Assembly (NCBI GenBank): GCA_017551025.1
Contig: JAFZNG010000031.1
Coordinates: forward strand, 1-50,410
From: Paludibacteraceae bacterium
GTDB lineage: Bacteria > Bacteroidota > Bacteroidia > Bacteroidales > Paludibacteraceae
Direction: 5' to 3'
Length of the DNA stretch: 50,410 nucleotides
The position numbers and the translations under genes were made by a program. Below the pieces are notes generated by a model that did no database searches, was not told the DNA's origin, and saw only the letters and a list, made by a program, of their open reading frames with translations. This document shows positions 1 through 50,410 of the stretch, in pieces. Numbering within the stretch: the stretch's first letter is position 1; every line of letters starts with the position of its first letter.

Positions 1-105
1 TATAAAGATGTGCGAAGAGGAGCACTGCGAGCACGTGGATGGCTTGTTTACGAGCGTACGCTCGAGGAAGTGGCTGCTAATCGGAATAGAAAGGACATAG
101 ACTAA
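1..105 (+). CDS. C-terminal end of an unidentified protein (partial)
   Basis: The window opens inside a reading frame that runs 34 codons to a TAA at 103-105, followed directly by TAG. The visible tail is very basic and helical in character (Arg/Lys-rich, with an LEEVAAN segment). Codon use (cgt, ctg, gag, gcg-type) is like that of neighbouring genes, which supports real coding. No family can be assigned from this fragment. Confidence 0.45.
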   Translation, partial: YKDVRRGALRARGWLVYERTLEEVAANRNRKDID

Positions 106-121
106 TAGACCGGTAGACCGG
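106..121. repeat. Two 8-bp tandem units (TAGACCGG)
   Basis: Two perfect copies of TAGACCGG start immediately after the double stop of the preceding reading frame. The segment 110-121 is also the left arm of a 12-bp inverted repeat whose right arm lies at 178-189, with one mismatch and about 56 bp between arms. Confidence 0.6.
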
Positions 122-179
122 CTGTTTTCTAAATATATATATACACCCACGTACGTGTGTGAGTTTATAAGATTGAACC

Positions 180-203
180 GGTCTACTGGTCATCTGTCCA
201 TCT
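180..203. repeat. Three degenerate 8-bp units (GGTCTACT type)
   Basis: GGTCTACT, GGTCATCT and GTCCATCT follow each other with period 8. The unit is a relative of the TAGACCGG octamers at 106-121 read on the other strand. Confidence 0.45.
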
Positions 204-292
204 TATCACCTGCTATTCACGGGTCATTTACCTGCTATTTTAACGCTATTCCCGATACCACTCCGTTACCACTACGCCACGTCCTTACCGGA

Positions 293-324
293 TTTTTAAC
301 AGTTTAACAATTTAACAGTTTAAC
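293..324. repeat. Four 8-bp tandem units (AGTTTAAC type)
   Basis: Four consecutive octamers ending in TTTAAC or TTTTAAC occupy 293-324 with only one or two substitutions per unit. This is one of the intergenic short-unit arrays scattered through the window. Confidence 0.7.
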
Positions 325-442
325 ATTATTACACTCATGAGAGTAGAACTCATCACCCTGAAGTCCTACCTGTGGAAGGTATGCGGCGACGCTTACGATC
401 AAAGTAACGGCTAAAGGCTAATGTAAAAAAACGCACATAAAA

Positions 443-474
443 TTTGCATATGTGCGTTTTTTTTTGTAATTTTG
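443..474 (+). promoter_or_regulatory. Bacteroidetes-type promoter for the pRiA4b ORF-3-like gene
   Basis: A TTTG box at 443-446 and TAATTTTG at 467-474 are separated by exactly 20 bp and match the -33/-7 consensus of Bacteroidetes. A T-run fills the spacer. Transcription would start near 481, leaving a leader of about 70 nt before the ATG at 549. The open frame extends back to an ATG at 444, but that lies inside the promoter, so the later start is preferred. Confidence 0.85.
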
Positions 475-548
475 CAGCCGTATTCCGGAGTAGGCTCCGG
501 TTCCAAACAAGCAAAGTAGGCTACGAACACGAATTAATTGATAGAATT

Positions 549-1100
549 ATGATATACCGTATTGCATTTTCCTGCGACGAGGGAGACCAGAATTTCCGTC
601 GCGTCTTTGAGGCTAATCCCGAGGTTACATTCCTGGATTTCCACAAAGCTATCCTGGAGTCGGTAGGTTATCCGGATGACCAGATGACCTCGTTCTTCAT
701 GTGTAACGACCGCTGGGAGAAAGAGCAAGAAGTGACCCTCGTAGAAATGGGTTCGAACTTCGAGTATGACAACATGACCATGGAGCAGACCCGCCTGAGC
801 GACCTGCTGGAGGAGCAAGGTCAGCGCCTCATCTACATCTTCGACCCGATGTTTGAGCGCTACTTCTTCGGCAACCTGCGCGAGATCAAGGCCGGCACGA
901 TGCAAGGCGTGAAGTGCGTAGAGTCGGTCGGACGTCCGCCGAAGCAGCTGCGTCAGGACGACGACATGCAGGCTATCCTGGGTAAGGACGGCAAGGGCGA
1001 CCTGGATATGGACGACCTCTTTAGCGACGAGCTGGACATGGACGACCTGGATATGGACGGCTTCCAGGACCTCAGCTTCGACGACGGTTCGATGTTCTAA
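549..1100 (+). CDS. pRiA4b ORF-3-like family protein
   Basis: A 183-residue protein resembling the plasmid pRiA4b ORF-3 family. Its fold begins with MIYRIAF, then a VTFLDFHKAI segment and a SFFMCNDRW segment, as in that family. The biochemical role of the family is not known. The last 40 residues are a strongly acidic tail with repeated LDMDDL-type units, which could be a flexible binding or solubility segment. The start is set at 549 because the upstream ATG at 444 falls in the promoter. miaA follows after 27 bp and is probably co-transcribed. Family assignment is by recalled sequence character, not by a search. Confidence 0.8.
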   Translation: MIYRIAFSCDEGDQNFRRVFEANPEVTFLDFHKAILESVGYPDDQMTSFFMCNDRWEKEQEVTLVEMGSNFEYDNMTMEQTRLSDLLEEQGQRLIYIFDPMFERYFFGNLREIKAGTMQGVKCVESVGRPPKQLRQDDDMQAILGKDGKGDLDMDDLFSDELDMDDLDMDGFQDLSFDDGSMF

Positions 1101-1127
1101 CCGGTTTAGAACCGGAGCAAAATAGCC

Positions 1128-2078
1128 ATGCGGACACTTCTGCTAATACTCGGCCCAACGGGCGTCGGCAAGACCGAACTGTCGCTACGCGTGGCGGAGC
1201 GTCTCGGATGCCCCATCATCAGTTGCGACAGCCGGCAGATCTACCGCGAACTACCTATCGGTACGGCAGCACCGACGCCGGAAGAGCAAGCCCGCGTACG
1301 TCACTACATGGTAGGTACCCACAGCCTGCAGGAAGACTACAGCGCCGGAATGTTTGAAAGGGACGCGCTGCGGTTGCTGGACGAGCTGTTTCGGACCCAC
1401 GACACAGTGGTCATGACCGGCGGTTCGATGCTCTATATCGATGCCCTCTGCCGGGGACTGGATGAGATACCGCAAGTGCCAGCCGCCATACGCGAACGCG
1501 TACGCAACGCCTATCGCGAACACGGACTGGCATGGCTGCAAGCCGAGGTGCAGCGTCTGGATCCCGAGTACTGGACCATCGTAGATCAGCGGAATCCCGC
1601 CAGACTGACGCACTGCGTAGAGCTCTGCCTTACCACCGGCGGCACTTATACCTCGCTACGCAAACAGGCAACGCAAGCGCGACCGTTTCGCATCCTGAAA
1701 ATAGGCCTCAACCGTCCGCGAGCGGAACTGTACGAACGTATCAACCGTCGCGTGGAGCAGATGATGGCGCAGGGGCTGGAAGAGGAAGCAAGACAGGTCT
1801 ATGCGTACCGCGAGCGCAACAGCCTGCAGACGGTAGGTTACCGCGAACTGTTCGCCTATATGGACGGCGCGTACGACCTTAGTCGCGCCGTAGAACTGAT
1901 ACAACAAAATACCCGTCATTATGCCAAGCGGCAGATGACCTGGTTTAATAGAGATACCGAGATACACTGGCTCAATGCCGGAGATGATTATGAAACGAAT
2001 TGTACTATTATTGCTGACTTGCTGCGCCATGGTGGCGTGCAAGAAAATAGAGGTGGACTTCACCTACAGTCCTGCTGA
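1128..2078 (+). CDS. miaA: tRNA dimethylallyltransferase
   Basis: MiaA transfers a dimethylallyl group to A37 of tRNAs that read UNN codons. The 316-residue product has the P-loop GPTGVGKT at residues 9-16, the DSRQIY motif at 34-39 (Asp34 is the expected catalytic base) and the TGGSMLY substrate segment. The family core ends around HYAKRQMTWFNRD. Beyond it the frame runs on for about 30 residues, which are encoded by DNA that also encodes the signal peptide of the following lipoprotein in another frame. The tail has no recognisable family signature. The identification is secure; the biological relevance of the last ~30 residues is uncertain. Confidence 0.95.
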   Translation: MRTLLLILGPTGVGKTELSLRVAERLGCPIISCDSRQIYRELPIGTAAPTPEEQARVRHYMVGTHSLQEDYSAGMFERDALRLLDELFRTHDTVVMTGGSMLYIDALCRGLDEIPQVPAAIRERVRNAYREHGLAWLQAEVQRLDPEYWTIVDQRNPARLTHCVELCLTTGGTYTSLRKQATQARPFRILKIGLNRPRAELYERINRRVEQMMAQGLEEEARQVYAYRERNSLQTVGYRELFAYMDGAYDLSRAVELIQQNTRHYAKRQMTWFNRDTEIHWLNAGDDYETNCTIIADLLRHGGVQENRGGLHLQSC

Positions 2079-3012
2079 GCCGCGTGCCGGTCAGGCCGTG
2101 ACGTTCAGCAACCTGTCCACCGGTGGAGAAGAGTGGGCATGGACCTTTGGTGACGGCGGCACATCCACCAGCAAGTCGCCCACCTATACGTATAAGAACC
2201 CCGGCACCTACGACGTGACGCTCAAGGTGGACGGCAAGTCCTCGCTCGTTCGCGTACAGCAGATCACGGTGTACGACACCATACCGTCGTTCTCGGCTTC
2301 CGATACGGTATTCACCATCTTCAGCGACTATACGTTCAAGGCACTGGTGTATAACCCCTACGGCTATACGATCAGTTACGAGTGGATCCTGCCGCTCGAG
2401 ACGAACTATGCCGAGGTGACCGGCGGATCAACCACCGAGGCTTCGCTCTCGCTCTACTTCACCCGCCCCATGGCCGAAGCACCCGTATGGCTGCGCGTGG
2501 TCATGAACGGCGACACGACGCTCGTCAAGCAGACCTTCAGCGTCAGCGACCGCACCACCAACTCCGTGCTCTACCGCAACGCCCAAGGCGACTACCGCCA
2601 GCGTATCTTCGGTCAGCGTGCCGAAGGCATACAGGCCGATGCTACCGCCAAAACACTGCTGGACGCAGAGCAAGATACGATACAGACCTATAACGGCCAT
2701 ACCTTCCGACTGAGCGAACTGCAGGCTATCTTCCCCGAACTGCTGGGCTTCAAGATCGCCAACCGCAAGGTCTATTACCGTGCTACGGACGGACTGTGGG
2801 TGGCTTCGCTCGATGGCAGTAACCCCGTACAGATCGAACAGGAGGCATGCCCCGCCATGACCATCGACCTGGTGGACAACCGTATCTACTGGGCTGTCGC
2901 AGATCAGGTGAAGTACATGCCGCTCGTAGGTTCGGATAACAACCGCTTCGTCACAGTACCTCAAACCATAAATACCCTCATCGGCGTCACACGTATCGCC
3001 GCAGACAACTAA
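1990..3012 (+). CDS. PKD-domain lipoprotein
   Basis: A 340-residue predicted lipoprotein. The first 17 residues form a signal peptide with a lipobox ending AMVAC (Cys17), followed by KK. Residues about 22-95 form a PKD/Ig-like domain with the diagnostic WTFGDGG and YTYKNPGTYDVTLKV motifs. The C-terminal half has repeated short strands (ATDGLWVASLDGSN, NRIYWAV) that suggest a few beta-propeller blades, as in DUF5050-like proteins; this is an inference. The ATG at 1990 is preferred over 1975 or 1984 because it begins MKRIVLLLL and follows a GGAG stretch. The gene overlaps miaA by 89 bp and ends 1 bp before glgA. Its ligand is unknown. Confidence 0.85.
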   Translation: MKRIVLLLLTCCAMVACKKIEVDFTYSPAEPRAGQAVTFSNLSTGGEEWAWTFGDGGTSTSKSPTYTYKNPGTYDVTLKVDGKSSLVRVQQITVYDTIPSFSASDTVFTIFSDYTFKALVYNPYGYTISYEWILPLETNYAEVTGGSTTEASLSLYFTRPMAEAPVWLRVVMNGDTTLVKQTFSVSDRTTNSVLYRNAQGDYRQRIFGQRAEGIQADATAKTLLDAEQDTIQTYNGHTFRLSELQAIFPELLGFKIANRKVYYRATDGLWVASLDGSNPVQIEQEACPAMTIDLVDNRIYWAVADQVKYMPLVGSDNNRFVTVPQTINTLIGVTRIAADN

Positions 3013-3013
3013 T

Positions 3014-4546
3014 ATGAATCAACCGGATTATATATTCGAAACCAGTTGGGAGGTATGCAACCGCGTAGGCGGAATCTATGCCGTCCTCTCCACGCGTGCT
3101 GCGTCGATGCAACGCGAGCACCCCGACCGTGTGTTCTTCTTCGGTCCCGACTTCGGCGACCATAGCGATTTGTACTTTCAAGAAGACAAGAGTCTTCTGA
3201 AAGAATACAAAATTAAAAATGAAAAATTAAAAATTCCTGTTCCGATTCGTATAGGTCGCTGGCAGATACCCGGGAAGCCGATCGCTATCCTTTTGAAGGC
3301 GGACGCTATGTGGGAGCGCAAGAACCAGATCTATGCCTGGGCATGGGAACAGGCCGGCGTGAAGAGTCATGCCGCCTATGGCGACTATGATGAGTCGTGC
3401 ATCTTCGGCTATGCCTGCGGTATGGTCATGGAGTCGCTCTACGAGTGGCTAATGGCGAATGGCGAAGGGCGAAAGGTCTGCATGCATGCTAACGAGTGGC
3501 AGACGGCCTTCACCATCTTCTACATGCGCGAGCATTGTCCGGAGGTAGGTACGCTATTCACCACCCACGCCACGGGTATCGGACGTTCGATTGCCGGTAA
3601 CGGTAAGCCCCTCTACGACTATTTCGAGGGTTACCATGGCGACCAGATGGCCGAAGAACTGAACATGGTCAGCAAGCACTCCGTAGAGAAACAGGCTGCC
3701 TACTGGGCCGACTGCTTTACGACGGTCAGTGAGATCACGGCCCGTGAGTGCGCCCAACTGCTGGACAAACCGGTAGATATCATCACCCCCAACGGCTTTG
3801 AGCCCGACTTCGTGCCGGCGCCCGAACAGTTTGATCGCAAACGCAGCGAAGCCCGCGAGGCCCTCCTGCGTGTGGCCGGTCAGCAACTCGGCGGTGTCGT
3901 GCCGCAGGATGCGATGCTGATCTGTATCGCCGGTCGACTGGAGATGAAGAACAAAGGTATCGACGCCTTCCTGCGTGCCATGGAGCGCCTGGGCGAGAAG
4001 ATGTACCATCGTGACGTGCGTCGCGAGGTCATCGCCTTTGTGATGATACCCTATCTGGATAAACCCGTCATGCGGTTCGGCCGCGTGAGCGTAGTCTTCG
4101 TCCCCTATTATCTGAACGGCCACGACCCGTTGTTCCAGAAGACCTATTACGACCTGCTCATCGGTATGGACGCTACGGTCTTCCCCTCGTACTACGAACC
4201 CTGGGGCTATACGCCGCTGGAGTCGGTGGCCTTCCACGTACCGACCATCACGACCGGACTGGCCGGTTTCGGTGCATGGGCAGACACGGGTGTCGTAGGT
4301 CTGGAGAAAGGTGTGGTGGTCATCCCGCGCACCGATAGCAACTTCCTCTACGTCGTGGACCAGATTGCCGAGAGCCTAATGCAGTTTATGGACTATACGC
4401 CGGCTGTCATCTCCCGTGCCCGCAAGGCGGCAGCAGCGATCGCGAAAAAAGCCGAGTGGAGCAAGTTCTTCAAGTACTACCGCAAGGCGTACGAGATCGC
4501 ACTGCGCAAGGCGGCAAAGCGAACGGAATTAAAAGTTAAAAATTAA
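3014..4546 (+). CDS. glgA: Glycogen synthase (GT3-type)
   Basis: A 510-residue glycosyltransferase that extends alpha-1,4-glucan chains from a nucleotide-sugar donor. The N-terminal FETSWEVCNRVGGIYAVL motif is the donor-binding signature of GT3 (eukaryote-like) glycogen synthases, and the TTHATGIGRS and FPSYYEPWGYTPLES segments are the acceptor and C-terminal catalytic loops. The branching enzyme glgB lies about 12 kb away in another operon. Two short repeat arrays lie in frame: residues 66-74 (KIKNEKLKI) and 147-154 (MANGEGRK). The C-terminal ELKVKN and the stop are encoded by a third array. These look like insertions relative to the rest of the protein, which otherwise appears intact. Confidence 0.93.
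   Translation: MNQPDYIFETSWEVCNRVGGIYAVLSTRAASMQREHPDRVFFFGPDFGDHSDLYFQEDKSLLKEYKIKNEKLKIPVPIRIGRWQIPGKPIAILLKADAMWERKNQIYAWAWEQAGVKSHAAYGDYDESCIFGYACGMVMESLYEWLMANGEGRKVCMHANEWQTAFTIFYMREHCPEVGTLFTTHATGIGRSIAGNGKPLYDYFEGYHGDQMAEELNMVSKHSVEKQAAYWADCFTTVSEITARECAQLLDKPVDIITPNGFEPDFVPAPEQFDRKRSEAREALLRVAGQQLGGVVPQDAMLICIAGRLEMKNKGIDAFLRAMERLGEKMYHRDVRREVIAFVMIPYLDKPVMRFGRVSVVFVPYYLNGHDPLFQKTYYDLLIGMDATVFPSYYEPWGYTPLESVAFHVPTITTGLAGFGAWADTGVVGLEKGVVVIPRTDSNFLYVVDQIAESLMQFMDYTPAVISRARKAAAAIAKKAEWSKFFKYYRKAYEIALRKAAKRTELKVKN
3209..3235. repeat. In-frame heptamer array inside glgA
   Basis: About four AAAATTA-type heptamers lie inside the glgA frame, encoding KIKNEKLKI. Copy 2 reads AAAATGA rather than AAAATTA. 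Without that T-to-G change (position 3221), TAA would fall in the glgA frame. The same variant occurs in lpxB. Confidence 0.85.
3451..3475. repeat. Second in-frame heptamer array inside glgA
   Basis: AATGGCG is repeated twice, followed by AAGGGCG and a partial copy, encoding MANGEGRK at residues 147-154. The unit is GC-richer than the TTTTTAA family but has the same 7-bp period. Confidence 0.65.
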
Positions 4547-4561
4547 AAATTACGAATTACC
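4527..4561. repeat. Heptamer array spanning the glgA stop codon
   Basis: Five 7-bp units of the AATTAAA type run from inside the glgA 3' end into the gap before the dipeptidase gene. The array supplies the last residues of GlgA and its TAA stop at 4544-4546. Confidence 0.85.
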
Positions 4562-4567
4562 ATAGCC

Positions 4568-6202
4568 ATGAAAAAAATCCTTTACACATTCTGTCTATTG
4601 CTGCTGGTGAGCTGGATGCCCGCCACGGCATGTACCAATTTTATCGTAGGCCCGGACGCCTCCGCCGACGGTTCGATCATCGTATCGTATGCCGCTGACA
4701 GTTATTCCTTATACGGTTTTCTGCGTTACAGCCCTGCGGCCGATTACCCGAAAGGTGCTATGCGCGAGGTACGCGACTGGGATACGGGAAAGCCCCTGGG
4801 ACAGATACCGCAAGTGGCGCATACCTATTCCGTCGTAGGCAACCAAAATGAGCACCAGCTTACCATCGGCGAGACCACCTGGGGTGGCCGTCCGGAACTG
4901 GAAGGTGACCAGGGTATCGACTACGGTAGTCTGATCTATATCGCCCTGGAGCGTTGTAAGACCGCCCGCGAGGCCATCACCTGTATGACCGACCTGGCGA
5001 GCAAGTACGGCTATGCCAGCAGTGGCGAGTCCTTCACCCTGGCCGACCAAAACGAAGTATGGATCATGGATCTAATCGGCACCGGCAAGGGCAAGAATAC
5101 CGTCGTATGGGTGGCTACTCGCGTACCGGACGACATGATATGCGCCCACGCCAACCAAGCACGCATCCAGCAGATCAATTTCCGTGATCCGAAGAACTGG
5201 CTCTACTCCAAGAACGTCATCTCCTTTGCCCGCAAGAAAGGCTACTTCAGCGGCAAGGATGCTGACTTCTCGTTCCAGGAAGCCTACTGCCCGTACGACT
5301 TCACCGGCCTGCTGGCCTGCGAGGGACGCGTATGGAGTTTCTTCCGCCATTTCTCGGACGACATGGACCGCTACTACGACTTTGCATCGGGTAAGACCTT
5401 CGTCGAGTCGGGTGGTAAGAACCCCGGCGAACGCATGCCGCTCTTCATCCGTCCGAACCGCAAGGTATCCGTGCAGGATATCAAGGAATGTATGCGCGAT
5501 GAGTACCGCGGTACGCCGCTGGACATCACCGAGGGACAAGGAGCAGGACCCTGGCACTCTAAGTTACGCTACGGCGGACTGGTGTTCCAACTCGACTCCG
5601 TCAATTACTGCTATCCGCGTCCTACGGCTACGCAGCAGACCGGTTGGAGTTACGTGGCGCAGATACGTCGCGGTCATCATGCCGGAGGTATCTTCTGGTT
5701 TGGCGTAGACGATGCAGCATGCAGTTGCTACGTACCTATCTACAGCCGCATCACCGAAATACCCGAGTGTTTCCGCGAGGGCAACGGCGATCTGTACACC
5801 TACAGCCCGACGAGTGCATGGTGGCAGTTCAATATGGTGGCCAACTGGGCATATACCAAATACGACCGGATGTACCCCGAGATTCGCAGCCGCCAGGAGT
5901 ACTGGGATAACCGATTCAACGCGCTGATAGACTCGATTGATTACGATGCCTCCTTTGTGGAGACACAAGAGGAACTGGTGCGTGTACTCAACCTCTCGGT
6001 GGCCCAAATGTCGGACGCCCTGATGAAAGACTGGCGCCAACTGGAGATATATCTGCGAACCAAGTATATCGACGGTCAGGAACGCAAAATGGAGAATGGC
6101 GAGTTCCTGCGCAACGAATACGGCGAACCGAAAGGTCCGAACCGTCCCGCCTTCCCGGAGTGGTTCCTGCGCCAAATCAAAGATGAAGTAAACCACGAAT
6201 GA
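4568..6202 (+). CDS. C69-family dipeptidase
   Basis: A 544-residue exported peptidase of family C69 (PepD-like Ntn hydrolases), which cleave dipeptides or short peptides. A signal sequence of about 21 residues ends at ATA, and the next residue is Cys22 in CTNFIVG. In this family that Cys becomes the N-terminal nucleophile after processing. Other family-like segments are TYSVVGNQNEHQLTIGETTWGG and the GESFTLADQNEVWIMDLIG block. The product is probably periplasmic and takes part in peptide scavenging. It is followed 1 bp later by a small membrane protein gene. Confidence 0.92.
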   Translation: MKKILYTFCLLLLVSWMPATACTNFIVGPDASADGSIIVSYAADSYSLYGFLRYSPAADYPKGAMREVRDWDTGKPLGQIPQVAHTYSVVGNQNEHQLTIGETTWGGRPELEGDQGIDYGSLIYIALERCKTAREAITCMTDLASKYGYASSGESFTLADQNEVWIMDLIGTGKGKNTVVWVATRVPDDMICAHANQARIQQINFRDPKNWLYSKNVISFARKKGYFSGKDADFSFQEAYCPYDFTGLLACEGRVWSFFRHFSDDMDRYYDFASGKTFVESGGKNPGERMPLFIRPNRKVSVQDIKECMRDEYRGTPLDITEGQGAGPWHSKLRYGGLVFQLDSVNYCYPRPTATQQTGWSYVAQIRRGHHAGGIFWFGVDDAACSCYVPIYSRITEIPECFREGNGDLYTYSPTSAWWQFNMVANWAYTKYDRMYPEIRSRQEYWDNRFNALIDSIDYDASFVETQEELVRVLNLSVAQMSDALMKDWRQLEIYLRTKYIDGQERKMENGEFLRNEYGEPKGPNRPAFPEWFLRQIKDEVNHE

Positions 6203-6203
6203 T

Positions 6204-6821
6204 ATGAAAAAAATAGTTATCTTTGCCATCGTTTTGGTGAGCCTGCTGCTTGCACAGCAAATCGTGTATATGACGCCTGCGTGCGATAGTATCTATGCCT
6301 ATTTTGCCCATCACTCGTTGCGCCTCATGGTGTATCGTGTTTTCTGGGTAGGTATCAAACTGGGCTTGATATTTGCGCTGGGCACCGTGATGTATCTGCG
6401 TCGTCACCAATTACCACGCCTCCATACCGGTCATAAGTGGTTGACGCTCCTGCTGGCCGTGGCGTATACGATACCCGTCGTATGGAGCGCCGTAGAAGGA
6501 CGTTATGCCGAACAGGGAATCAGCTACTGCTACACGAGCAATTACTACCATCTTGTGCTACTCGTGCTGCTCATCGCCTGGTTGGCATGCCTGGTGCGCA
6601 CGCATTATGAGCACTTCAGCAGTGAAACGCTGGGCGTGATAGGTATCTTGGGAGCCTATAGTGCGGCAATGTTGCTGCTCATAGGCATCCATTCCCTGGT
6701 GCTCTTTGTGCGTTATCGCTATACGGGTGGATGGCATACCGAGGCACTGATCAGTTGGCTCGTACCGGCTTTCCCGGCACTGGCAGCCTGGGTGTACTGG
6801 ATTATGAACCTCAGAAAATAA
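6204..6821 (+). CDS. Multi-pass membrane protein, unknown function
   Basis: The 205-residue product is almost entirely hydrophobic and appears to have about five membrane segments: residues ~5-20, ~45-65, ~82-98, ~118-136 and ~150-175, with a last one near the C-terminus (PAFPALAAWVYWIMNL). No catalytic motif or family is recognised. It starts 1 bp after the dipeptidase stop and ends 7 bp before the next gene, so the three genes are probably one transcript. Confidence 0.75.
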   Translation: MKKIVIFAIVLVSLLLAQQIVYMTPACDSIYAYFAHHSLRLMVYRVFWVGIKLGLIFALGTVMYLRRHQLPRLHTGHKWLTLLLAVAYTIPVVWSAVEGRYAEQGISYCYTSNYYHLVLLVLLIAWLACLVRTHYEHFSSETLGVIGILGAYSAAMLLLIGIHSLVLFVRYRYTGGWHTEALISWLVPAFPALAAWVYWIMNLRK

Positions 6822-6828
6822 ATCGGAG

Positions 6829-7452
6829 ATGAAGAAACTAATCGTTTGGGCATTGCTATGGGTGATGATGCCCGTCATGGCTGCACCGGTGACCCTGGAG
6901 CAGGTCAATAAATATGCCCAACAGCAGTACCGCAACCGCTGGAAGGAATCGGCACTCTCGATTCGTCCGGTGCTGGCGCAGAACGATGAGGGCGGCTATA
7001 CCTATACCGCTACCGTGCGTTTTTCGAAGAAATCGGCCGAAGAGGTCTATGCCTACTTGGCCGCTTGGGCAGCCGAAACGATGGATACCGTACTCAGTGC
7101 TGATCCCGCTACGGGCGAGATCCAAGCCCAACAGTATCTGTACAGCGTAGCCAGTCAGGTAGGCGGCTTCTACCGTTTCCATCTCTGCCTGCGTCCTACG
7201 GTGACGCTCCGTGCGATGAAAGGCGAAGCGCAGATCACCGTCTCGCTCCAGTACTACGAGATCGTCAAGACCGACAAAGGCGTGGTCAACATGCTCTTCC
7301 AGACAGCCTCTGGTGCACCGCTACCGGCTGAGCAGTGGTTGCTCGCCGACCGTTATCCGTATAACGAACGTGGCAAGATGCCCCTGGCAACCGCCGAGGC
7401 ATTCACGAAGTCGTACGCGTATATCCAGTTGCTGCTGGAGCAATTACGGTAA
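6829..7452 (+). CDS. Exported DUF4468-like protein
   Basis: A 207-residue protein with a signal peptide (MKKLIVWALLWVMMPVMA) and a compact alpha/beta domain. The pattern of a KKSAEEVYAYLAAW helix followed by a strand-rich half resembles the DUF4468 (TBP-like fold) proteins common in Bacteroidales; I give this as a likely rather than certain match. The function is unknown. Its stop lies 1 bp from the stop of the convergent outer-membrane gene, leaving no room for a terminator. Confidence 0.75.
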   Translation: MKKLIVWALLWVMMPVMAAPVTLEQVNKYAQQQYRNRWKESALSIRPVLAQNDEGGYTYTATVRFSKKSAEEVYAYLAAWAAETMDTVLSADPATGEIQAQQYLYSVASQVGGFYRFHLCLRPTVTLRAMKGEAQITVSLQYYEIVKTDKGVVNMLFQTASGAPLPAEQWLLADRYPYNERGKMPLATAEAFTKSYAYIQLLLEQLR

Positions 7453-7453
7453 T

Positions 7454-8206
7454 TTAGAATCGGTAACTAAAGGAGGCATACCAACCCCATTCCCACATGT
7501 GCTGGCCGGTGACGAGCGGCTGACGCACTAGGTTGTTGAGCCCGAAATCATAGCCCGCCTGCAGGCGATAACGATCCCATTCCAGTCCACCACCGACACC
7601 CATCTGTATATTGATGCGGTGCAGTTCTGTAGCCATACGGTCGTACGGCTCGGTAGGTATCGATTGGGATTGCAGCCAAGTCTCGGTTTTGCTGCTTAGA
7701 TGCTTGGTCAGATAATCGTTCTCCGCCAGTCCGATCTGCAATTGCGGGCCGCCATAGACGAACATATTGAGTTGCTTCCAGAGCGGAATAGTATAGAAAC
7801 AGCGCACCGGTACGGTCAGGTTATGCTCCAGGATACGGTGCTGGATATACTCCTCTTGTACCGTAGGTGCGTCCTGCGAACGCCAATGTTGCTGCTGACG
7901 ACCGTAACTGAGCGAGTAGAGCAGACCCGTCTGCATCGAGAAATGGCGCGGCAATAGGAAGGTGAATGTCGCACCCAGACGTACACCGTGCTGGTACATA
8001 TCCGCGTAGGTCTGATTGCGGCTGCGTTGCTGCGGCTGGATATATCCTGCCTCCAGACGGTATTCTACGCCGAAATGATACTCCTCCTCTTGCGCCTGCT
8101 TGCGCGTGGGATCAAAAAAGGAATTATCCGCGCGTTGGATGTCCGGCTGTTGCGCCATGACACTAACGCTGCTCAATAGTAGTATGATCGACCAAAACTT
8201 TTTCAT
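7454..8206 (-). CDS. Outer-membrane beta-barrel protein (PorT-like)
   Basis: A 250-residue exported protein with signal peptide MKKFWSIILLLSSVSVMA. Alternating amphipathic strands (GVRLGATFTFLLP, FSMQTGLLYSLSYG, LTVPVRCFYTIPLW, LNMFVYGGPQLQIGL) and a C-terminal phenylalanine (ASFSYRF) are typical of Bam-inserted barrels. It resembles the PorT-like outer-membrane family of Bacteroidetes. Ligand and role are unknown. It is a single-gene unit with its own -7 box upstream. Confidence 0.85.
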   Translation of the reverse strand: MKKFWSIILLLSSVSVMAQQPDIQRADNSFFDPTRKQAQEEEYHFGVEYRLEAGYIQPQQRSRNQTYADMYQHGVRLGATFTFLLPRHFSMQTGLLYSLSYGRQQQHWRSQDAPTVQEEYIQHRILEHNLTVPVRCFYTIPLWKQLNMFVYGGPQLQIGLAENDYLTKHLSSKTETWLQSQSIPTEPYDRMATELHRINIQMGVGGGLEWDRYRLQAGYDFGLNNLVRQPLVTGQHMWEWGWYASFSYRF

Positions 8207-8226
8207 AATTGTACGTTTTCGGGGTG

Positions 8227-8234
8227 CAAAGGTA
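8227..8234 (-). promoter_or_regulatory. -7 box for the outer-membrane barrel gene
   Basis: On the minus strand this reads TACCTTTG, a full TAnnTTTG match, 20 bp before the start codon. No clear TTTG is present at the usual distance. That position is instead occupied by the edge of a heptamer array. Confidence 0.6.
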
Positions 8235-8242
8235 CGAAAAAT

Positions 8243-8277
8243 AATTGAAAATTGAAAATCTAAAATACAAAATTACG
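8243..8277. repeat. Heptamer array between divergent transcription units
   Basis: Five consecutive 7-bp units starting AATTGAA or AAT-- fill 8243-8277, between the minus-strand barrel promoter and the plus-strand tRNA-Glu promoter. The array occupies the -33 region expected for the barrel promoter. Confidence 0.75.
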
Positions 8278-8304
8278 AAAAAAACGCAAAAAAACGCACT
8301 AAAA

Positions 8305-8336
8305 TTTGCGTATATCAAAAAAAAGCAGTAATTTTG
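8305..8336 (+). promoter_or_regulatory. Promoter of tRNA-Glu / rpsT
   Basis: TTTG at 8305-8308 and TAATTTTG at 8329-8336 are spaced 20 bp apart. The spacer holds an A8 run followed by GCAG. Box, spacer and the GCACCCG stretch after it are nearly identical to the tRNA-Leu and rRNA promoters in this window. Confidence 0.9.
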
Positions 8337-8354
8337 CACCCGCTTTTCGCGAAA

Positions 8355-8426
8355 GGTCCATTCGTCTATCGGCTAGGACAAGAGATTTTCATTCTCTAAA
8401 GAGGGGTTCGACTCCCCTATGGACTA
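8355..8426 (+). tRNA. tRNA-Glu (TTC)
   Basis: A cloverleaf can be drawn: acceptor GGTCCAT pairs with ATGGACT (one G-U), anticodon stem AGAGA/TCTCT encloses loop TTTTCAT with anticodon TTC, and the T-arm GGGGTTCGACTCCCC is clear. The CCA end is not encoded. rpsT begins 50 bp downstream with no terminator between, so the two are probably co-transcribed. Confidence 0.97.
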
Positions 8427-8476
8427 CTAGGAAAATTAAGGTAAAAACAACGTTAAAATTATTTTGAAGAAGTAAG

Positions 8477-8731
8477 ATGGCAAATCACAAATCATCTTTG
8501 AAGCGTATTCGCCAAACGGCAACTCGCAAGGCGCACAACCACTATTACGCTAAGACTACCCGCAACGCAGTTCGTGATCTGCGTGCTACGACCGATAAGG
8601 CTGAGGCTCAGAAGGCTCTGCCGAAGGTAAGCTCCATGCTCGACAAACTGGCTAAGCGTAATATCATTCACACCAACAAGGCAGCTAACCTCAAATCGAA
8701 GTTGGCTATCTACGTGAATAAGCTCGCCTAA
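8477..8731 (+). CDS. rpsT: 30S ribosomal protein S20
   Basis: The 84-residue, very basic, all-helical product begins [21 protein letters not shown], the S20 pattern. S20 is a primary binding protein of the 16S rRNA 5' domain. The gene lies between tRNA-Glu and a strong hairpin terminator. Codon use is rich in gct and aag, as expected of a highly expressed gene. Confidence 0.97.
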
Positions 8732-8756
8732 TCGATAAACCCTATCATATAAGCAG

Positions 8757-8786
8757 AAGGGGCTACCGTCAGGTAGTCCCCTTTTA
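8757..8786 (+). terminator. Rho-independent terminator after rpsT
   Basis: AAGGGGCTACC and GGTAGTCCCCTTTT form a stem of about 11 bp with one bulged T around a GTCA loop, ending in a T-run. It closes the tRNA-Glu/rpsT transcript. Confidence 0.85.
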
Positions 8787-8813
8787 TGCTTAGAATTTAG
8801 CAATTATCCTACT

Positions 8814-9944
8814 ATGGCTATCGAAATCAGAGAGGTACATACCAAGCGCGAACTAAGTCGGTTTATCGAGTTCGCCAACCGGCTGTATAAGGACTGTCAG
8901 TACTACTGCCCGCCCTTGTTTTTCGACGAGATGAACTGCTTTAACCCCAAGAACAACCCCGCGCTGGAAGTGAGCGACTATAAGTTGTTCATGGCCTATC
9001 GCGATGGCGAGATAGTAGGACGCATTGCGGGTATTATCAACCATAAGGCCAACGAGCGTTGGGGAAATAAGCACGTACGGTTCGGCTGGTTCGACTTCGT
9101 AGACGACTTGGAGGTATCGCGTGCGCTGCTCGATGCCGTAGCCGCATGGGGTAAGGCGCAAGGCATGGATGCTCTCAACGGTCCGGTGGGGTTCACCGAC
9201 TTCGACCACGAGGGCTTGCTCCTGGAGGGCTATGAGTACCTCGCGCCGATGGCTTCGCTCTACAACTACCCCTATTATGTCAAGCACGTAGAGGCCTACG
9301 GACTGGTCAAGGAGGCCGACTGGATCGAATTCCAGGTCTATCAACCGCCCGTATGTCCCGAACGCCTGGATCGTATAGCCGAGATCGTCAAGCAACGCTC
9401 GCACGTGCGCGTGGATAAAGTAAAGAACGCGCGCGAGTTGGAACGCAAGTACGGCATCGAGTATATGGACGTCATCGACGAGGCGTATCAGAAGCTCTAC
9501 AACTTCCAGCCTATGACGGAGAATCAGAAGAACTACTACAAGAAGATGTACTTCCCCATCCTCAACTTCGACTTTGTGACGCTTATCGTCAACGAGAAGG
9601 ACGAAGTGGTAGGCGTGGGCGTAAGTATGCCGGATATCTCCAAGGCGCTGCGCCGCTGCGGTGGACACTTGCTGCCCTTCGGATGGTTCCACCTGCTCCG
9701 TGCCCTCAAGGCAAAACAGATCGAGGTTATCAACCTGCTGCTTATCGCTGTGCGACCGGATTACCAGGACAAGGGTATCAACGCCCTCTTCTTCCAGGAT
9801 CTGATCCCGCAGTTCCATAAGTATGGCGTGACGACACTGGAGACGACCTCCATCCTGGAGACCAACAAGAAGAATATCGCCAACTTTACGCAGTTTGACC
9901 ATAAGCAACACAAGCGTCGTCGTGCGTATATAAAAGAGATCTGA
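8814..9944 (+). CDS. GNAT-like N-acyltransferase (YghO-like)
   Basis: A 376-residue protein of the large acyl-CoA N-acyltransferase-like group found widely in Bacteroidota. The N-terminal half carries YKLFMAYRDGEIVGRIAGIIN and GPVGFTDFDHEGLLLEG. The C-terminal half carries VINLLLIAVRPDYQDKGINALFF, which resembles the acetyl-CoA-binding motif A (Q/RxxGxG/A), and TLETTSILETNKKNI. Substrate is unknown. The Fur-like gene begins 5 bp after its stop. Confidence 0.8.
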   Translation: MAIEIREVHTKRELSRFIEFANRLYKDCQYYCPPLFFDEMNCFNPKNNPALEVSDYKLFMAYRDGEIVGRIAGIINHKANERWGNKHVRFGWFDFVDDLEVSRALLDAVAAWGKAQGMDALNGPVGFTDFDHEGLLLEGYEYLAPMASLYNYPYYVKHVEAYGLVKEADWIEFQVYQPPVCPERLDRIAEIVKQRSHVRVDKVKNARELERKYGIEYMDVIDEAYQKLYNFQPMTENQKNYYKKMYFPILNFDFVTLIVNEKDEVVGVGVSMPDISKALRRCGGHLLPFGWFHLLRALKAKQIEVINLLLIAVRPDYQDKGINALFFQDLIPQFHKYGVTTLETTSILETNKKNIANFTQFDHKQHKRRRAYIKEI

Positions 9945-9949
9945 TCGTC

Positions 9950-10414
9950 ATGTCGCGCCGAACCGCCGAAACGAAATATCCCGAACTCAAGCGTCGTCTG
10001 GACGCCTATGTGCGAGAGAATAGTATGCGTCAGTCACCGAAGCGTGATCAGGTACTGCAGGCGGCTTGCGAACTGGGACAACCCTTTGCGGCATCACAGT
10101 TGATCGAGGCGGTAGAACCACTGAACATAACCGGCGCCACGGTATATAATATCTTGTCACTGTTCGTTCAGGCACGGATTTTGCATACCGTACATCGGGA
10201 ATCGACACGTGAGCATGCCCAGTATGAGGTGATCGCCGGTCGTAGTAGTTTTATCCAGATCAAGTGTTCGCGTTGCGGACGCGAGACAACGATATCGAGC
10301 AAACCTATCGCTAACGCGATAAAGATGACGAAAATATTTAATTTTGAGACACAACGTTACTCATTGTTCCTATACGGAGAATGTAAGAAGTGTCGAAGCA
10401 CTAAACGATTGTAA
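9950..10414 (+). CDS. Fur-family transcriptional regulator
   Basis: A 154-residue protein with the Fur layout: an N-terminal winged helix (SPKRDQVLQAACE, then ITGATVYNILSLFVQARILHTV as recognition helix and wing) and a C-terminal dimerisation part with CxxC pairs at CSRCGR and CKKCR, which would hold structural zinc. The usual His-rich regulatory metal cluster is not obvious, so the metal or signal sensed is unclear. It lies between an acyltransferase and a Zn-peptidase, with feoB about 0.8 kb downstream, so an iron link is possible but not shown. Confidence 0.88.
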   Translation: MSRRTAETKYPELKRRLDAYVRENSMRQSPKRDQVLQAACELGQPFAASQLIEAVEPLNITGATVYNILSLFVQARILHTVHRESTREHAQYEVIAGRSSFIQIKCSRCGRETTISSKPIANAIKMTKIFNFETQRYSLFLYGECKKCRSTKRL

Positions 10415-10425
10415 GAGAGAGAATT

Positions 10426-11097
10426 ATGTATTGGATTCTATTTGGAATATTTGCCCTGGCCAGCTGGATTGTCAGCAGTAGCCTGGAGCGTAAGTTCAAG
10501 AAATACTCCCAGGAGCCGCTAGCCCTGACGGGTGCACAAGTGGCGGAGAAGATGCTGCGCGAAAACGGCATCACGGACGTGAAGGTAACCTCTACGCCCG
10601 GTCATCTTACCGACCACTACAACCCCGTGACGAAGACTGTCAACCTGTCGGAGTCGGTTTATAGCTCTGCCAATGTGGCAGCTGCAGCCGTGGCCGCCCA
10701 TGAGTGCGGACATGCCGTGCAGCACGAACGTGCTTATGCGCCGCTCCAGTTGCGCTCGGCACTGGTGCCGGTGGTGAATTTCTCGAATAAGTGGACCATG
10801 TGGGTGATCCTGGCAGGCATCCTGCTTATCCAGACTTTCCCCCACTTGATTTGGGTGGGCATCGGGCTGTATGCACTGACGACGCTCTTTACGTTCGTCA
10901 CTCTGCCCGTTGAGGTAGATGCCAGCCGTCGTGCCGTAGACTGGTTGCGCGAAGCCGGCATTACCGACAACCACACCACCGAAATGGCCAGCGAGGCACT
11001 GCATAGCGCCGCCTATACATACGTAGTAGCAGCCTTGGCATCCCTTGCCACGCTGGTATATTATATCCTCATCGCCCTCGGCGGTAGCCGACGGTGA
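10426..11097 (+). CDS. Neutral zinc metallopeptidase (YugP-like)
   Basis: A 223-residue membrane protein of the Zn_peptidase_2 family. An N-terminal membrane segment (residues ~2-18) is followed by the NLSESVYSSANVAAAAVAAHECGHAVQH block with the zinc motif H92-E93-C-G-H96, then two or three further membrane helices (~120-165 and ~198-217). Cellular substrates are unknown. It starts 11 bp after the Fur-like gene and is probably co-transcribed with it. Confidence 0.9.
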   Translation: MYWILFGIFALASWIVSSSLERKFKKYSQEPLALTGAQVAEKMLRENGITDVKVTSTPGHLTDHYNPVTKTVNLSESVYSSANVAAAAVAAHECGHAVQHERAYAPLQLRSALVPVVNFSNKWTMWVILAGILLIQTFPHLIWVGIGLYALTTLFTFVTLPVEVDASRRAVDWLREAGITDNHTTEMASEALHSAAYTYVVAALASLATLVYYILIALGGSRR

Positions 11098-11118
11098 AAA
11101 AAGAACGTCCCTCGCCCC

Positions 11119-11159
11119 TTTTGCCTTTTGGCAAAACTTTGTCGCAGGCGAGTTGCGAC
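11119..11159. terminator. Two small hairpins before tRNA-Arg
   Basis: TTTTGCC (11119-11125) pairs with GGCAAAA (11130-11136), and GTCGCA (11141-11146) pairs with TGCGAC (11154-11159). Neither is followed by a real T-run, so termination is only a possibility. No TTTG/TAnnTTTG promoter is visible before the tRNA. Confidence 0.35.
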
Positions 11160-11161
11160 GA

Positions 11162-11235
11162 GGCCCTGTAGCTTAGTTGAATAGAGCGTCAGATTCCGGT
11201 TCTGAAGGTCCTGGGTTTGAGTCCCAGCGGGGTCA
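11162..11235 (+). tRNA. tRNA-Arg (CCG)
   Basis: Acceptor GGCCCTG pairs with CGGGGTC (including G-U pairs), and the anticodon stem TCAGA/TCTGA encloses TTCCGGT with anticodon CCG. The T-arm CTGGGTTTGAGTCCCAG is standard. CCA is not encoded. The start codon of feoB lies only 3 nt beyond the discriminator base. Confidence 0.95.
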
Positions 11236-11238
11236 CTG

Positions 11239-12918
11239 ATGACTAAATTAGTCAATATAGCGGTTGTAGGTAGCCCGAAATCGGGCAAAACATCGCTTAC
11301 GGGGGCTTTGACAGCTCGTTCGCAGGCGTTGTCGATGCCTTTTGCTTTTACCGAGATCCATGATCTGGACCAACTGCACGGTCATGCCTATGACCTGGTG
11401 CTACAAGTCGTTGACTCCACTCGTCTGGAGGAGTCGCTGCTTCTCACCCCGCATATCATTGACGAACAGGAGAAAATCGTGATGGCCTTCGGGCGTTACG
11501 ATGCACTGCTGGAGACCGACCATGAACTGGACCTCAAGAAGATGCGCCAGTTGATCGGTGTACCGCTGGCGCTGGTGTCGGTGCGACGAAACCAAGGACT
11601 GGAAGAACTGCTCGACATACTGGCCACTACAGCTCGCAAACCGGCTTCTACAGCGCACCCGATCTACCATATTCGTGACCTGGGTGACCAGGCAGCTTAT
11701 GAGGCATACGTCCACGGTATTCTCAATCAGACCCTGCGTCATGCCAAGGACGATCAGCAACAGACACCGCTCGAGCGTATCGATAAGGTGCTGACTAACC
11801 GTTGGTTGGGATTTCCCATCATGCTGCTCATCCTCTACGGTGTCTTTGAATGCACCTTCCGTCTCGGGGCGTATCCCCAGGACTGGATAGCCTCCGCGAT
11901 CGACTGGCTCTGTAGCCTGGCCCATGGCGGACTACCCGAATCCTGGTGGTCTTCGTTGCTTATCGATGGCGTACTGCAGGGCGTAGGTGCCGTACTGGCC
12001 TTTCTGCCGAATATCATCATCCTCTTCTTCTTTATCAGCCTGATGGAGGACTCGGGTTATATGTCCCGTGAGGCCTACCTGATGGATACCATCATGCACG
12101 GCGTAGGTCTTCACGGCCGTAGCTTCGTACCGATGCTGATGGGCTTCGGTTGTAACGTACCGGCTATCATGGCGGCGCGGGACATCAAAGACCCCAAGGA
12201 CCGTACGCTTACGATGCTGATGGTGCCCTTTATGTCCTGTTCGGCGCGACTGCCGGTATATATGCTCTTTGTGGATGTGTTCTTCCCGCGTCATAAGGCG
12301 CTGGTGATGCTCTCTCTCTATGCGATAGGCGTGGGGATGGGCATACTGTTTGCACTGATTATGAAGCGCACTCGATGGTTCCGCAAACCCGATGACGATA
12401 CGGTCAACGAGTTGCCGGCTTTCCGCTTTCCGTCCTGGCGTGCGCTGGGTGCACATATATGGGAACGCGTGGCCGACTACTTGCAGAAAATAGCGACCGT
12501 CATTCTCTGGGCTAGCATTATTATCTGGGCCCTGGAATATTTCCCGATGCAAACGGTGGGAGATGTAGAGAATTCGTACTTGGCGATGATAGGCCGGGCT
12601 ATTGCACCGGTGCTCTCGCCGCTTGGGTTCGACTGGCAGATGGCAGTCTGCCTGCTCACCGGTCTCCCCGCCAAGGAAGCCATCGTGAGTACGCTGGCTA
12701 TCCTCTATGGCGGTGATATATCCGGTGCGTTTACGCCGCTGACGGCCTATAGCTTCATGCTCTTTGTGCTGCTCTATTTCCCGTGTGTGGCTACCGTAAT
12801 GACGCTGCGTCGTGAGACGAGTCGTGGATGGGCCACGTACATGGTGGTGCAGTCGCTACTGCTGGCATGGTTGCTATCCTTCGCCGTCTATCAGCTCGGT
12901 TCGCTTTGCGGACTTTAG
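11239..12918 (+). CDS. feoB: FeoB-type ferrous iron transporter, shortened with degenerate G domain
   Basis: A 559-residue inner-membrane Fe(II) transporter. The membrane part is complete: [11 protein letters not shown], the first gate [22 protein letters not shown], and the second gate [13 protein letters not shown]. The N-terminal G domain is not. G1 is present (GSPKSGKT, 11-18), but only about 38 residues separate it from VVDS (57-60). The G2 region (GVT) and G3 (DLPG) are therefore missing, and the G4 NxxD is GRYD (85-88). The FeoA domain often fused to FeoB in this phylum is also absent. GTP binding or hydrolysis is probably impaired. The gene starts 3 nt after tRNA-Arg; G1 so close to the start argues against a later start codon. 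The stop overlaps the convergent cysS stop. Confidence 0.9.
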
Positions 12919-14387
12919 AGCGTCCATTCGAATCCGTCTTTCTGGTCTTTGATCTGGAATCCAAGGGCTGTCAGTTGATTGCGGATGCGATCACTGGTAG
13001 TCCAGTCTTTGGCCTGCTTGGCTTCCAGTCTCATTTGTAGCAACAGATCTACGGCACCTTTATAGGCTGTCGTCTTCTCTTCGTTGCCACCGGCGTCTTC
13101 CAGTTGCAGACCCAAGATATCGATCGCAAAGGTCTTCCATACCTCGCGCAATTCCTGGAGATCGGCTTCGGAGATCGTAGCCTTGCCATCCCAGACAGTA
13201 TTAATCAGGCGAGCGGACTCAAACAGTTCGCTAATCACGAGTTGTGAACTCAGGTCATCATCCATCGCCTCCTGGCAGCGCTGGCGCAAACCAGCTACGG
13301 CTTCTTTAGCCTCTAACCCTTCGCCGTTAGCCTTTATCTTCTGTAGTCGCTGATAGGCTTCCTGCATGCGCTGCAGTCCTTTCTCGGCAGCTTCGAGGGC
13401 TTCGGATGAGAAGTCCACCGTCGAGCGGTAATGGGCTTGCAGGATAAAGAAGCGGATGACCATCGGCCCGAAGGGTTTGCTCAGCAGCGGATGCTCGCCC
13501 TTGAAGAATTGCTCCAGGGTGATGAAGTTATGATAACTCTTACCCATTTTCTTGCCCGCAATGGTGATCATGTTGTTGTGCATCCAGTAATGCACAGTCT
13601 CATGACCGAGTGCGGCGCACGACTGGGCGATCTCAGCTTCATGGTGGGGGAACATAAGGTCCATGCCGCCACCGTGGATGTCGAATCGTTCACCCAGATA
13701 CTTCGTGCCCATAGCCGAGCACTCCATGTGCCATCCCGGGAAGCCTTCGCTCCAAGGGCTTGGCCAGTGCATGATATGCTCCGGCGAGGCTTTCTTCCAG
13801 AGGGCGAAGTCGTAGCTGTGCTTCTTCTCGTCCTGTCCGTCCAGTTCGCGTGTCTCGGTGACGATATCCTGGAGGTTGCGTCCCGAGAGTTTGCCGTAGG
13901 GATAGTCTTTGGCAAACTTCTCTACGTCCATATAGACGCTACCGTTACTGATATACGCATAGCCGTGGTCCAGGATCTGCTGTACGAAAGCGATCTGCTC
14001 GATGATATGTCCGCTGGCGTGGGGTTCAATCGAGGGCGGCAGCACGTTGAGTGCCTGCATGTCACGATGGTAACGATTGGTGTAGTACTGGACTACCTCC
14101 ATCGGTTCCAGTTGCTCCAGGCGGGCTTTCTTAGCGATCTTGTCCTCACCTTCATCCGCATCGTGCTCCAGGTGACCGACGTCTGTGATGTTCCGTACAT
14201 AGCGCACCTTATACCCCAGATAGGTGAGGTAGCGGTAGAGCAGGTCAAACGTGATCGCCGGGCGAGCATGACCTAAATGGGCATCGCCGTATACGGTCGG
14301 TCCGCAGACATACATGCCTACGTGCCCTTCCTGCAGCGGCCGAAAGACCTCTTTGGTGCGCGTTAGAGAATTATAAATCTGTAACAT
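12915..14387 (-). CDS. cysS: Cysteinyl-tRNA synthetase
   Basis: A 490-residue class I synthetase that charges tRNA-Cys. Motifs seen are [19 protein letters not shown] (zinc Cys28 and the HIGH-equivalent HLGH at 37-40), WHMECSAM (a second zinc Cys) and the KMSKS-equivalent KKMGKS. Length is normal. Its start codon overlaps the nagB stop by 1 bp, and it is the last gene of the minus-strand operon that begins with the YhcH-like gene. Confidence 0.97.
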
Positions 14388-15196
14388 TATAGCAGCGTTT
14401 TCGGGTCGAGGTTATTGCGCTCGATATCCTTGAAATAGTTGAACGTAGCCACTTTCAGTTCGTCGCAGGCGGCCTCGTCGCAAACGATGATGCCATGCTG
14501 GTGCAGTTGCAGTGCACTGACGGTCCACATGTGACTGATCGGTTCCTCGATAGCGTGCTGTAGGGCGCGGGCTTTGTTGTGGCCGTTGACCATAATAAGC
14601 ACTTCCTGAGCATCCATGACGGTACCTACACCTACGGTGAGCGCGGTCTTCGGCACGAGGTTTACGTCGTTGTCAAAGAAGCGACTGTTGGCAATGATCG
14701 TGTCGGTGGTCAGTTCTTTCTTACGGGTGCGGCTCGAGAGCGACGAACCCGGCTCGTTGAAGGCTATATGTCCATCGGGACCGATACCTCCCAGGAACAG
14801 ATGAATACCGCCGTAGTTCTTGATCTTAGCCTCGTAGCGGGCACACTCGGCTTGCAGGTCGGTCGCATTACCGTTGAGGATATTGACGTTCTCCTTGCGG
14901 ATGTCGATATGCGAGAAGAAGTTGTTCCACATAAAGCTGTGATAACTCTCCGGGTGCTCCTCCGGCAGGTTGACATACTCATCCATGTTGAAGGTCACTA
15001 CATTGCGGAACGAGACCTTGCCGGCTTGGTTGAGTTTGATCAGTTCGCGGTACATGCCCAGCGGTGAACTACCGGTCGGCAGACCCAGCACAAACGGGGT
15101 GCTCTCCTTCGGAGCGAACGCATTGATACGTTTTGCTACATAATTAGCTGCCCACTCACTGAGCAACTGATAACTAGGTTGAATAATGACGCGCAT
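14387..15196 (-). CDS. nagB: Glucosamine-6-phosphate deaminase
   Basis: A 269-residue NagB that converts glucosamine-6-phosphate to fructose-6-phosphate and ammonia. [13 protein letters not shown] is the phosphate-binding loop, VTFNMDEY holds the catalytic Asp, and [14 protein letters not shown] carries the Asp-His pair. Length matches the family. It follows the TlpA-like gene after 33 bp with no promoter visible, and overlaps cysS by 1 bp. Confidence 0.97.
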
Positions 15197-15229
15197 ATTC
15201 TTTCGTTTATTTAGTTTCTATTCGTTTGC

Positions 15230-16012
15230 TTATTGTTTTACGATGCTACGGATCGCTTCTTCGTCACCGTAACTGCGATGGAGGATACGTCCTTGGCGGT
15301 CGATGAGGATGGTGGTAGGAATACCGTCTACGCCGTAGGCGTCATAGGCGGGATTCCCCTTACCGCTACCGGTGGTGATATGTCGCCAGCCGAGTTGCTT
15401 CTCATCGATCATACGGCGCCAGGCGTCTTTGTCCTCGTCGCAATTGACGCCGAGTATCTCCAGTCGTCCTTCGGGAAGACTCTCGTAGAGGGCTTTTAGT
15501 TCGGGCAGTACGCGGCGGCACGGTCCGCACCAAGTAGCCCAGAAGTCGAGCAACACATAGTCGGTACGTCCTACGAGATCGCTCAGTTTAAGTGCGGTCC
15601 CGTCGGGCTGCATACCGCTGATATCTACATATTGCTGACCTGCTGAGGTGGCACGTTCCACCTCATATTTGGCTACCAGTTGCTGCATGATCTCGCCCTG
15701 CAGCACGCTTTGGGGCAGTACCTTCAGAATGCTGTCTTTCTGCTCGGGCGTGAACTGACGAAAACTCATCAGCAGCAACGAGTCGGTATACTCGTCCTTG
15801 GGGTGGCTGACGATCAGTCGAAACAGTTCCTCACCATACTTGGCCTCGATGCTGTCCATCGCGGCTTGGTCACCTTGCTCTGAGGCTTGGGCGTACTGCT
15901 CGGATAATACCGAATCCATCTCCAGAAATTCTTCCCGGAGCGACGCTTGCTTCCCGCATCCCACCAACGCTACGAGCGCAGCAAGGATATAGATTGCTTT
16001 AAATCCTTTCAA
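15230..16012 (-). CDS. TlpA/ResA-like thiol-disulfide lipoprotein
   Basis: A 260-residue periplasmic thioredoxin-like lipoprotein. The signal peptide ends LVGC (Cys19), residues ~22-125 form a helical DUF4369-like or spacer region, and a TlpA-type thioredoxin domain follows with WCGPC at 161-165 and the cis-Pro segment GIPTTILID. It probably reduces or oxidises thiols in the periplasm. No ATG is available: a TGA lies two codons upstream of the TTG at 16012-16010, and the signal peptide follows that TTG directly. The TTG lies in a heptamer array. Confidence 0.88.
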   Translation of the reverse strand: MKGFKAIYILAALVALVGCGKQASLREEFLEMDSVLSEQYAQASEQGDQAAMDSIEAKYGEELFRLIVSHPKDEYTDSLLLMSFRQFTPEQKDSILKVLPQSVLQGEIMQQLVAKYEVERATSAGQQYVDISGMQPDGTALKLSDLVGRTDYVLLDFWATWCGPCRRVLPELKALYESLPEGRLEILGVNCDEDKDAWRRMIDEKQLGWRHITTGSGKGNPAYDAYGVDGIPTTILIDRQGRILHRSYGDEEAIRSIVKQ

Positions 16013-16040
16013 TTTTCAATTTTGATTTTTGAATTTTTAA
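16006..16040. repeat. Heptamer array between glgB and the TlpA-like gene
   Basis: Five 7-bp units of the TTTTCAA/TTTTTAA type fill the glgB-tlpA gap. On the minus strand the last unit reads TTGAAAG, whose TTG is the apparent start codon of the TlpA-like gene. The TGA stop of glgB lies just outside, at 16046-16048. Confidence 0.85.
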
Positions 16041-16045
16041 TTTCT

Positions 16046-18085
16046 TCAATCCACTTTCTCCAGCACCATTGCGCAGCGAGCCGGCAGGTACAGGCGCAGC
16101 CATCCCTTACCGTCCTGGGCGTAGAGTCCGTCGTATTCGGTGAGGTGCTCTACCGAGTCGTCGTTGAGTCCGAAGCCGGCATATTTGCGGTCATCGGTGT
16201 TGAGAACTACGCGGTACTTGCCCTCCGGCACGAGCATACCGTAACCGTCGAACGACTTCGAACCGTTCCAGTTGAAGACAAACAGCAGTTTGTCACGCAT
16301 ATAAGCTACCACCTGGTCACCCTCGTTGTCCCAGTACTTCATTACCCAAGGTAGGTGTTTGCCGTACTTGTCCTTCTGGATAGTGATGCGCTTGGTGAGC
16401 AACTGCACCATGTCGTGGTCGAAGCGGTTGAGATCCGAGAAGAAGTAATTCGGATTATCTACCAAACTCCACTGACGACGGGCGTACTTGCAACTCCAGC
16501 CATTGCCCTCACGCGGGAAGTCAATCCACTCCGGATGACCGAATTCATTACCCATAAAGTTCAGATAGCCGCCGTTGATGGTCGAGGCGGTGATGAGTCG
16601 GATCATCTTATGCAGTGCGATACCACGGTCTACCATATAGGTAGAATGGCCGTGCTCAAAGTGCCAGTACATATCGGCGTCGATCAGTCGGAAGATGATG
16701 GTCTTGTCGCCCACGAGTGCCTGATCGTGCGACTCGCAGTAACTGATCGTCTTCTCGTCCTCGCGACGATTGGTCATCTCATAGAGGATATGACCGGCTT
16801 TCCAGTCTTCGTCGCGTACTTCCTTGATATACTTAATCCAGAAATCAGGAATTCCCATAGCCAGTCGGTAGTCGAAGCCCATACCGCCGTCCTGAATCGG
16901 TTGTGCCAGACCCGGCATACCGGACATATCCTCGGCGATGGTGATGGCACGCGGTTTTACCTCGTGGATGAGTTTATTGGCCAGCGTGAGGTACATGATA
17001 GCATCACCGTCCTCGTTGCCGTTGTAGTACGAACCGTAACCGTTGAAGTCCTCGCCCAGACCATGGCTCAGGTACATCATCGAGGTCACTCCGTCGAAGC
17101 GGAAACCATCGAAGTCGTACTCCTCGAGCCAGTAGCGGCAGTTACTTAAGAGGAAGTGCAGCACTTCGTTCTTGCCGTAGTTGAAGCAGAGCGAATCCCA
17201 TGCAGGGTGCTCGCGGCGACCGCCGTCGTGGAAGTACTGGTAAGGCGTACCGTCAAAGTTGCCCAGACCCTCCAGTTCGTTCTTTACCGCATGAGAGTGT
17301 ACCAGGTCCATGATGACCGACAGGCCGCGTCCGTGTGCATCATCCACCAGTGCTTTCAGCTCTTCCGGCGTACCGAAACGGCTACTGGCGGCGAAGAAAT
17401 TGGATACGTGGTATCCGAAGCTGCCGTAGTACGGGTGCTCCTGGATGGCCATGATCTGTACGCAGTTATAGCCCAGATCGGCGATACGAGGCAACACTTG
17501 GGTGCGGAACTCTTCGTAGGTGCTTACCTTCTCGTCCTCCGACGACATACCGATATGACACTCGTAGATAAACAAACCCGACTTGCGGCTGTTCACCGTC
17601 TTGCTGCGGTGACGCCAGTGGTATTTCTGATCCCATACCTGAGCGGAGAAGATCTTGGTCTGCTCGTCCTGTACCACGCGGTTGGCATAACTCGGGATAC
17701 GTTCGCCCCAACCGCCTTGCCACTCTACGAGCAGCTTGTACAGTTGGCCGTGCTTCATCGCACGCTTCGGCAGGTTGATCTCCCAGTTGCCGTTGCCGAT
17801 AGGTTGCAGACGATAGGCCTCGTCTTTCTCCCAGTTGTTCATATCACCCTTGATATAGATCGCGGTGGCATTCGGTGCCCACTCACGCAGCACCCAACCA
17901 TCTTTTGTTGCGTGCAGTCCGAAGTAGAGGTGGCCGCTGGCCCACTCCTTGAGTTCCAGGCCGTTAGTCAACTCAAATTCCTTACTCTTGGCATAGTCGT
18001 AGCGTCCGCGGATTGCGTCCTCAAAAGGCGCCAGATACGGATCGTTCTTGACGAGTTTCAGTTGTTTGTGTGCAATGCTGGTCAT
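16046..18085 (-). CDS. glgB: 1,4-alpha-glucan branching enzyme (GH13)
   Basis: A 679-residue branching enzyme that makes alpha-1,6 branches in glycogen. An N-terminal CBM48-like domain (GLHATKDGWVLREWAPNAT, then GDMNNWEKDE) precedes the GH13 barrel with DLVHSHAVKNE, DGFRFDGVTSMM (catalytic Asp), AEDMSGMPG (acid Glu) and YCESHDQALVGD. The layout matches the eukaryote-like GH13_8 group, consistent with the GT3-type synthase at 3-4.5 kb. It follows the YhcH-like gene by 11 bp. Confidence 0.96.
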   Translation of the reverse strand: MTSIAHKQLKLVKNDPYLAPFEDAIRGRYDYAKSKEFELTNGLELKEWASGHLYFGLHATKDGWVLREWAPNATAIYIKGDMNNWEKDEAYRLQPIGNGNWEINLPKRAMKHGQLYKLLVEWQGGWGERIPSYANRVVQDEQTKIFSAQVWDQKYHWRHRSKTVNSRKSGLFIYECHIGMSSEDEKVSTYEEFRTQVLPRIADLGYNCVQIMAIQEHPYYGSFGYHVSNFFAASSRFGTPEELKALVDDAHGRGLSVIMDLVHSHAVKNELEGLGNFDGTPYQYFHDGGRREHPAWDSLCFNYGKNEVLHFLLSNCRYWLEEYDFDGFRFDGVTSMMYLSHGLGEDFNGYGSYYNGNEDGDAIMYLTLANKLIHEVKPRAITIAEDMSGMPGLAQPIQDGGMGFDYRLAMGIPDFWIKYIKEVRDEDWKAGHILYEMTNRREDEKTISYCESHDQALVGDKTIIFRLIDADMYWHFEHGHSTYMVDRGIALHKMIRLITASTINGGYLNFMGNEFGHPEWIDFPREGNGWSCKYARRQWSLVDNPNYFFSDLNRFDHDMVQLLTKRITIQKDKYGKHLPWVMKYWDNEGDQVVAYMRDKLLFVFNWNGSKSFDGYGMLVPEGKYRVVLNTDDRKYAGFGLNDDSVEHLTEYDGLYAQDGKGWLRLYLPARCAMVLEKVD

Positions 18086-18096
18086 GGTATATAGTA

Positions 18097-18552
18097 TTAT
18101 TGATTTACGCGTGATTTGACAATGAGTTTGCGATAGGTCTTACCCGGTGCGATGCCCGGCTGATGGGCGTCAGAGGGGAAGAAAACGGCGAAATGACCTT
18201 TCGGCACGGTGAATTTCACGGCGGCCTTGTCGCCGTAGAACTCTACGTCCTTGCCTTCGTCATAGTCCTGGGTGACGTCTTCGCAATCTACTTGCGCTTT
18301 CCATCCCATTTGTTCGTCATCACCCAGCGGGATTTGGATATCCAGGTAGTCTTTGTGGGCTTCCATGCGGCAGTTTGCCTCTTCCTTGCCCTTGAAATCT
18401 TGAATGTTGACGTACAGATCCTGTCCGTCCAAGTAAATCTTACATGCCGGCAGTTCCTCCAGGTCGTTGTCGTTGAAGAACTGCATAAAACGTTCGAATC
18501 CCGGTACACTTTCGTAGTACAGATCCGCATTTTCCAGTTTATCAATAATCAT
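18097..18552 (-). CDS. YhcH/YjgK/YiaL-family protein
   Basis: A 151-residue cupin-like protein of the DUF386 family. Characteristic segments are YLDIQIPLGDDEQMGW, EFYGDKAAVKFTVPKGHFAVFFPSDAHQPGIA and the final KLIVKSRV. Members are linked to sialic-acid and other sugar metabolism and are proposed metal-dependent sugar anomerases or isomerases. It is the first gene of a minus-strand operon continuing into glgB, the TlpA-like gene, nagB and cysS, which supports a role in carbohydrate metabolism. Confidence 0.9.
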   Translation of the reverse strand: MIIDKLENADLYYESVPGFERFMQFFNDNDLEELPACKIYLDGQDLYVNIQDFKGKEEANCRMEAHKDYLDIQIPLGDDEQMGWKAQVDCEDVTQDYDEGKDVEFYGDKAAVKFTVPKGHFAVFFPSDAHQPGIAPGKTYRKLIVKSRVNQ

Positions 18553-18583
18553 ATATTTGTGTGTTTAATGTTCTAAAAGTGTG

Positions 18584-18591
18584 CAAAGATA
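18584..18591 (-). promoter_or_regulatory. -7 box of the YhcH-glgB-tlpA-nagB-cysS operon
   Basis: On the minus strand this reads TATCTTTG. The position 20 bp upstream (18612-18615) reads GTTG, a near-match to TTTG and the right arm of the palindrome at 18601-18614. Confidence 0.75.
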
Positions 18592-18599
18592 CGAATTAA

Positions 18600-18631
18600 T
18601 TTGCATATATGCAACTTTTTTTGTAATTTTG
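18600..18631 (+). promoter_or_regulatory. Promoter of the M13 peptidase gene
   Basis: TTTG at 18600-18603 and TAATTTTG at 18624-18631 are 20 bp apart with a T-run in the spacer. The -33 box overlaps a perfect 14-bp palindrome, TTGCATATATGCAA (18601-18614), whose other arm serves the divergent minus-strand promoter. Confidence 0.88.
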
Positions 18632-18670
18632 CAGCCTAAATCGCAGAAAATACATTAAAAACACACGATA

Positions 18671-20686
18671 ATGAAACGATTTTTTATTACTTTCTTAGCA
18701 ATGAGTTCTATTCTTACAGCTTTGGCTGCACCCCGAACTATCGGTATCCGCACCGAGAATCTCGATCGCTCCGTAGCGCCCCAGGAGGATTTTTATCAGT
18801 ATGCCTGCGGCGGATGGATGCGGCTTAATCCCCTGACGCCCGAATACAGCCGTTTCGGTTCGTTCGACCAACTGGCGCTCCGCAACCTCGAACAGGTCAA
18901 CGGCCTGATTCAAGGCTTGGCCGAACACAAGCATGCTGCCGGTTCGGTAGAGCAGAAGATAGGCGACCTCTATAACCTGTCTATGGATACAGCGCGTCGC
19001 AACCGTGAGGGGGATGCACCGCTGCGCCGTTCGCTCGGTGGAATCGCCACAATATCTTCGCGTGCCCAACTCTCGCAGCGTCTCGGCGAGGCAATGGAGT
19101 ACGGCCTGTGGGCGATGTATGTCGATGCCGATGCAATGAACTCAAGTCTGAACATCTTGAACGAAGCCCAGGCAGGTTTTGCGCTCGGCGAGAAAGAGTA
19201 TTACCTCGATCAGGATGAGCACACCCAGATGATTCGTCGCGAATACCTGAAATATATCGAGAAGATGTTCGAAACGTTCGGTTTCACCGAGCCCGCCACC
19301 CGTGCACAGACTGTGCTGCGCATGGAGACGCGTCTCGCTACCGCCGCACTGAATAATGTCGAGCTGCGCGACCCGCAGACCAACTATAACAAGATGACTA
19401 TCGACTCGCTCCAGCAACTCGTGCCCGAGATCGACTGGCAGGTCTATTTCCGCGCTATGGGTATTCAGCCGACCTGTATCTCCGTAGGCCAGGTACGTCA
19501 TCTCCAGGAGGCCGGTCATATGCTGGCGGACGAACCGCTCGAAGACCTAAAGACCCTGTTCGCTTGGCAGGTCATGGACGGTGCTGCCGCATACCTGAGC
19601 GACGAGATTTATATGCTGAGCTTCAATTTCTACGGTCGCATTCTCAGTGGTCGTGAAGAACCCTCGCCGCTCTGGAAGCGCGCCGTGAATATCGTGAACG
19701 GTACCTTGGGCGAGGCTGTTGGCCAGATGTACGTGAAGCAGTACTTCCCCGAGGAGAACAAAGCCCGTATGCTGGCGCTGGTGAAGAACCTGCAACGTGC
19801 CCTGGGTGAGCGTATCAGCAATCTCACGTGGATGTCCGATGAAACCAAGCAAAAAGCACTCGAGAAACTCTCCGCCTTTACCATCAAAATCGGCTATCCC
19901 GACAAGTGGCGCGACTATACCGATTTGCGTATCGATGCGCGCGATACGTATTATATGAATCTTATGCGTGCCGCCAAGTTTGAGCAGGATTATAGCCTCA
20001 GCTTCCTGGAGAAACCGGTAGACAAACAGAAATGGTACATGACGCCGCAGACGGTTAATGCCTACTATAACCCTTCGAGCAACGAGATCTGTTTCCCGGC
20101 CGGTATCCTGCAGTACCCCTTCTTCGACATGTCGGCAGATGATGCGTTCAACTACGGTGCGATTGGTGTGGTTATCGGTCATGAGATGACCCACGGTTTT
20201 GACGACCAGGGATGCCAGTTCGATAAGGATGGAAATATGCTCAACTGGTGGACCGACGAAGACAAACAGCGCTTCGATGAGCGCACCAAGGTGATGGCAG
20301 ATTTCTTCGATGCCATCGAGGTGGCACCGGGTGTGCATGCCAATGGTGCATTTACGCTTGGCGAGAATATCGCCGACCATGGTGGCCTGCAAGTCAGCTA
20401 CCAGGCTTTCCTCAATAACGAGGCGGCTAAGGCAAAGAAAGATCGCCTCAAAACCAAGGGAGGCTTCACGCCGGCACAGCGTTTCTTCCTGGCTTATGCG
20501 AATGTATGGGCAGGTAATATTCGTCCTGAGGAGATACTCCAGCGCACCAAGTCCGACCCGCACTCCCTGGGTCGTTGGCGTGTCAACGGTGCCCTGCCGC
20601 ACATCAATGCCTGGTACGATGCCTTTGGTATCACGCCTGCCTCACCGATGTATGTTGCTCCTCAGAAACGCGTATCCATTTGGTAA
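18671..20686 (+). CDS. M13-family zinc endopeptidase (PepO/neprilysin-like)
   Basis: A 671-residue secreted metallopeptidase. A signal peptide (residues 1-19) is followed by the helical PepO N-domain (QEDFYQYACGGWM) and the catalytic domain, with H504-E-M-T-H508 in VIGHEMTHGFDDQG, Glu565 in ENIADHGGLQVSY as third zinc ligand, and the family's C-terminal tryptophan (SIW). It is predicted to degrade peptides in the periplasm or at the surface. Transcribed from its own strong promoter; the Dabb gene follows after a heptamer array. Confidence 0.96.
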   Translation: MKRFFITFLAMSSILTALAAPRTIGIRTENLDRSVAPQEDFYQYACGGWMRLNPLTPEYSRFGSFDQLALRNLEQVNGLIQGLAEHKHAAGSVEQKIGDLYNLSMDTARRNREGDAPLRRSLGGIATISSRAQLSQRLGEAMEYGLWAMYVDADAMNSSLNILNEAQAGFALGEKEYYLDQDEHTQMIRREYLKYIEKMFETFGFTEPATRAQTVLRMETRLATAALNNVELRDPQTNYNKMTIDSLQQLVPEIDWQVYFRAMGIQPTCISVGQVRHLQEAGHMLADEPLEDLKTLFAWQVMDGAAAYLSDEIYMLSFNFYGRILSGREEPSPLWKRAVNIVNGTLGEAVGQMYVKQYFPEENKARMLALVKNLQRALGERISNLTWMSDETKQKALEKLSAFTIKIGYPDKWRDYTDLRIDARDTYYMNLMRAAKFEQDYSLSFLEKPVDKQKWYMTPQTVNAYYNPSSNEICFPAGILQYPFFDMSADDAFNYGAIGVVIGHEMTHGFDDQGCQFDKDGNMLNWWTDEDKQRFDERTKVMADFFDAIEVAPGVHANGAFTLGENIADHGGLQVSYQAFLNNEAAKAKKDRLKTKGGFTPAQRFFLAYANVWAGNIRPEEILQRTKSDPHSLGRWRVNGALPHINAWYDAFGITPASPMYVAPQKRVSIW

Positions 20687-20693
20687 TTTTGCA

Positions 20694-20714
20694 TTTTTAA
20701 TTTTTAATTTTTAA
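20694..20714. repeat. Three perfect TTTTTAA heptamers
   Basis: The gap between the M13 peptidase and Dabb genes holds three perfect TTTTTAA copies. This is the cleanest example of the commonest unit in the window. Confidence 0.95.
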
Positions 20715-20722
20715 TTCCTCAA

Positions 20723-21028
20723 ATGGTAAAGCATGTCGTATTCTTTCGGCTCTTGGATGAAGCCGAAGGCAAGAGTAAACTGGAGAATGCGCAGATCATC
20801 CGCACCGGTCTGCTGAGTCTGCTGGATAAAGTTCCGTGTCTGCGTAGCGAGGTGGTAGGTATTAATATACCCAACGCGGCGAACACCGACCACGATATCT
20901 GTCTGGAGTGTACGTTCGATTCGTGGGAGGATTTGAATACCTACGCTACTCATCCCGAGCACCTCAAAGTCGCTGCGTATATCGGCCGCTGCAAATCCGC
21001 CCGATCTGCAGTGGATTACGAGTTTTGA
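20723..21028 (+). CDS. Dabb (stress-responsive alpha-beta barrel) protein
   Basis: A 101-residue ferredoxin-like dimeric-barrel protein. MVKHVVFFRLLD at the start and the segment YATHPEHLKVAAYI near the end are the hallmark of Dabb-domain proteins. Members occur as stress proteins and small enzymes, and the specific role here is unknown. It ends 28 bp before a strong hairpin. Confidence 0.92.
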   Translation: MVKHVVFFRLLDEAEGKSKLENAQIIRTGLLSLLDKVPCLRSEVVGINIPNAANTDHDICLECTFDSWEDLNTYATHPEHLKVAAYIGRCKSARSAVDYEF

Positions 21029-21056
21029 TGAAGAACTGGTTTTACCGGACATAACA

Positions 21057-21088
21057 AAAATCAGGGCGGCCATTTGGCTGCCCTGATT
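21057..21088. terminator. Bidirectional terminator between Dabb gene and tRNA-Leu
   Basis: AATCAGGGCGGCCA and GGCTGCCCTGATT form a stem of about 13 bp with a short TTT loop. It is preceded by an A-run, so the minus-strand transcript from tRNA-Leu also gets a U-tract. It therefore separates two convergent units. Confidence 0.85.
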
Positions 21089-21090
21089 CG

Positions 21091-21176
21091 TACCGCGAGC
21101 GGGGGTCGAACCCGCACAGGCATCACTGCCCAAGGGATTTTAAGTCCCTCGTGTCTACCGATTCCACCATCGCGGC
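21091..21176 (-). tRNA. tRNA-Leu (TAA)
   Basis: An 86-nt class II tRNA on the minus strand. Acceptor GCCGCGA pairs with TCGCGGT, anticodon stem AGGGA/TCCCT encloses CTTAAAA with anticodon TAA, a variable arm (GGGCAGTGATGCCT region) follows, and the T-arm is GCGGGTTCGACCCCCGC. CCA is not encoded. Confidence 0.97.
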
Positions 21177-21193
21177 TTTTCGGAAATCGGGTG

Positions 21194-21225
21194 CAAAATT
21201 ACTGCTTTTTTTTGATATATGCAAA
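21194..21225 (-). promoter_or_regulatory. Promoter of tRNA-Leu
   Basis: On the minus strand TTTG (21225-21222) and TAATTTTG (21201-21194) are 20 bp apart. The spacer is nearly identical to that of the tRNA-Glu and rRNA promoters, and GCACCCG follows the -7 box in all three. Confidence 0.92.
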
Positions 21226-21287
21226 TAAAAGCGACTATTCTAAGACAAAAGTGTCAATTTTTCCACATAAATATGCGAAAAAAGCAG

Positions 21288-21295
21288 TAATTTTG
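21288..21295 (+). promoter_or_regulatory. -7 box of the HD/lpx operon
   Basis: TAATTTTG is preceded by AAAAAAGCAG and followed by GCGCCCG, resembling the stable-RNA promoters. The TTTG expected 20 bp upstream is missing (CACA is there), so this is a half-match. The first ATG of the operon is about 50 nt downstream. Confidence 0.65.
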
Positions 21296-21346
21296 CGCCC
21301 GAATAAAAAAACCACGCATGCGTGTGGAAATTTTTGAACGAAAAGA

Positions 21347-22615
21347 ATGGCAAACAAGCATAAGATAATCAACGACCCGGTTTTCGGATTCATGCAGCTG
21401 GAAAGCGACCTGGAGTACGACGTGCTGCAGCATCCCTACGTGCAGCGACTGGGGCGTATTCGCCAACTGGGTCTGAGCAACCTGGTCTACCCGGGTGCGA
21501 TGCATAGCCGCTTCAGCCATAGCCTGGGTGCAATGCATCTCATGAGCGAAGCGGTGCGCAGCCTGCGCCAGAAAGGCGTCGCTATTTCCAATTCCGAGGC
21601 TACGGGGGCGAAGATCGCTATCCTGCTCCATGATGTAGGCCACGGACCTTTCTCCCACGTACTGGAACATACCCTCGTAGATAATATCACCCACGAGGAG
21701 ATCTCGCTCATGATGATGGAGCGTATCAATGCCGATCTGAAGAGCCGACTGGAGCAGACCATGTGGCAACGCGGTCCGCTGGACGAGGCGATCGGCATCT
21801 TCCGCGACGAATACCCGCGCCATTTTTTCCATCAGTTGATCTCCAGCCAACTGGACGTCGACCGTATGGATTACCTCTGCCGCGATTCGTTCTTCACCGG
21901 TGTACAAGAGGGCCGTATCGCCAGCGAGCGACTACTCAAGATGCTCAACGTGGTGGACGACCGTCTGGTTGTGGAGCACAAGGGTATCTACTCGGTTGAG
22001 AAGTTCCTGGTTGCCCGCCGACTGATGTACTGGCAGGTCTATCTGCATAAGACCAGCGTAGCTGCCGAGCAGCACCTTATCATGATCCTCTCGCGAGCCA
22101 AAGAACTGGCGCGTAGCGGCAAGGAACTGTTCTGCTCGCCCGCACTCCGCTATTTCCTCTATACCCAGCGTGCCGCCGAAGACTTCTCGCCTAATAGCGA
22201 AGCCCTCGACCAGTACGCCCTGCTCGACGATACCGACGTGCTATCGGCTATCAAGACCTGGATGTCTTGTTCCGACCGTATCCTGAGCATGCTCTGCCGT
22301 TCGTTCACCAGCCGCCGGCTCTTCCGTGGACAACTGATCGATGCACCGCTCTCCGAAGAACGTAAGCAGGCGCTGCGCCGACAGTATGCCAAGACGCTGG
22401 ATGTCACCGAGGACGAGGCCGAACGATACCTGTTCGTGGAGCATATCTCCACTTCCAATACCTATAGCGAAAAGGACGATTCCATCGACATTCTCTTCAA
22501 CGACGGCACGGTGCGCAACATCGCCGAGGCCAGCGAGATACTCGACCTGGAAGCCCTGACCCGCAAACCTATCAAACGCTACTTATTCCAATACCGCCTG
22601 GAAAACAATTTTTAA
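21347..22615 (+). CDS. HD-domain phosphohydrolase (dNTPase-like)
   Basis: A 422-residue HD-superfamily protein. His53 in MHSRFSHSLGAMHL, the HD pair His95-Asp96 in ILLHDVGHGPFSHVLEH and a later SQLDVDRMDYLCRDS segment match the SAMHD1/dGTPase-like group. The substrate may be a dNTP, but that is an inference. The gene is commonly found just upstream of lpxD in Bacteroidales. Its TAA stop (22613-22615) is supplied by the heptamer array that follows. Confidence 0.92.
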   Translation: MANKHKIINDPVFGFMQLESDLEYDVLQHPYVQRLGRIRQLGLSNLVYPGAMHSRFSHSLGAMHLMSEAVRSLRQKGVAISNSEATGAKIAILLHDVGHGPFSHVLEHTLVDNITHEEISLMMMERINADLKSRLEQTMWQRGPLDEAIGIFRDEYPRHFFHQLISSQLDVDRMDYLCRDSFFTGVQEGRIASERLLKMLNVVDDRLVVEHKGIYSVEKFLVARRLMYWQVYLHKTSVAAEQHLIMILSRAKELARSGKELFCSPALRYFLYTQRAAEDFSPNSEALDQYALLDDTDVLSAIKTWMSCSDRILSMLCRSFTSRRLFRGQLIDAPLSEERKQALRRQYAKTLDVTEDEAERYLFVEHISTSNTYSEKDDSIDILFNDGTVRNIAEASEILDLEALTRKPIKRYLFQYRLENNF

Positions 22616-22647
22616 TTTTCAATTTTGAATTTTTAATTTTTAATTTC
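22606..22647. repeat. Six-unit heptamer array before lpxD
   Basis: Six 7-bp units of the (T/C/G)AATTTT type cover the end of the HD gene and the gap to lpxD. One unit provides the HD stop codon. The array ends 4 bp before the lpxD ATG at 22652. Confidence 0.92.
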
Positions 22648-22651
22648 TGAA

Positions 22652-23686
22652 ATGCAATTTAGTGCACAACAAATAGCTGCCGTCTTAGGTGGCAAGTTGA
22701 TAGGCAATGCCGAGGCTATGGTCTCCGACGTAGCGTCTATCGAGCATGCCGAGGCGCATCATCTCTCGTATATCACCGACGAGAAATACCTCCATTGTCT
22801 CGAGACAACCCACGCCGGCGTGGTACTCGTTACGCAATCGCTTCTTTCGACTTTCGACTTTGAGCATAGCGGTCTTTCGACTACTATCATAATGGTTCCC
22901 AACGCTCGCGGCGCCATGGCACAACTGTTGCAGATGGTATCCGAGGCGATGTTTCCCGCCAAGCGCGGCGTGGAGCAACCTTGCTTTATCAGCGAGGGCG
23001 TGGAGCTGCCGGAGGATGTATATGTCGGTGCGTTTGCGTATATCGGCAAGAATGTGCGTCTGGGCAAGGGTGTACAGATCTACCCCCAGGCTTACGTGGG
23101 CGATAATGTCACGATCGGCGAGGGTACGATACTCTATTCCGGCGTGAAGGTATACGCCAATTGCCGCGTCGGTCGCCAGTGTATCCTGCATAGCGGTGTC
23201 GTCATCGGTGCGGACGGTTTCGGTTTCGAACCCGATGCCAAGGGCGTCAACCAGAAAGTGCCTCAGATCGGTGCTGTCATCATCGAAGACGATGTAGAGA
23301 TAGGTGCCAACACGACGGTCGATCGCGCCATGATGGGTAATACCGTTGTGCACAAGAATGTCAAGATCGACAACCTCGTCCAGGTGGCGCATAATGTCGA
23401 GGTGGGTGAGTCTACGTTTATGTGTGCCCAATCGGGCGTAGCCGGTAGCACCAAGATCGGCCACCACTGTATCCTGGCAGGTCAGGTAGGCGTAGCCGGG
23501 CATATCGAGATCACGGATCAATGTATCTTCGGTGCACAGGCCGGCGTAGCCGGTTCGGTGCGTAAGCCGGGCATGTATCAGGGTTCACCGGCTATCGATG
23601 CCGGCAATTGGCGCCGCTCGTCGGTGGGCTTCAAGCAACTGCCCGACATCCTGCGTCGCCTGCAAACCCTAGAAAAAGAGAAGTAA
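22652..23686 (+). CDS. lpxD: UDP-3-O-(3-hydroxyacyl)glucosamine N-acyltransferase
   Basis: LpxD adds the second hydroxyacyl chain in lipid A synthesis. The 344-residue product has the N-terminal uridine-binding domain (SAQQIAAVLGGKLIG), a left-handed beta-helix of hexapeptide repeats, and the catalytic-His segment VQVAHNVEVG, followed by a C-terminal helix. In the N-terminal domain, residues 66-77 are encoded by TTCGACT-type repeats and look like a local expansion. The gene is followed 1 bp later by lpxC. Confidence 0.96.
   Translation: MQFSAQQIAAVLGGKLIGNAEAMVSDVASIEHAEAHHLSYITDEKYLHCLETTHAGVVLVTQSLLSTFDFEHSGLSTTIIMVPNARGAMAQLLQMVSEAMFPAKRGVEQPCFISEGVELPEDVYVGAFAYIGKNVRLGKGVQIYPQAYVGDNVTIGEGTILYSGVKVYANCRVGRQCILHSGVVIGADGFGFEPDAKGVNQKVPQIGAVIIEDDVEIGANTTVDRAMMGNTVVHKNVKIDNLVQVAHNVEVGESTFMCAQSGVAGSTKIGHHCILAGQVGVAGHIEITDQCIFGAQAGVAGSVRKPGMYQGSPAIDAGNWRRSSVGFKQLPDILRRLQTLEKEK
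22845..22881. repeat. In-frame TTTCGAC repeats inside lpxD
   Basis: TTTCGAC occurs twice in tandem (22845-22858), followed by a diverged heptamer and a third copy at 22875-22881 that is shifted by 2 bp. They encode the STFDFEHSGLST segment at residues 66-77. Confidence 0.6.
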
Positions 23687-23687
23687 T

Positions 23688-24590
23688 ATGAAGCAACACA
23701 CTATACAAGAGTCCTTCACGCTCAGCAGCGTAGGACTCCACACAGGCCTGATGATCAACGCTACCTTCCGCCCCGCGGAGGAGAATACGGGTATCCGCCT
23801 GTGTCGTATCGACCTGCCTAAGAAACCTTGCTACCAAGCTTTGGCGGATTATGTCAGCGGTACCGAACGCGGCACCGTACTGGAGCACGGTAAGTGGAAA
23901 ATCTCCACCGTCGAGCATGCCCTCTCTGCGCTCTATGCCTTGGGCGTGGACAACTGTCTGATCGAGGTGGATGGTCCGGAAATGCCGATTTTGGACGGTA
24001 GTGCCAAGTATTTCGTGCGTGAGATACAGCGTGTCGGACTCCGTGAACAAGAGGCCGAACAGCAGGTTCTCGTGGTGAGCGAACCGATCGAATATGTCTC
24101 CGAGCACGGTCATAGAATGCGTATCGAGCCCTGCGACCACTATGAGGTGGATGTGACGATCGCCTTCCGTTCAGTGCTGCTGCGCGAACAGCATGCTACC
24201 CTTACCGACCTGAACGACTATCCCCGCGAGGTGGCTGCAGCACGTACTTTCTGCTTCGTACGCGAGATAGAACCGCTGCTGCGCGTCGGACTGATCAAGG
24301 GTGGTGACCTGAAGAACGCACTCGTCATCTACGAGACCGAGATGAGTCAGGAAGGTATGGATTATTTCTGCGACAAACTGGGACAACCGCACATGGATGC
24401 TACCAAACTCGGTTACCTCTCGCCGCTGAACTACCAAAACGAACCGGCACGTCATAAATTGCTCGATGTCATCGGCGATTTATCCCTGCTCGGCATGCGT
24501 ATCCAGGGACGTATCGTGGCCTTCAAGCCCGGTCATACCTTCAATACACAATGCGTACGCAAACTGCGCAACCAGATAATGTCGGAATAA
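23688..24590 (+). CDS. lpxC: UDP-3-O-acyl-N-acetylglucosamine deacetylase, single-domain
   Basis: LpxC is the committed, zinc-dependent step of lipid A synthesis. Zinc ligands are His77 (in STVEHALSAL), His256 and Asp260 (in HKLLD), and His283 (PGHTFNT) is the expected catalytic His. The 300-residue product ends right after the LpxC domain. In most characterised Bacteroidetes LpxC is fused to FabZ (about 460 residues), and here no FabZ part follows. The stop TAA begins a heptamer array. Confidence 0.96.
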   Translation: MKQHTIQESFTLSSVGLHTGLMINATFRPAEENTGIRLCRIDLPKKPCYQALADYVSGTERGTVLEHGKWKISTVEHALSALYALGVDNCLIEVDGPEMPILDGSAKYFVREIQRVGLREQEAEQQVLVVSEPIEYVSEHGHRMRIEPCDHYEVDVTIAFRSVLLREQHATLTDLNDYPREVAAARTFCFVREIEPLLRVGLIKGGDLKNALVIYETEMSQEGMDYFCDKLGQPHMDATKLGYLSPLNYQNEPARHKLLDVIGDLSLLGMRIQGRIVAFKPGHTFNTQCVRKLRNQIMSE

Positions 24591-24649
24591 TTTTTAATTT
24601 TGAAATAATCGTTCCCTTTATGGGATAAGAATTTTTAATTTTTAATTTC
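24588..24649. repeat. Two heptamer arrays between lpxC and lpxA
   Basis: TAATTTT units begin at the lpxC stop codon (24588-24601), and three more units occupy 24629-24649 just before the lpxA ATG. The 27 bp between them (from GAAATAATCG to GGGATAA) carry no recognisable gene. The gap lies where a FabZ domain would be encoded in related species. Confidence 0.85.
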
Positions 24650-24650
24650 A

Positions 24651-25421
24651 ATGATAAGTCCATTAGCATGTATCCATCCCGAAGCTAAGATAGGCGAGGG
24701 TGTAGAGATCGGACCGTTTGTGTTCATCGACAAGCATGTAGAGATAGGTGACGGCACCCGTATCGATGCCAATGCCACTATCTGCGAGTATACCAAGATA
24801 GGTCGTGACTGTCACGTCTTCCCCTCGGCCGTCATCGGTGCGGTACCCCAGGATCTGAAGTTCCACGGCGAAGAGACCTGGACCATCATAGGCGACCGTA
24901 ACGTCATGCGTGAGTGCTGTACCATCCATCGCGGTACGGCCAGCAAGGGCCAAACCGTTGTGGGCAACGACAACCTCATCATGGCCTACTGCCACGTAGC
25001 CCACGACTGTATCCTCCATGATCATATCATCATGTCCAATGCCGTGCAACTCGCCGGCGAGGTGGAGGTGGACGACTTCGCTATCATCGGTGGCGGCACG
25101 CTCGTGCACCAGTTCTCGCATATCGGTGGCCACGTGATGGTACAGGGTGGAAGTAAGATCAACAAGGACGTACCGCCGTTTATCATCGCAGCCCGTGATC
25201 CGGTATCCTTCTGCGGTATCAACTCCGTAGGACTCAACCGTCGCGGCTTCTCGCTGGAGCGTATCCATACCATCCAGGACGTCTATCGCCAGCTCTATAA
25301 TACCGGCCTCAACGTCTCGCAGGCCGTAGCGCAGATAGAAGCTACCATGCCGGCTACCCCCGAGCGCGACTTCATTCTCGACTTCGTCAAGAAATCCGCC
25401 AGGGGTATCGTCAGATCCTAA
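24651..25421 (+). CDS. lpxA: UDP-N-acetylglucosamine O-acyltransferase
   Basis: LpxA performs the first acylation of lipid A synthesis. The 256-residue product is a hexapeptide left-handed beta-helix (IHPEAKIGEGVEIGPFVFID onwards) with the catalytic-His segment YCHVAHDC and a C-terminal helical domain containing SVGLNRRGFSLERI. Length and layout are standard. It closes the lpxD-lpxC-lpxA block. Confidence 0.97.
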   Translation: MISPLACIHPEAKIGEGVEIGPFVFIDKHVEIGDGTRIDANATICEYTKIGRDCHVFPSAVIGAVPQDLKFHGEETWTIIGDRNVMRECCTIHRGTASKGQTVVGNDNLIMAYCHVAHDCILHDHIIMSNAVQLAGEVEVDDFAIIGGGTLVHQFSHIGGHVMVQGGSKINKDVPPFIIAARDPVSFCGINSVGLNRRGFSLERIHTIQDVYRQLYNTGLNVSQAVAQIEATMPATPERDFILDFVKKSARGIVRS

Positions 25422-25448
25422 GGTTTTATGCGGGCTACGCCGGGGTGC

Positions 25449-25492
25449 TAATAGGCTATTAATAGGTGATTAATACGCGATTAATAGGAAAT
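25449..25492. repeat. Four 11-bp tandem units before glnS
   Basis: Four TAATAGGNNAT-type 11-mers fill most of the lpxA-glnS gap. Each unit holds TAATAG. As 11 is not a multiple of 3, stops appear in all three forward frames. Confidence 0.85.
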
Positions 25493-25518
25493 TCGATATA
25501 TATTGTAACAACTGACAT

Positions 25519-27240
25519 ATGGAACAAGAGGAAAAAAGTCTCAATTTTATTGAGCAAATCGTAGAAAAAGATCTTTCGGAAGGTAAGAACGACGGCCGTA
25601 TCCAGACCCGTTTCCCGCCCGAACCGAACGGCTACCTGCATATCGGCCACGTGAAGGCTATCTGCATGGACTTCGGTATCGCCGAGAAATACAACGGTGT
25701 CTGCAACCTGCGCTTCGACGATACCAACCCCGTCAAGGAGGATGTAGAATACGTCGATTCCATCCAGCAGGATATCCGTTGGCTCGGCTTCCGTTGGGGA
25801 CAGATATACTATGCTTCGGATTATTTCCAGCAGCTATACGACCTGGCTATCCGCTTTATCAAGGAGGGTAAGGCCTACGTCGATGAGCAGACGGCCGAGC
25901 AAATCGCCGAACAGAAAGGTACGCCTACCGAACCCGGTGTAGCCTCACCGTATCGCGACCGACCGATCGAGGAGAACCTGCGTCTCTTCGAGGCTATGCA
26001 GCGCGGCGAGATAGAGGATGGCAAGATGGTGCTGCGCGCCAAGATCGACATGTCCAACCCGAACATGCACTTCCGCGACCCGATCATGTACCGTATCATC
26101 ACTACCCATCCGCACCATCGCACCGGTCGCACGTGGAACGTATACCCCATGTACGACTTCGCCCATGGCCAGAGCGACTATTTCGAGGGCGTGACGCATT
26201 CGATCTGTACACTCGAGTTCGTGGTGCACCGTCCGCTCTACGACTATTTTATCGACCAGTTTGCCGGAGACAACTTCGCCGGTCTGTCGCCTTACGGCCC
26301 CGACTATCGTCCGCATCAGTACGAGTTCAACCGCCTGAACATCACCTATACCGTCATGTCCAAGCGTAAGATGCTGCAACTCGTCAAGGAGGGCCTCGTA
26401 GCCGGTTGGGACGACCCGCGCATGCCGACCGTCTGCGGTCTGCGTCGTCGCGGTTATACGCCCCAAGCTATTCGCAACTTCATGGACCGTATCGGTTACA
26501 CCAAGGTAGAGGGCATGATCGACCAGGGACTCTTGGAGCACTGCGTACGCGAGAACCTCAAGGAGCAGGCTCCGCGTGTGTGCGCCATCTTCGACCCCGT
26601 CAAACTCGTCATCACCAACTATGAGGGCGAGGGCGAGACCATCGTGGCTGAGAATATCGACGGCCATGAGGAACTCGGTACGCGCGAGATGCGCTTTGGA
26701 CGTGAACTGTGGATTGAGCGCGGCGACTTCCTCGAGGAGGCGGATAATAAGTTCTATCGCCTCAGCCCGGGTGGCCGCGAAGTACGCCTCAAAGCCTCGT
26801 ATATCATCCAGGCTACGGGTTGCGAGAAAGATGCCGACGGACGTATCACGACCGTTTATGCTACCTACGATCCCGACTCTAAGTCGGGCACCGAGGGAGG
26901 CAACCGCAAAACCAAAGCCACCATCAACTGGGTAGAATGCGGTTCGGCTATCGAGGCCGAGGCACGTCTCTACGACCGCCTATTCGCTTGCGAGAACCCG
27001 AGCGCTGAGGAAGGCGACTTCCGTGACCTGCTCAACCCGGATTCGCTGAAGACGGTGAAGTGTCTCGTAGAGGGTTCGCTCCGAGGAGAGATGCATGCGC
27101 CCGAGATCGTGGACGGCATCGCCGTGCAGCACCACTACCAGTTGCTCAAGCAGGGCTACTTCGTAGTTGATCCCGATACCACGGCCGATCATCTGGTGCT
27201 CAACCGTACCTGCTCGTTGAAGGACAATTACTTGAAATGA
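25519..27240 (+). CDS. glnS: Glutaminyl-tRNA synthetase
   Basis: A 573-residue class I synthetase charging tRNA-Gln. FPPEPNGYLHIGHVKAI contains the HIGH motif, VMSKRKM is the KMSKS loop, and the C-terminal anticodon-binding beta-barrels (AIFDPVKLVITNY onwards) are complete. Presence of GlnRS implies direct Gln-tRNA charging in this organism. Confidence 0.97.
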   Translation: MEQEEKSLNFIEQIVEKDLSEGKNDGRIQTRFPPEPNGYLHIGHVKAICMDFGIAEKYNGVCNLRFDDTNPVKEDVEYVDSIQQDIRWLGFRWGQIYYASDYFQQLYDLAIRFIKEGKAYVDEQTAEQIAEQKGTPTEPGVASPYRDRPIEENLRLFEAMQRGEIEDGKMVLRAKIDMSNPNMHFRDPIMYRIITTHPHHRTGRTWNVYPMYDFAHGQSDYFEGVTHSICTLEFVVHRPLYDYFIDQFAGDNFAGLSPYGPDYRPHQYEFNRLNITYTVMSKRKMLQLVKEGLVAGWDDPRMPTVCGLRRRGYTPQAIRNFMDRIGYTKVEGMIDQGLLEHCVRENLKEQAPRVCAIFDPVKLVITNYEGEGETIVAENIDGHEELGTREMRFGRELWIERGDFLEEADNKFYRLSPGGREVRLKASYIIQATGCEKDADGRITTVYATYDPDSKSGTEGGNRKTKATINWVECGSAIEAEARLYDRLFACENPSAEEGDFRDLLNPDSLKTVKCLVEGSLRGEMHAPEIVDGIAVQHHYQLLKQGYFVVDPDTTADHLVLNRTCSLKDNYLK

Positions 27241-27242
27241 TC

Positions 27243-27274
27243 GTCATGACGTCATTACGTCATTACGTCATTAC
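27243..27274. repeat. Four 8-bp tandem units (GTCATTAC)
   Basis: GTCATGAC plus three perfect GTCATTAC units fill the gap between glnS and the next gene. The unit contains a GTCAT/ATGAC-type dyad. Confidence 0.85.
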
Positions 27275-27280
27275 GACAGA

Positions 27281-27700
27281 ATGAAAACCAGGGTTTTCAA
27301 CGAAAAAGAGCAGATCTATTGCGACTGGCGTCACCGCTGGGTGCGACTGACGCCCGAGGAGTGGGTGCGCCAACAGCTGCTTCACCGTCTGGTGGAGCAG
27401 TTTGGCTATCCGGCCGGCCTTATCGCCGTTGAGACCCAGATCCGGTTGGGCGAAGCCTGTCGGCGACCCGATGCGGTGGTCTATGACCGAGAAATGCATC
27501 CCAGGATGATCATCGAGTGCAAAGCCGAGACCGTACCGCTTACCCAGCGCACCCTCGATCAGGCCGCTACCTACAACCGCCGTCTCCGGGTGCCGTACCT
27601 CATGCTCCACAACGGTCCGCAAACCGTCGTAGCACACGTTGAAACCGACAAAATTGACTATTTACCCGCTATTCCTGCATGGAACAATTTATTACACTAA
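27281..27700 (+). CDS. Stand-alone HsdR N-terminal-like nuclease-fold protein
   Basis: A 139-residue protein resembling the HsdR_N_2 domain. Asp64 in RRPDAVVYD and Glu79-x-Lys81 in IIECKAE form a PD-(D/E)xK signature. No helicase domain, methylase or specificity subunit is nearby, so this is not part of a visible restriction system. Such single-domain proteins are common in Bacteroidales and their role is unknown. Its 3' end overlaps phoH by 22 bp. Confidence 0.82.
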   Translation: MKTRVFNEKEQIYCDWRHRWVRLTPEEWVRQQLLHRLVEQFGYPAGLIAVETQIRLGEACRRPDAVVYDREMHPRMIIECKAETVPLTQRTLDQAATYNRRLRVPYLMLHNGPQTVVAHVETDKIDYLPAIPAWNNLLH

Positions 27701-28602
27701 ACGACCGACTGGATACCGCCACCTTTTATGGTGTCAACAATCAAAATATCCTCTGTCTGAAAAACCAGCACCCTGACGTACGTATCGTGGCACGCGGTTA
27801 CCAACTGAAAGTTTCCGGTGCTCAGGAAGCGATGCAGCGCTTCGAGAAGAACCTGCGCCTATGCGAGGACTTCTGTATTAAGAATAATGTGCTGAGCGAA
27901 CAGCATATCCTGCAACTCATCCACGGTGAGCACCCGCAGGGCTTCCAGCAGGACAACCTCATCCTGCACGGCGTCAATGGCAAGTCGATCCTGGCGCGCT
28001 CCAAGAACCAGCAACGACTGGTAGAGGAGTACGAGGAGAGCGACCTCTTGTTTGCGGTCGGTCCTGCCGGTAGCGGTAAGACCTATACGGCTATCGCCCT
28101 GGCGGTACGTGCACTCAAGAATCGGGAGGTAAAGCGTATCATCCTCTCGCGTCCTGCCGTAGAGGCTGGCGAGAAACTCGGTTTTCTGCCGGGTGATATG
28201 AAGGAGAAGATCGATCCGTACCTGCAACCGCTGTATGATGCGCTCCAGGATATGATACCCGGTGCGAAACTCAACGAATATATGGAGCGCGGCGTGATCC
28301 AGATTGCGCCGCTGGCCTTTATGCGCGGACGCACCCTCTCGGATGCGGTCGTCATCCTGGACGAGGCGCAGAATACCACGCGCGCCCAACTCAAGATGTT
28401 CCTCACCCGACTCGGTATCGGCGGTAAGATGATCGTCACGGGTGACCTCACCCAGATCGACCTGCCGGCGGCCGAGCGCTCCGGACTGAGCGATGCCATC
28501 GAGCGGTTGGGTAAGATACGCGGCGTAGCCGTCGTGGTGTTCAACGAGAAGGATATCGTCCGCCACCCGCTGGTAGGACGTATCGTTAAGGCCTACGAAT
28601 AA
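27679..28602 (+). CDS. PhoH-family ATPase
   Basis: A 307-residue PhoH-like protein. An N-terminal KH-like region (~30-90) is followed by a P-loop ATPase with GPAGSGKT at 128-135 and the Walker B ILDEAQNTT. Family members are RNA-associated ATPases, and the substrate is not established here. It is the last gene of the HD-lpx-glnS gene string; a new strong promoter lies about 75 bp after its stop. Confidence 0.94.
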   Translation: MEQFITLNDRLDTATFYGVNNQNILCLKNQHPDVRIVARGYQLKVSGAQEAMQRFEKNLRLCEDFCIKNNVLSEQHILQLIHGEHPQGFQQDNLILHGVNGKSILARSKNQQRLVEEYEESDLLFAVGPAGSGKTYTAIALAVRALKNREVKRIILSRPAVEAGEKLGFLPGDMKEKIDPYLQPLYDALQDMIPGAKLNEYMERGVIQIAPLAFMRGRTLSDAVVILDEAQNTTRAQLKMFLTRLGIGGKMIVTGDLTQIDLPAAERSGLSDAIERLGKIRGVAVVVFNEKDIVRHPLVGRIVKAYE

Positions 28603-28676
28603 CGCCTGCGCGAACCTAAAACTTACGCGCGTATATATGCTTTACAACATATAATGGCGATTTTTCGTCCGAAAAG

Positions 28677-28708
28677 TTTGCACAGGTCAAAAATTCTTTG
28701 TACCTTTG
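28677..28708 (+). promoter_or_regulatory. Strong promoter of the 740-residue secreted protein gene
   Basis: TTTG (28677-28680) and TACCTTTG (28701-28708) have perfect boxes and a 20-bp spacing. An AT-rich leader of about 80 nt follows before the ATG at 28794, as is common for highly expressed Bacteroidales genes. The 190-bp gap after phoH contains no other feature. Confidence 0.92.
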
Positions 28709-28793
28709 CGGTCGATTTTGAAAAACGCTGAAAACACATTGATTACATCAATACTATTAACTAACTTTTTGTTTAACTAAAATCATTTTCAAA

Positions 28794-31016
28794 ATGAAGA
28801 AATTCTTCTCTTTGATCGCTGCCGTCCTCTTCGCAGGAAGCATGATGGCAACAACTGTTACCAAGACTGTTGCTGAGTTGGCAGTTGAGAAATCGTTCAC
28901 GAATGGTGCGGTTTGCACCCCGTTTAATTTGGACGATGTAATCGCTGTTTCTACTTCGGCTACGGATGCTAACTCGGGTAAGTATTATTCCAACGGAGAG
29001 CAAATCCGTCTGTATCAGACCGGTGCTGCAACCATGACGCTGACCGCAGCTGAAGGTTACAAGATCAGCTCTGTTACGGTTACTTATGCTTCTCAAAACA
29101 CAGGTATTTTCACGGAGGCTGCTTCCGGAGAAGCTGTGGCTTTTGACAATGTTCAGTCTGCTACATTTACAGTAGGTAACTCCGGTACGGCTACGAACGG
29201 TCAGGTTCGTATTACCGAGTTCACCGTAGTTTATGATGCTGCTGGTGAGACGCCTGTTACTCCGGTTGAGACCATGGACTACTACGTAGTAGGTTCGATG
29301 ACCAACTGGGGTCCGCAAGCTGCTTACAAGCTCGCTGCAGCTACTGATGGTACTTACACCGGCGAGTTCACGTTCGCTGCGAACGATGAGTTCAAAGTAG
29401 CTTACTCCAACGGTACGGCTATCGAGGACGCCAACTGGTTCCCGACCGGTATGGGTAACAACTACACGATCACCGAGGCTGGTGACTATACCATCACTTT
29501 CAACCCGGCAGGCAATGTAGAAGGTTGGTACGCAGGCTACTTCCAAGTAGCTATGAAAGAAGTTCCGGTTCTCGCTGATCCGACCAACTGCGCTGAGGCT
29601 CGCGAGGCTGCGCTGAGCGTTTCTGCTAACAATGTTCCTTACAAAGATAGTACGATATATGCTATCTCTGGTTATGTAACTGAGATTAAGACCGCATACA
29701 GTGATCAGTATCATAACATTACTTTCTGGATGGCTGACGCTGCTGACGGTGGTCAAGTGATTCAGGCTTACCGTGCTGCATGTGCAAGTGCTGAGGATGC
29801 TCCGATTGTAGGTGACAAAGTTACTGTTACCGGTGCGCTTTCCAAATATAATTCCACCCCGCAATTCATGGCTGGTAGCACTTTCGTGATTACTGAGCAC
29901 GCTACTCCGGCTGTTCCGCAGAACCTGGGCGAGAAGACGATCGCTGAGTTCCTCGCACTGGCTAACACCGTAGATACTTGCGTGATCACCGGTGTGGTAG
30001 CTAACATCAAGAAGAACAGCGACGGCTCGTACAACAAGTACGGAAACTTCGACCTCGTTGACGGTGAGGCTTCTGTATATGTTTACGGTCTGCTGACTGC
30101 TGATGGCGAAGCACAGAAATTCCAAGAGATGGGCGTTGACGAAGGTGACACCCTGACTGTTAAGGCTGTGTATAGCCTCTACAACAATAACGTTCAAGCT
30201 AAGAACGCTATCTTCGTAGCTGTTAAGAAAGCTGCTGTTACGCCGATTGAGCCGACTGAGATCACTATCGACATCGAAACGGAAGTAAACTTTATTGACT
30301 ACGTTGCATCGGCCGGTTGGTGGCAATTCCTGGCAGAGAACGACGAGTATGAAATCTCTATCTCTAACGTTTCTACCACGCAGGCTGCCGGTACCTATAC
30401 CGTTGACGACCTCGATGCAGATTATTCTTACATCACCATCAAGGCTACGAACACTGACGTTACCTTCGAAGAATGTTCGCTCGTACTCACCGAAGGTGAG
30501 AATGGTTCGCGTACGATTGAGGGTACTGTACGCGGTAGCGATGGCAATACCTATAATATCAAGCTCGTCTTCGTTGTTCCGACCGCACAAACTACCGTTA
30601 ACGTAGAGATTCCTGAGTGGGAGGTATACGATGGTGCTGACTACTATGGCTTTGCATCCGTTATCTTCATGGGTCAGGCTGAGGACAGTACCTACGTACA
30701 GTTCGCTCTCTATGGCAACGACGTAATTGGTGACTTCACCTACGATGACTGCTACAATGGTGGTATCGAAGTTGCCGGCGAATGGAAGTCGCCTTACTCG
30801 ATGGATATTCACATCAATGTAAGCGATGCTAATCGTGCTATCATCACGATGGACATCCTCTGTCTCAACAACACCCTCTACCACGTAACGACTACGATTG
30901 GTGAAGGCTTCGAGAATGTGGACGCTGCTGTGAAGGCTATCAAGAAGATGGTTAACGGTAACGTTATCATCGAGAAGAATGGCGTGAAGTACACCGTAAA
31001 CGGTGCTCGCCTCTAA
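28794..31016 (+). CDS. Secreted multidomain protein with carbohydrate-binding-like and OB-like modules
   Basis: A 740-residue exported protein. After a signal peptide (~1-19) come a beta-sandwich (~20-155), a segment like the starch-binding modules of SusE/SusF (~160-255: YYVVGSMTNWG, then FKVAYSNG), two OB-fold-like modules (~265-375 and ~378-475: ISGYVTEIK and ITGVVANIKK), two related strand-rich domains of about 115 residues (~485-715) and a tail, VIIEKNGVKYTVNGARL, resembling C-terminal motifs of Bacteroidales surface or secreted proteins. Strong codon bias (gct, gtt, aac) and a near-perfect promoter suggest high expression. No catalytic motif is seen. Glucan binding is an inference. Confidence 0.85.
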   Translation: MKKFFSLIAAVLFAGSMMATTVTKTVAELAVEKSFTNGAVCTPFNLDDVIAVSTSATDANSGKYYSNGEQIRLYQTGAATMTLTAAEGYKISSVTVTYASQNTGIFTEAASGEAVAFDNVQSATFTVGNSGTATNGQVRITEFTVVYDAAGETPVTPVETMDYYVVGSMTNWGPQAAYKLAAATDGTYTGEFTFAANDEFKVAYSNGTAIEDANWFPTGMGNNYTITEAGDYTITFNPAGNVEGWYAGYFQVAMKEVPVLADPTNCAEAREAALSVSANNVPYKDSTIYAISGYVTEIKTAYSDQYHNITFWMADAADGGQVIQAYRAACASAEDAPIVGDKVTVTGALSKYNSTPQFMAGSTFVITEHATPAVPQNLGEKTIAEFLALANTVDTCVITGVVANIKKNSDGSYNKYGNFDLVDGEASVYVYGLLTADGEAQKFQEMGVDEGDTLTVKAVYSLYNNNVQAKNAIFVAVKKAAVTPIEPTEITIDIETEVNFIDYVASAGWWQFLAENDEYEISISNVSTTQAAGTYTVDDLDADYSYITIKATNTDVTFEECSLVLTEGENGSRTIEGTVRGSDGNTYNIKLVFVVPTAQTTVNVEIPEWEVYDGADYYGFASVIFMGQAEDSTYVQFALYGNDVIGDFTYDDCYNGGIEVAGEWKSPYSMDIHINVSDANRAIITMDILCLNNTLYHVTTTIGEGFENVDAAVKAIKKMVNGNVIIEKNGVKYTVNGARL

Positions 31017-31034
31017 TCTTCGGATTGGTTGACA

Positions 31035-31069
31035 AAAAAGTTGCCTGACGTCTGTCGGGCAACTTTTTT
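31035..31069 (+). terminator. Rho-independent terminator after the secreted protein gene
   Basis: AAAAAGTTGCCTGAC and GTCGGGCAACTTTTT form a stem of about 15 bp (one G-U) with a GTCT loop and a T-run. Confidence 0.93.
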
Positions 31070-31077
31070 AACCTCTT

Positions 31078-31098
31078 AATTGTCAATTACCAATTATC
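31078..31098. repeat. Three heptamers before the helicase gene
   Basis: AATTGTC, AATTACC and AATTATC run directly into the ATG of the helicase gene at 31099. Confidence 0.7.
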
Positions 31099-33402
31099 AT
31101 GGACTGGCTGGATGGATTAAATGATTCCCAACGTGCGGCGGTTGAGTACTGCGACGGACCCGAACTGGTCATAGCCGGTGCGGGCTCGGGTAAGACGCGT
31201 GTGCTAACCTATAAGATCGCCTACCTGCTCGAGCAGGGTATTCCCGCTAACCGTATTCTCGCGCTTACCTTTACCAATAAGGCCGCCCGCGAGATGAAGG
31301 AGCGTATCCAACGACTGGTGAACGCCGAAGATGCGCGCTACCTTTGGATGGGCACGTTCCATAGTGTGTGTGGCCGTTTGTTGCGATCGAAGGCTGAAAA
31401 GTTGGGTTATACCAAAGATTTTACGATTTATGATACGACAGATAGTAAATCGTTAATCAAATCCATATGCAAGGAGTTGGAGTTGGAGGATAAAGTATAT
31501 AAGCCAAGTCTCGTTTTAAGCCGTATATCTAGTCTCAAAAATAGTTTTGTAACGCCTGCCGATTATGCGGCGGATACTAGTCTACAGCGCGAGGATAAAT
31601 ACGCACGCTTGTATAATTTATACGATATATATAGATTGTACCAAATACGCATGAAGTCAAATAATGCTATGGACTTTGACGACATGCTATTGGAAACCTT
31701 AAAACTGATGCGTCAATTCCCTGAGATTCGAGAAGAATATCAACAGCTATTCTTATATCTATTGGTTGATGAGTATCAGGACACGAATAAGGTACAGTAC
31801 CTATTAGTTAAAGAATTGGCAGCTCCTCAGAATAATATTTGTGTAGTGGGCGACGATGCGCAGAGTATTTATTCTTTCAGAGGAGCTGATATAGGGAATA
31901 TCCTTAATTTCCAGAAACAATTTTCTAATGCTAAGTTGTTCAAGTTGGAACGTAACTATCGTTCCACAAAGAATATTGTAAATGCTAGCAACTCATTAAT
32001 CGTTAAAAATAAAGAGCAGATATTTAAAGATGTTTATTCTGAGAAGGAAGATGGCCCGCAATTATGTTTAGAAGCATATAATACAGATAAATTAGAAGCA
32101 AAAGGTGTAGTAGATCAAATAATCAGGAGTCACTCGAGGTCGCAAATTCCGTACAATAATATAGCTATCCTCTATAGGACGAATGTTCAGTCAAGATTAT
32201 TTGAGGATGAGTTGAGAAAACAAAATATACCATACCGAGTATATGGCAATGTGTCGTTCTATCAGCGTAAGGAAATCAAGGATATAGTTAGTTATTTGCG
32301 AATAGCTGTCAATCCTTTAGATAATGAAGCCTTGTTACGTGCAATTAGCATTTATAGTGGCATAGGCGCTACCACTATGAAAAAGGTTGTTTTGTGCGCA
32401 ACAGAGCATAAGGAGTCATACCTTAAAATTATGACGAATCCGGCAGAATTTGGTATGACCGGTGATGCAATGATTAAGAAATTGCAAAGTTTTGCTCAGA
32501 AAATAGAAAACCTCTCAGAAAATAGTAGCAATTTGTCGGCATCCGAATTTGTATCCAAAGCATTGGAGGTTGCAGGTATTTCGCTTAATATAACGGATCC
32601 GTTTGATACCGATGAAATGGATAGAATACAAAATCTGCAATCTTTTGTACAACAGATTAAAGATTTTGAAAATGAACATAAAACAGAGGACAGCGAAATC
32701 ATTCCGATTCACGAGTTTTTATATGAAGTAAGTCTTTTGACGGATCAAGATGATAGGCAGAATGAATCTACGGATAGCGTTACTCTAATGACTGTTCATA
32801 GCGCAAAAGGGTTAGAGTTTCCTGTGGTTTTCATTACGGGACTAGAGGATGGCATATTTCCATCGCGACATAGTATGGGTGAATGGCACGACCAGAGAGA
32901 ACTTGAAGAAGAAAGAAGGTTATTTTATGTTGCAATAACGCGAGCAATGGAACGTTGTTATTTGTGTTATGCGAAACAAAGATTTGTAAATGGAGAAATT
33001 AAATTACAGAAAGAATCAATATTCCTTAATGACATTGATGAGCAATATGTAAAATCCTCTAATCTAAAGTATCCAGAAACATATAAAACGCATTGGTCCT
33101 ATACCGCCCCGTCTAGAGCAGCGTTCTCTTCCGCGCATCCCGCACCACCCGCCATGCCCTCGATAAAACCGGACAAATTGACCAAAGTGGCGGATAATAA
33201 ATCTCAAATCTCAAATGTCAAATCTCAAATCGATGCCCCGTGGGCAGCGGGCACCCGTATCCGCCATGCCGTATTCGGTGAGGGAACGGTGCAACGCGTT
33301 TACGAGGATCAGATGACGGGCAATGAGAAGATAGAAATCCTCTTTGATACCAAGGGGCAGAAGACGCTGCTGCTTACCTACGCGAAGCTGGAGCGTATCT
33401 GA
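31099..33402 (+). CDS. UvrD/PcrA-family DNA helicase, mosaic composition
   Basis: A 767-residue superfamily 1A helicase. GAGSGKT (27-33), TFTNKAAREMKER, VDEYQDTNKVQ, GDDAQSIYSFRGAD, LERNYRSTKNI, MTVHSAKGLEFPVVF and YVAITRAM are the canonical motifs in order, so the protein is intact. It would unwind DNA in repair and replication restart. Base use changes sharply: roughly 31100-31385 and 33110-33402 are GC-rich like the neighbours, while ~31385-33105 is AT-rich with many tta, ata, aat and aga codons. A heptamer array encodes residues ~701-712 (KSQISNVKSQID) in the linker before the C-terminal domain. The stop abuts that of the convergent chromate transporter. Confidence 0.94.
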   Translation: MDWLDGLNDSQRAAVEYCDGPELVIAGAGSGKTRVLTYKIAYLLEQGIPANRILALTFTNKAAREMKERIQRLVNAEDARYLWMGTFHSVCGRLLRSKAEKLGYTKDFTIYDTTDSKSLIKSICKELELEDKVYKPSLVLSRISSLKNSFVTPADYAADTSLQREDKYARLYNLYDIYRLYQIRMKSNNAMDFDDMLLETLKLMRQFPEIREEYQQLFLYLLVDEYQDTNKVQYLLVKELAAPQNNICVVGDDAQSIYSFRGADIGNILNFQKQFSNAKLFKLERNYRSTKNIVNASNSLIVKNKEQIFKDVYSEKEDGPQLCLEAYNTDKLEAKGVVDQIIRSHSRSQIPYNNIAILYRTNVQSRLFEDELRKQNIPYRVYGNVSFYQRKEIKDIVSYLRIAVNPLDNEALLRAISIYSGIGATTMKKVVLCATEHKESYLKIMTNPAEFGMTGDAMIKKLQSFAQKIENLSENSSNLSASEFVSKALEVAGISLNITDPFDTDEMDRIQNLQSFVQQIKDFENEHKTEDSEIIPIHEFLYEVSLLTDQDDRQNESTDSVTLMTVHSAKGLEFPVVFITGLEDGIFPSRHSMGEWHDQRELEEERRLFYVAITRAMERCYLCYAKQRFVNGEIKLQKESIFLNDIDEQYVKSSNLKYPETYKTHWSYTAPSRAAFSSAHPAPPAMPSIKPDKLTKVADNKSQISNVKSQIDAPWAAGTRIRHAVFGEGTVQRVYEDQMTGNEKIEILFDTKGQKTLLLTYAKLERI
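33199..33233. repeat. Five in-frame heptamers inside the helicase gene
   Basis: Five 7-bp units (AAATCTC three times, AAATGTC, AAATCGA) encode the KSQISNVKSQID segment between the helicase core and the C-terminal domain. None of the units places a stop in frame. Confidence 0.85.
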
Positions 33403-33966
33403 TTACAGGTAGATAAAATAGCCGGCAAGGCCTGCCAAGAGAATTAGAAGAATCGGGTGACTAAGTAGATTGGTCACCTTGTTTTTTTTGAGTTCCGGCA
33501 GGATAGTCAGTACGGCTACGGCGGCGAAGATGATCCAACTCGTCGGATCGATAAATGTGGTCGGTTTCATCAGCATCAGCGCGGCGGAGGCGATCAGTCC
33601 GATCACCGCAAATCGCAGCATACGGAGTGTCTCGGTGAAATACGGGTTGCCTTGGAAACGTCGGCTGAGCCAGAAATAGGCCTTGCAGACGCTGAGCATG
33701 ATGACGAGACTCGGCAGCACCAGGGCAAAGGTGGTCAGTACGCTTCCCCAGAACCCGCCTATGGTATAGCCGACATACGTGGCGCAGTTGATGCCGATCG
33801 GTCCGGGCGTCACCTGACTGATGGCCATGATATCTACGATCTCCTGTGGCGTCAACCATCCGTGAGAGACGACCTCCATCTGTATGAGTGAGAAGATCGC
33901 CATGCCCCCTCCGAAACCGAAGAGACCAATCTTAAAGAACGATATGAAGAGCTCGAGATAAATCAA
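33403..33966 (-). CDS. chrA: Chromate transporter family protein, half 2
   Basis: A 187-residue single-domain CHR protein with about six membrane helices. FFKIGLFGFGGGMAIFSLIQ and the TPGPIGINCATYVGY segment are CHR signatures. It pairs with the adjacent 175-residue half, as in bacteria where ChrA is split into two short subunits. The substrate may be chromate, but the natural ion is uncertain. No ATG is available upstream in frame after a TAA. The apparent start is TTG at 33966-33964, at the edge of a heptamer array. Confidence 0.88.
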   Translation of the reverse strand: MIYLELFISFFKIGLFGFGGGMAIFSLIQMEVVSHGWLTPQEIVDIMAISQVTPGPIGINCATYVGYTIGGFWGSVLTTFALVLPSLVIMLSVCKAYFWLSRRFQGNPYFTETLRMLRFAVIGLIASAALMLMKPTTFIDPTSWIIFAAVAVLTILPELKKNKVTNLLSHPILLILLAGLAGYFIYL

Positions 33967-33991
33967 TTCGTAATTTTTAATTTTTAATTCT
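33964..33991. repeat. Heptamer array between the two chromate-transporter genes
   Basis: Four 7-bp units (CAATTCG, two TAATTTT, TAATTCT) fill the 10-bp gap and extend into both genes. On the minus strand the array supplies the end of the first half (IKN and stop TAA at 33979-33977) and the TTG start of the second half. Confidence 0.88.
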
Positions 33992-34504
33992 CACAACGAT
34001 AATTGTCGCGATTATCGTAGTGACGATGATCCATACGGGATTGACGTGCCCAAGCCAGATGAGCAACGCGGCAGCGACGGGGATAAGGGCTGTCAGCCAG
34101 GATATCTTAGCCGCTTTAGCCAGTTTGAAGAGCGGAGCGGCGATGAGGGCTACTACGGCAGGTCGGATACCCTTGAAGGCTGCTTCTACGGCGGGCAGGT
34201 CTTTCCAGTCGCGGAAGACCATGGCGATCATGAGTATGATCAGAAACGACGGCAGCACCGCACCCAGTACCGCACCCGCTACACCTTTCCATCCGCCTAC
34301 GCGCCAACCGATAAAGATGGCAGAGTTGACGGCTATCAGTCCCGGAGCGGCTTGTGCCAGGGCGATCATGTTCAGGAATTCCTCCTCATCGATCCATCCG
34401 CGGCGGTCTACTACCTCACGTTGGATCAAGGGCAACATAGCATACCCTCCACCCAGGGTGAAGGTCCCGATCTTGAGATATGTCCAGAAGAGTTGGAAGA
34501 ACAA
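33977..34504 (-). CDS. chrA: Chromate transporter family protein, half 1
   Basis: A 175-residue CHR-family half. YLKIGTFTLGGGYAMLPLIQREVVDRRGW is the N-terminal CHR motif, and AQAAPGLIAVNSAIFIGWRVGG is the second. About five membrane helices are predicted. The only plausible start is TTG at 34504-34502, flush with a heptamer array. The last residues (RIKN) and stop are encoded by the next array. It follows udk and precedes its partner half. Confidence 0.88.
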   Translation of the reverse strand: MFFQLFWTYLKIGTFTLGGGYAMLPLIQREVVDRRGWIDEEEFLNMIALAQAAPGLIAVNSAIFIGWRVGGWKGVAGAVLGAVLPSFLIILMIAMVFRDWKDLPAVEAAFKGIRPAVVALIAAPLFKLAKAAKISWLTALIPVAAALLIWLGHVNPVWIIVTTIIATIIVVRIKN

Positions 34505-34532
34505 TTTTTAATTCTTAATTTTTAATTTTTAA
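34505..34532. repeat. Heptamer array between udk and the first chromate-transporter gene
   Basis: Four units (three TTTTTAA and one TTCTTAA) exactly fill the junction. Read on the minus strand, the array provides the udk stop codon (34531-34529) at one end and abuts the TTG start of chrA half 1 at the other. Confidence 0.93.
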
Positions 34533-35146
34533 TTGTTCTCTCTAAGTTGTTGCTTAACGAACTTGGCGAGCATATTGATGGCGGCGTTGTTGTGACCACC
34601 TTGCGGCACGATCACGTCTGCGAAGCGCTTACAGGGTTCGATAAACTGTTCGTGCATCGGTTTGAGCACACGCTGATAACGCTCGATGACGGCTTCGGCG
34701 GTGCGCCCACGCTCGATGACGTCGCGCTTCATGACGCGAATCAGTCGGTCGTCGGCGTCGGCATCTACGAAAATCTTGAGGTCCATCTGCTGCCGCATCT
34801 TAGGTTCACGCAGCGCCATGATACCTTCTACTACGATGACCTCGCGGGGCTCGATATGTATCGTCTCCTCGGAGCGGGTACAGGTGATGTAGGAGTAGAT
34901 AGGTTGCTCGATCGGTTTACCCTCTTTGAGCAAGGCGATATGTTTGCTCAGCAGGGCCCAGTCGAACGCATCGGGGTGGTCGAAGTTGATGTTCTGACGT
35001 TCCTCTACGGGCACGTTGCTACTGTCTTTGTAATACGAGTCTTGAGGAATAACGACTACTTCGCCTTTTGGCAAACGCTCGATGAGCTTCTTGACTACCG
35101 TTGTTTTACCCGAGCCGGTACCGCCCGCAATGCCGATGATAAACAT
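34529..35146 (-). CDS. udk: Uridine kinase
   Basis: A 205-residue uridine/cytidine kinase of pyrimidine salvage. GGTGSGKT (residues 8-15) is the P-loop, and NFDHPDAFDW and RRD-type RDVIERGRT segments are typical. Length is normal. The product ends ENN, with the stop coming from the adjoining heptamer array. It is transcribed from its own promoter, divergent to rfbA. Confidence 0.96.
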   Translation of the reverse strand: MFIIGIAGGTGSGKTTVVKKLIERLPKGEVVVIPQDSYYKDSSNVPVEERQNINFDHPDAFDWALLSKHIALLKEGKPIEQPIYSYITCTRSEETIHIEPREVIVVEGIMALREPKMRQQMDLKIFVDADADDRLIRVMKRDVIERGRTAEAVIERYQRVLKPMHEQFIEPCKRFADVIVPQGGHNNAAINMLAKFVKQQLRENN

Positions 35147-35199
35147 AAAAATGAGGGTGCTTTGTTAACGTCTTCCGGAAGCATTTCCGGTTCAGCGTG

Positions 35200-35231
35200 C
35201 AAAATTACAAAAAAAAAATGACATACACAAA
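35200..35231 (-). promoter_or_regulatory. Promoter of udk-chrA-chrA
   Basis: On the minus strand TTTG (35231-35228) and TAATTTTG (35207-35200) are spaced 20 bp, with a T-run in the spacer. The whole element, from TTGTGTATGTC to GTAATTTTGCAC, recurs in inverted orientation at the rfbA promoter. Confidence 0.92.
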
Positions 35232-35262
35232 CGTGTATGCCACTTTCTTGAAAAAAATCTCT

Positions 35263-35307
35263 GATTATTCGGATTAATCCGATTATTCCGATTATTCCGA
35301 TACAATC
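35263..35307. repeat. Five 9-bp tandem units (GATTATTCC type)
   Basis: Five 9-mers of GATTATTCC type fill the middle of the udk-rfbA divergent gap. The second unit makes a GGATTAATCC palindrome with its neighbour. Confidence 0.8.
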
Positions 35308-35314
35308 GGAGACC

Positions 35315-35342
35315 ACACTCTACACCCTACACTCTACACTAT
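35315..35342. repeat. Four 7-bp tandem units (ACACTCT type)
   Basis: ACACTCT, ACACCCT, ACACTCT and ACACTAT directly follow the 9-bp array in the udk-rfbA gap. Confidence 0.8.
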
Positions 35343-35364
35343 TTTTATGATTTTTCATAAAAAT

Positions 35365-35396
35365 CTTGTGTATGTCATTTTTTTTTAGTAATTTTG
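35365..35396 (+). promoter_or_regulatory. Promoter of the rfbA operon
   Basis: CTTG (35365-35368) stands in for TTTG, with TAATTTTG at 35389-35396, 20 bp apart. It shares its spacer with the divergent udk promoter, about 130 bp away in opposite orientation. Confidence 0.85.
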
Positions 35397-35442
35397 CACA
35401 CTCGTTATGTAATACGGTCGAATAAATCGAAAAACTACGTAT

Positions 35443-36312
35443 ATGAAAGGAATTATTTTAGCGGGAGGAAGCGCTACGCGCCTATACCCTTTGAGCAAGG
35501 CTATCAGCAAGCAAATCATGCCGGTATATGACAAGCCGATGATCTATTATCCGCTTTCTACACTCATGCTGGCGGGGATTCGTGAGGTGCTTATCATTAG
35601 TACGCCGCGCGACCTGCCGATGTTCCGCGAACTGCTGGGTGACGGTAGTCAACTGGGTATGCGCCTGGAATACAAGATCCAGGAAGTGCCCAACGGCTTG
35701 GCGCAAGCCTTCGTGCTGGGACGCGAGTTCCTGGGTGGCGAGCCGGGTTGCTTGATCCTGGGCGATAATATGTTCTACGGACAGCATTTCCGCCGCATGT
35801 TGAAAGACGCGGTAGAAGAGGTGCAGCATGGCGGTGCGTGCGTATTCGGATACGAAGTGGCTGACCCGCGTGCATACGGCGTGGTAGAGTTTGATGAGGA
35901 GGGTAAGGTGCTCTCTATCGAGGAGAAACCCGCTGAGCCGAAGAGCAACTATGCCGTGCCGGGACTCTATTTCTACGACGAGACGGTATGCGACAAGGCC
36001 GCTGTGCTCAAGCCGAGCAAGCGTGGCGAATACGAGATCACAGATCTCAACCGCATGTACCTGGAGGAGGGAACGCTGCGCGTCAAGCTCTTCAGCCGTG
36101 GCTTCGCATGGCTCGACACGGGTAACTGCGACAGCCTGCTGGAGGCCGGTAACTTCATCGCTACCATCCAGAACCGTCAGGGCTTCTACGTCAGCTGTAT
36201 CGAGGAGATAGCCTGGCGCAACGGCTGGATCGATAAGGCCCAACTGCTGGCACTCGGTCAGCAGATGAAGACCCGTTACGGTCAGTACCTGGTGAACTTA
36301 GCTTCGAGATGA
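35443..36312 (+). CDS. rfbA: Glucose-1-phosphate thymidylyltransferase
   Basis: RfbA (RmlA) makes dTDP-glucose, the first step to dTDP-rhamnose for surface polysaccharides. The 289-residue product begins [20 protein letters not shown], with [29 protein letters not shown] and [20 protein letters not shown] as the standard motifs. No rfbB, C or D genes are in the window. The stop overlaps the hybrid sensor start by 4 bp (ATGA). Confidence 0.97.
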
Positions 36313-39300
36313 GGACGATCAGGCGTCATATAGCTTGGGTAGTGGTGATGCTATGTGGGCTCATCCTGCCTTTTACGCAGCTTAGGGCGGACGAGCAGTT
36401 CGTAGTGAGTCACTACTCAATAGAGCAGGGATTGAGTCAGAATACCGTGATGTCTATCCTGCAGGACCGGCAGGGCTATATGTGGTTCGGTACCTGGAAC
36501 GGCTTGAACCGCTTCGACGGCTATGAGTTCCAGGTCTATAAGGCCATGGCCAACGGCCAGGAAGCCCGCGTCAACAACCGCGTGGAACTCATCTACGAGG
36601 ACGAGCAGGAGCAGCTCTGGTGGCGCACCTACGACGACCACTACTACATGCTCGACCCGAGTCGCCGGCACATGGAGAGCAAACTCAAGGACCAGTTGCC
36701 CAAGGGTATGCTCAGCAAGATGGCGCAGAAAGACGAGGTGATGCGCGTGGATAGCAAGGGCATCACCTGGCAGGTAGATGACCAGCCGGGCATCATGCGT
36801 TGCCGCGACGGCGAATGGCGCCGGCTGACCGTACCGGTGGATCGCCGCTACGCGGGTCAGCAACGCGAATACTTCATCCTCATGGAGGATAGCCTGGGGC
36901 GTACGTGGGTGAATCCCAACGGCGGCGGATGGTCGTACTACGATCAGGCGGAAGACCGTCTGGTATCGCCCTTCAAGGGGCTGAGCAACGTCATCCACGC
37001 GGCGTATATCGACCGCGAAGGACAAATGTGGCTGTCCACCTTCGACGGCGGCATCGAGTGCATCAATATGGCGCGACGTCCCTACCGTCTTTATGACGTG
37101 CGCCACGACCCCTCGGATGCCGGTGAGGTGCGTGCCTTCGTGCAACTTCGCAATGGCGAGATACGCACCCTAATCAAGGGAGAAGAACGTGTCTATTGTG
37201 CCCTGGATTCGCGCCACGGCCTGCTATACGGCTATAAGGGACGCGGCCTGGTGAACGTCTCGACGGGCACGACCATCAAGACCAGCAATCGGGATATCTA
37301 TGATATCGTCGAGGGCGAGGACGGTACGCTCTATGTAGCTACCTACGGCGGCGGCGTCAATATCCTCAAATACGATGCGGCGACCGGCCAGTTTGCCTCC
37401 CCGCGTATCGTGGGTAATAAACTGAAGGTGCGCGACCTGTTGCTGCAAGACAGCACGCTATGGTGCGGCACCACGACCGGACTGGTACGTATCAACCTGC
37501 GCAATATGACCATCCGCTCGGTGGAGGGACCGGATGTGCGTTCGCTGTTCTACAGCCACGACCGACTTTGGATCGGTACCTTTGGCGGCGGACTGACGAT
37601 GATCGATCCCAAGGATCCGGATATGCATCTCCACCGTATCGCTACCTATAACGATATCGTGCTCTCGCTTGCCGGCGTAGGTGACGAACTGTGGTTCACC
37701 TCCGAGAACGATATCCGCAGCTATTCCATTACCAAGAAGAGCCTGCAGTACTACGACGTATTGACCGCCGAGCGCGGCTCGTTCTTCACCGAAGCCGAAC
37801 CGCTCATCACCGCCGACGGACGTATCTACTTCGGCTACTCCCACGGCTATTGCGTGCTCGACCCCAAGCAGGTGCGTCATAGTAAGTATATCGCGCCGAT
37901 GCGTATCACCCACTGCCTGTCCGCCGGAGAGGAACTGGGTGGGGATACCCTCTATCTGGACGATGGCGCTGACCTGACAATAGAATATGCGGCACTCGAC
38001 TTCACCAGTGCCCAGAATATCCTATATACCTATCGCATGGATGGCGTGGATCGCGGCTGGCAACCCGCTACGCGGCAACGACGCACCACGTACTCGCATC
38101 TGCGGTACGGCGAATATACCTTCCATGTCTATTCGGGCAACCACGAGGGTGTAGATGCGCAGAACGAAATCACCCTGCATATCATCGTACGCCGGCCGTT
38201 GTGGCTCAGTTGGTGGGCGATACTGCTCTACATTCTGGCCGTGATCGGTACGGTGGGACTGGCGATGTATATCATGTTCACCTACCAGCAACTGCGCCAG
38301 AAAGTGCAGGTAGAGCAACAGGTGACCGACATCAAGTTGCGCTTCTTCACGAATATCAGCCACGAACTGCGTACCCCGCTCACGCTGATCAGCGGACCGG
38401 TGGATAATATCCTGGCTACGGAGCGTATCTCGCCCAGCGTGCGCAGCCAACTCGAGATCGTTCGCTCCAACAGCCAGCGCATGCTACGCATGGTCAACCA
38501 GTTGCTCGACTTCCGCAAGATACAGAACAACAAGATGCGCATCAAGGTGCAAAAGACCATGCTTGCCGACCTGGTGGCCGAGACCTGCAAGAACTTCCAG
38601 AAAGAGGCCGCCGACAAGCATATCAACCTGCTGCAGCACTATACCGCCACCGACTCCACCGTATGGGTGGATCGAGGACGTATCGACACGATCGTATATA
38701 ACCTGTTGAGCAATGCCTTTAAGTTCACGCCAGCAGGCAAGACTATCGAGGTGTCCGTTGCCGATAAACCCGGCTACCTGCTACTCTCGGTACGCGACGA
38801 GGGTATCGGTATCCCGATGGAGAAACGAGGCCTGCTCTTTGAGCGCTTCTCGTCCAACAACGAGCTGAATACCAATAATCCCGGTGGTACGGGTATCGGA
38901 CTCAACCTGGTCAAGGAACTGGTGGATCTGCATCACGGACATATCGAGGTGGAGAGCGAAGTAGGTAAGGGCTCCACCTTCACCGTCATGCTCCATACCG
39001 GCAAAGACCACTTTGGCAACGACGTGGAGATCATCGTAGATGATACTACGATCGCCCAAGCTGTACCTGCCCAAGAGGCGGCGCATCCCCTGGAGATCGA
39101 ACCGGCGCAAAGCAACCAGCGCAAGATACTGGTCGTAGATGATAACGAGGACATGCGCAACTTCATGCGTACCATCCTCAGTCGCGACTATGCCGTCACT
39201 ACCGCTGACGATGGTCTGCAGGCGTGGGCTAAGATGAGCCAGGAACTGCCCGATCTGATCATCACCGACCTGATGATGCCCAAGATGGACGGACTGGAAC

Positions 39301-39884
39301 TCACCCAACGCGTCAAGGGTTCGCCCGACACCAATTATATCCCGCTTATCCTGCTCACCGCCAAGTCGGCTATCGAGAGTCGTCTGCAGGCGATGCAGTA
39401 CGGTGCGGATGACTACGTGACCAAGCCCTTTGAGACCGAATACCTGCTGGCTCGCGTACGCAACATCCTGGCGCAGCGCGAACAACTCGAGGCACGTTAT
39501 CGCGAACGCCTCCTGCGACTGGAGCCGCAAGAGAACGACGATCAGCTCCAGGGCGACACCTTCCTAGCCAAACTGCTCAGCATCATGGATCGCCAGATGG
39601 ATAATAACGAACTGACCGTGGAGCAACTGGTCGAGGATATGCATATGGGACGTACGGTCTTCTTCAATAAACTCAAGGGCATGACCGGACTCAGCCCCGT
39701 GGAGTTTATCCGCGAGATACGTATCAAAAAAGCCGCCCAACTGCTGGAGTCGGGCGAATACAATATCACGGAAGTAACCTATATGGTCGGCATGAACGAC
39801 TCGCGCTACTTCTCCAAGTGCTTTAAGAATACCTACGGTATGACGCCCTCGGAATACCGCCGCCAACGACGCCCGAACGAATGA
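36309..39884 (+). CDS. Hybrid two-component system regulator (HTCS)
   Basis: A 1191-residue one-protein signalling chain. Signal peptide 1-27; periplasmic beta-propeller with Reg_prop-type blades ([20 protein letters not shown] and similar) to ~560; Y_Y_Y domain ~560-625; membrane helix ~634-660; HisKA with His685 in [13 protein letters not shown]; HATPase ([26 protein letters not shown]); receiver with [12 protein letters not shown] and phospho-acceptor Asp987 in [12 protein letters not shown]-terminal AraC-type HTH (~1085-1190). HTCS proteins usually control polysaccharide-use loci next to them, but no susC/susD or glycoside hydrolase gene is adjacent here. Start and stop overlap both neighbours by 4 bp. 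Confidence 0.95.
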
Positions 39885-40399
39885 AACGGATACTATGCTA
39901 CATACTGCTGATGCTGGCGTTCGCAGCCTGTCATCGCGGTCCTGTCGGTCCGCAACGCCCCGCTAATCGTGAGGGACAGAGTCGACGCGACTCCGACCTG
40001 ATCACCATGCTGCAGGTCAACGAACGGATGGCGGCTGAGGCCGACCGCGAAGTGCTCAACTACGTGCTAGCCGACTCGCTCACCTACGCCCAATGCCAAC
40101 AAGGCGCCTGGGTGACCCGCACCACCAGCATGCCCGACCACGAACAACCTAAAATGGGCGAACCGGTCCAACTGGAAATGCTTATCAAGACCCTGGATGG
40201 GCAACTGTTGCGTGACGTGGCGGGCGAATTCACCATCGGCAAGGGCGAACTGCCGCTCGGCATCGAGTACGCCATACGTGAACTCCGCCGCGACGAATCG
40301 GGGATCATCCTTGCGCCATGGCATGCCGCCTTTGGCGTGGACGGAGACGAAAATATAGGTCCCTATACCAACGTACGAATCGAATTAACTATACACTAG
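39881..40399 (+). CDS. FKBP-like peptidyl-prolyl isomerase lipoprotein
   Basis: A 172-residue predicted lipoprotein (lipobox AFAAC, Cys17). The C-terminal half (~90-170) has the FKBP pattern: GEPVQLEMLIKTLDGQLL, FTIGKGELPLGIEYAIRELRRDESGIILAPWHAAFG and an NVRIELTI final strand. It is probably a periplasmic folding factor. Some canonical FKBP aromatic pocket residues are not obvious, so isomerase activity is uncertain. It overlaps the sensor gene by 4 bp and abuts the next lipoprotein gene. Confidence 0.82.
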   Translation: MKRILCYILLMLAFAACHRGPVGPQRPANREGQSRRDSDLITMLQVNERMAAEADREVLNYVLADSLTYAQCQQGAWVTRTTSMPDHEQPKMGEPVQLEMLIKTLDGQLLRDVAGEFTIGKGELPLGIEYAIRELRRDESGIILAPWHAAFGVDGDENIGPYTNVRIELTIH

Positions 40400-40966
40400 A
40401 TGAAACGAATACTACTCTTTTTGGCCGCCGGTGCATGCCTCGTACTCACGAGTTGCAACCAGAACAGCTATTCCCAGCAACGCAAGGCCGAGGATAAACT
40501 GATCGAGAACTTTATCGCGCGCCAGCATATCAACGTGCTGACCGAAGAACCCGCGGACGACTACCAGTGGGCGGAAAACGACTACCTGCTCGTACCCGGT
40601 TACGACAACCTCTACTTCCACCTGCGTCAACGCGGCGACTCGCTCTATATCGAGAACGGCGATACGACACGTCTCAAAGAGGTGGAGGCACTGGAGACCA
40701 TCGTGATGCGTTACCGTAAGTTCGGCCTCACCGAGAATGCCGATACGCTCAGCTATTGGACGACGCTCGACCAGGCCTATCCTACGGAGTTCCAGTATAT
40801 GAACACCAGCGATTGCGAGGCTACGGGATGGCATGTCGCCGTCAAGTATATGCGCTATACCAACGCTGAGTGCCAAATCATATGCCCCAGCAAAATGGGT
40901 TTCACCACCGATCAGAACTCGGTGACGCCCTACTGCTATATTATGAAAATGAAAATCAAACGATAA
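40400..40966 (+). CDS. Lipoprotein of unknown function (DUF4827-like)
   Basis: A 188-residue predicted lipoprotein (lipobox LTSC, Cys19). It starts immediately after the FKBP-like gene and ends 1 bp before glmM. The ENFIARQHINVL helix, DNLYFHLRQRGDSLYIENGDT and YCYIMKMKIKR parts recall the DUF4827 family found next to FKBP genes in Bacteroidales; I regard this as likely but not proven. It may work with the FKBP-like neighbour. Confidence 0.72.
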   Translation: MKRILLFLAAGACLVLTSCNQNSYSQQRKAEDKLIENFIARQHINVLTEEPADDYQWAENDYLLVPGYDNLYFHLRQRGDSLYIENGDTTRLKEVEALETIVMRYRKFGLTENADTLSYWTTLDQAYPTEFQYMNTSDCEATGWHVAVKYMRYTNAECQIICPSKMGFTTDQNSVTPYCYIMKMKIKR

Positions 40967-40967
40967 T

Positions 40968-42341
40968 ATGAGTCTTGTGAAGAGTATTTCCGGTATCCGC
41001 GGAACGATAGGCGGACCGGTAGGAGAGGGATTGAATCCCGTGGATATCGTTCGTTTTACCGCTGCCTACGCCATCCAGCGTCGTGCCGCCATGCCCGACA
41101 ACCGCAAGATCGTCGTGGGCCGTGACGCCCGTCTGAGCGGCGAGATGGTAGACAGTATCGTGTGTGGTACGCTCATCGGTATGGGGTACGACGTGGTCAA
41201 TATCGGTCTGGCTACTACGCCCACTACCGAACTGGCCGTAGTGCACGAGCAGGCTGCCGGTGGTATTATCCTCACCGCCAGCCATAACCCCAAGCAGTGG
41301 AACGCCCTGAAGCTGCTCAACGAGCACGGCGAGTTCCTCAACGATGCCGAGGGCAAAGGTGTACTCAGTATCGCCGAACGCGAGGACTTCCGCTTCGCCG
41401 AAGTAGATGACCTGGGTCAGATCAGCCATAAGGACTACCTGCCGCAACATGTCAAGGACGTGCTCAGCCTCAAACTCGTGGACAAAGCGGCTATCGAGCA
41501 AAAGAACTTCACCGTAGCAATCGATTGCGTCAACTCGGTAGGCGGTCTGGCTATCCCGGGCGTGCTGCGGGCACTGGGCGTAAAAAACATTATCGAACTC
41601 AGCTGCACGCCCAACGGACGCTTCCCGCATAATCCTGAACCGCTGCCGCAACACCTCACGGAGATCAGCGACCTGCTGCGCTCGGGGAAGGCAGACGTAG
41701 GTTTTGTGGTAGATCCGGATGTAGACCGACTGGCGATCATCTGCGAGAACGGCGATATGTTCGGCGAGGAATATACCCTGGTGAGCGTAGCCGATTACGT
41801 ACTTACCCACACGCCGGGTAATACGGTCAGCAATATGTCCTCCACGCGTGCATTGAGCGACGTGACGCGTGCCCACGGCGGCCAGTACAGCGCCAGCGCC
41901 GTAGGTGAGGTGAACGTCGTAGCAGAGATGAAGCGCACCCAGGCCGTTATCGGTGGCGAAGGCAACGGTGGCGTGATCTATCCCGAGTGCCATTACGGAC
42001 GCGACGCCCTGGTAGGTATCGCACTCTTCCTGAGTCATCTGGCCCACAAGGGCATGAAGGTCAGCGAGTTGCGCCGCACCTATCCTGAGTACTGCATCAG
42101 CAAGAACCGTATCGACCTCACGCCCGACACCGACGTAGATGCTATCCTTGTGCGTGTGAAAGAATTGTATAAGAATGAGCGTGTGAATGATAAGGACGGC
42201 GTGAAGATTGATTTTGCGGACGGTTGGGTACATCTGCGTAAGTCGAATACCGAACCTATCATACGCGTCTATTCCGAGGCCGCCACGATGGCGGAGGCCA
42301 ATGCCCTCGCACAGAAAGTAATCGACGTAGTAAACAGCTGA
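40968..42341 (+). CDS. glmM: Phosphoglucosamine mutase
   Basis: A 457-residue phosphohexomutase. SGIRGTIGGPVG is the N-terminal phosphate-binding segment, the catalytic phosphoserine is Ser105 in LTASHNPKQWNALK, and the metal-binding loop is DPDVDRL (Asp249, Asp251, Asp253). Family logic favours conversion of glucosamine-6-phosphate to glucosamine-1-phosphate for peptidoglycan and lipid A, but phosphomannomutase activity cannot be excluded by sight. surE follows after a heptamer array. Confidence 0.9.
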   Translation: MSLVKSISGIRGTIGGPVGEGLNPVDIVRFTAAYAIQRRAAMPDNRKIVVGRDARLSGEMVDSIVCGTLIGMGYDVVNIGLATTPTTELAVVHEQAAGGIILTASHNPKQWNALKLLNEHGEFLNDAEGKGVLSIAEREDFRFAEVDDLGQISHKDYLPQHVKDVLSLKLVDKAAIEQKNFTVAIDCVNSVGGLAIPGVLRALGVKNIIELSCTPNGRFPHNPEPLPQHLTEISDLLRSGKADVGFVVDPDVDRLAIICENGDMFGEEYTLVSVADYVLTHTPGNTVSNMSSTRALSDVTRAHGGQYSASAVGEVNVVAEMKRTQAVIGGEGNGGVIYPECHYGRDALVGIALFLSHLAHKGMKVSELRRTYPEYCISKNRIDLTPDTDVDAILVRVKELYKNERVNDKDGVKIDFADGWVHLRKSNTEPIIRVYSEAATMAEANALAQKVIDVVNS

Positions 42342-42343
42342 AA

Positions 42344-42378
42344 ACTGAATACTGAACACTGAATACTGGACACTGAAT
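42344..42378. repeat. Five heptamers (ACTGAAT) reaching into the surE start codon
   Basis: Five ACTGAAT-type units fill the glmM-surE gap. The last unit overlaps the surE ATG at 42377, so the array provides the A and T of the start codon. The glmM TGA stop immediately precedes the array. Confidence 0.9.
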
Positions 42379-43108
42379 GCGCATACTAATTACCAACGAC
42401 GACGGCTGGGGCACACCCGGTATACGGATGCTGGCCGAGGAGATGAGCCGGTTGGGTGAGGTGACGATCCTGGCACCCGACTCGCCGCGTAGCGGTCATG
42501 CCGCCTGTATTACGGTGGGCAAACCGCTCTACCTGACGCCCCAAGAATGCGATATACCCGGTGTACGCCTCTTCACCACCAACGGCACCCCCGCTGACTG
42601 TGTTAAGTTGGCATTGGAGGTTGTCATGGCGGATGCGTACCCCGACCTGCTGGTGAGCGGTATCAACCACGGCAACAACTGTTCGGTCAATATCATGTAC
42701 TCCGGTACCATGGGGGCCTGCTTCGTGGGTGCGGAACACGGCATACCGGCTATCGGTTTCTCGATCGACAGCCATGCCATGGATGTGGACCTCAGTCATC
42801 TGCGTCCGTACCTGCTGGACCTGACTCGTCATCTGCTGGAGGAAGGTTTCCGCCCGCGGATGTGCTATAATATCAATGCACCGGTGGGCGAGATAGCCGG
42901 TGTGCGTTGGACGCGCCAGTGCCAAGGCCATTGGACCAAAGAGATGCTACCCAAGCAGGATGCCGAGGGACGGACGTATTATGAACTGGGTGGGGAGTTT
43001 GTGAACGAAGAACCCGAAGCCACGGACACCGATATTCGGGCCCTGGCGGACGGTTATCTGAGTGTACAACCCGCCACGATAGATATGACCTGCTATGGAG
43101 CGCTTTGA
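42377..43108 (+). CDS. surE: 5'/3'-nucleotidase SurE
   Basis: A 243-residue metal-dependent nucleoside monophosphatase. MRILITNDDGWGTPGI supplies the acidic metal pair Asp8-Asp9, APDSPRSGHA and SGINHGNNC are the other metal and phosphate loops, and YSGTMGACFVG is conserved in the family. It overlaps the next small membrane-protein gene by 14 bp. Confidence 0.96.
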   Translation: MRILITNDDGWGTPGIRMLAEEMSRLGEVTILAPDSPRSGHAACITVGKPLYLTPQECDIPGVRLFTTNGTPADCVKLALEVVMADAYPDLLVSGINHGNNCSVNIMYSGTMGACFVGAEHGIPAIGFSIDSHAMDVDLSHLRPYLLDLTRHLLEEGFRPRMCYNINAPVGEIAGVRWTRQCQGHWTKEMLPKQDAEGRTYYELGGEFVNEEPEATDTDIRALADGYLSVQPATIDMTCYGAL

Positions 43109-43373
43109 CAAAGCCTGGATAGGAATCCTTATCGGCCTGATTCTGCCGGCGGCTTTCGGACTGATATACGTGGACGTGATGGGGCTGTGGGTGCCGCTGC
43201 GCCAATTGAGTTTTGCGGCAGGCGGTATCATGAGCAAGCTGCTCTTCGTCAGTGTCTTTCCCGACCTGGCGTTGATATTCCTGTTTTATACGACGGAGAG
43301 TTGGCGCTTGAGCAAAGGCGTGTTGGTAGGGGCGCTACCGTATATCTTGGCCTCGTTTATCGTAGCGATGTAA
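43095..43373 (+). CDS. Small membrane protein, unknown function
   Basis: A 92-residue protein with three hydrophobic stretches (~7-27, ~48-65, ~72-92). It starts inside the 3' end of surE and overlaps the convergent lpxB 3' end by 17 bp. No family is recognised. The membrane profile and gene position between surE and lpxB, a pairing I recall from other Bacteroidales, support a real gene. Confidence 0.72.
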   Translation: MERFDKAWIGILIGLILPAAFGLIYVDVMGLWVPLRQLSFAAGGIMSKLLFVSVFPDLALIFLFYTTESWRLSKGVLVGALPYILASFIVAM

Positions 43374-44475
43374 GCGCAAGAATTTGTTTGGCGGCAGTCT
43401 CAGCCGAGGGTTGTGAACCCAAGAGAGAATGAATATGCTCGTACTCCGCGAGCATATTTTTTGTATAGGCCTCGTCGGTTAGGAGTCGCTCCAGTTCGGC
43501 GGCTATCTTGTCGGCCGTGAAGTCGTTGGCCACCAGTTCACGGATAGTCTCTCGACCGCTAAGGATATTGACGAGGGTAAAATACCGGATTTGGAACACC
43601 AGCGGTTGTGCCCAGCGTATCCATCTCAGCAGGCGTGAGGCGGCCAGGTAATAGACGGCCGTTTGCGGACAACCCAGTAGGGCGGTTTCCAGCGTAGCCG
43701 TACCGGAATTAACGATGGCTGCGCGCGCTTCACGCACCACGGTATAGGTATCGCGCCGGAGCGTCTCGCCCTCACGCAGATACGGGGTATAGTAGGCGTC
43801 CTCGATTCCCGGGGCTGCGGTGACCAGGATACGGTAGTCCGTAAATCGTCTCGCCGCCTCCAGCATGACGGGCAGGCAGTGGCGAATCTCCGAAGCACGG
43901 CTCCCGGGGAGAATGGCAATAGAAGAGGATTTTTTAATTTTTAATTTTTCATTTTTAATTACCTCCGTGACCTGCTCCGCCGTGGGGTTGCCTACGTATT
44001 CGCATCGGTAACCGTAGCGTTGATAGAAAGCCGGTTCGAAGGGAAAGATACCCAGCACCAGATCACTCAACCGTGCGATGCGATGCACGCGCCAACGCTT
44101 CCACGCCCATACCTTAGGCGGGATATAATAGACGATGCGGGTGTGGGGCAGATGACGCCGGCAGAAGGCAGCCATCTTGAGGTTGAAGGTAGGATAGTCG
44201 ATGAGGATGAGTACCTCGGGTTGCTCGTCCAGCAGGGCTTGGCGGGCGATCTGAAAGTTACGGCGAATACGTCCGAGATTGCGCAGCACCTCGACAAACG
44301 CCATGAAAGCCATCTCGCGATAGTGGCGATAAAGCCGGCACCCGGCGGCAGCCATTTGGTCGCCGCCGAGGCCGCTAAACTCTGCGGAGGGATCCTGCGC
44401 GTGCAGCGCACGAATCAGTGCCGCTGCATGCCGGTCTCCCGACGCTTCGCCTGCTATGAGGAAGTACTTCGCCAT
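43357..44475 (-). CDS. lpxB: Lipid-A-disaccharide synthase
   Basis: A 372-residue GT19 enzyme joining UDP-2,3-diacylglucosamine and lipid X. AGEASGDRHAAALIRAL, FSGLGGDQMAAAG, YYIPPKVWAWKRWR and ILPGSRASEIRHCLPVM are diagnostic. Residues 173-182 (IKNEKLKIKK), just before ILPGS, come from a TTTTTAA-family repeat array that matches the one in glgA. The M16 peptidase gene ends 34 bp upstream, so lpxB is probably the last gene of the rsfS operon. Confidence 0.96.
   Translation of the reverse strand: MAKYFLIAGEASGDRHAAALIRALHAQDPSAEFSGLGGDQMAAAGCRLYRHYREMAFMAFVEVLRNLGRIRRNFQIARQALLDEQPEVLILIDYPTFNLKMAAFCRRHLPHTRIVYYIPPKVWAWKRWRVHRIARLSDLVLGIFPFEPAFYQRYGYRCEYVGNPTAEQVTEVIKNEKLKIKKSSSIAILPGSRASEIRHCLPVMLEAARRFTDYRILVTAAPGIEDAYYTPYLREGETLRRDTYTVVREARAAIVNSGTATLETALLGCPQTAVYYLAASRLLRWIRWAQPLVFQIRYFTLVNILSGRETIRELVANDFTADKIAAELERLLTDEAYTKNMLAEYEHIHSLLGSQPSAETAAKQILALTSLR
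43930..43960. repeat. In-frame heptamer array inside lpxB
   Basis: Four 7-bp units (three TTTTTAA, one TTTTTCA on the plus strand) are read in frame on the minus strand as IKNEKLKIKK. The TTTTTCA variant removes the one TAA that would have been in the lpxB frame. Its central 24 bp equal the glgA array at 3212-3235. Confidence 0.9.
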
Positions 44476-44509
44476 TGGTATTGGCTGTTCGCTTTTTCGG
44501 CAGCGGAAC

Positions 44510-47320
44510 CTATTCCGCTTCTGCCGGGAACATGACTACTTCCAGTACGTTGCCCGAGGCGACGAGTTGGCGGAGTGTCTCCTGGACGGTCTCTGCCGTG
44601 ATACCCTCAACGGTAGCGCGGTAGTTGCGCACCTCGTCCTCGCCGTACATATAGAGCATATAGAGTGCCGTACGCCAGTAGGTGTTCTTCTCCAGGTTCT
44701 CCTGGAAGTCCTTGAGCATCGACTCTTTCTCTTTCTGCAGGTCGCTGGCCAATGGGCCGTTCTCCAGGATGGTCTGTACCTCCTCGTGGATGATTTGCAT
44801 CAGTCGCTCTTGCTTCTGCGGGTCGGTATCGAACTGCATGATAAGTCGTGCGGTAGGTGTCGGCACGATACTGAGACTGCCGTAGGTGCCTACGCCGTAC
44901 GAACCGCCTTCGCGTTCACGTATCGACTCCAGGTAACGCGTACTCAGGATACGACCGATGATCTCGATATTCAGGTCGTTGGCCATGGTATACGGGATAT
45001 CGTACGAAGTGTACTGGATACGGTTGCTGGCCGTGGTGGTCTCCATCTGGCGCGTGAAGTAGCACTTATATTGCCCTTCCGGTACGCGCTCGTGGTGGTC
45101 GATGATCTCCTCGCGGCTTTTCTTGGTCTTCAGTCCACCGAGCCACTGGCAGATAAGAGCCTGAGTCTGCTCATCTTCCGGATCGATATTTCCTACGAAT
45201 ACAAAGGTGAAATCAGCCGGGTTGGCAAAACGCTCGCGGTAGATTTTTAGCGCAGTCTTCATCGATACGCGGTTGAGCGTCTTGCTGTCGAAGATGATCT
45301 TACGCGGCGAGTGGTTGCTGGTGCTTACCTGGACAGAGTCCGAGAAGATATTCTTGGGGTTCTTGTCGCGATTGATGACCGAGTTGTGCAGGATGCCCAT
45401 GAGGGTCTCGTAGGCCTTCTTGTCCTTGCGCGGTGAGGTGAAATAGAGGTAGTTGAGTTGCAACATAGTCTCCAGGTCCTTGACCGATGACGAACCGTAC
45501 ATCATCTCCGTGTTGTCGTTGATATCCGGCTCTACGCTGACCGTTTTGCCCGTGAGGGCTTTCTCCAGCTGGGTCATCGTGAACGAACCCAGGCCCATAA
45601 ACTCCACGATACTGGTAGCCAGCATCGCCGAGGGCAGGTCTTTGGTCTTCACCTGACTCAGTCCGCCACGCGAGAAACCGCGCATCAGGATCTCGTCGGC
45701 CTTGAAGGTCGTGGGCTTGATGACCACTTTTACGCCGTTGCTCAGCGTCCATTCGGTGGTGCCGAGTTCGGCATCCTTCGTGGTCTTCAGGATACGGCCG
45801 GTCTTCGGTGCTTTCTTGACCAGTACGGAGTCGATCTCTGCCTTCTTAGGCGCTTTGATATCCAGCAGCGACATGCCTTCCAGCGAATGGAGAATAGTCT
45901 CTTCGTTGGGGATATTCACGCCTTTCTTCTCCGGACCCGAGATAGCTACGGTCGGTGCGTCGTGGATAAAGAGCGCCGCTACCTGGTTGACCGTCTCTAC
46001 GTCCAGCATCGGCAGCATCGACTTCACCATCGTATACTCCATCTCGATACCGGGCATCAGTTCGCCGTCCTCAAAATGGCGGATACATTCGCGTGCAATA
46101 TTGATATTCTGACGTGTATTACGCTCGTTATACGTCTTCTCCATGTTATTCAGCTTCTCGGCTTTCACGCGCTCCAGTTCATCTTCGGTGAAACCGTAGC
46201 GACGCATCTTCTCCAGCTGGTAGAGCAGGTCGTTGAAGGCTTCCGTCTCGCGTCCCTCTTTCGGCAGTACTACGCCGTAGAACGCATCGCGGGCCTTGAC
46301 GCACTCACCGTAGTAGCATCCGCCACCCGTATATGAGCACTGAGGATCCAATGCCAGTTCCGAGAAGCGGTTGTCCAGCATGTCGCATGCTAGTTGACGT
46401 ATCAGGTTGATGGCATATTCCTGTGCCGTACCGCGCAGGGCTTCCGGGATCTGGTCGGCTTTGTATTGCAGCGTCACGCGACTGGCTTGCGCCTCGGGAT
46501 CGGTCACGATAGCGATCAGTGGTTTGTCGTTGTTGCCTACCGTATAGATTGGACGTTCGCCGCGATTCGTTCGCTCCGGTACGTTGGCCCAGAGGGCTTT
46601 GATCTTAGCCTCCATCTGATCTACGTCGATATCACCTACGACGATGATCGCCTGGTTGTCAGGTCCGTACCACTTGTGGTAGTAGTCGCGCAGGGCCTGG
46701 TAATCGAAGTTGTTGATCACGGCTGTATCACCGATCACGTCGCGCTTGGCGTACTGCGAACCGGGGTACATCTTGGCCTGCATCTCTTTCCATACACGGC
46801 GACTGGCAGTACGACCCGTACGCCATTCTTCGCGTATCACGCCGCGCTCGGCATCAATCTCCTCCGGCAGTAGCAACAGACCGCAGGACCAGTCATACAT
46901 CACCAGCAGGGCCGAGTCGATGATTCCTTCACGATAGGTCGGTACGTCCGAGAGACGATATACCGTCTCGTCTAGCGAGGTATAGGCATTGATGTTGCCG
47001 CCGAAGTTGACACCTACCGACTCAAAGTAATTGATGATACCCTTGCCGGGGAAATGTTCGGTGCCGTTGAAGGCCATGTGCTCCAGGAAGTGAGCCAGAC
47101 CGTTCTGGTTGTCCTCCTCCAGGATCGCACCTACCGCCTGGGCGATATGAAACTCACAACGCTGCTTGGGTTGCTCGTTGTGACGGATATAATAGGTCAG
47201 CCCGTTTTCCAGTTGACCGTAACGCACTTCCGGATCTACCGGCAGTTTCTCAGGCGCCTCTTGCGCCCATACCATCAGCGCTGCGCACAGCAGCACGAGG
47301 CTAAGCAGTTGTCGTTTCAT
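44510..47320 (-). CDS. M16-family zinc peptidase
   Basis: A 936-residue two-unit M16 (pitrilysin-like) peptidase. After a signal peptide ([19 protein letters not shown]) comes the inverted zinc motif H77-F-L-E-H81 in GLAHFLEHMAFNG, with the downstream Glu-rich EEIDAERGVIREEW. A second, inactive-type half occupies the C-terminal ~450 residues. It is predicted periplasmic. The ORF can be extended upstream to 47443, but the start at 47320 gives a proper signal peptide. It overlaps ftsH by 20 bp. Confidence 0.95.
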   Translation of the reverse strand: MKRQLLSLVLLCAALMVWAQEAPEKLPVDPEVRYGQLENGLTYYIRHNEQPKQRCEFHIAQAVGAILEEDNQNGLAHFLEHMAFNGTEHFPGKGIINYFESVGVNFGGNINAYTSLDETVYRLSDVPTYREGIIDSALLVMYDWSCGLLLLPEEIDAERGVIREEWRTGRTASRRVWKEMQAKMYPGSQYAKRDVIGDTAVINNFDYQALRDYYHKWYGPDNQAIIVVGDIDVDQMEAKIKALWANVPERTNRGERPIYTVGNNDKPLIAIVTDPEAQASRVTLQYKADQIPEALRGTAQEYAINLIRQLACDMLDNRFSELALDPQCSYTGGGCYYGECVKARDAFYGVVLPKEGRETEAFNDLLYQLEKMRRYGFTEDELERVKAEKLNNMEKTYNERNTRQNINIARECIRHFEDGELMPGIEMEYTMVKSMLPMLDVETVNQVAALFIHDAPTVAISGPEKKGVNIPNEETILHSLEGMSLLDIKAPKKAEIDSVLVKKAPKTGRILKTTKDAELGTTEWTLSNGVKVVIKPTTFKADEILMRGFSRGGLSQVKTKDLPSAMLATSIVEFMGLGSFTMTQLEKALTGKTVSVEPDINDNTEMMYGSSSVKDLETMLQLNYLYFTSPRKDKKAYETLMGILHNSVINRDKNPKNIFSDSVQVSTSNHSPRKIIFDSKTLNRVSMKTALKIYRERFANPADFTFVFVGNIDPEDEQTQALICQWLGGLKTKKSREEIIDHHERVPEGQYKCYFTRQMETTTASNRIQYTSYDIPYTMANDLNIEIIGRILSTRYLESIREREGGSYGVGTYGSLSIVPTPTARLIMQFDTDPQKQERLMQIIHEEVQTILENGPLASDLQKEKESMLKDFQENLEKNTYWRTALYMLYMYGEDEVRNYRATVEGITAETVQETLRQLVASGNVLEVVMFPAEAE

Positions 47321-49352
47321 TATTTTCGGTGTTTTGTGTGGGTTCTGTTTTGGGCTCTTCTTTCTTCTTGCGCGGAGCACGTTTGCGCTTGGTTTTCTCG
47401 GCGGCGGCGATGGCAGCATTCTCCTCCAGCAGTTCGTCGCCACGGCTCTTCCACGGACGCGGTCCCAGGATGGCTTTGACGTCCTCCGAGGTGATTACCT
47501 CTTTCTCAATCAGCAGGTTAGCTATCTGATGATGACCGTCCTTGTGTTCCTCCAAGATCTGCTTGGCGCGAGCCATCTGTTCGGCGATGATACGCTGCGT
47601 CTCCTTATCAATCAAGTCGGCTGTTTTCTCCGAGTAGGGTTTGGTGATGCCGTAGTCGTAACGGCCGGTGGAGTCGTAGAAGCTGACATCTTTGAGTTTG
47701 TCGCTCATGCCGTAGTAGGCGACCATGGCATAGGCTTGTTTCGTTGCCCGCTCCAGGTCGTTGAGTGCACCCGTTGAGGTCTGGTCGAGGAACAGCTGTT
47801 CGGCGGCACGACCACCTAACAGCGAACATAGTTCGTCCTGGATATGATCCATCTGGGTCAGTTGTCGTTCTTCCGGCAGGTACCAGGCAGCACCCAGCGC
47901 CATGCCGCGCGGCACGATGGTCACCTTGACCAGCGGATTTGCCCAGCGGAGCAACCAACTGATCGTGGCATGTCCTGCCTCGTGATAAGCGATTGAGCGC
48001 TTCTCCTCATCGGTCATGATCTTGGTCTTGCGCTCCAGTCCTCCGATGATACGGTCGACGGCATCCATAAAGTCCTGCTTACCAACAGTCTGATGTCCGT
48101 TGCGGGCAGCTATCAACGCCGCCTCGTTACATACATTGGCGATGTCTGCACCCGAGAAACCGGGGGTCTGCTTCGAGAGAAAATCGATATCCAGGTCTTT
48201 GGCCAGTTTAAGCGGACGAAGATGCACTTGGAAGATCTCTTTACGCTCCTGCAAGTCAGGCAGTTCGACATGTATCTGTCGGTCAAAACGTCCGGCACGC
48301 AGTAAGGCTGGGTCGAGTATCTCGGCGCGGTTGGTGGCGGCCAGGATGATCACGCCCGAATTGCTACCGAAACCGTCCATCTCGGTGAGCAACTGGTTGA
48401 GCGTCGATTCGCGTTCGTCGTTGCCGCCGGTCATCACGCCCTTGCCGCGTGCACGGCCTACGGCATCGATTTCGTCGATGAAGATGATAGCGGGTGCTTT
48501 CTCCTTCGCCTGGCGGAAGAGGTCGCGCACACGACTGGCACCTACACCCACAAACATCTCCACGAAGTCGCTACCCGACATCGAGAAGAACGGCACGTCA
48601 GCCTCACCGGCTACAGCCTTGGCCAGCAGCGTCTTACCCGTTCCCGGAGGGCCTACCAATAGAGCACCCTTTGGTATCTTGGCACCTATCTCGGTGTATT
48701 TCTTCGGGTTCTTCAGAAACTCGACGATCTCTTCTACTTCCTGCTTTGCACCGGCCAGTCCGGCTACGTCCTTGAAGGTCACTTTATCCTTCTTATCCTT
48801 GTCAAAGAGCATCGCCTTGGCGCGTCCTACGCCGAAGATACCTCCGGCGGCACCCGCCATACCTTTGCTCATATAGACGAAGAACAGGATCAGCAGGGCA
48901 AACGGCAGTACGTTGACCAGGATCAGCGTCCAGTAGTTGCGGCTGTCTTTATAGGTTACGTCCACCAGCGGTTGTTTCTGCTTCTCGCGCTTCGCATTCA
49001 CCTCGGCCATGTATTTCGAGAACTCCTCTACGCTCGGTATCTGGCTCTGTATCTCGCCACTGGCCTTCTCGCCCGTAGCCTGACTGCCGAAGACGAGGGT
49101 ATAGTTTTTGCCGTGCACTTGTGCCTTCACCGTGTTGTCGTCGTAGGCCGTTACCGACTTAATGGCGTCTTTCTCGATGTAGGTTTGCAGTTGCGTGTAA
49201 CTCAGTTTTTTCTCCGTCGTGGCGGCTTTGTCGCCGTAGAACATATACCAGCCGAGCAAAACGAATGCCGTGATATAGAGCGCGCTACTGATAAAGCGGC
49301 GCCAGTCCGGCTTCTGCGGCTGTTGTTGCTGTGTTGGTTTTTTTCTTGCCAT
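47301..49352 (-). CDS. ftsH: ATP-dependent membrane metalloprotease FtsH
   Basis: A 683-residue AAA+ protease for quality control of inner-membrane proteins. Two membrane helices (~20-40 and ~140-160) flank a periplasmic domain. The AAA module has Walker A GPPGTGKT (234-241), Walker [11 protein letters not shown] and the FVG pore loop. The zinc site is H457-E-A-G-H461, with Asp532 as third ligand. A Lys/Arg- then Thr/Asn-rich tail ends the protein. It is preceded by rsfS and overlaps the M16 peptidase gene by 20 bp. Confidence 0.97.
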
Positions 49353-49353
49353 A

Positions 49354-49403
49354 TTAACTCTTTAACGTTTCGATCTAATCGAAACCATTTTAACTCTTTA
49401 ACG
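49354..49403. repeat. Hairpin flanked by 14-bp direct repeats between rsfS and ftsH
   Basis: TTAACTCTTTAACG occurs at 49354-49367 and 49390-49403. Between the copies GTTTCGAT (49367-49374) and ATCGAAAC (49378-49385) form a perfect 8-bp hairpin with a CTA loop. On the minus strand it lies in the 59-bp gap upstream of ftsH. There is no adjacent T-run, so it is more likely an mRNA processing or stability element than a full terminator. Confidence 0.7.
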
Positions 49404-49411
49404 CTTCACCC

Positions 49412-49777
49412 TTATAGTTCCTCCGGCAGTTCTATGATCTTGCCATCGGCCCAGAGGTGCTCAATGTCATAGTACGCACGCGGTTCGCGCTGCATGATAT
49501 GTACAAATATCGTGCCGTAGTCCATAGCGATCCATTCGGCGTTTTCCTGACCGGAGACGGAAAGCGGATGCACGTGTGTCTCAGTACGAACGAAGTCGTC
49601 CACCTCGTCGGCGATAGCTGCCACTTGGGTGTTGCTCGTTCCCTCGGCGATGATCATCATCTCGGTGGGTGCTTCCTTGATCTTGCGCAGGTCGATTTGT
49701 ACAATGTGTTGTCCTTTACGGTTGCGGATGCCCTCTATGATGGTCTCCGCCAGTTTTTTGGTAGATATTTCTTTCAT
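49412..49777 (-). CDS. rsfS: Ribosomal silencing factor RsfS
   Basis: RsfS binds ribosomal protein L14 and blocks subunit joining when nutrients are low. The 121-residue product has the Iojap/RsfS pattern: GQHIVQIDLRKIKEAPTEMMII, then GTSNTQVAAIADEV, WIAMDYGTIFVHIM and YYDIEHLWADGKII. The start is set at the ATG at 49777 (MKEISTKKL), because the upstream extension to 49831 runs into the promoter. It heads the rsfS-ftsH-M16-lpxB operon. Confidence 0.96.
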   Translation of the reverse strand: MKEISTKKLAETIIEGIRNRKGQHIVQIDLRKIKEAPTEMMIIAEGTSNTQVAAIADEVDDFVRTETHVHPLSVSGQENAEWIAMDYGTIFVHIMQREPRAYYDIEHLWADGKIIELPEEL

Positions 49778-49828
49778 AATTGTCTTGATTTTCGTCCTTT
49801 GTGGGGCCTTACGACCCAAATTACGCTG

Positions 49829-49860
49829 CAAAGGTACAAAAAATCTCCGACATATGCAAA
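49829..49860 (-). promoter_or_regulatory. Promoter of the rsfS-ftsH operon
   Basis: On the minus strand TTTG (49860-49857) and TACCTTTG (49836-49829) are spaced 20 bp, with CATATG next to the -33 box. Confidence 0.9.
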
Positions 49861-50070
49861 TAAAAAATGCATCCGCCCGTAATATGCGTACGCGCGCGCG
49901 TTCCTTATATTATAAATAATAGGGTGTTTGTGGGTAGGGTAGGAGTGGCCGAAAAGGGCTGTTTTTGCCCGATACGAAAAATACACCATTTTTACCGACA
50001 AAAACACCACTACTGATAATCAGCGAGTTACAAAGAAAATGCACTTTTTTTGCATTTTTTTGCGAAAATA
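49861..50070. other. Divergent intergenic region between rsfS and the rRNA operon
   Basis: Contents are limited: a 12-bp alternating palindrome ACGCGCGCGCGT (49890-49901), a weak GGGC/GCCC hairpin (49956-49970), and T-rich tracts with TTTTTTTGC motifs just before the rRNA promoter that may act as upstream A/T elements. No gene is seen. Confidence 0.5.
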
Positions 50071-50102
50071 TTTGCGTATATGAAAAAAAAGCAGTAATTT
50101 TG
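50071..50102 (+). promoter_or_regulatory. rRNA operon promoter
   Basis: TTTG (50071-50074) and TAATTTTG (50095-50102) are spaced 20 bp. The spacer has an A8 run and GCAG. Sequence through GCACCCGCTTTT matches the tRNA-Glu promoter almost base for base. Confidence 0.95.
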
Positions 50103-50383
50103 CACCCGCTTTTGAGAAACAAGTGTGTTTCTATTTTCTGCCGAAAGGGTATTAAAATGTAGGATCAGCAATCTAATCGATGAATTGATTCCTCTTTTTT
50201 TTGCGCTCTATTCGAAAGCAAAAGCCAAAGAGTGATCTTTGAAAGATTGAAACAATTAGTGTAGTACAAGAACTGAAATATAGTGGAAGTCCACGGCTTG
50301 TCCGTGAGCAGACACTAGATTTAAATAGTTCCCGTTAAGTACACTCAATAAGTTATTCTGAGCTATCTTCTAATTTTTCTTTT
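50103..50383 (+). other. 16S rRNA leader
   Basis: The leader of about 280 nt contains a GAAACA/TGTTTC hairpin (50116-50131), a boxA-like TGATCTTTGA (50233-50242) of the kind used in rRNA antitermination, and a CACGG/CCGTG hairpin (50292-50306) that may belong to the 16S processing stem. No coding region is seen. Confidence 0.7.
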
Positions 50384-50410
50384 TACAACGAAGAGTTTGA
50401 TCCTGGCTCA
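50384..50410 (+). rRNA. 16S ribosomal RNA, 5' end (partial)
   Basis: GAAGAGTTTGATCCTGGCTC, the universal 16S 5' sequence, runs to the window edge. It is preceded by the TTTACAAC stretch usual for Bacteroidetes. The exact mature 5' end is approximate. Confidence 0.97.

Follow-up and report, generated by a model that had tools for sequence, protein, structure and literature searches.

Heptameric tandem repeats at many sites, the STRRs, are a known feature of cyanobacterial genomes. Arrays of the heptamer TAACTGA are described in the available text of MacGregor (2015, PMC4679880) from Beggiatoaceae, some Cyanobacteria and five Bacteroidetes, with 169 sets in one genome and two sets in Paludibacter propionicigenes. 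The available portion of another paper (PMC4692102) gives heptamer arrays of GGGAATC in Xanthomonas and of GGGGA(C/T)T in Nostoc, and mentions the STRR heptamer case of Calothrix. Bacteria are on average not enriched in short tandem repeats, according to the accessible part of a survey that places Bacteroidota among the high-density exceptions (PMC12699852). Beyond MacGregor (2015), searches for heptamer, spacer and mobile-repeat precedents turned up no account of such dispersed cassettes in Bacteroidales.

The arrays considered here come from a gut bacterium of the Paludibacteraceae, and in particular from a window of 50,410 nucleotides, the whole stretch of DNA that was analysed. An earlier note on this window had remarked on short arrays between genes of one operon, and its author knew of no described counterpart in Bacteroidales, a statement that needs some correction in view of the five Bacteroidetes of MacGregor (2015, PMC4679880).

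Periods and Positions of the Arrays

Tandem-repeat periods were counted in 450,410 bases of the 1.94 Mb genome (the window plus 20 further stretches, L001-L020) and compared with ten dinucleotide block shuffles of the sequence, at a score cut-off of 14 or more. The 20 stretches lie on contigs known from an earlier search for TTTTTAA repeats, although the places on them were picked regardless of its matches. Period 7 accounted for 75 arrays and period 14 for 5, against 0 in the ten shuffles, and periods 8, 9 and 11 for 7, 8 and 3 arrays, again with none in the shuffles. The arrays are real, the observation of the earlier note is confirmed, and the heptamer bias of long simple sequence repeats is present, period 7 standing above shuffled sequence. 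The arrays are not mutually independent in sequence, since haplotypes and ends are common to many sites and species. The figure of about twenty arrays that had been given for the window is a fair one (27 rows from TRF, overlapping rows counted, and 16 arrays from a separate scan), and all eight places named then hold arrays, that at 24588-24649 consisting of two short ones and that at 33964-33991 being missed by TRF.

The 80 arrays of period 7 or 14 in the sample fall in co-directional gaps (36), open reading frames (35), other gaps (8) and at one edge. The expected concentration in operon-internal gaps thus holds for the TTTTTAA family described below (84/103) but not for arrays at large. Set against other gaps in this unselected sample, the co-directional excess (36/44, p 0.10) is not significant, and the gap classes themselves carry some error, since the simple script that called the genes was wrong about the miaA region of the window and about a number of starts. 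The earlier claim of six-frame stops is true of a clean TTTTTAA array. Among the real arrays of the sample such stops occur in 14/31 of the AAAAATT class as opposed to 2/49 of the others, so that the stop cassette is the property of one family only.

Arrays in the Gaps of the Window

An AAAAATT-class array (4527..4560, plus strand) lies in the gap between glycogen synthase and a peptidase C69 gene and overlaps the upstream stop. The C-terminus of glycogen synthase there reads KRTELKVKN; the orthologues at L107 and L109 end KR or SR, and others vary. An AATTTTT-class array (16007..16043) separates thioredoxin-like and branching-enzyme-like genes of the minus strand, and one with the haplotype AATTTTG CATTTTT AATTTTT AATTTTT AATT (20685..20716) separates an M13 peptidase gene from a Dabb gene. 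The last two genes overlap in the relative L042, and what looked like a target repeat at the junction merely reflects that overlap. At the HD-domain/LpxD gap, which here holds an AATTTTT array (22607..22646), the genes of relatives overlap, abut or are separated by other arrays. The LpxC/LpxA gap contains two short AATTTTT arrays flanking a small hairpin-like stretch (24588..24650), and a similar stretch with an array is found also at L212.

Other units and periods occupy comparable positions. The LpxA/GltX gap has an 11-bp array (TAATAGGCGAT; 25449..25486), and the same gap in L027, L029 and L040 has 11-bp arrays too, but of other sequence. The GltX/HSDR_N gap has an 8-bp array (CGTCATTA, with left end CGTCATGACG; 27242..27275). 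Two further AATTTTT haplotypes follow: AATTCGT AATTTTT AATTTTT AATT between two chromate-transporter genes (33965..33992, the array that TRF misses) and AATTTTT AATTCTT AATTTTT AATTTTT AATT between a chromate-transporter gene and a uridine-kinase-like gene (34503..34534). A divergent gap holds a 9-bp array (GATTATTCC) together with an ACACTCT heptamer array (35263..35340), and a CTGAATA/CTGAACA array (42338..42378) spans the distance from stop to start of phosphoglucomutase-like and SurE genes.

Dispersal of the TTTTTAA Family

The 18-mer of the TTTTTAA (or AATTTTT) family has 152 matches. I read 103 distinct sites, selected with a search pattern in which two units are fixed as pure, and these lie in co-directional gaps (84), convergent gaps (3), divergent gaps (3), reading frames (11, some of which may be start miscalls) and at edges (2). 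For this family the enrichment in operon gaps that had been predicted is evident: 84 of the 90 intergenic sites are co-directional (p 6e-8 if base pairs are compared, 0.01 if numbers of gaps are).

The sites are alike in more than their unit. The unit adjoining the pure run on the left is AATTCGT at 25 of the 103, AATTTTG at 18, AATTCTT at 11 and CATTTTT at 9. On the right it is AATTTCT (11), AATTCCT (10), AATTTTG (9) or AATTTCC (7), and at no site AATTCGT. With all positions counted, units ending in CGT occur 29 times to the left of the pure run and once to the right (in L003). A 25-mer with the CGT-unit variant, AATTCGTAATTTTTAATTTTTAATT, has 27 copies in this genome and is present in 24/101 genomes of the genus, this one counted, with 0 for the reversed control in all of them. 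That control is valid for the 25-mer and for the 24-mer considered below; it is void for TTTTTAA repeats, which still read as a repeat of the same kind when reversed. Across Bacteroidota, (TTTTTAA)3 is present in 11/395 genomes, this one included, and the other ten have 1-2 loci each among the matches listed. A composite array of 106 bp occurs at two distant sites with 94% identity. In this species the AATTTTT family is found at some hundred sites or more, and these have internal variants in common and distinct ends.

Neither footprint of a conventional transposon was seen. Exact flank repeats at the 103 sites equal the null expectation for target-site duplication, and the ends, by inspection, are unlike one another and not complementary, as terminal inverted repeats would be. 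At the 84 co-directional junctions the sense strand is T-rich in 37 cases and A-rich in 47; the lack of a clear preference argues against one sequence-specific RNA signal and weakens that candidate.

Stops, Starts and Spacers at Operon Junctions

Of the 84 TTTTTAA junctions, 59 have the upstream stop covered at least in part by the array (wholly so at 31), and at another 5 the array begins 0-2 nt past the stop. Offsets of array to stop fall mostly in steps of -2, -9 and -16 nt. The downstream start lies within -6 to +12 nt of the array at 64/84 junctions. Predicted folding is weaker at starts preceded by an array (median energy -2.2, n=41, versus -3.7 without one, n=171; p 0.003), and the 20 nt before the start are 77% AT rather than 67%. 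The A content of the leader is 41% with and without an array. Arrays are a minority feature all the same: 212 close co-directional junctions were sampled, and 171 are without one.

Orthologous junctions in relatives often consist of near-abutting or overlapping genes, or have arrays of other units. The rnf junction illustrates this over 30 genomes, of which 24 have no AATTTTT array and instead a few nucleotides or other sequence (arrays of other units having been judged by eye). The array there is identical in this genome and G582, whose DNA is 83% identical, and some sites keep the same array between genomes at 76-83% DNA identity, a persistence not to be expected from neutral turnover by itself. 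Copy number does change: a comparison of orthologous gaps, as the earlier note had proposed, turned up a difference of one unit between this genome and G611 at the secE-nusG site (genes identified by Pfam). In G630 the association with arrays at the same junctions is not significant (9/13 vs 4/10, p 0.22).

These findings support the view that TTTTTAA arrays supply the stop of the upstream gene and act as spacers. Both roles had been suggested, and they agree, respectively, with the 59 overlapped stops and with the near-zero length of many orthologous gaps that have no array.

Arrays within Genes

That many arrays lie inside genes, and that their dispersal goes beyond local slippage, had escaped the earlier note. 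Location in reading frames differs by unit in the sample (7/31 for the AAAAATT class, 28/48 for other units; p 0.0024). All four gene-internal arrays of the AAAAATT class have an identical T-to-G change and are read in one frame. This frame-open variant differs from the TTTTTAA family by that one change, which opens one frame. Its 24-mer occurs at 10 sites genome-wide, 9 of them in reading frames and in one frame, all reading KNEKLKI, with six of the nine hosts named as GH3, PcrB-deaminase, QueA, APH-RapZ, LpxB and glycogen synthase. The element is a heptamer array of 24-33 bp with no palindrome. A copy in L005 (18604-18636) is in frame. In the window, it appears as AAAATTA AAAATGA AAAATTA (3209..3235, plus strand) in the glycogen synthase frame (3014-4546), encoding KIKNEKLKI, and on the minus strand at 43931..43960 in the LpxB frame (43357-44475), encoding IKNEKLKI. 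One cassette, then, has two versions, and their division between gaps and genes follows reading frame.

The array at 3209..3235 adds seven residues to glycogen synthase relative to L103, L104 and L106, and exactly seven are likewise added in MutS and the GH3 glycosidase relative to the nearest orthologues that have no insert. Over all orthologous proteins, inserted peptides of 5, 6, 7, 8, 10 and 18 residues number 40, 16, 24, 16, 35 and 22, a spectrum with no clean peak at 7. The window has other gene-internal arrays. For the GGCGAAT heptamer array in glycogen synthase (3446..3473, plus strand), loop length differs among orthologues and a clear insertion was not seen. The same is true of the AAATCTC array in UvrD (33199..33231, plus strand; in frame, KSQISNVKSQI), where the length of the linker varies. 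A loop of LpxD holds a degenerate CTTTCGA-type cassette (LSTFDFEHSGLST; 22853..22878, plus strand), and almost the same DNA recurs in the L105 glycogen synthase. A third array of glycogen synthase, the one in the peptidase C69 gap, sits at the variable C-terminus of the protein.

Units in Relatives

Near relatives prefer periods of 7 and 11 bp, with many different units, and distant Bacteroidota have few arrays. Stretches L181-L186, six among the 20 of the family, and those of G013, G069, G100 and G115 are from genomes, and in some cases from contigs, that already had matches in the TTTTTAA search, so that their array densities are biased upward. Near relatives have in common with this genome 16 of its 27 unit classes (null mean 3.2, reached by 0/500 shuffles), and other genera and members of the phylum only 3 (null 2.4). 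The earlier suggestion that period rather than sequence is what the sites have in common is borne out by periods 7 and 11 in relatives with many units, though units too are partly common. A unit vocabulary imposed universally by the polymerase is not supported, this genome's units matching those of near relatives and not those of other genera beyond chance. Near relatives and other genera have 8/71 classes in common (null 4.3, reached by 25/500 shuffles, a borderline result), and the vocabulary therefore has no sharp limits.

Origin and Retention

Comparison with relatives shows gains of DNA at several array sites, both in co-directional junctions and in protein loops, and a difference in unit number at a shared site. 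Since target-site duplication is absent, insertion is deduced from such comparison and not from a footprint. On balance I favour reading the arrays as dispersed tandem-repeat cassettes that are short (about 25-60 bp), specific to the lineage and built mostly of 7-bp units. Units would be born and lengthened by slipped copying, the 7-nt step being the known heptamer bias of bacteria. Ectopic template switching or gene conversion would then copy a finished cassette to other sites, whichever way round and with no target-site duplication, guided by very short homology such as the stop codon TAA, AATT or other arrays. Reading frame would act as a filter. Stop-rich cassettes would survive mainly at junctions, where they would terminate the upstream gene in any frame of entry and provide a leader, rich in AT and weakly folded, for the start that follows. 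Frame-open variants would survive in genes, as three units of 7 bp (21 nt) make seven residues there. The benefit to translation probably accounts for retention, not origin.

Slippage might do more than supply the units. If each array were born in place from a chance seed, with 7 nt a step favoured by the polymerase, likeness between sites would be coincidence or composition. Period 7 is indeed dominant here and common in near relatives with many units, different species have different units at orthologous junctions, the secE-nusG arrays differ by one unit, and the literature has both the heptamer excess of bacteria and the idea of a polymerase footprint (Mrazek 2007, by way of citations in the available text of PMC4679880 and PMC4692102). 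But coincidence would have to put the doubly substituted AATTCGT in the same position at 25/103 sites and its 25-mer in 24/101 genomes, make the same T-to-G change in 4/4 gene-internal arrays, produce a 106-bp composite in two places and give near relatives units in common far above chance. Haplotypes common to many sites speak against slippage as sole cause, so that plain replication slippage, one of two processes put forward earlier, is not supported as a full account of dispersed sites with the same multi-unit variants and unlike ends, and I regard it as improbable. A transposase acting in trans on an ordinary miniature mobile element (MITE, REPIN or IS200/605-like) would account for copies that are dispersed, face both ways and have defined, unlike ends, and for in-frame insertions in coding sequence. 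The absence of terminal inverted repeats (by inspection) and target-site duplications, the variable number of units, and the like behaviour of several unrelated unit families, which one transposase would not explain, make such an element very improbable.

Selection might instead both keep and spread the cassettes as intercistronic stop-plus-leader elements, providing all-frame termination and an AU-rich, unstructured entry for ribosomes in a phylum without Shine-Dalgarno sequences. The co-directional bias of the TTTTTAA sites (84/90), the position of arrays over stops (59/84) and near starts (64/84), the weaker predicted folding and higher AT content before starts, and the rnf array preserved in G582 are all as this would have it, and the available part of one study (PMC6847099) reports that mRNA structure and upstream A tune initiation in Bacteroidetes. 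Against it, strand is not clearly preferred (37:47), leader A content is equal, other families are seldom all-frame stops and are no rarer in genes than in gaps, and most junctions do without, including 171/212 close co-directional ones and 24/30 at rnf. As a full explanation it seems to me unlikely, if somewhat less so than slippage in place.

Returning to dispersed, copied cassettes, a stronger form of the idea is possible and I offer it tentatively: an undescribed copying process may spread fixed-end heptamer cassettes of about 30 bp without a transposon footprint, each species thereby drawing on a cassette vocabulary of its own to rewrite its operon spacers and some protein loops. If so, intercistronic spacers would evolve by replacement of whole cassettes, and housekeeping enzymes would gain inserts of seven residues in single steps. 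Intercistronic gaps and loop insertions are usually ascribed to drift. The series of 30 genomes at the rnf junction, in which the gap either all but vanishes or is taken up by repeat cassettes of different kinds, makes testable, together with the two versions of one cassette, both the source of new spacer DNA in compact operons and the way in which in-frame loop insertions arise. It is also a caution that repeats partly set C-termini and gap lengths in these genomes.

Comparison with Known Systems

Cyanobacterial STRRs, compared by description, resemble the present arrays in being heptameric tandem repeats at many sites, and differ in their hosts, which are cyanobacteria. Rickettsia palindromic elements, so far as the available text goes (PMC10969869), likewise place one dispersed sequence in frame in unrelated metabolic genes, but they are palindromes of about 150 bp, unlike the net 21 nt of heptamer array, with no palindrome, found here. 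The tandem repeats of Borgs, in the portion of the account at hand (PMC9879509), evolve fast and occur in gaps and, with frame kept, in reading frames; theirs are perfect, with in-frame units that are multiples of three, whereas the imperfect 7-mers here keep frame by steps of three units and a point change.

Heptamer systems come closer. The TAACTGA repeats, as the available text describes them (PMC4679880), are also direct repeats, stopping all three forward frames and lying mostly just upstream of starts. They consist of one fixed unit, with related heptamers rare as repeats, in contrast to the several drifting units in both orientations and with structured ends considered here. The arrays of Xanthomonas and Nostoc, from what the accessible part of PMC4692102 says of them, are built on one G-rich unit that may form quadruplexes; here there are several families, the main one AT-rich, units are replaced between species, and genes contain a frame-open variant. 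Neither the TAACTGA nor the GGGAATC class is among the 21 listed for the sample of this genome, the units being AATTTTT, TACACCM, AAATCTC and others. As in the Xanthomonas and Beggiatoaceae type, one heptamer family occupies 100 or more dispersed, mostly intergenic sites (152 matches; 90/103 in gaps). Dispersed heptamer arrays are already known from those organisms, and the arrays described here are a variant on them.

Heptamer Arrays in the Genome

Contig C26 of a 1.94-Mb draft makes up the window, whose GC content is 53%. By comparison of LpxD, the closest named relatives of the organism are rumen and gut Bacteroidales, classed as Paludibacteraceae or plainly as Bacteroidales. All the arrays listed by the earlier note were found in the sequence. 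I applied an approximate-periodicity scan (score ≥14) to a sample of 450,410 bases, consisting of the window and 20 stretches of 20 kb from the same genome. The scan found 75 arrays of period 7 and 5 of period 14, besides 8 of period 9, 7 of period 8, and 3 of period 11, as compared to none at any of these periods in ten dinucleotide block shuffles of the sample. Scaled up from the sample, the genome would hold about 340 heptamer arrays.

Dispersal of the TTTTTAA Family

The exact sequence (TTTTTAA)3 has 45 matches in the genome. It is present in 10 of 150 family genomes and 11 of 395 phylum genomes (this genome counted in both cases); among 12 congeners, one has a single match, and in the ten other phylum genomes the listed places fall at one or two loci per genome. 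The shorter pattern AATTTTTAATTTTTAATT has 152 matches here. Its counts in eight congeners are 6, 1, 3, 42, 17, 18, 10, and 34, all but one of these genomes having been selected for holding the 25-mer AATTCGTAATTTTTAATTTTTAATT.

Replication slippage, one origin proposed by the earlier note, would have each array arise independently. I read 103 distinct sites of the family (which includes the same heptamer in other phases or strand, AATTTTT or AAAAATT), of which only the flanking units are informative, because the pattern used to select the sites fixes two pure units. The unit immediately left of the pure run is most often AATTCGT (25), AATTTTG (18), AATTCTT (11), or CATTTTT (9), and that immediately to the right AATTTCT, AATTCCT, AATTTTG, or AATTTCC, never AATTCGT. 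With all positions counted, units ending in CGT occur 29 times to the left and once to the right (in stretch L003). The 25-mer AATTCGTAATTTTTAATTTTTAATT is present in 24 of 101 genus genomes, this one counted, with 27 copies here, 15 in the congener G611, and 10 each in G626 and G599; its reversed control is absent from all. Finally, a composite that joins an 11-bp array (ACCTACTAATC) to a heptamer array of TGGTGTA units lies in long divergent gaps of two stretches (L005 4892-4997 and L020 5667-5772), 94% identical over 106 bp, and the 11-mer recurs in a relative (L022 20778-20829). Independent slippage would not produce multi-unit variants and a composite common to dispersed sites; the TTTTTAA family has undergone dispersal and not slippage alone.

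Other repeats were seen along the way. A second dispersed composite, in which heptamers TTTTGTC or CTTTCGA flank a core CTTTGAGCGAAGCGGTC, occurs in this genome and other species (L256 1300-1325, L003 12449, L015 12327, and loci L021, L022, L170, L172, and L396, in a search allowing up to 5 substitutions in 26). The core contains GCGAAGC, a very stable DNA mini-hairpin. An 8-bp family, CGTCATTA, was seen at window 27242-27275, L009 15292, L009 18007, L018 18465, and L020 9273, with a palindrome, CGTCATGACG, at one end in three of the five (window, L009 18007, and L020). A hairpin-like stretch, ATAATCGTTCCC..GGGATAAG, stands immediately left of an AATTTTT array at two sites (window 24588-24650 and locus L212) and possibly forms a larger composite cassette with it.

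Position Relative to Genes

The 103 TTTTTAA sites fall into co-directional gaps (84), convergent gaps (3), divergent gaps (3), called ORFs (11), and edges (2). The co-directional bias among intergenic sites (84/90) has p = 6e-8 judged by intergenic base pairs and p = 0.01 by number of gaps. The upstream stop codon falls at least partly within the array at 59 of the 84 co-directional sites, mainly at offsets of -2 nt (26), -9 (15), and -16 (11), as expected since a 7-bp period supplies TAA in each frame, and at 31 the stop codon lies wholly within the array. The downstream start codon is -6 to +12 nt from the array in 64 of the 84. The earlier note's placement of arrays mostly within operons therefore holds for this family but not for period-7/14 arrays of every unit, of which (n = 80 in the sample) 36 lie in co-directional gaps and 35 in ORFs, with no significant gap-class bias (36/44, p = 0.10).

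Among the sample's 212 close co-directional junctions, the 41 with an array have a weaker predicted fold at the downstream start (median -2.2 vs -3.7, p = 0.003) and leaders richer in A+T (77% vs 67%), with no rise in A itself (41% in both groups). Because initiation in Bacteroidetes is tuned by mRNA structure and upstream A, not Shine-Dalgarno pairing (PMC6847099), array leaders may, on these predictions, be favourable to downstream translation. The unclear strand preference (T-rich in the sense orientation at 37 co-directional sites, A-rich at 47) suggests that exact RNA sequence is not required.

Arrays within Genes

In the sample, 28 of 48 arrays of other units lie in ORFs, as compared to 7 of 31 of the AAAAATT class (p = 0.0024). 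Three of these seven are at the ORF end. The four internal ones all carry a T-to-G change (AAAATTA becomes AAAATGA) in the one unit where TAA would otherwise fall in frame, and all encode KNEKLKI. Genome-wide, this frame-open variant has 10 sites, one intergenic and nine in ORFs, in one common frame; the six hosts that could be named are glycogen synthase, LpxB, a GH3 glycosidase, a PcrB-deaminase protein, QueA, and an APH-RapZ protein. Compared with the nearest orthologues without the insert, glycogen synthase gains exactly seven residues from its array, and so does the GH3 protein compared with its nearest insert-free orthologue (L408, 81% identical). The mismatch-repair protein MutS (L015 8087-10717, minus strand) likewise gains exactly seven from a TACACCA heptamer array, compared with its nearest insert-free orthologues. 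Loops bearing inserts here bear different inserts in other species. No clear insertion relative to orthologues was found for a second array of glycogen synthase or for that of UvrD, and a third array, also of glycogen synthase, is found at a C-terminus variable among orthologues. The length spectrum of inserted peptides over all orthologous proteins has no clean peak at seven. The DNA of an LpxD loop insert (window 22853-22878) differs by 1 substitution in 26 from a glycogen synthase insert of another species (L105 1702-1727).

Orthologous Junctions

By hand count, the HD and LpxD genes overlap or lie within 2 nt in 17 of 30 relatives, and five relatives have scan-detected arrays there, with units other than that found here. 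At LpxC-LpxA the distance is at most 2 nt in 12 of 28 relatives (again by hand, one being a match artefact). LpxC itself (window 23688-24590) stops at 300 residues; ahead of LpxA in L048, L052, and L053 the sequence, read by eye, continues into an apparent FabZ tail, and an LpxC-FabZ fusion may have been lost. The M13 and Dabb genes overlap in L042 and are separated by an array here.

The rnfE-rnfA junction (family Rnf-Nqr from Pfam, gene names from position) has, over 30 genomes including this one, either a few nucleotides or a longer spacer, with at least five kinds of array by eye. AATTTTT arrays occupy it here and in G582, G611, G635, G561, and G600, and a 14-mer array in G630, though the second protein of G630, a close species, is 96% identical. 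The array is identical here and in G582, in a locus 83% identical over 1639 bp. The secE-nusG array, at a site common to this genome and G611, is one unit longer in the latter, a copy-number change of the kind for which the earlier note had proposed to compare orthologous gaps.

G630 and this genome have 23 junctions in common. An array is present here at 13 of them, and at 9 of these 13 in G630 as well. None has an identical unit in both; two pairs, by eye, differ by one substitution on the opposite strand (L232) and by two (L014). Gap lengths are correlated (rho = 0.61, p = 0.002), and array presence is not significantly associated (p = 0.22).

Distribution across Taxa

The density of period-7 and -14 arrays per 100 kb is 17.8 in this genome, 17.3 in the close species G630, 7.3 in 20 stretches taken from congeneric species, 8.2 in near relatives around LpxD, 6.6 in other genera of the family (biased upward, as the genomes were partly picked for hits), and 0.9 in distant Bacteroidota. 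Period 11 is likewise favoured in near relatives (13 in 400 kb, 26 in 643 kb). G013, of another genus of the family, has 33.2 heptamer arrays per 100 kb in 115 kb of partly hit-selected contigs (L184, L287-L296), with units different from those here, e.g., AATTAGC and AACCACT.

The earlier note held that period rather than sequence is shared. Units do vary between species, yet near relatives also have 16 of this genome's 27 unit classes (null mean 3.2, 16 being reached by 0 of 500 shuffles). For other genera together with phylum members the figure is only 3 of 27 (null 2.4), and these share 8 of 71 classes with the near relatives (null 4.3, 8 being reached by 25 of 500 shuffles).

Possible Mechanism and Known Relatives

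The comparisons establish that there is additional DNA compared with kin, that dispersal is structured, that the arrays are sorted according to frame, and that unit number differs at a shared site. No transposon footprint was found at the array sites. Slipped copying in steps of 7 nt might give birth to arrays, and ectopic template switching or gene conversion might spread them.

An excess of heptamers was already known (Mrazek 2007, as cited in PMC4679880 and PMC4692102). The available portions of these two papers and of PMC10969869 contain no description of polar multi-variant cassettes common to dispersed sites and species, of a frame-open variant almost confined to genes, or of replacement of cassette by cassette at orthologous junctions. 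Dispersed arrays are shared with the heptamers of Xanthomonas and Nostoc (PMC4692102) and the TAACTGA heptamer arrays of Beggiatoaceae, Cyanobacteria, and five Bacteroidetes (PMC4679880), and dispersed in-frame insertion with the Rickettsia palindromic elements (PMC10969869).
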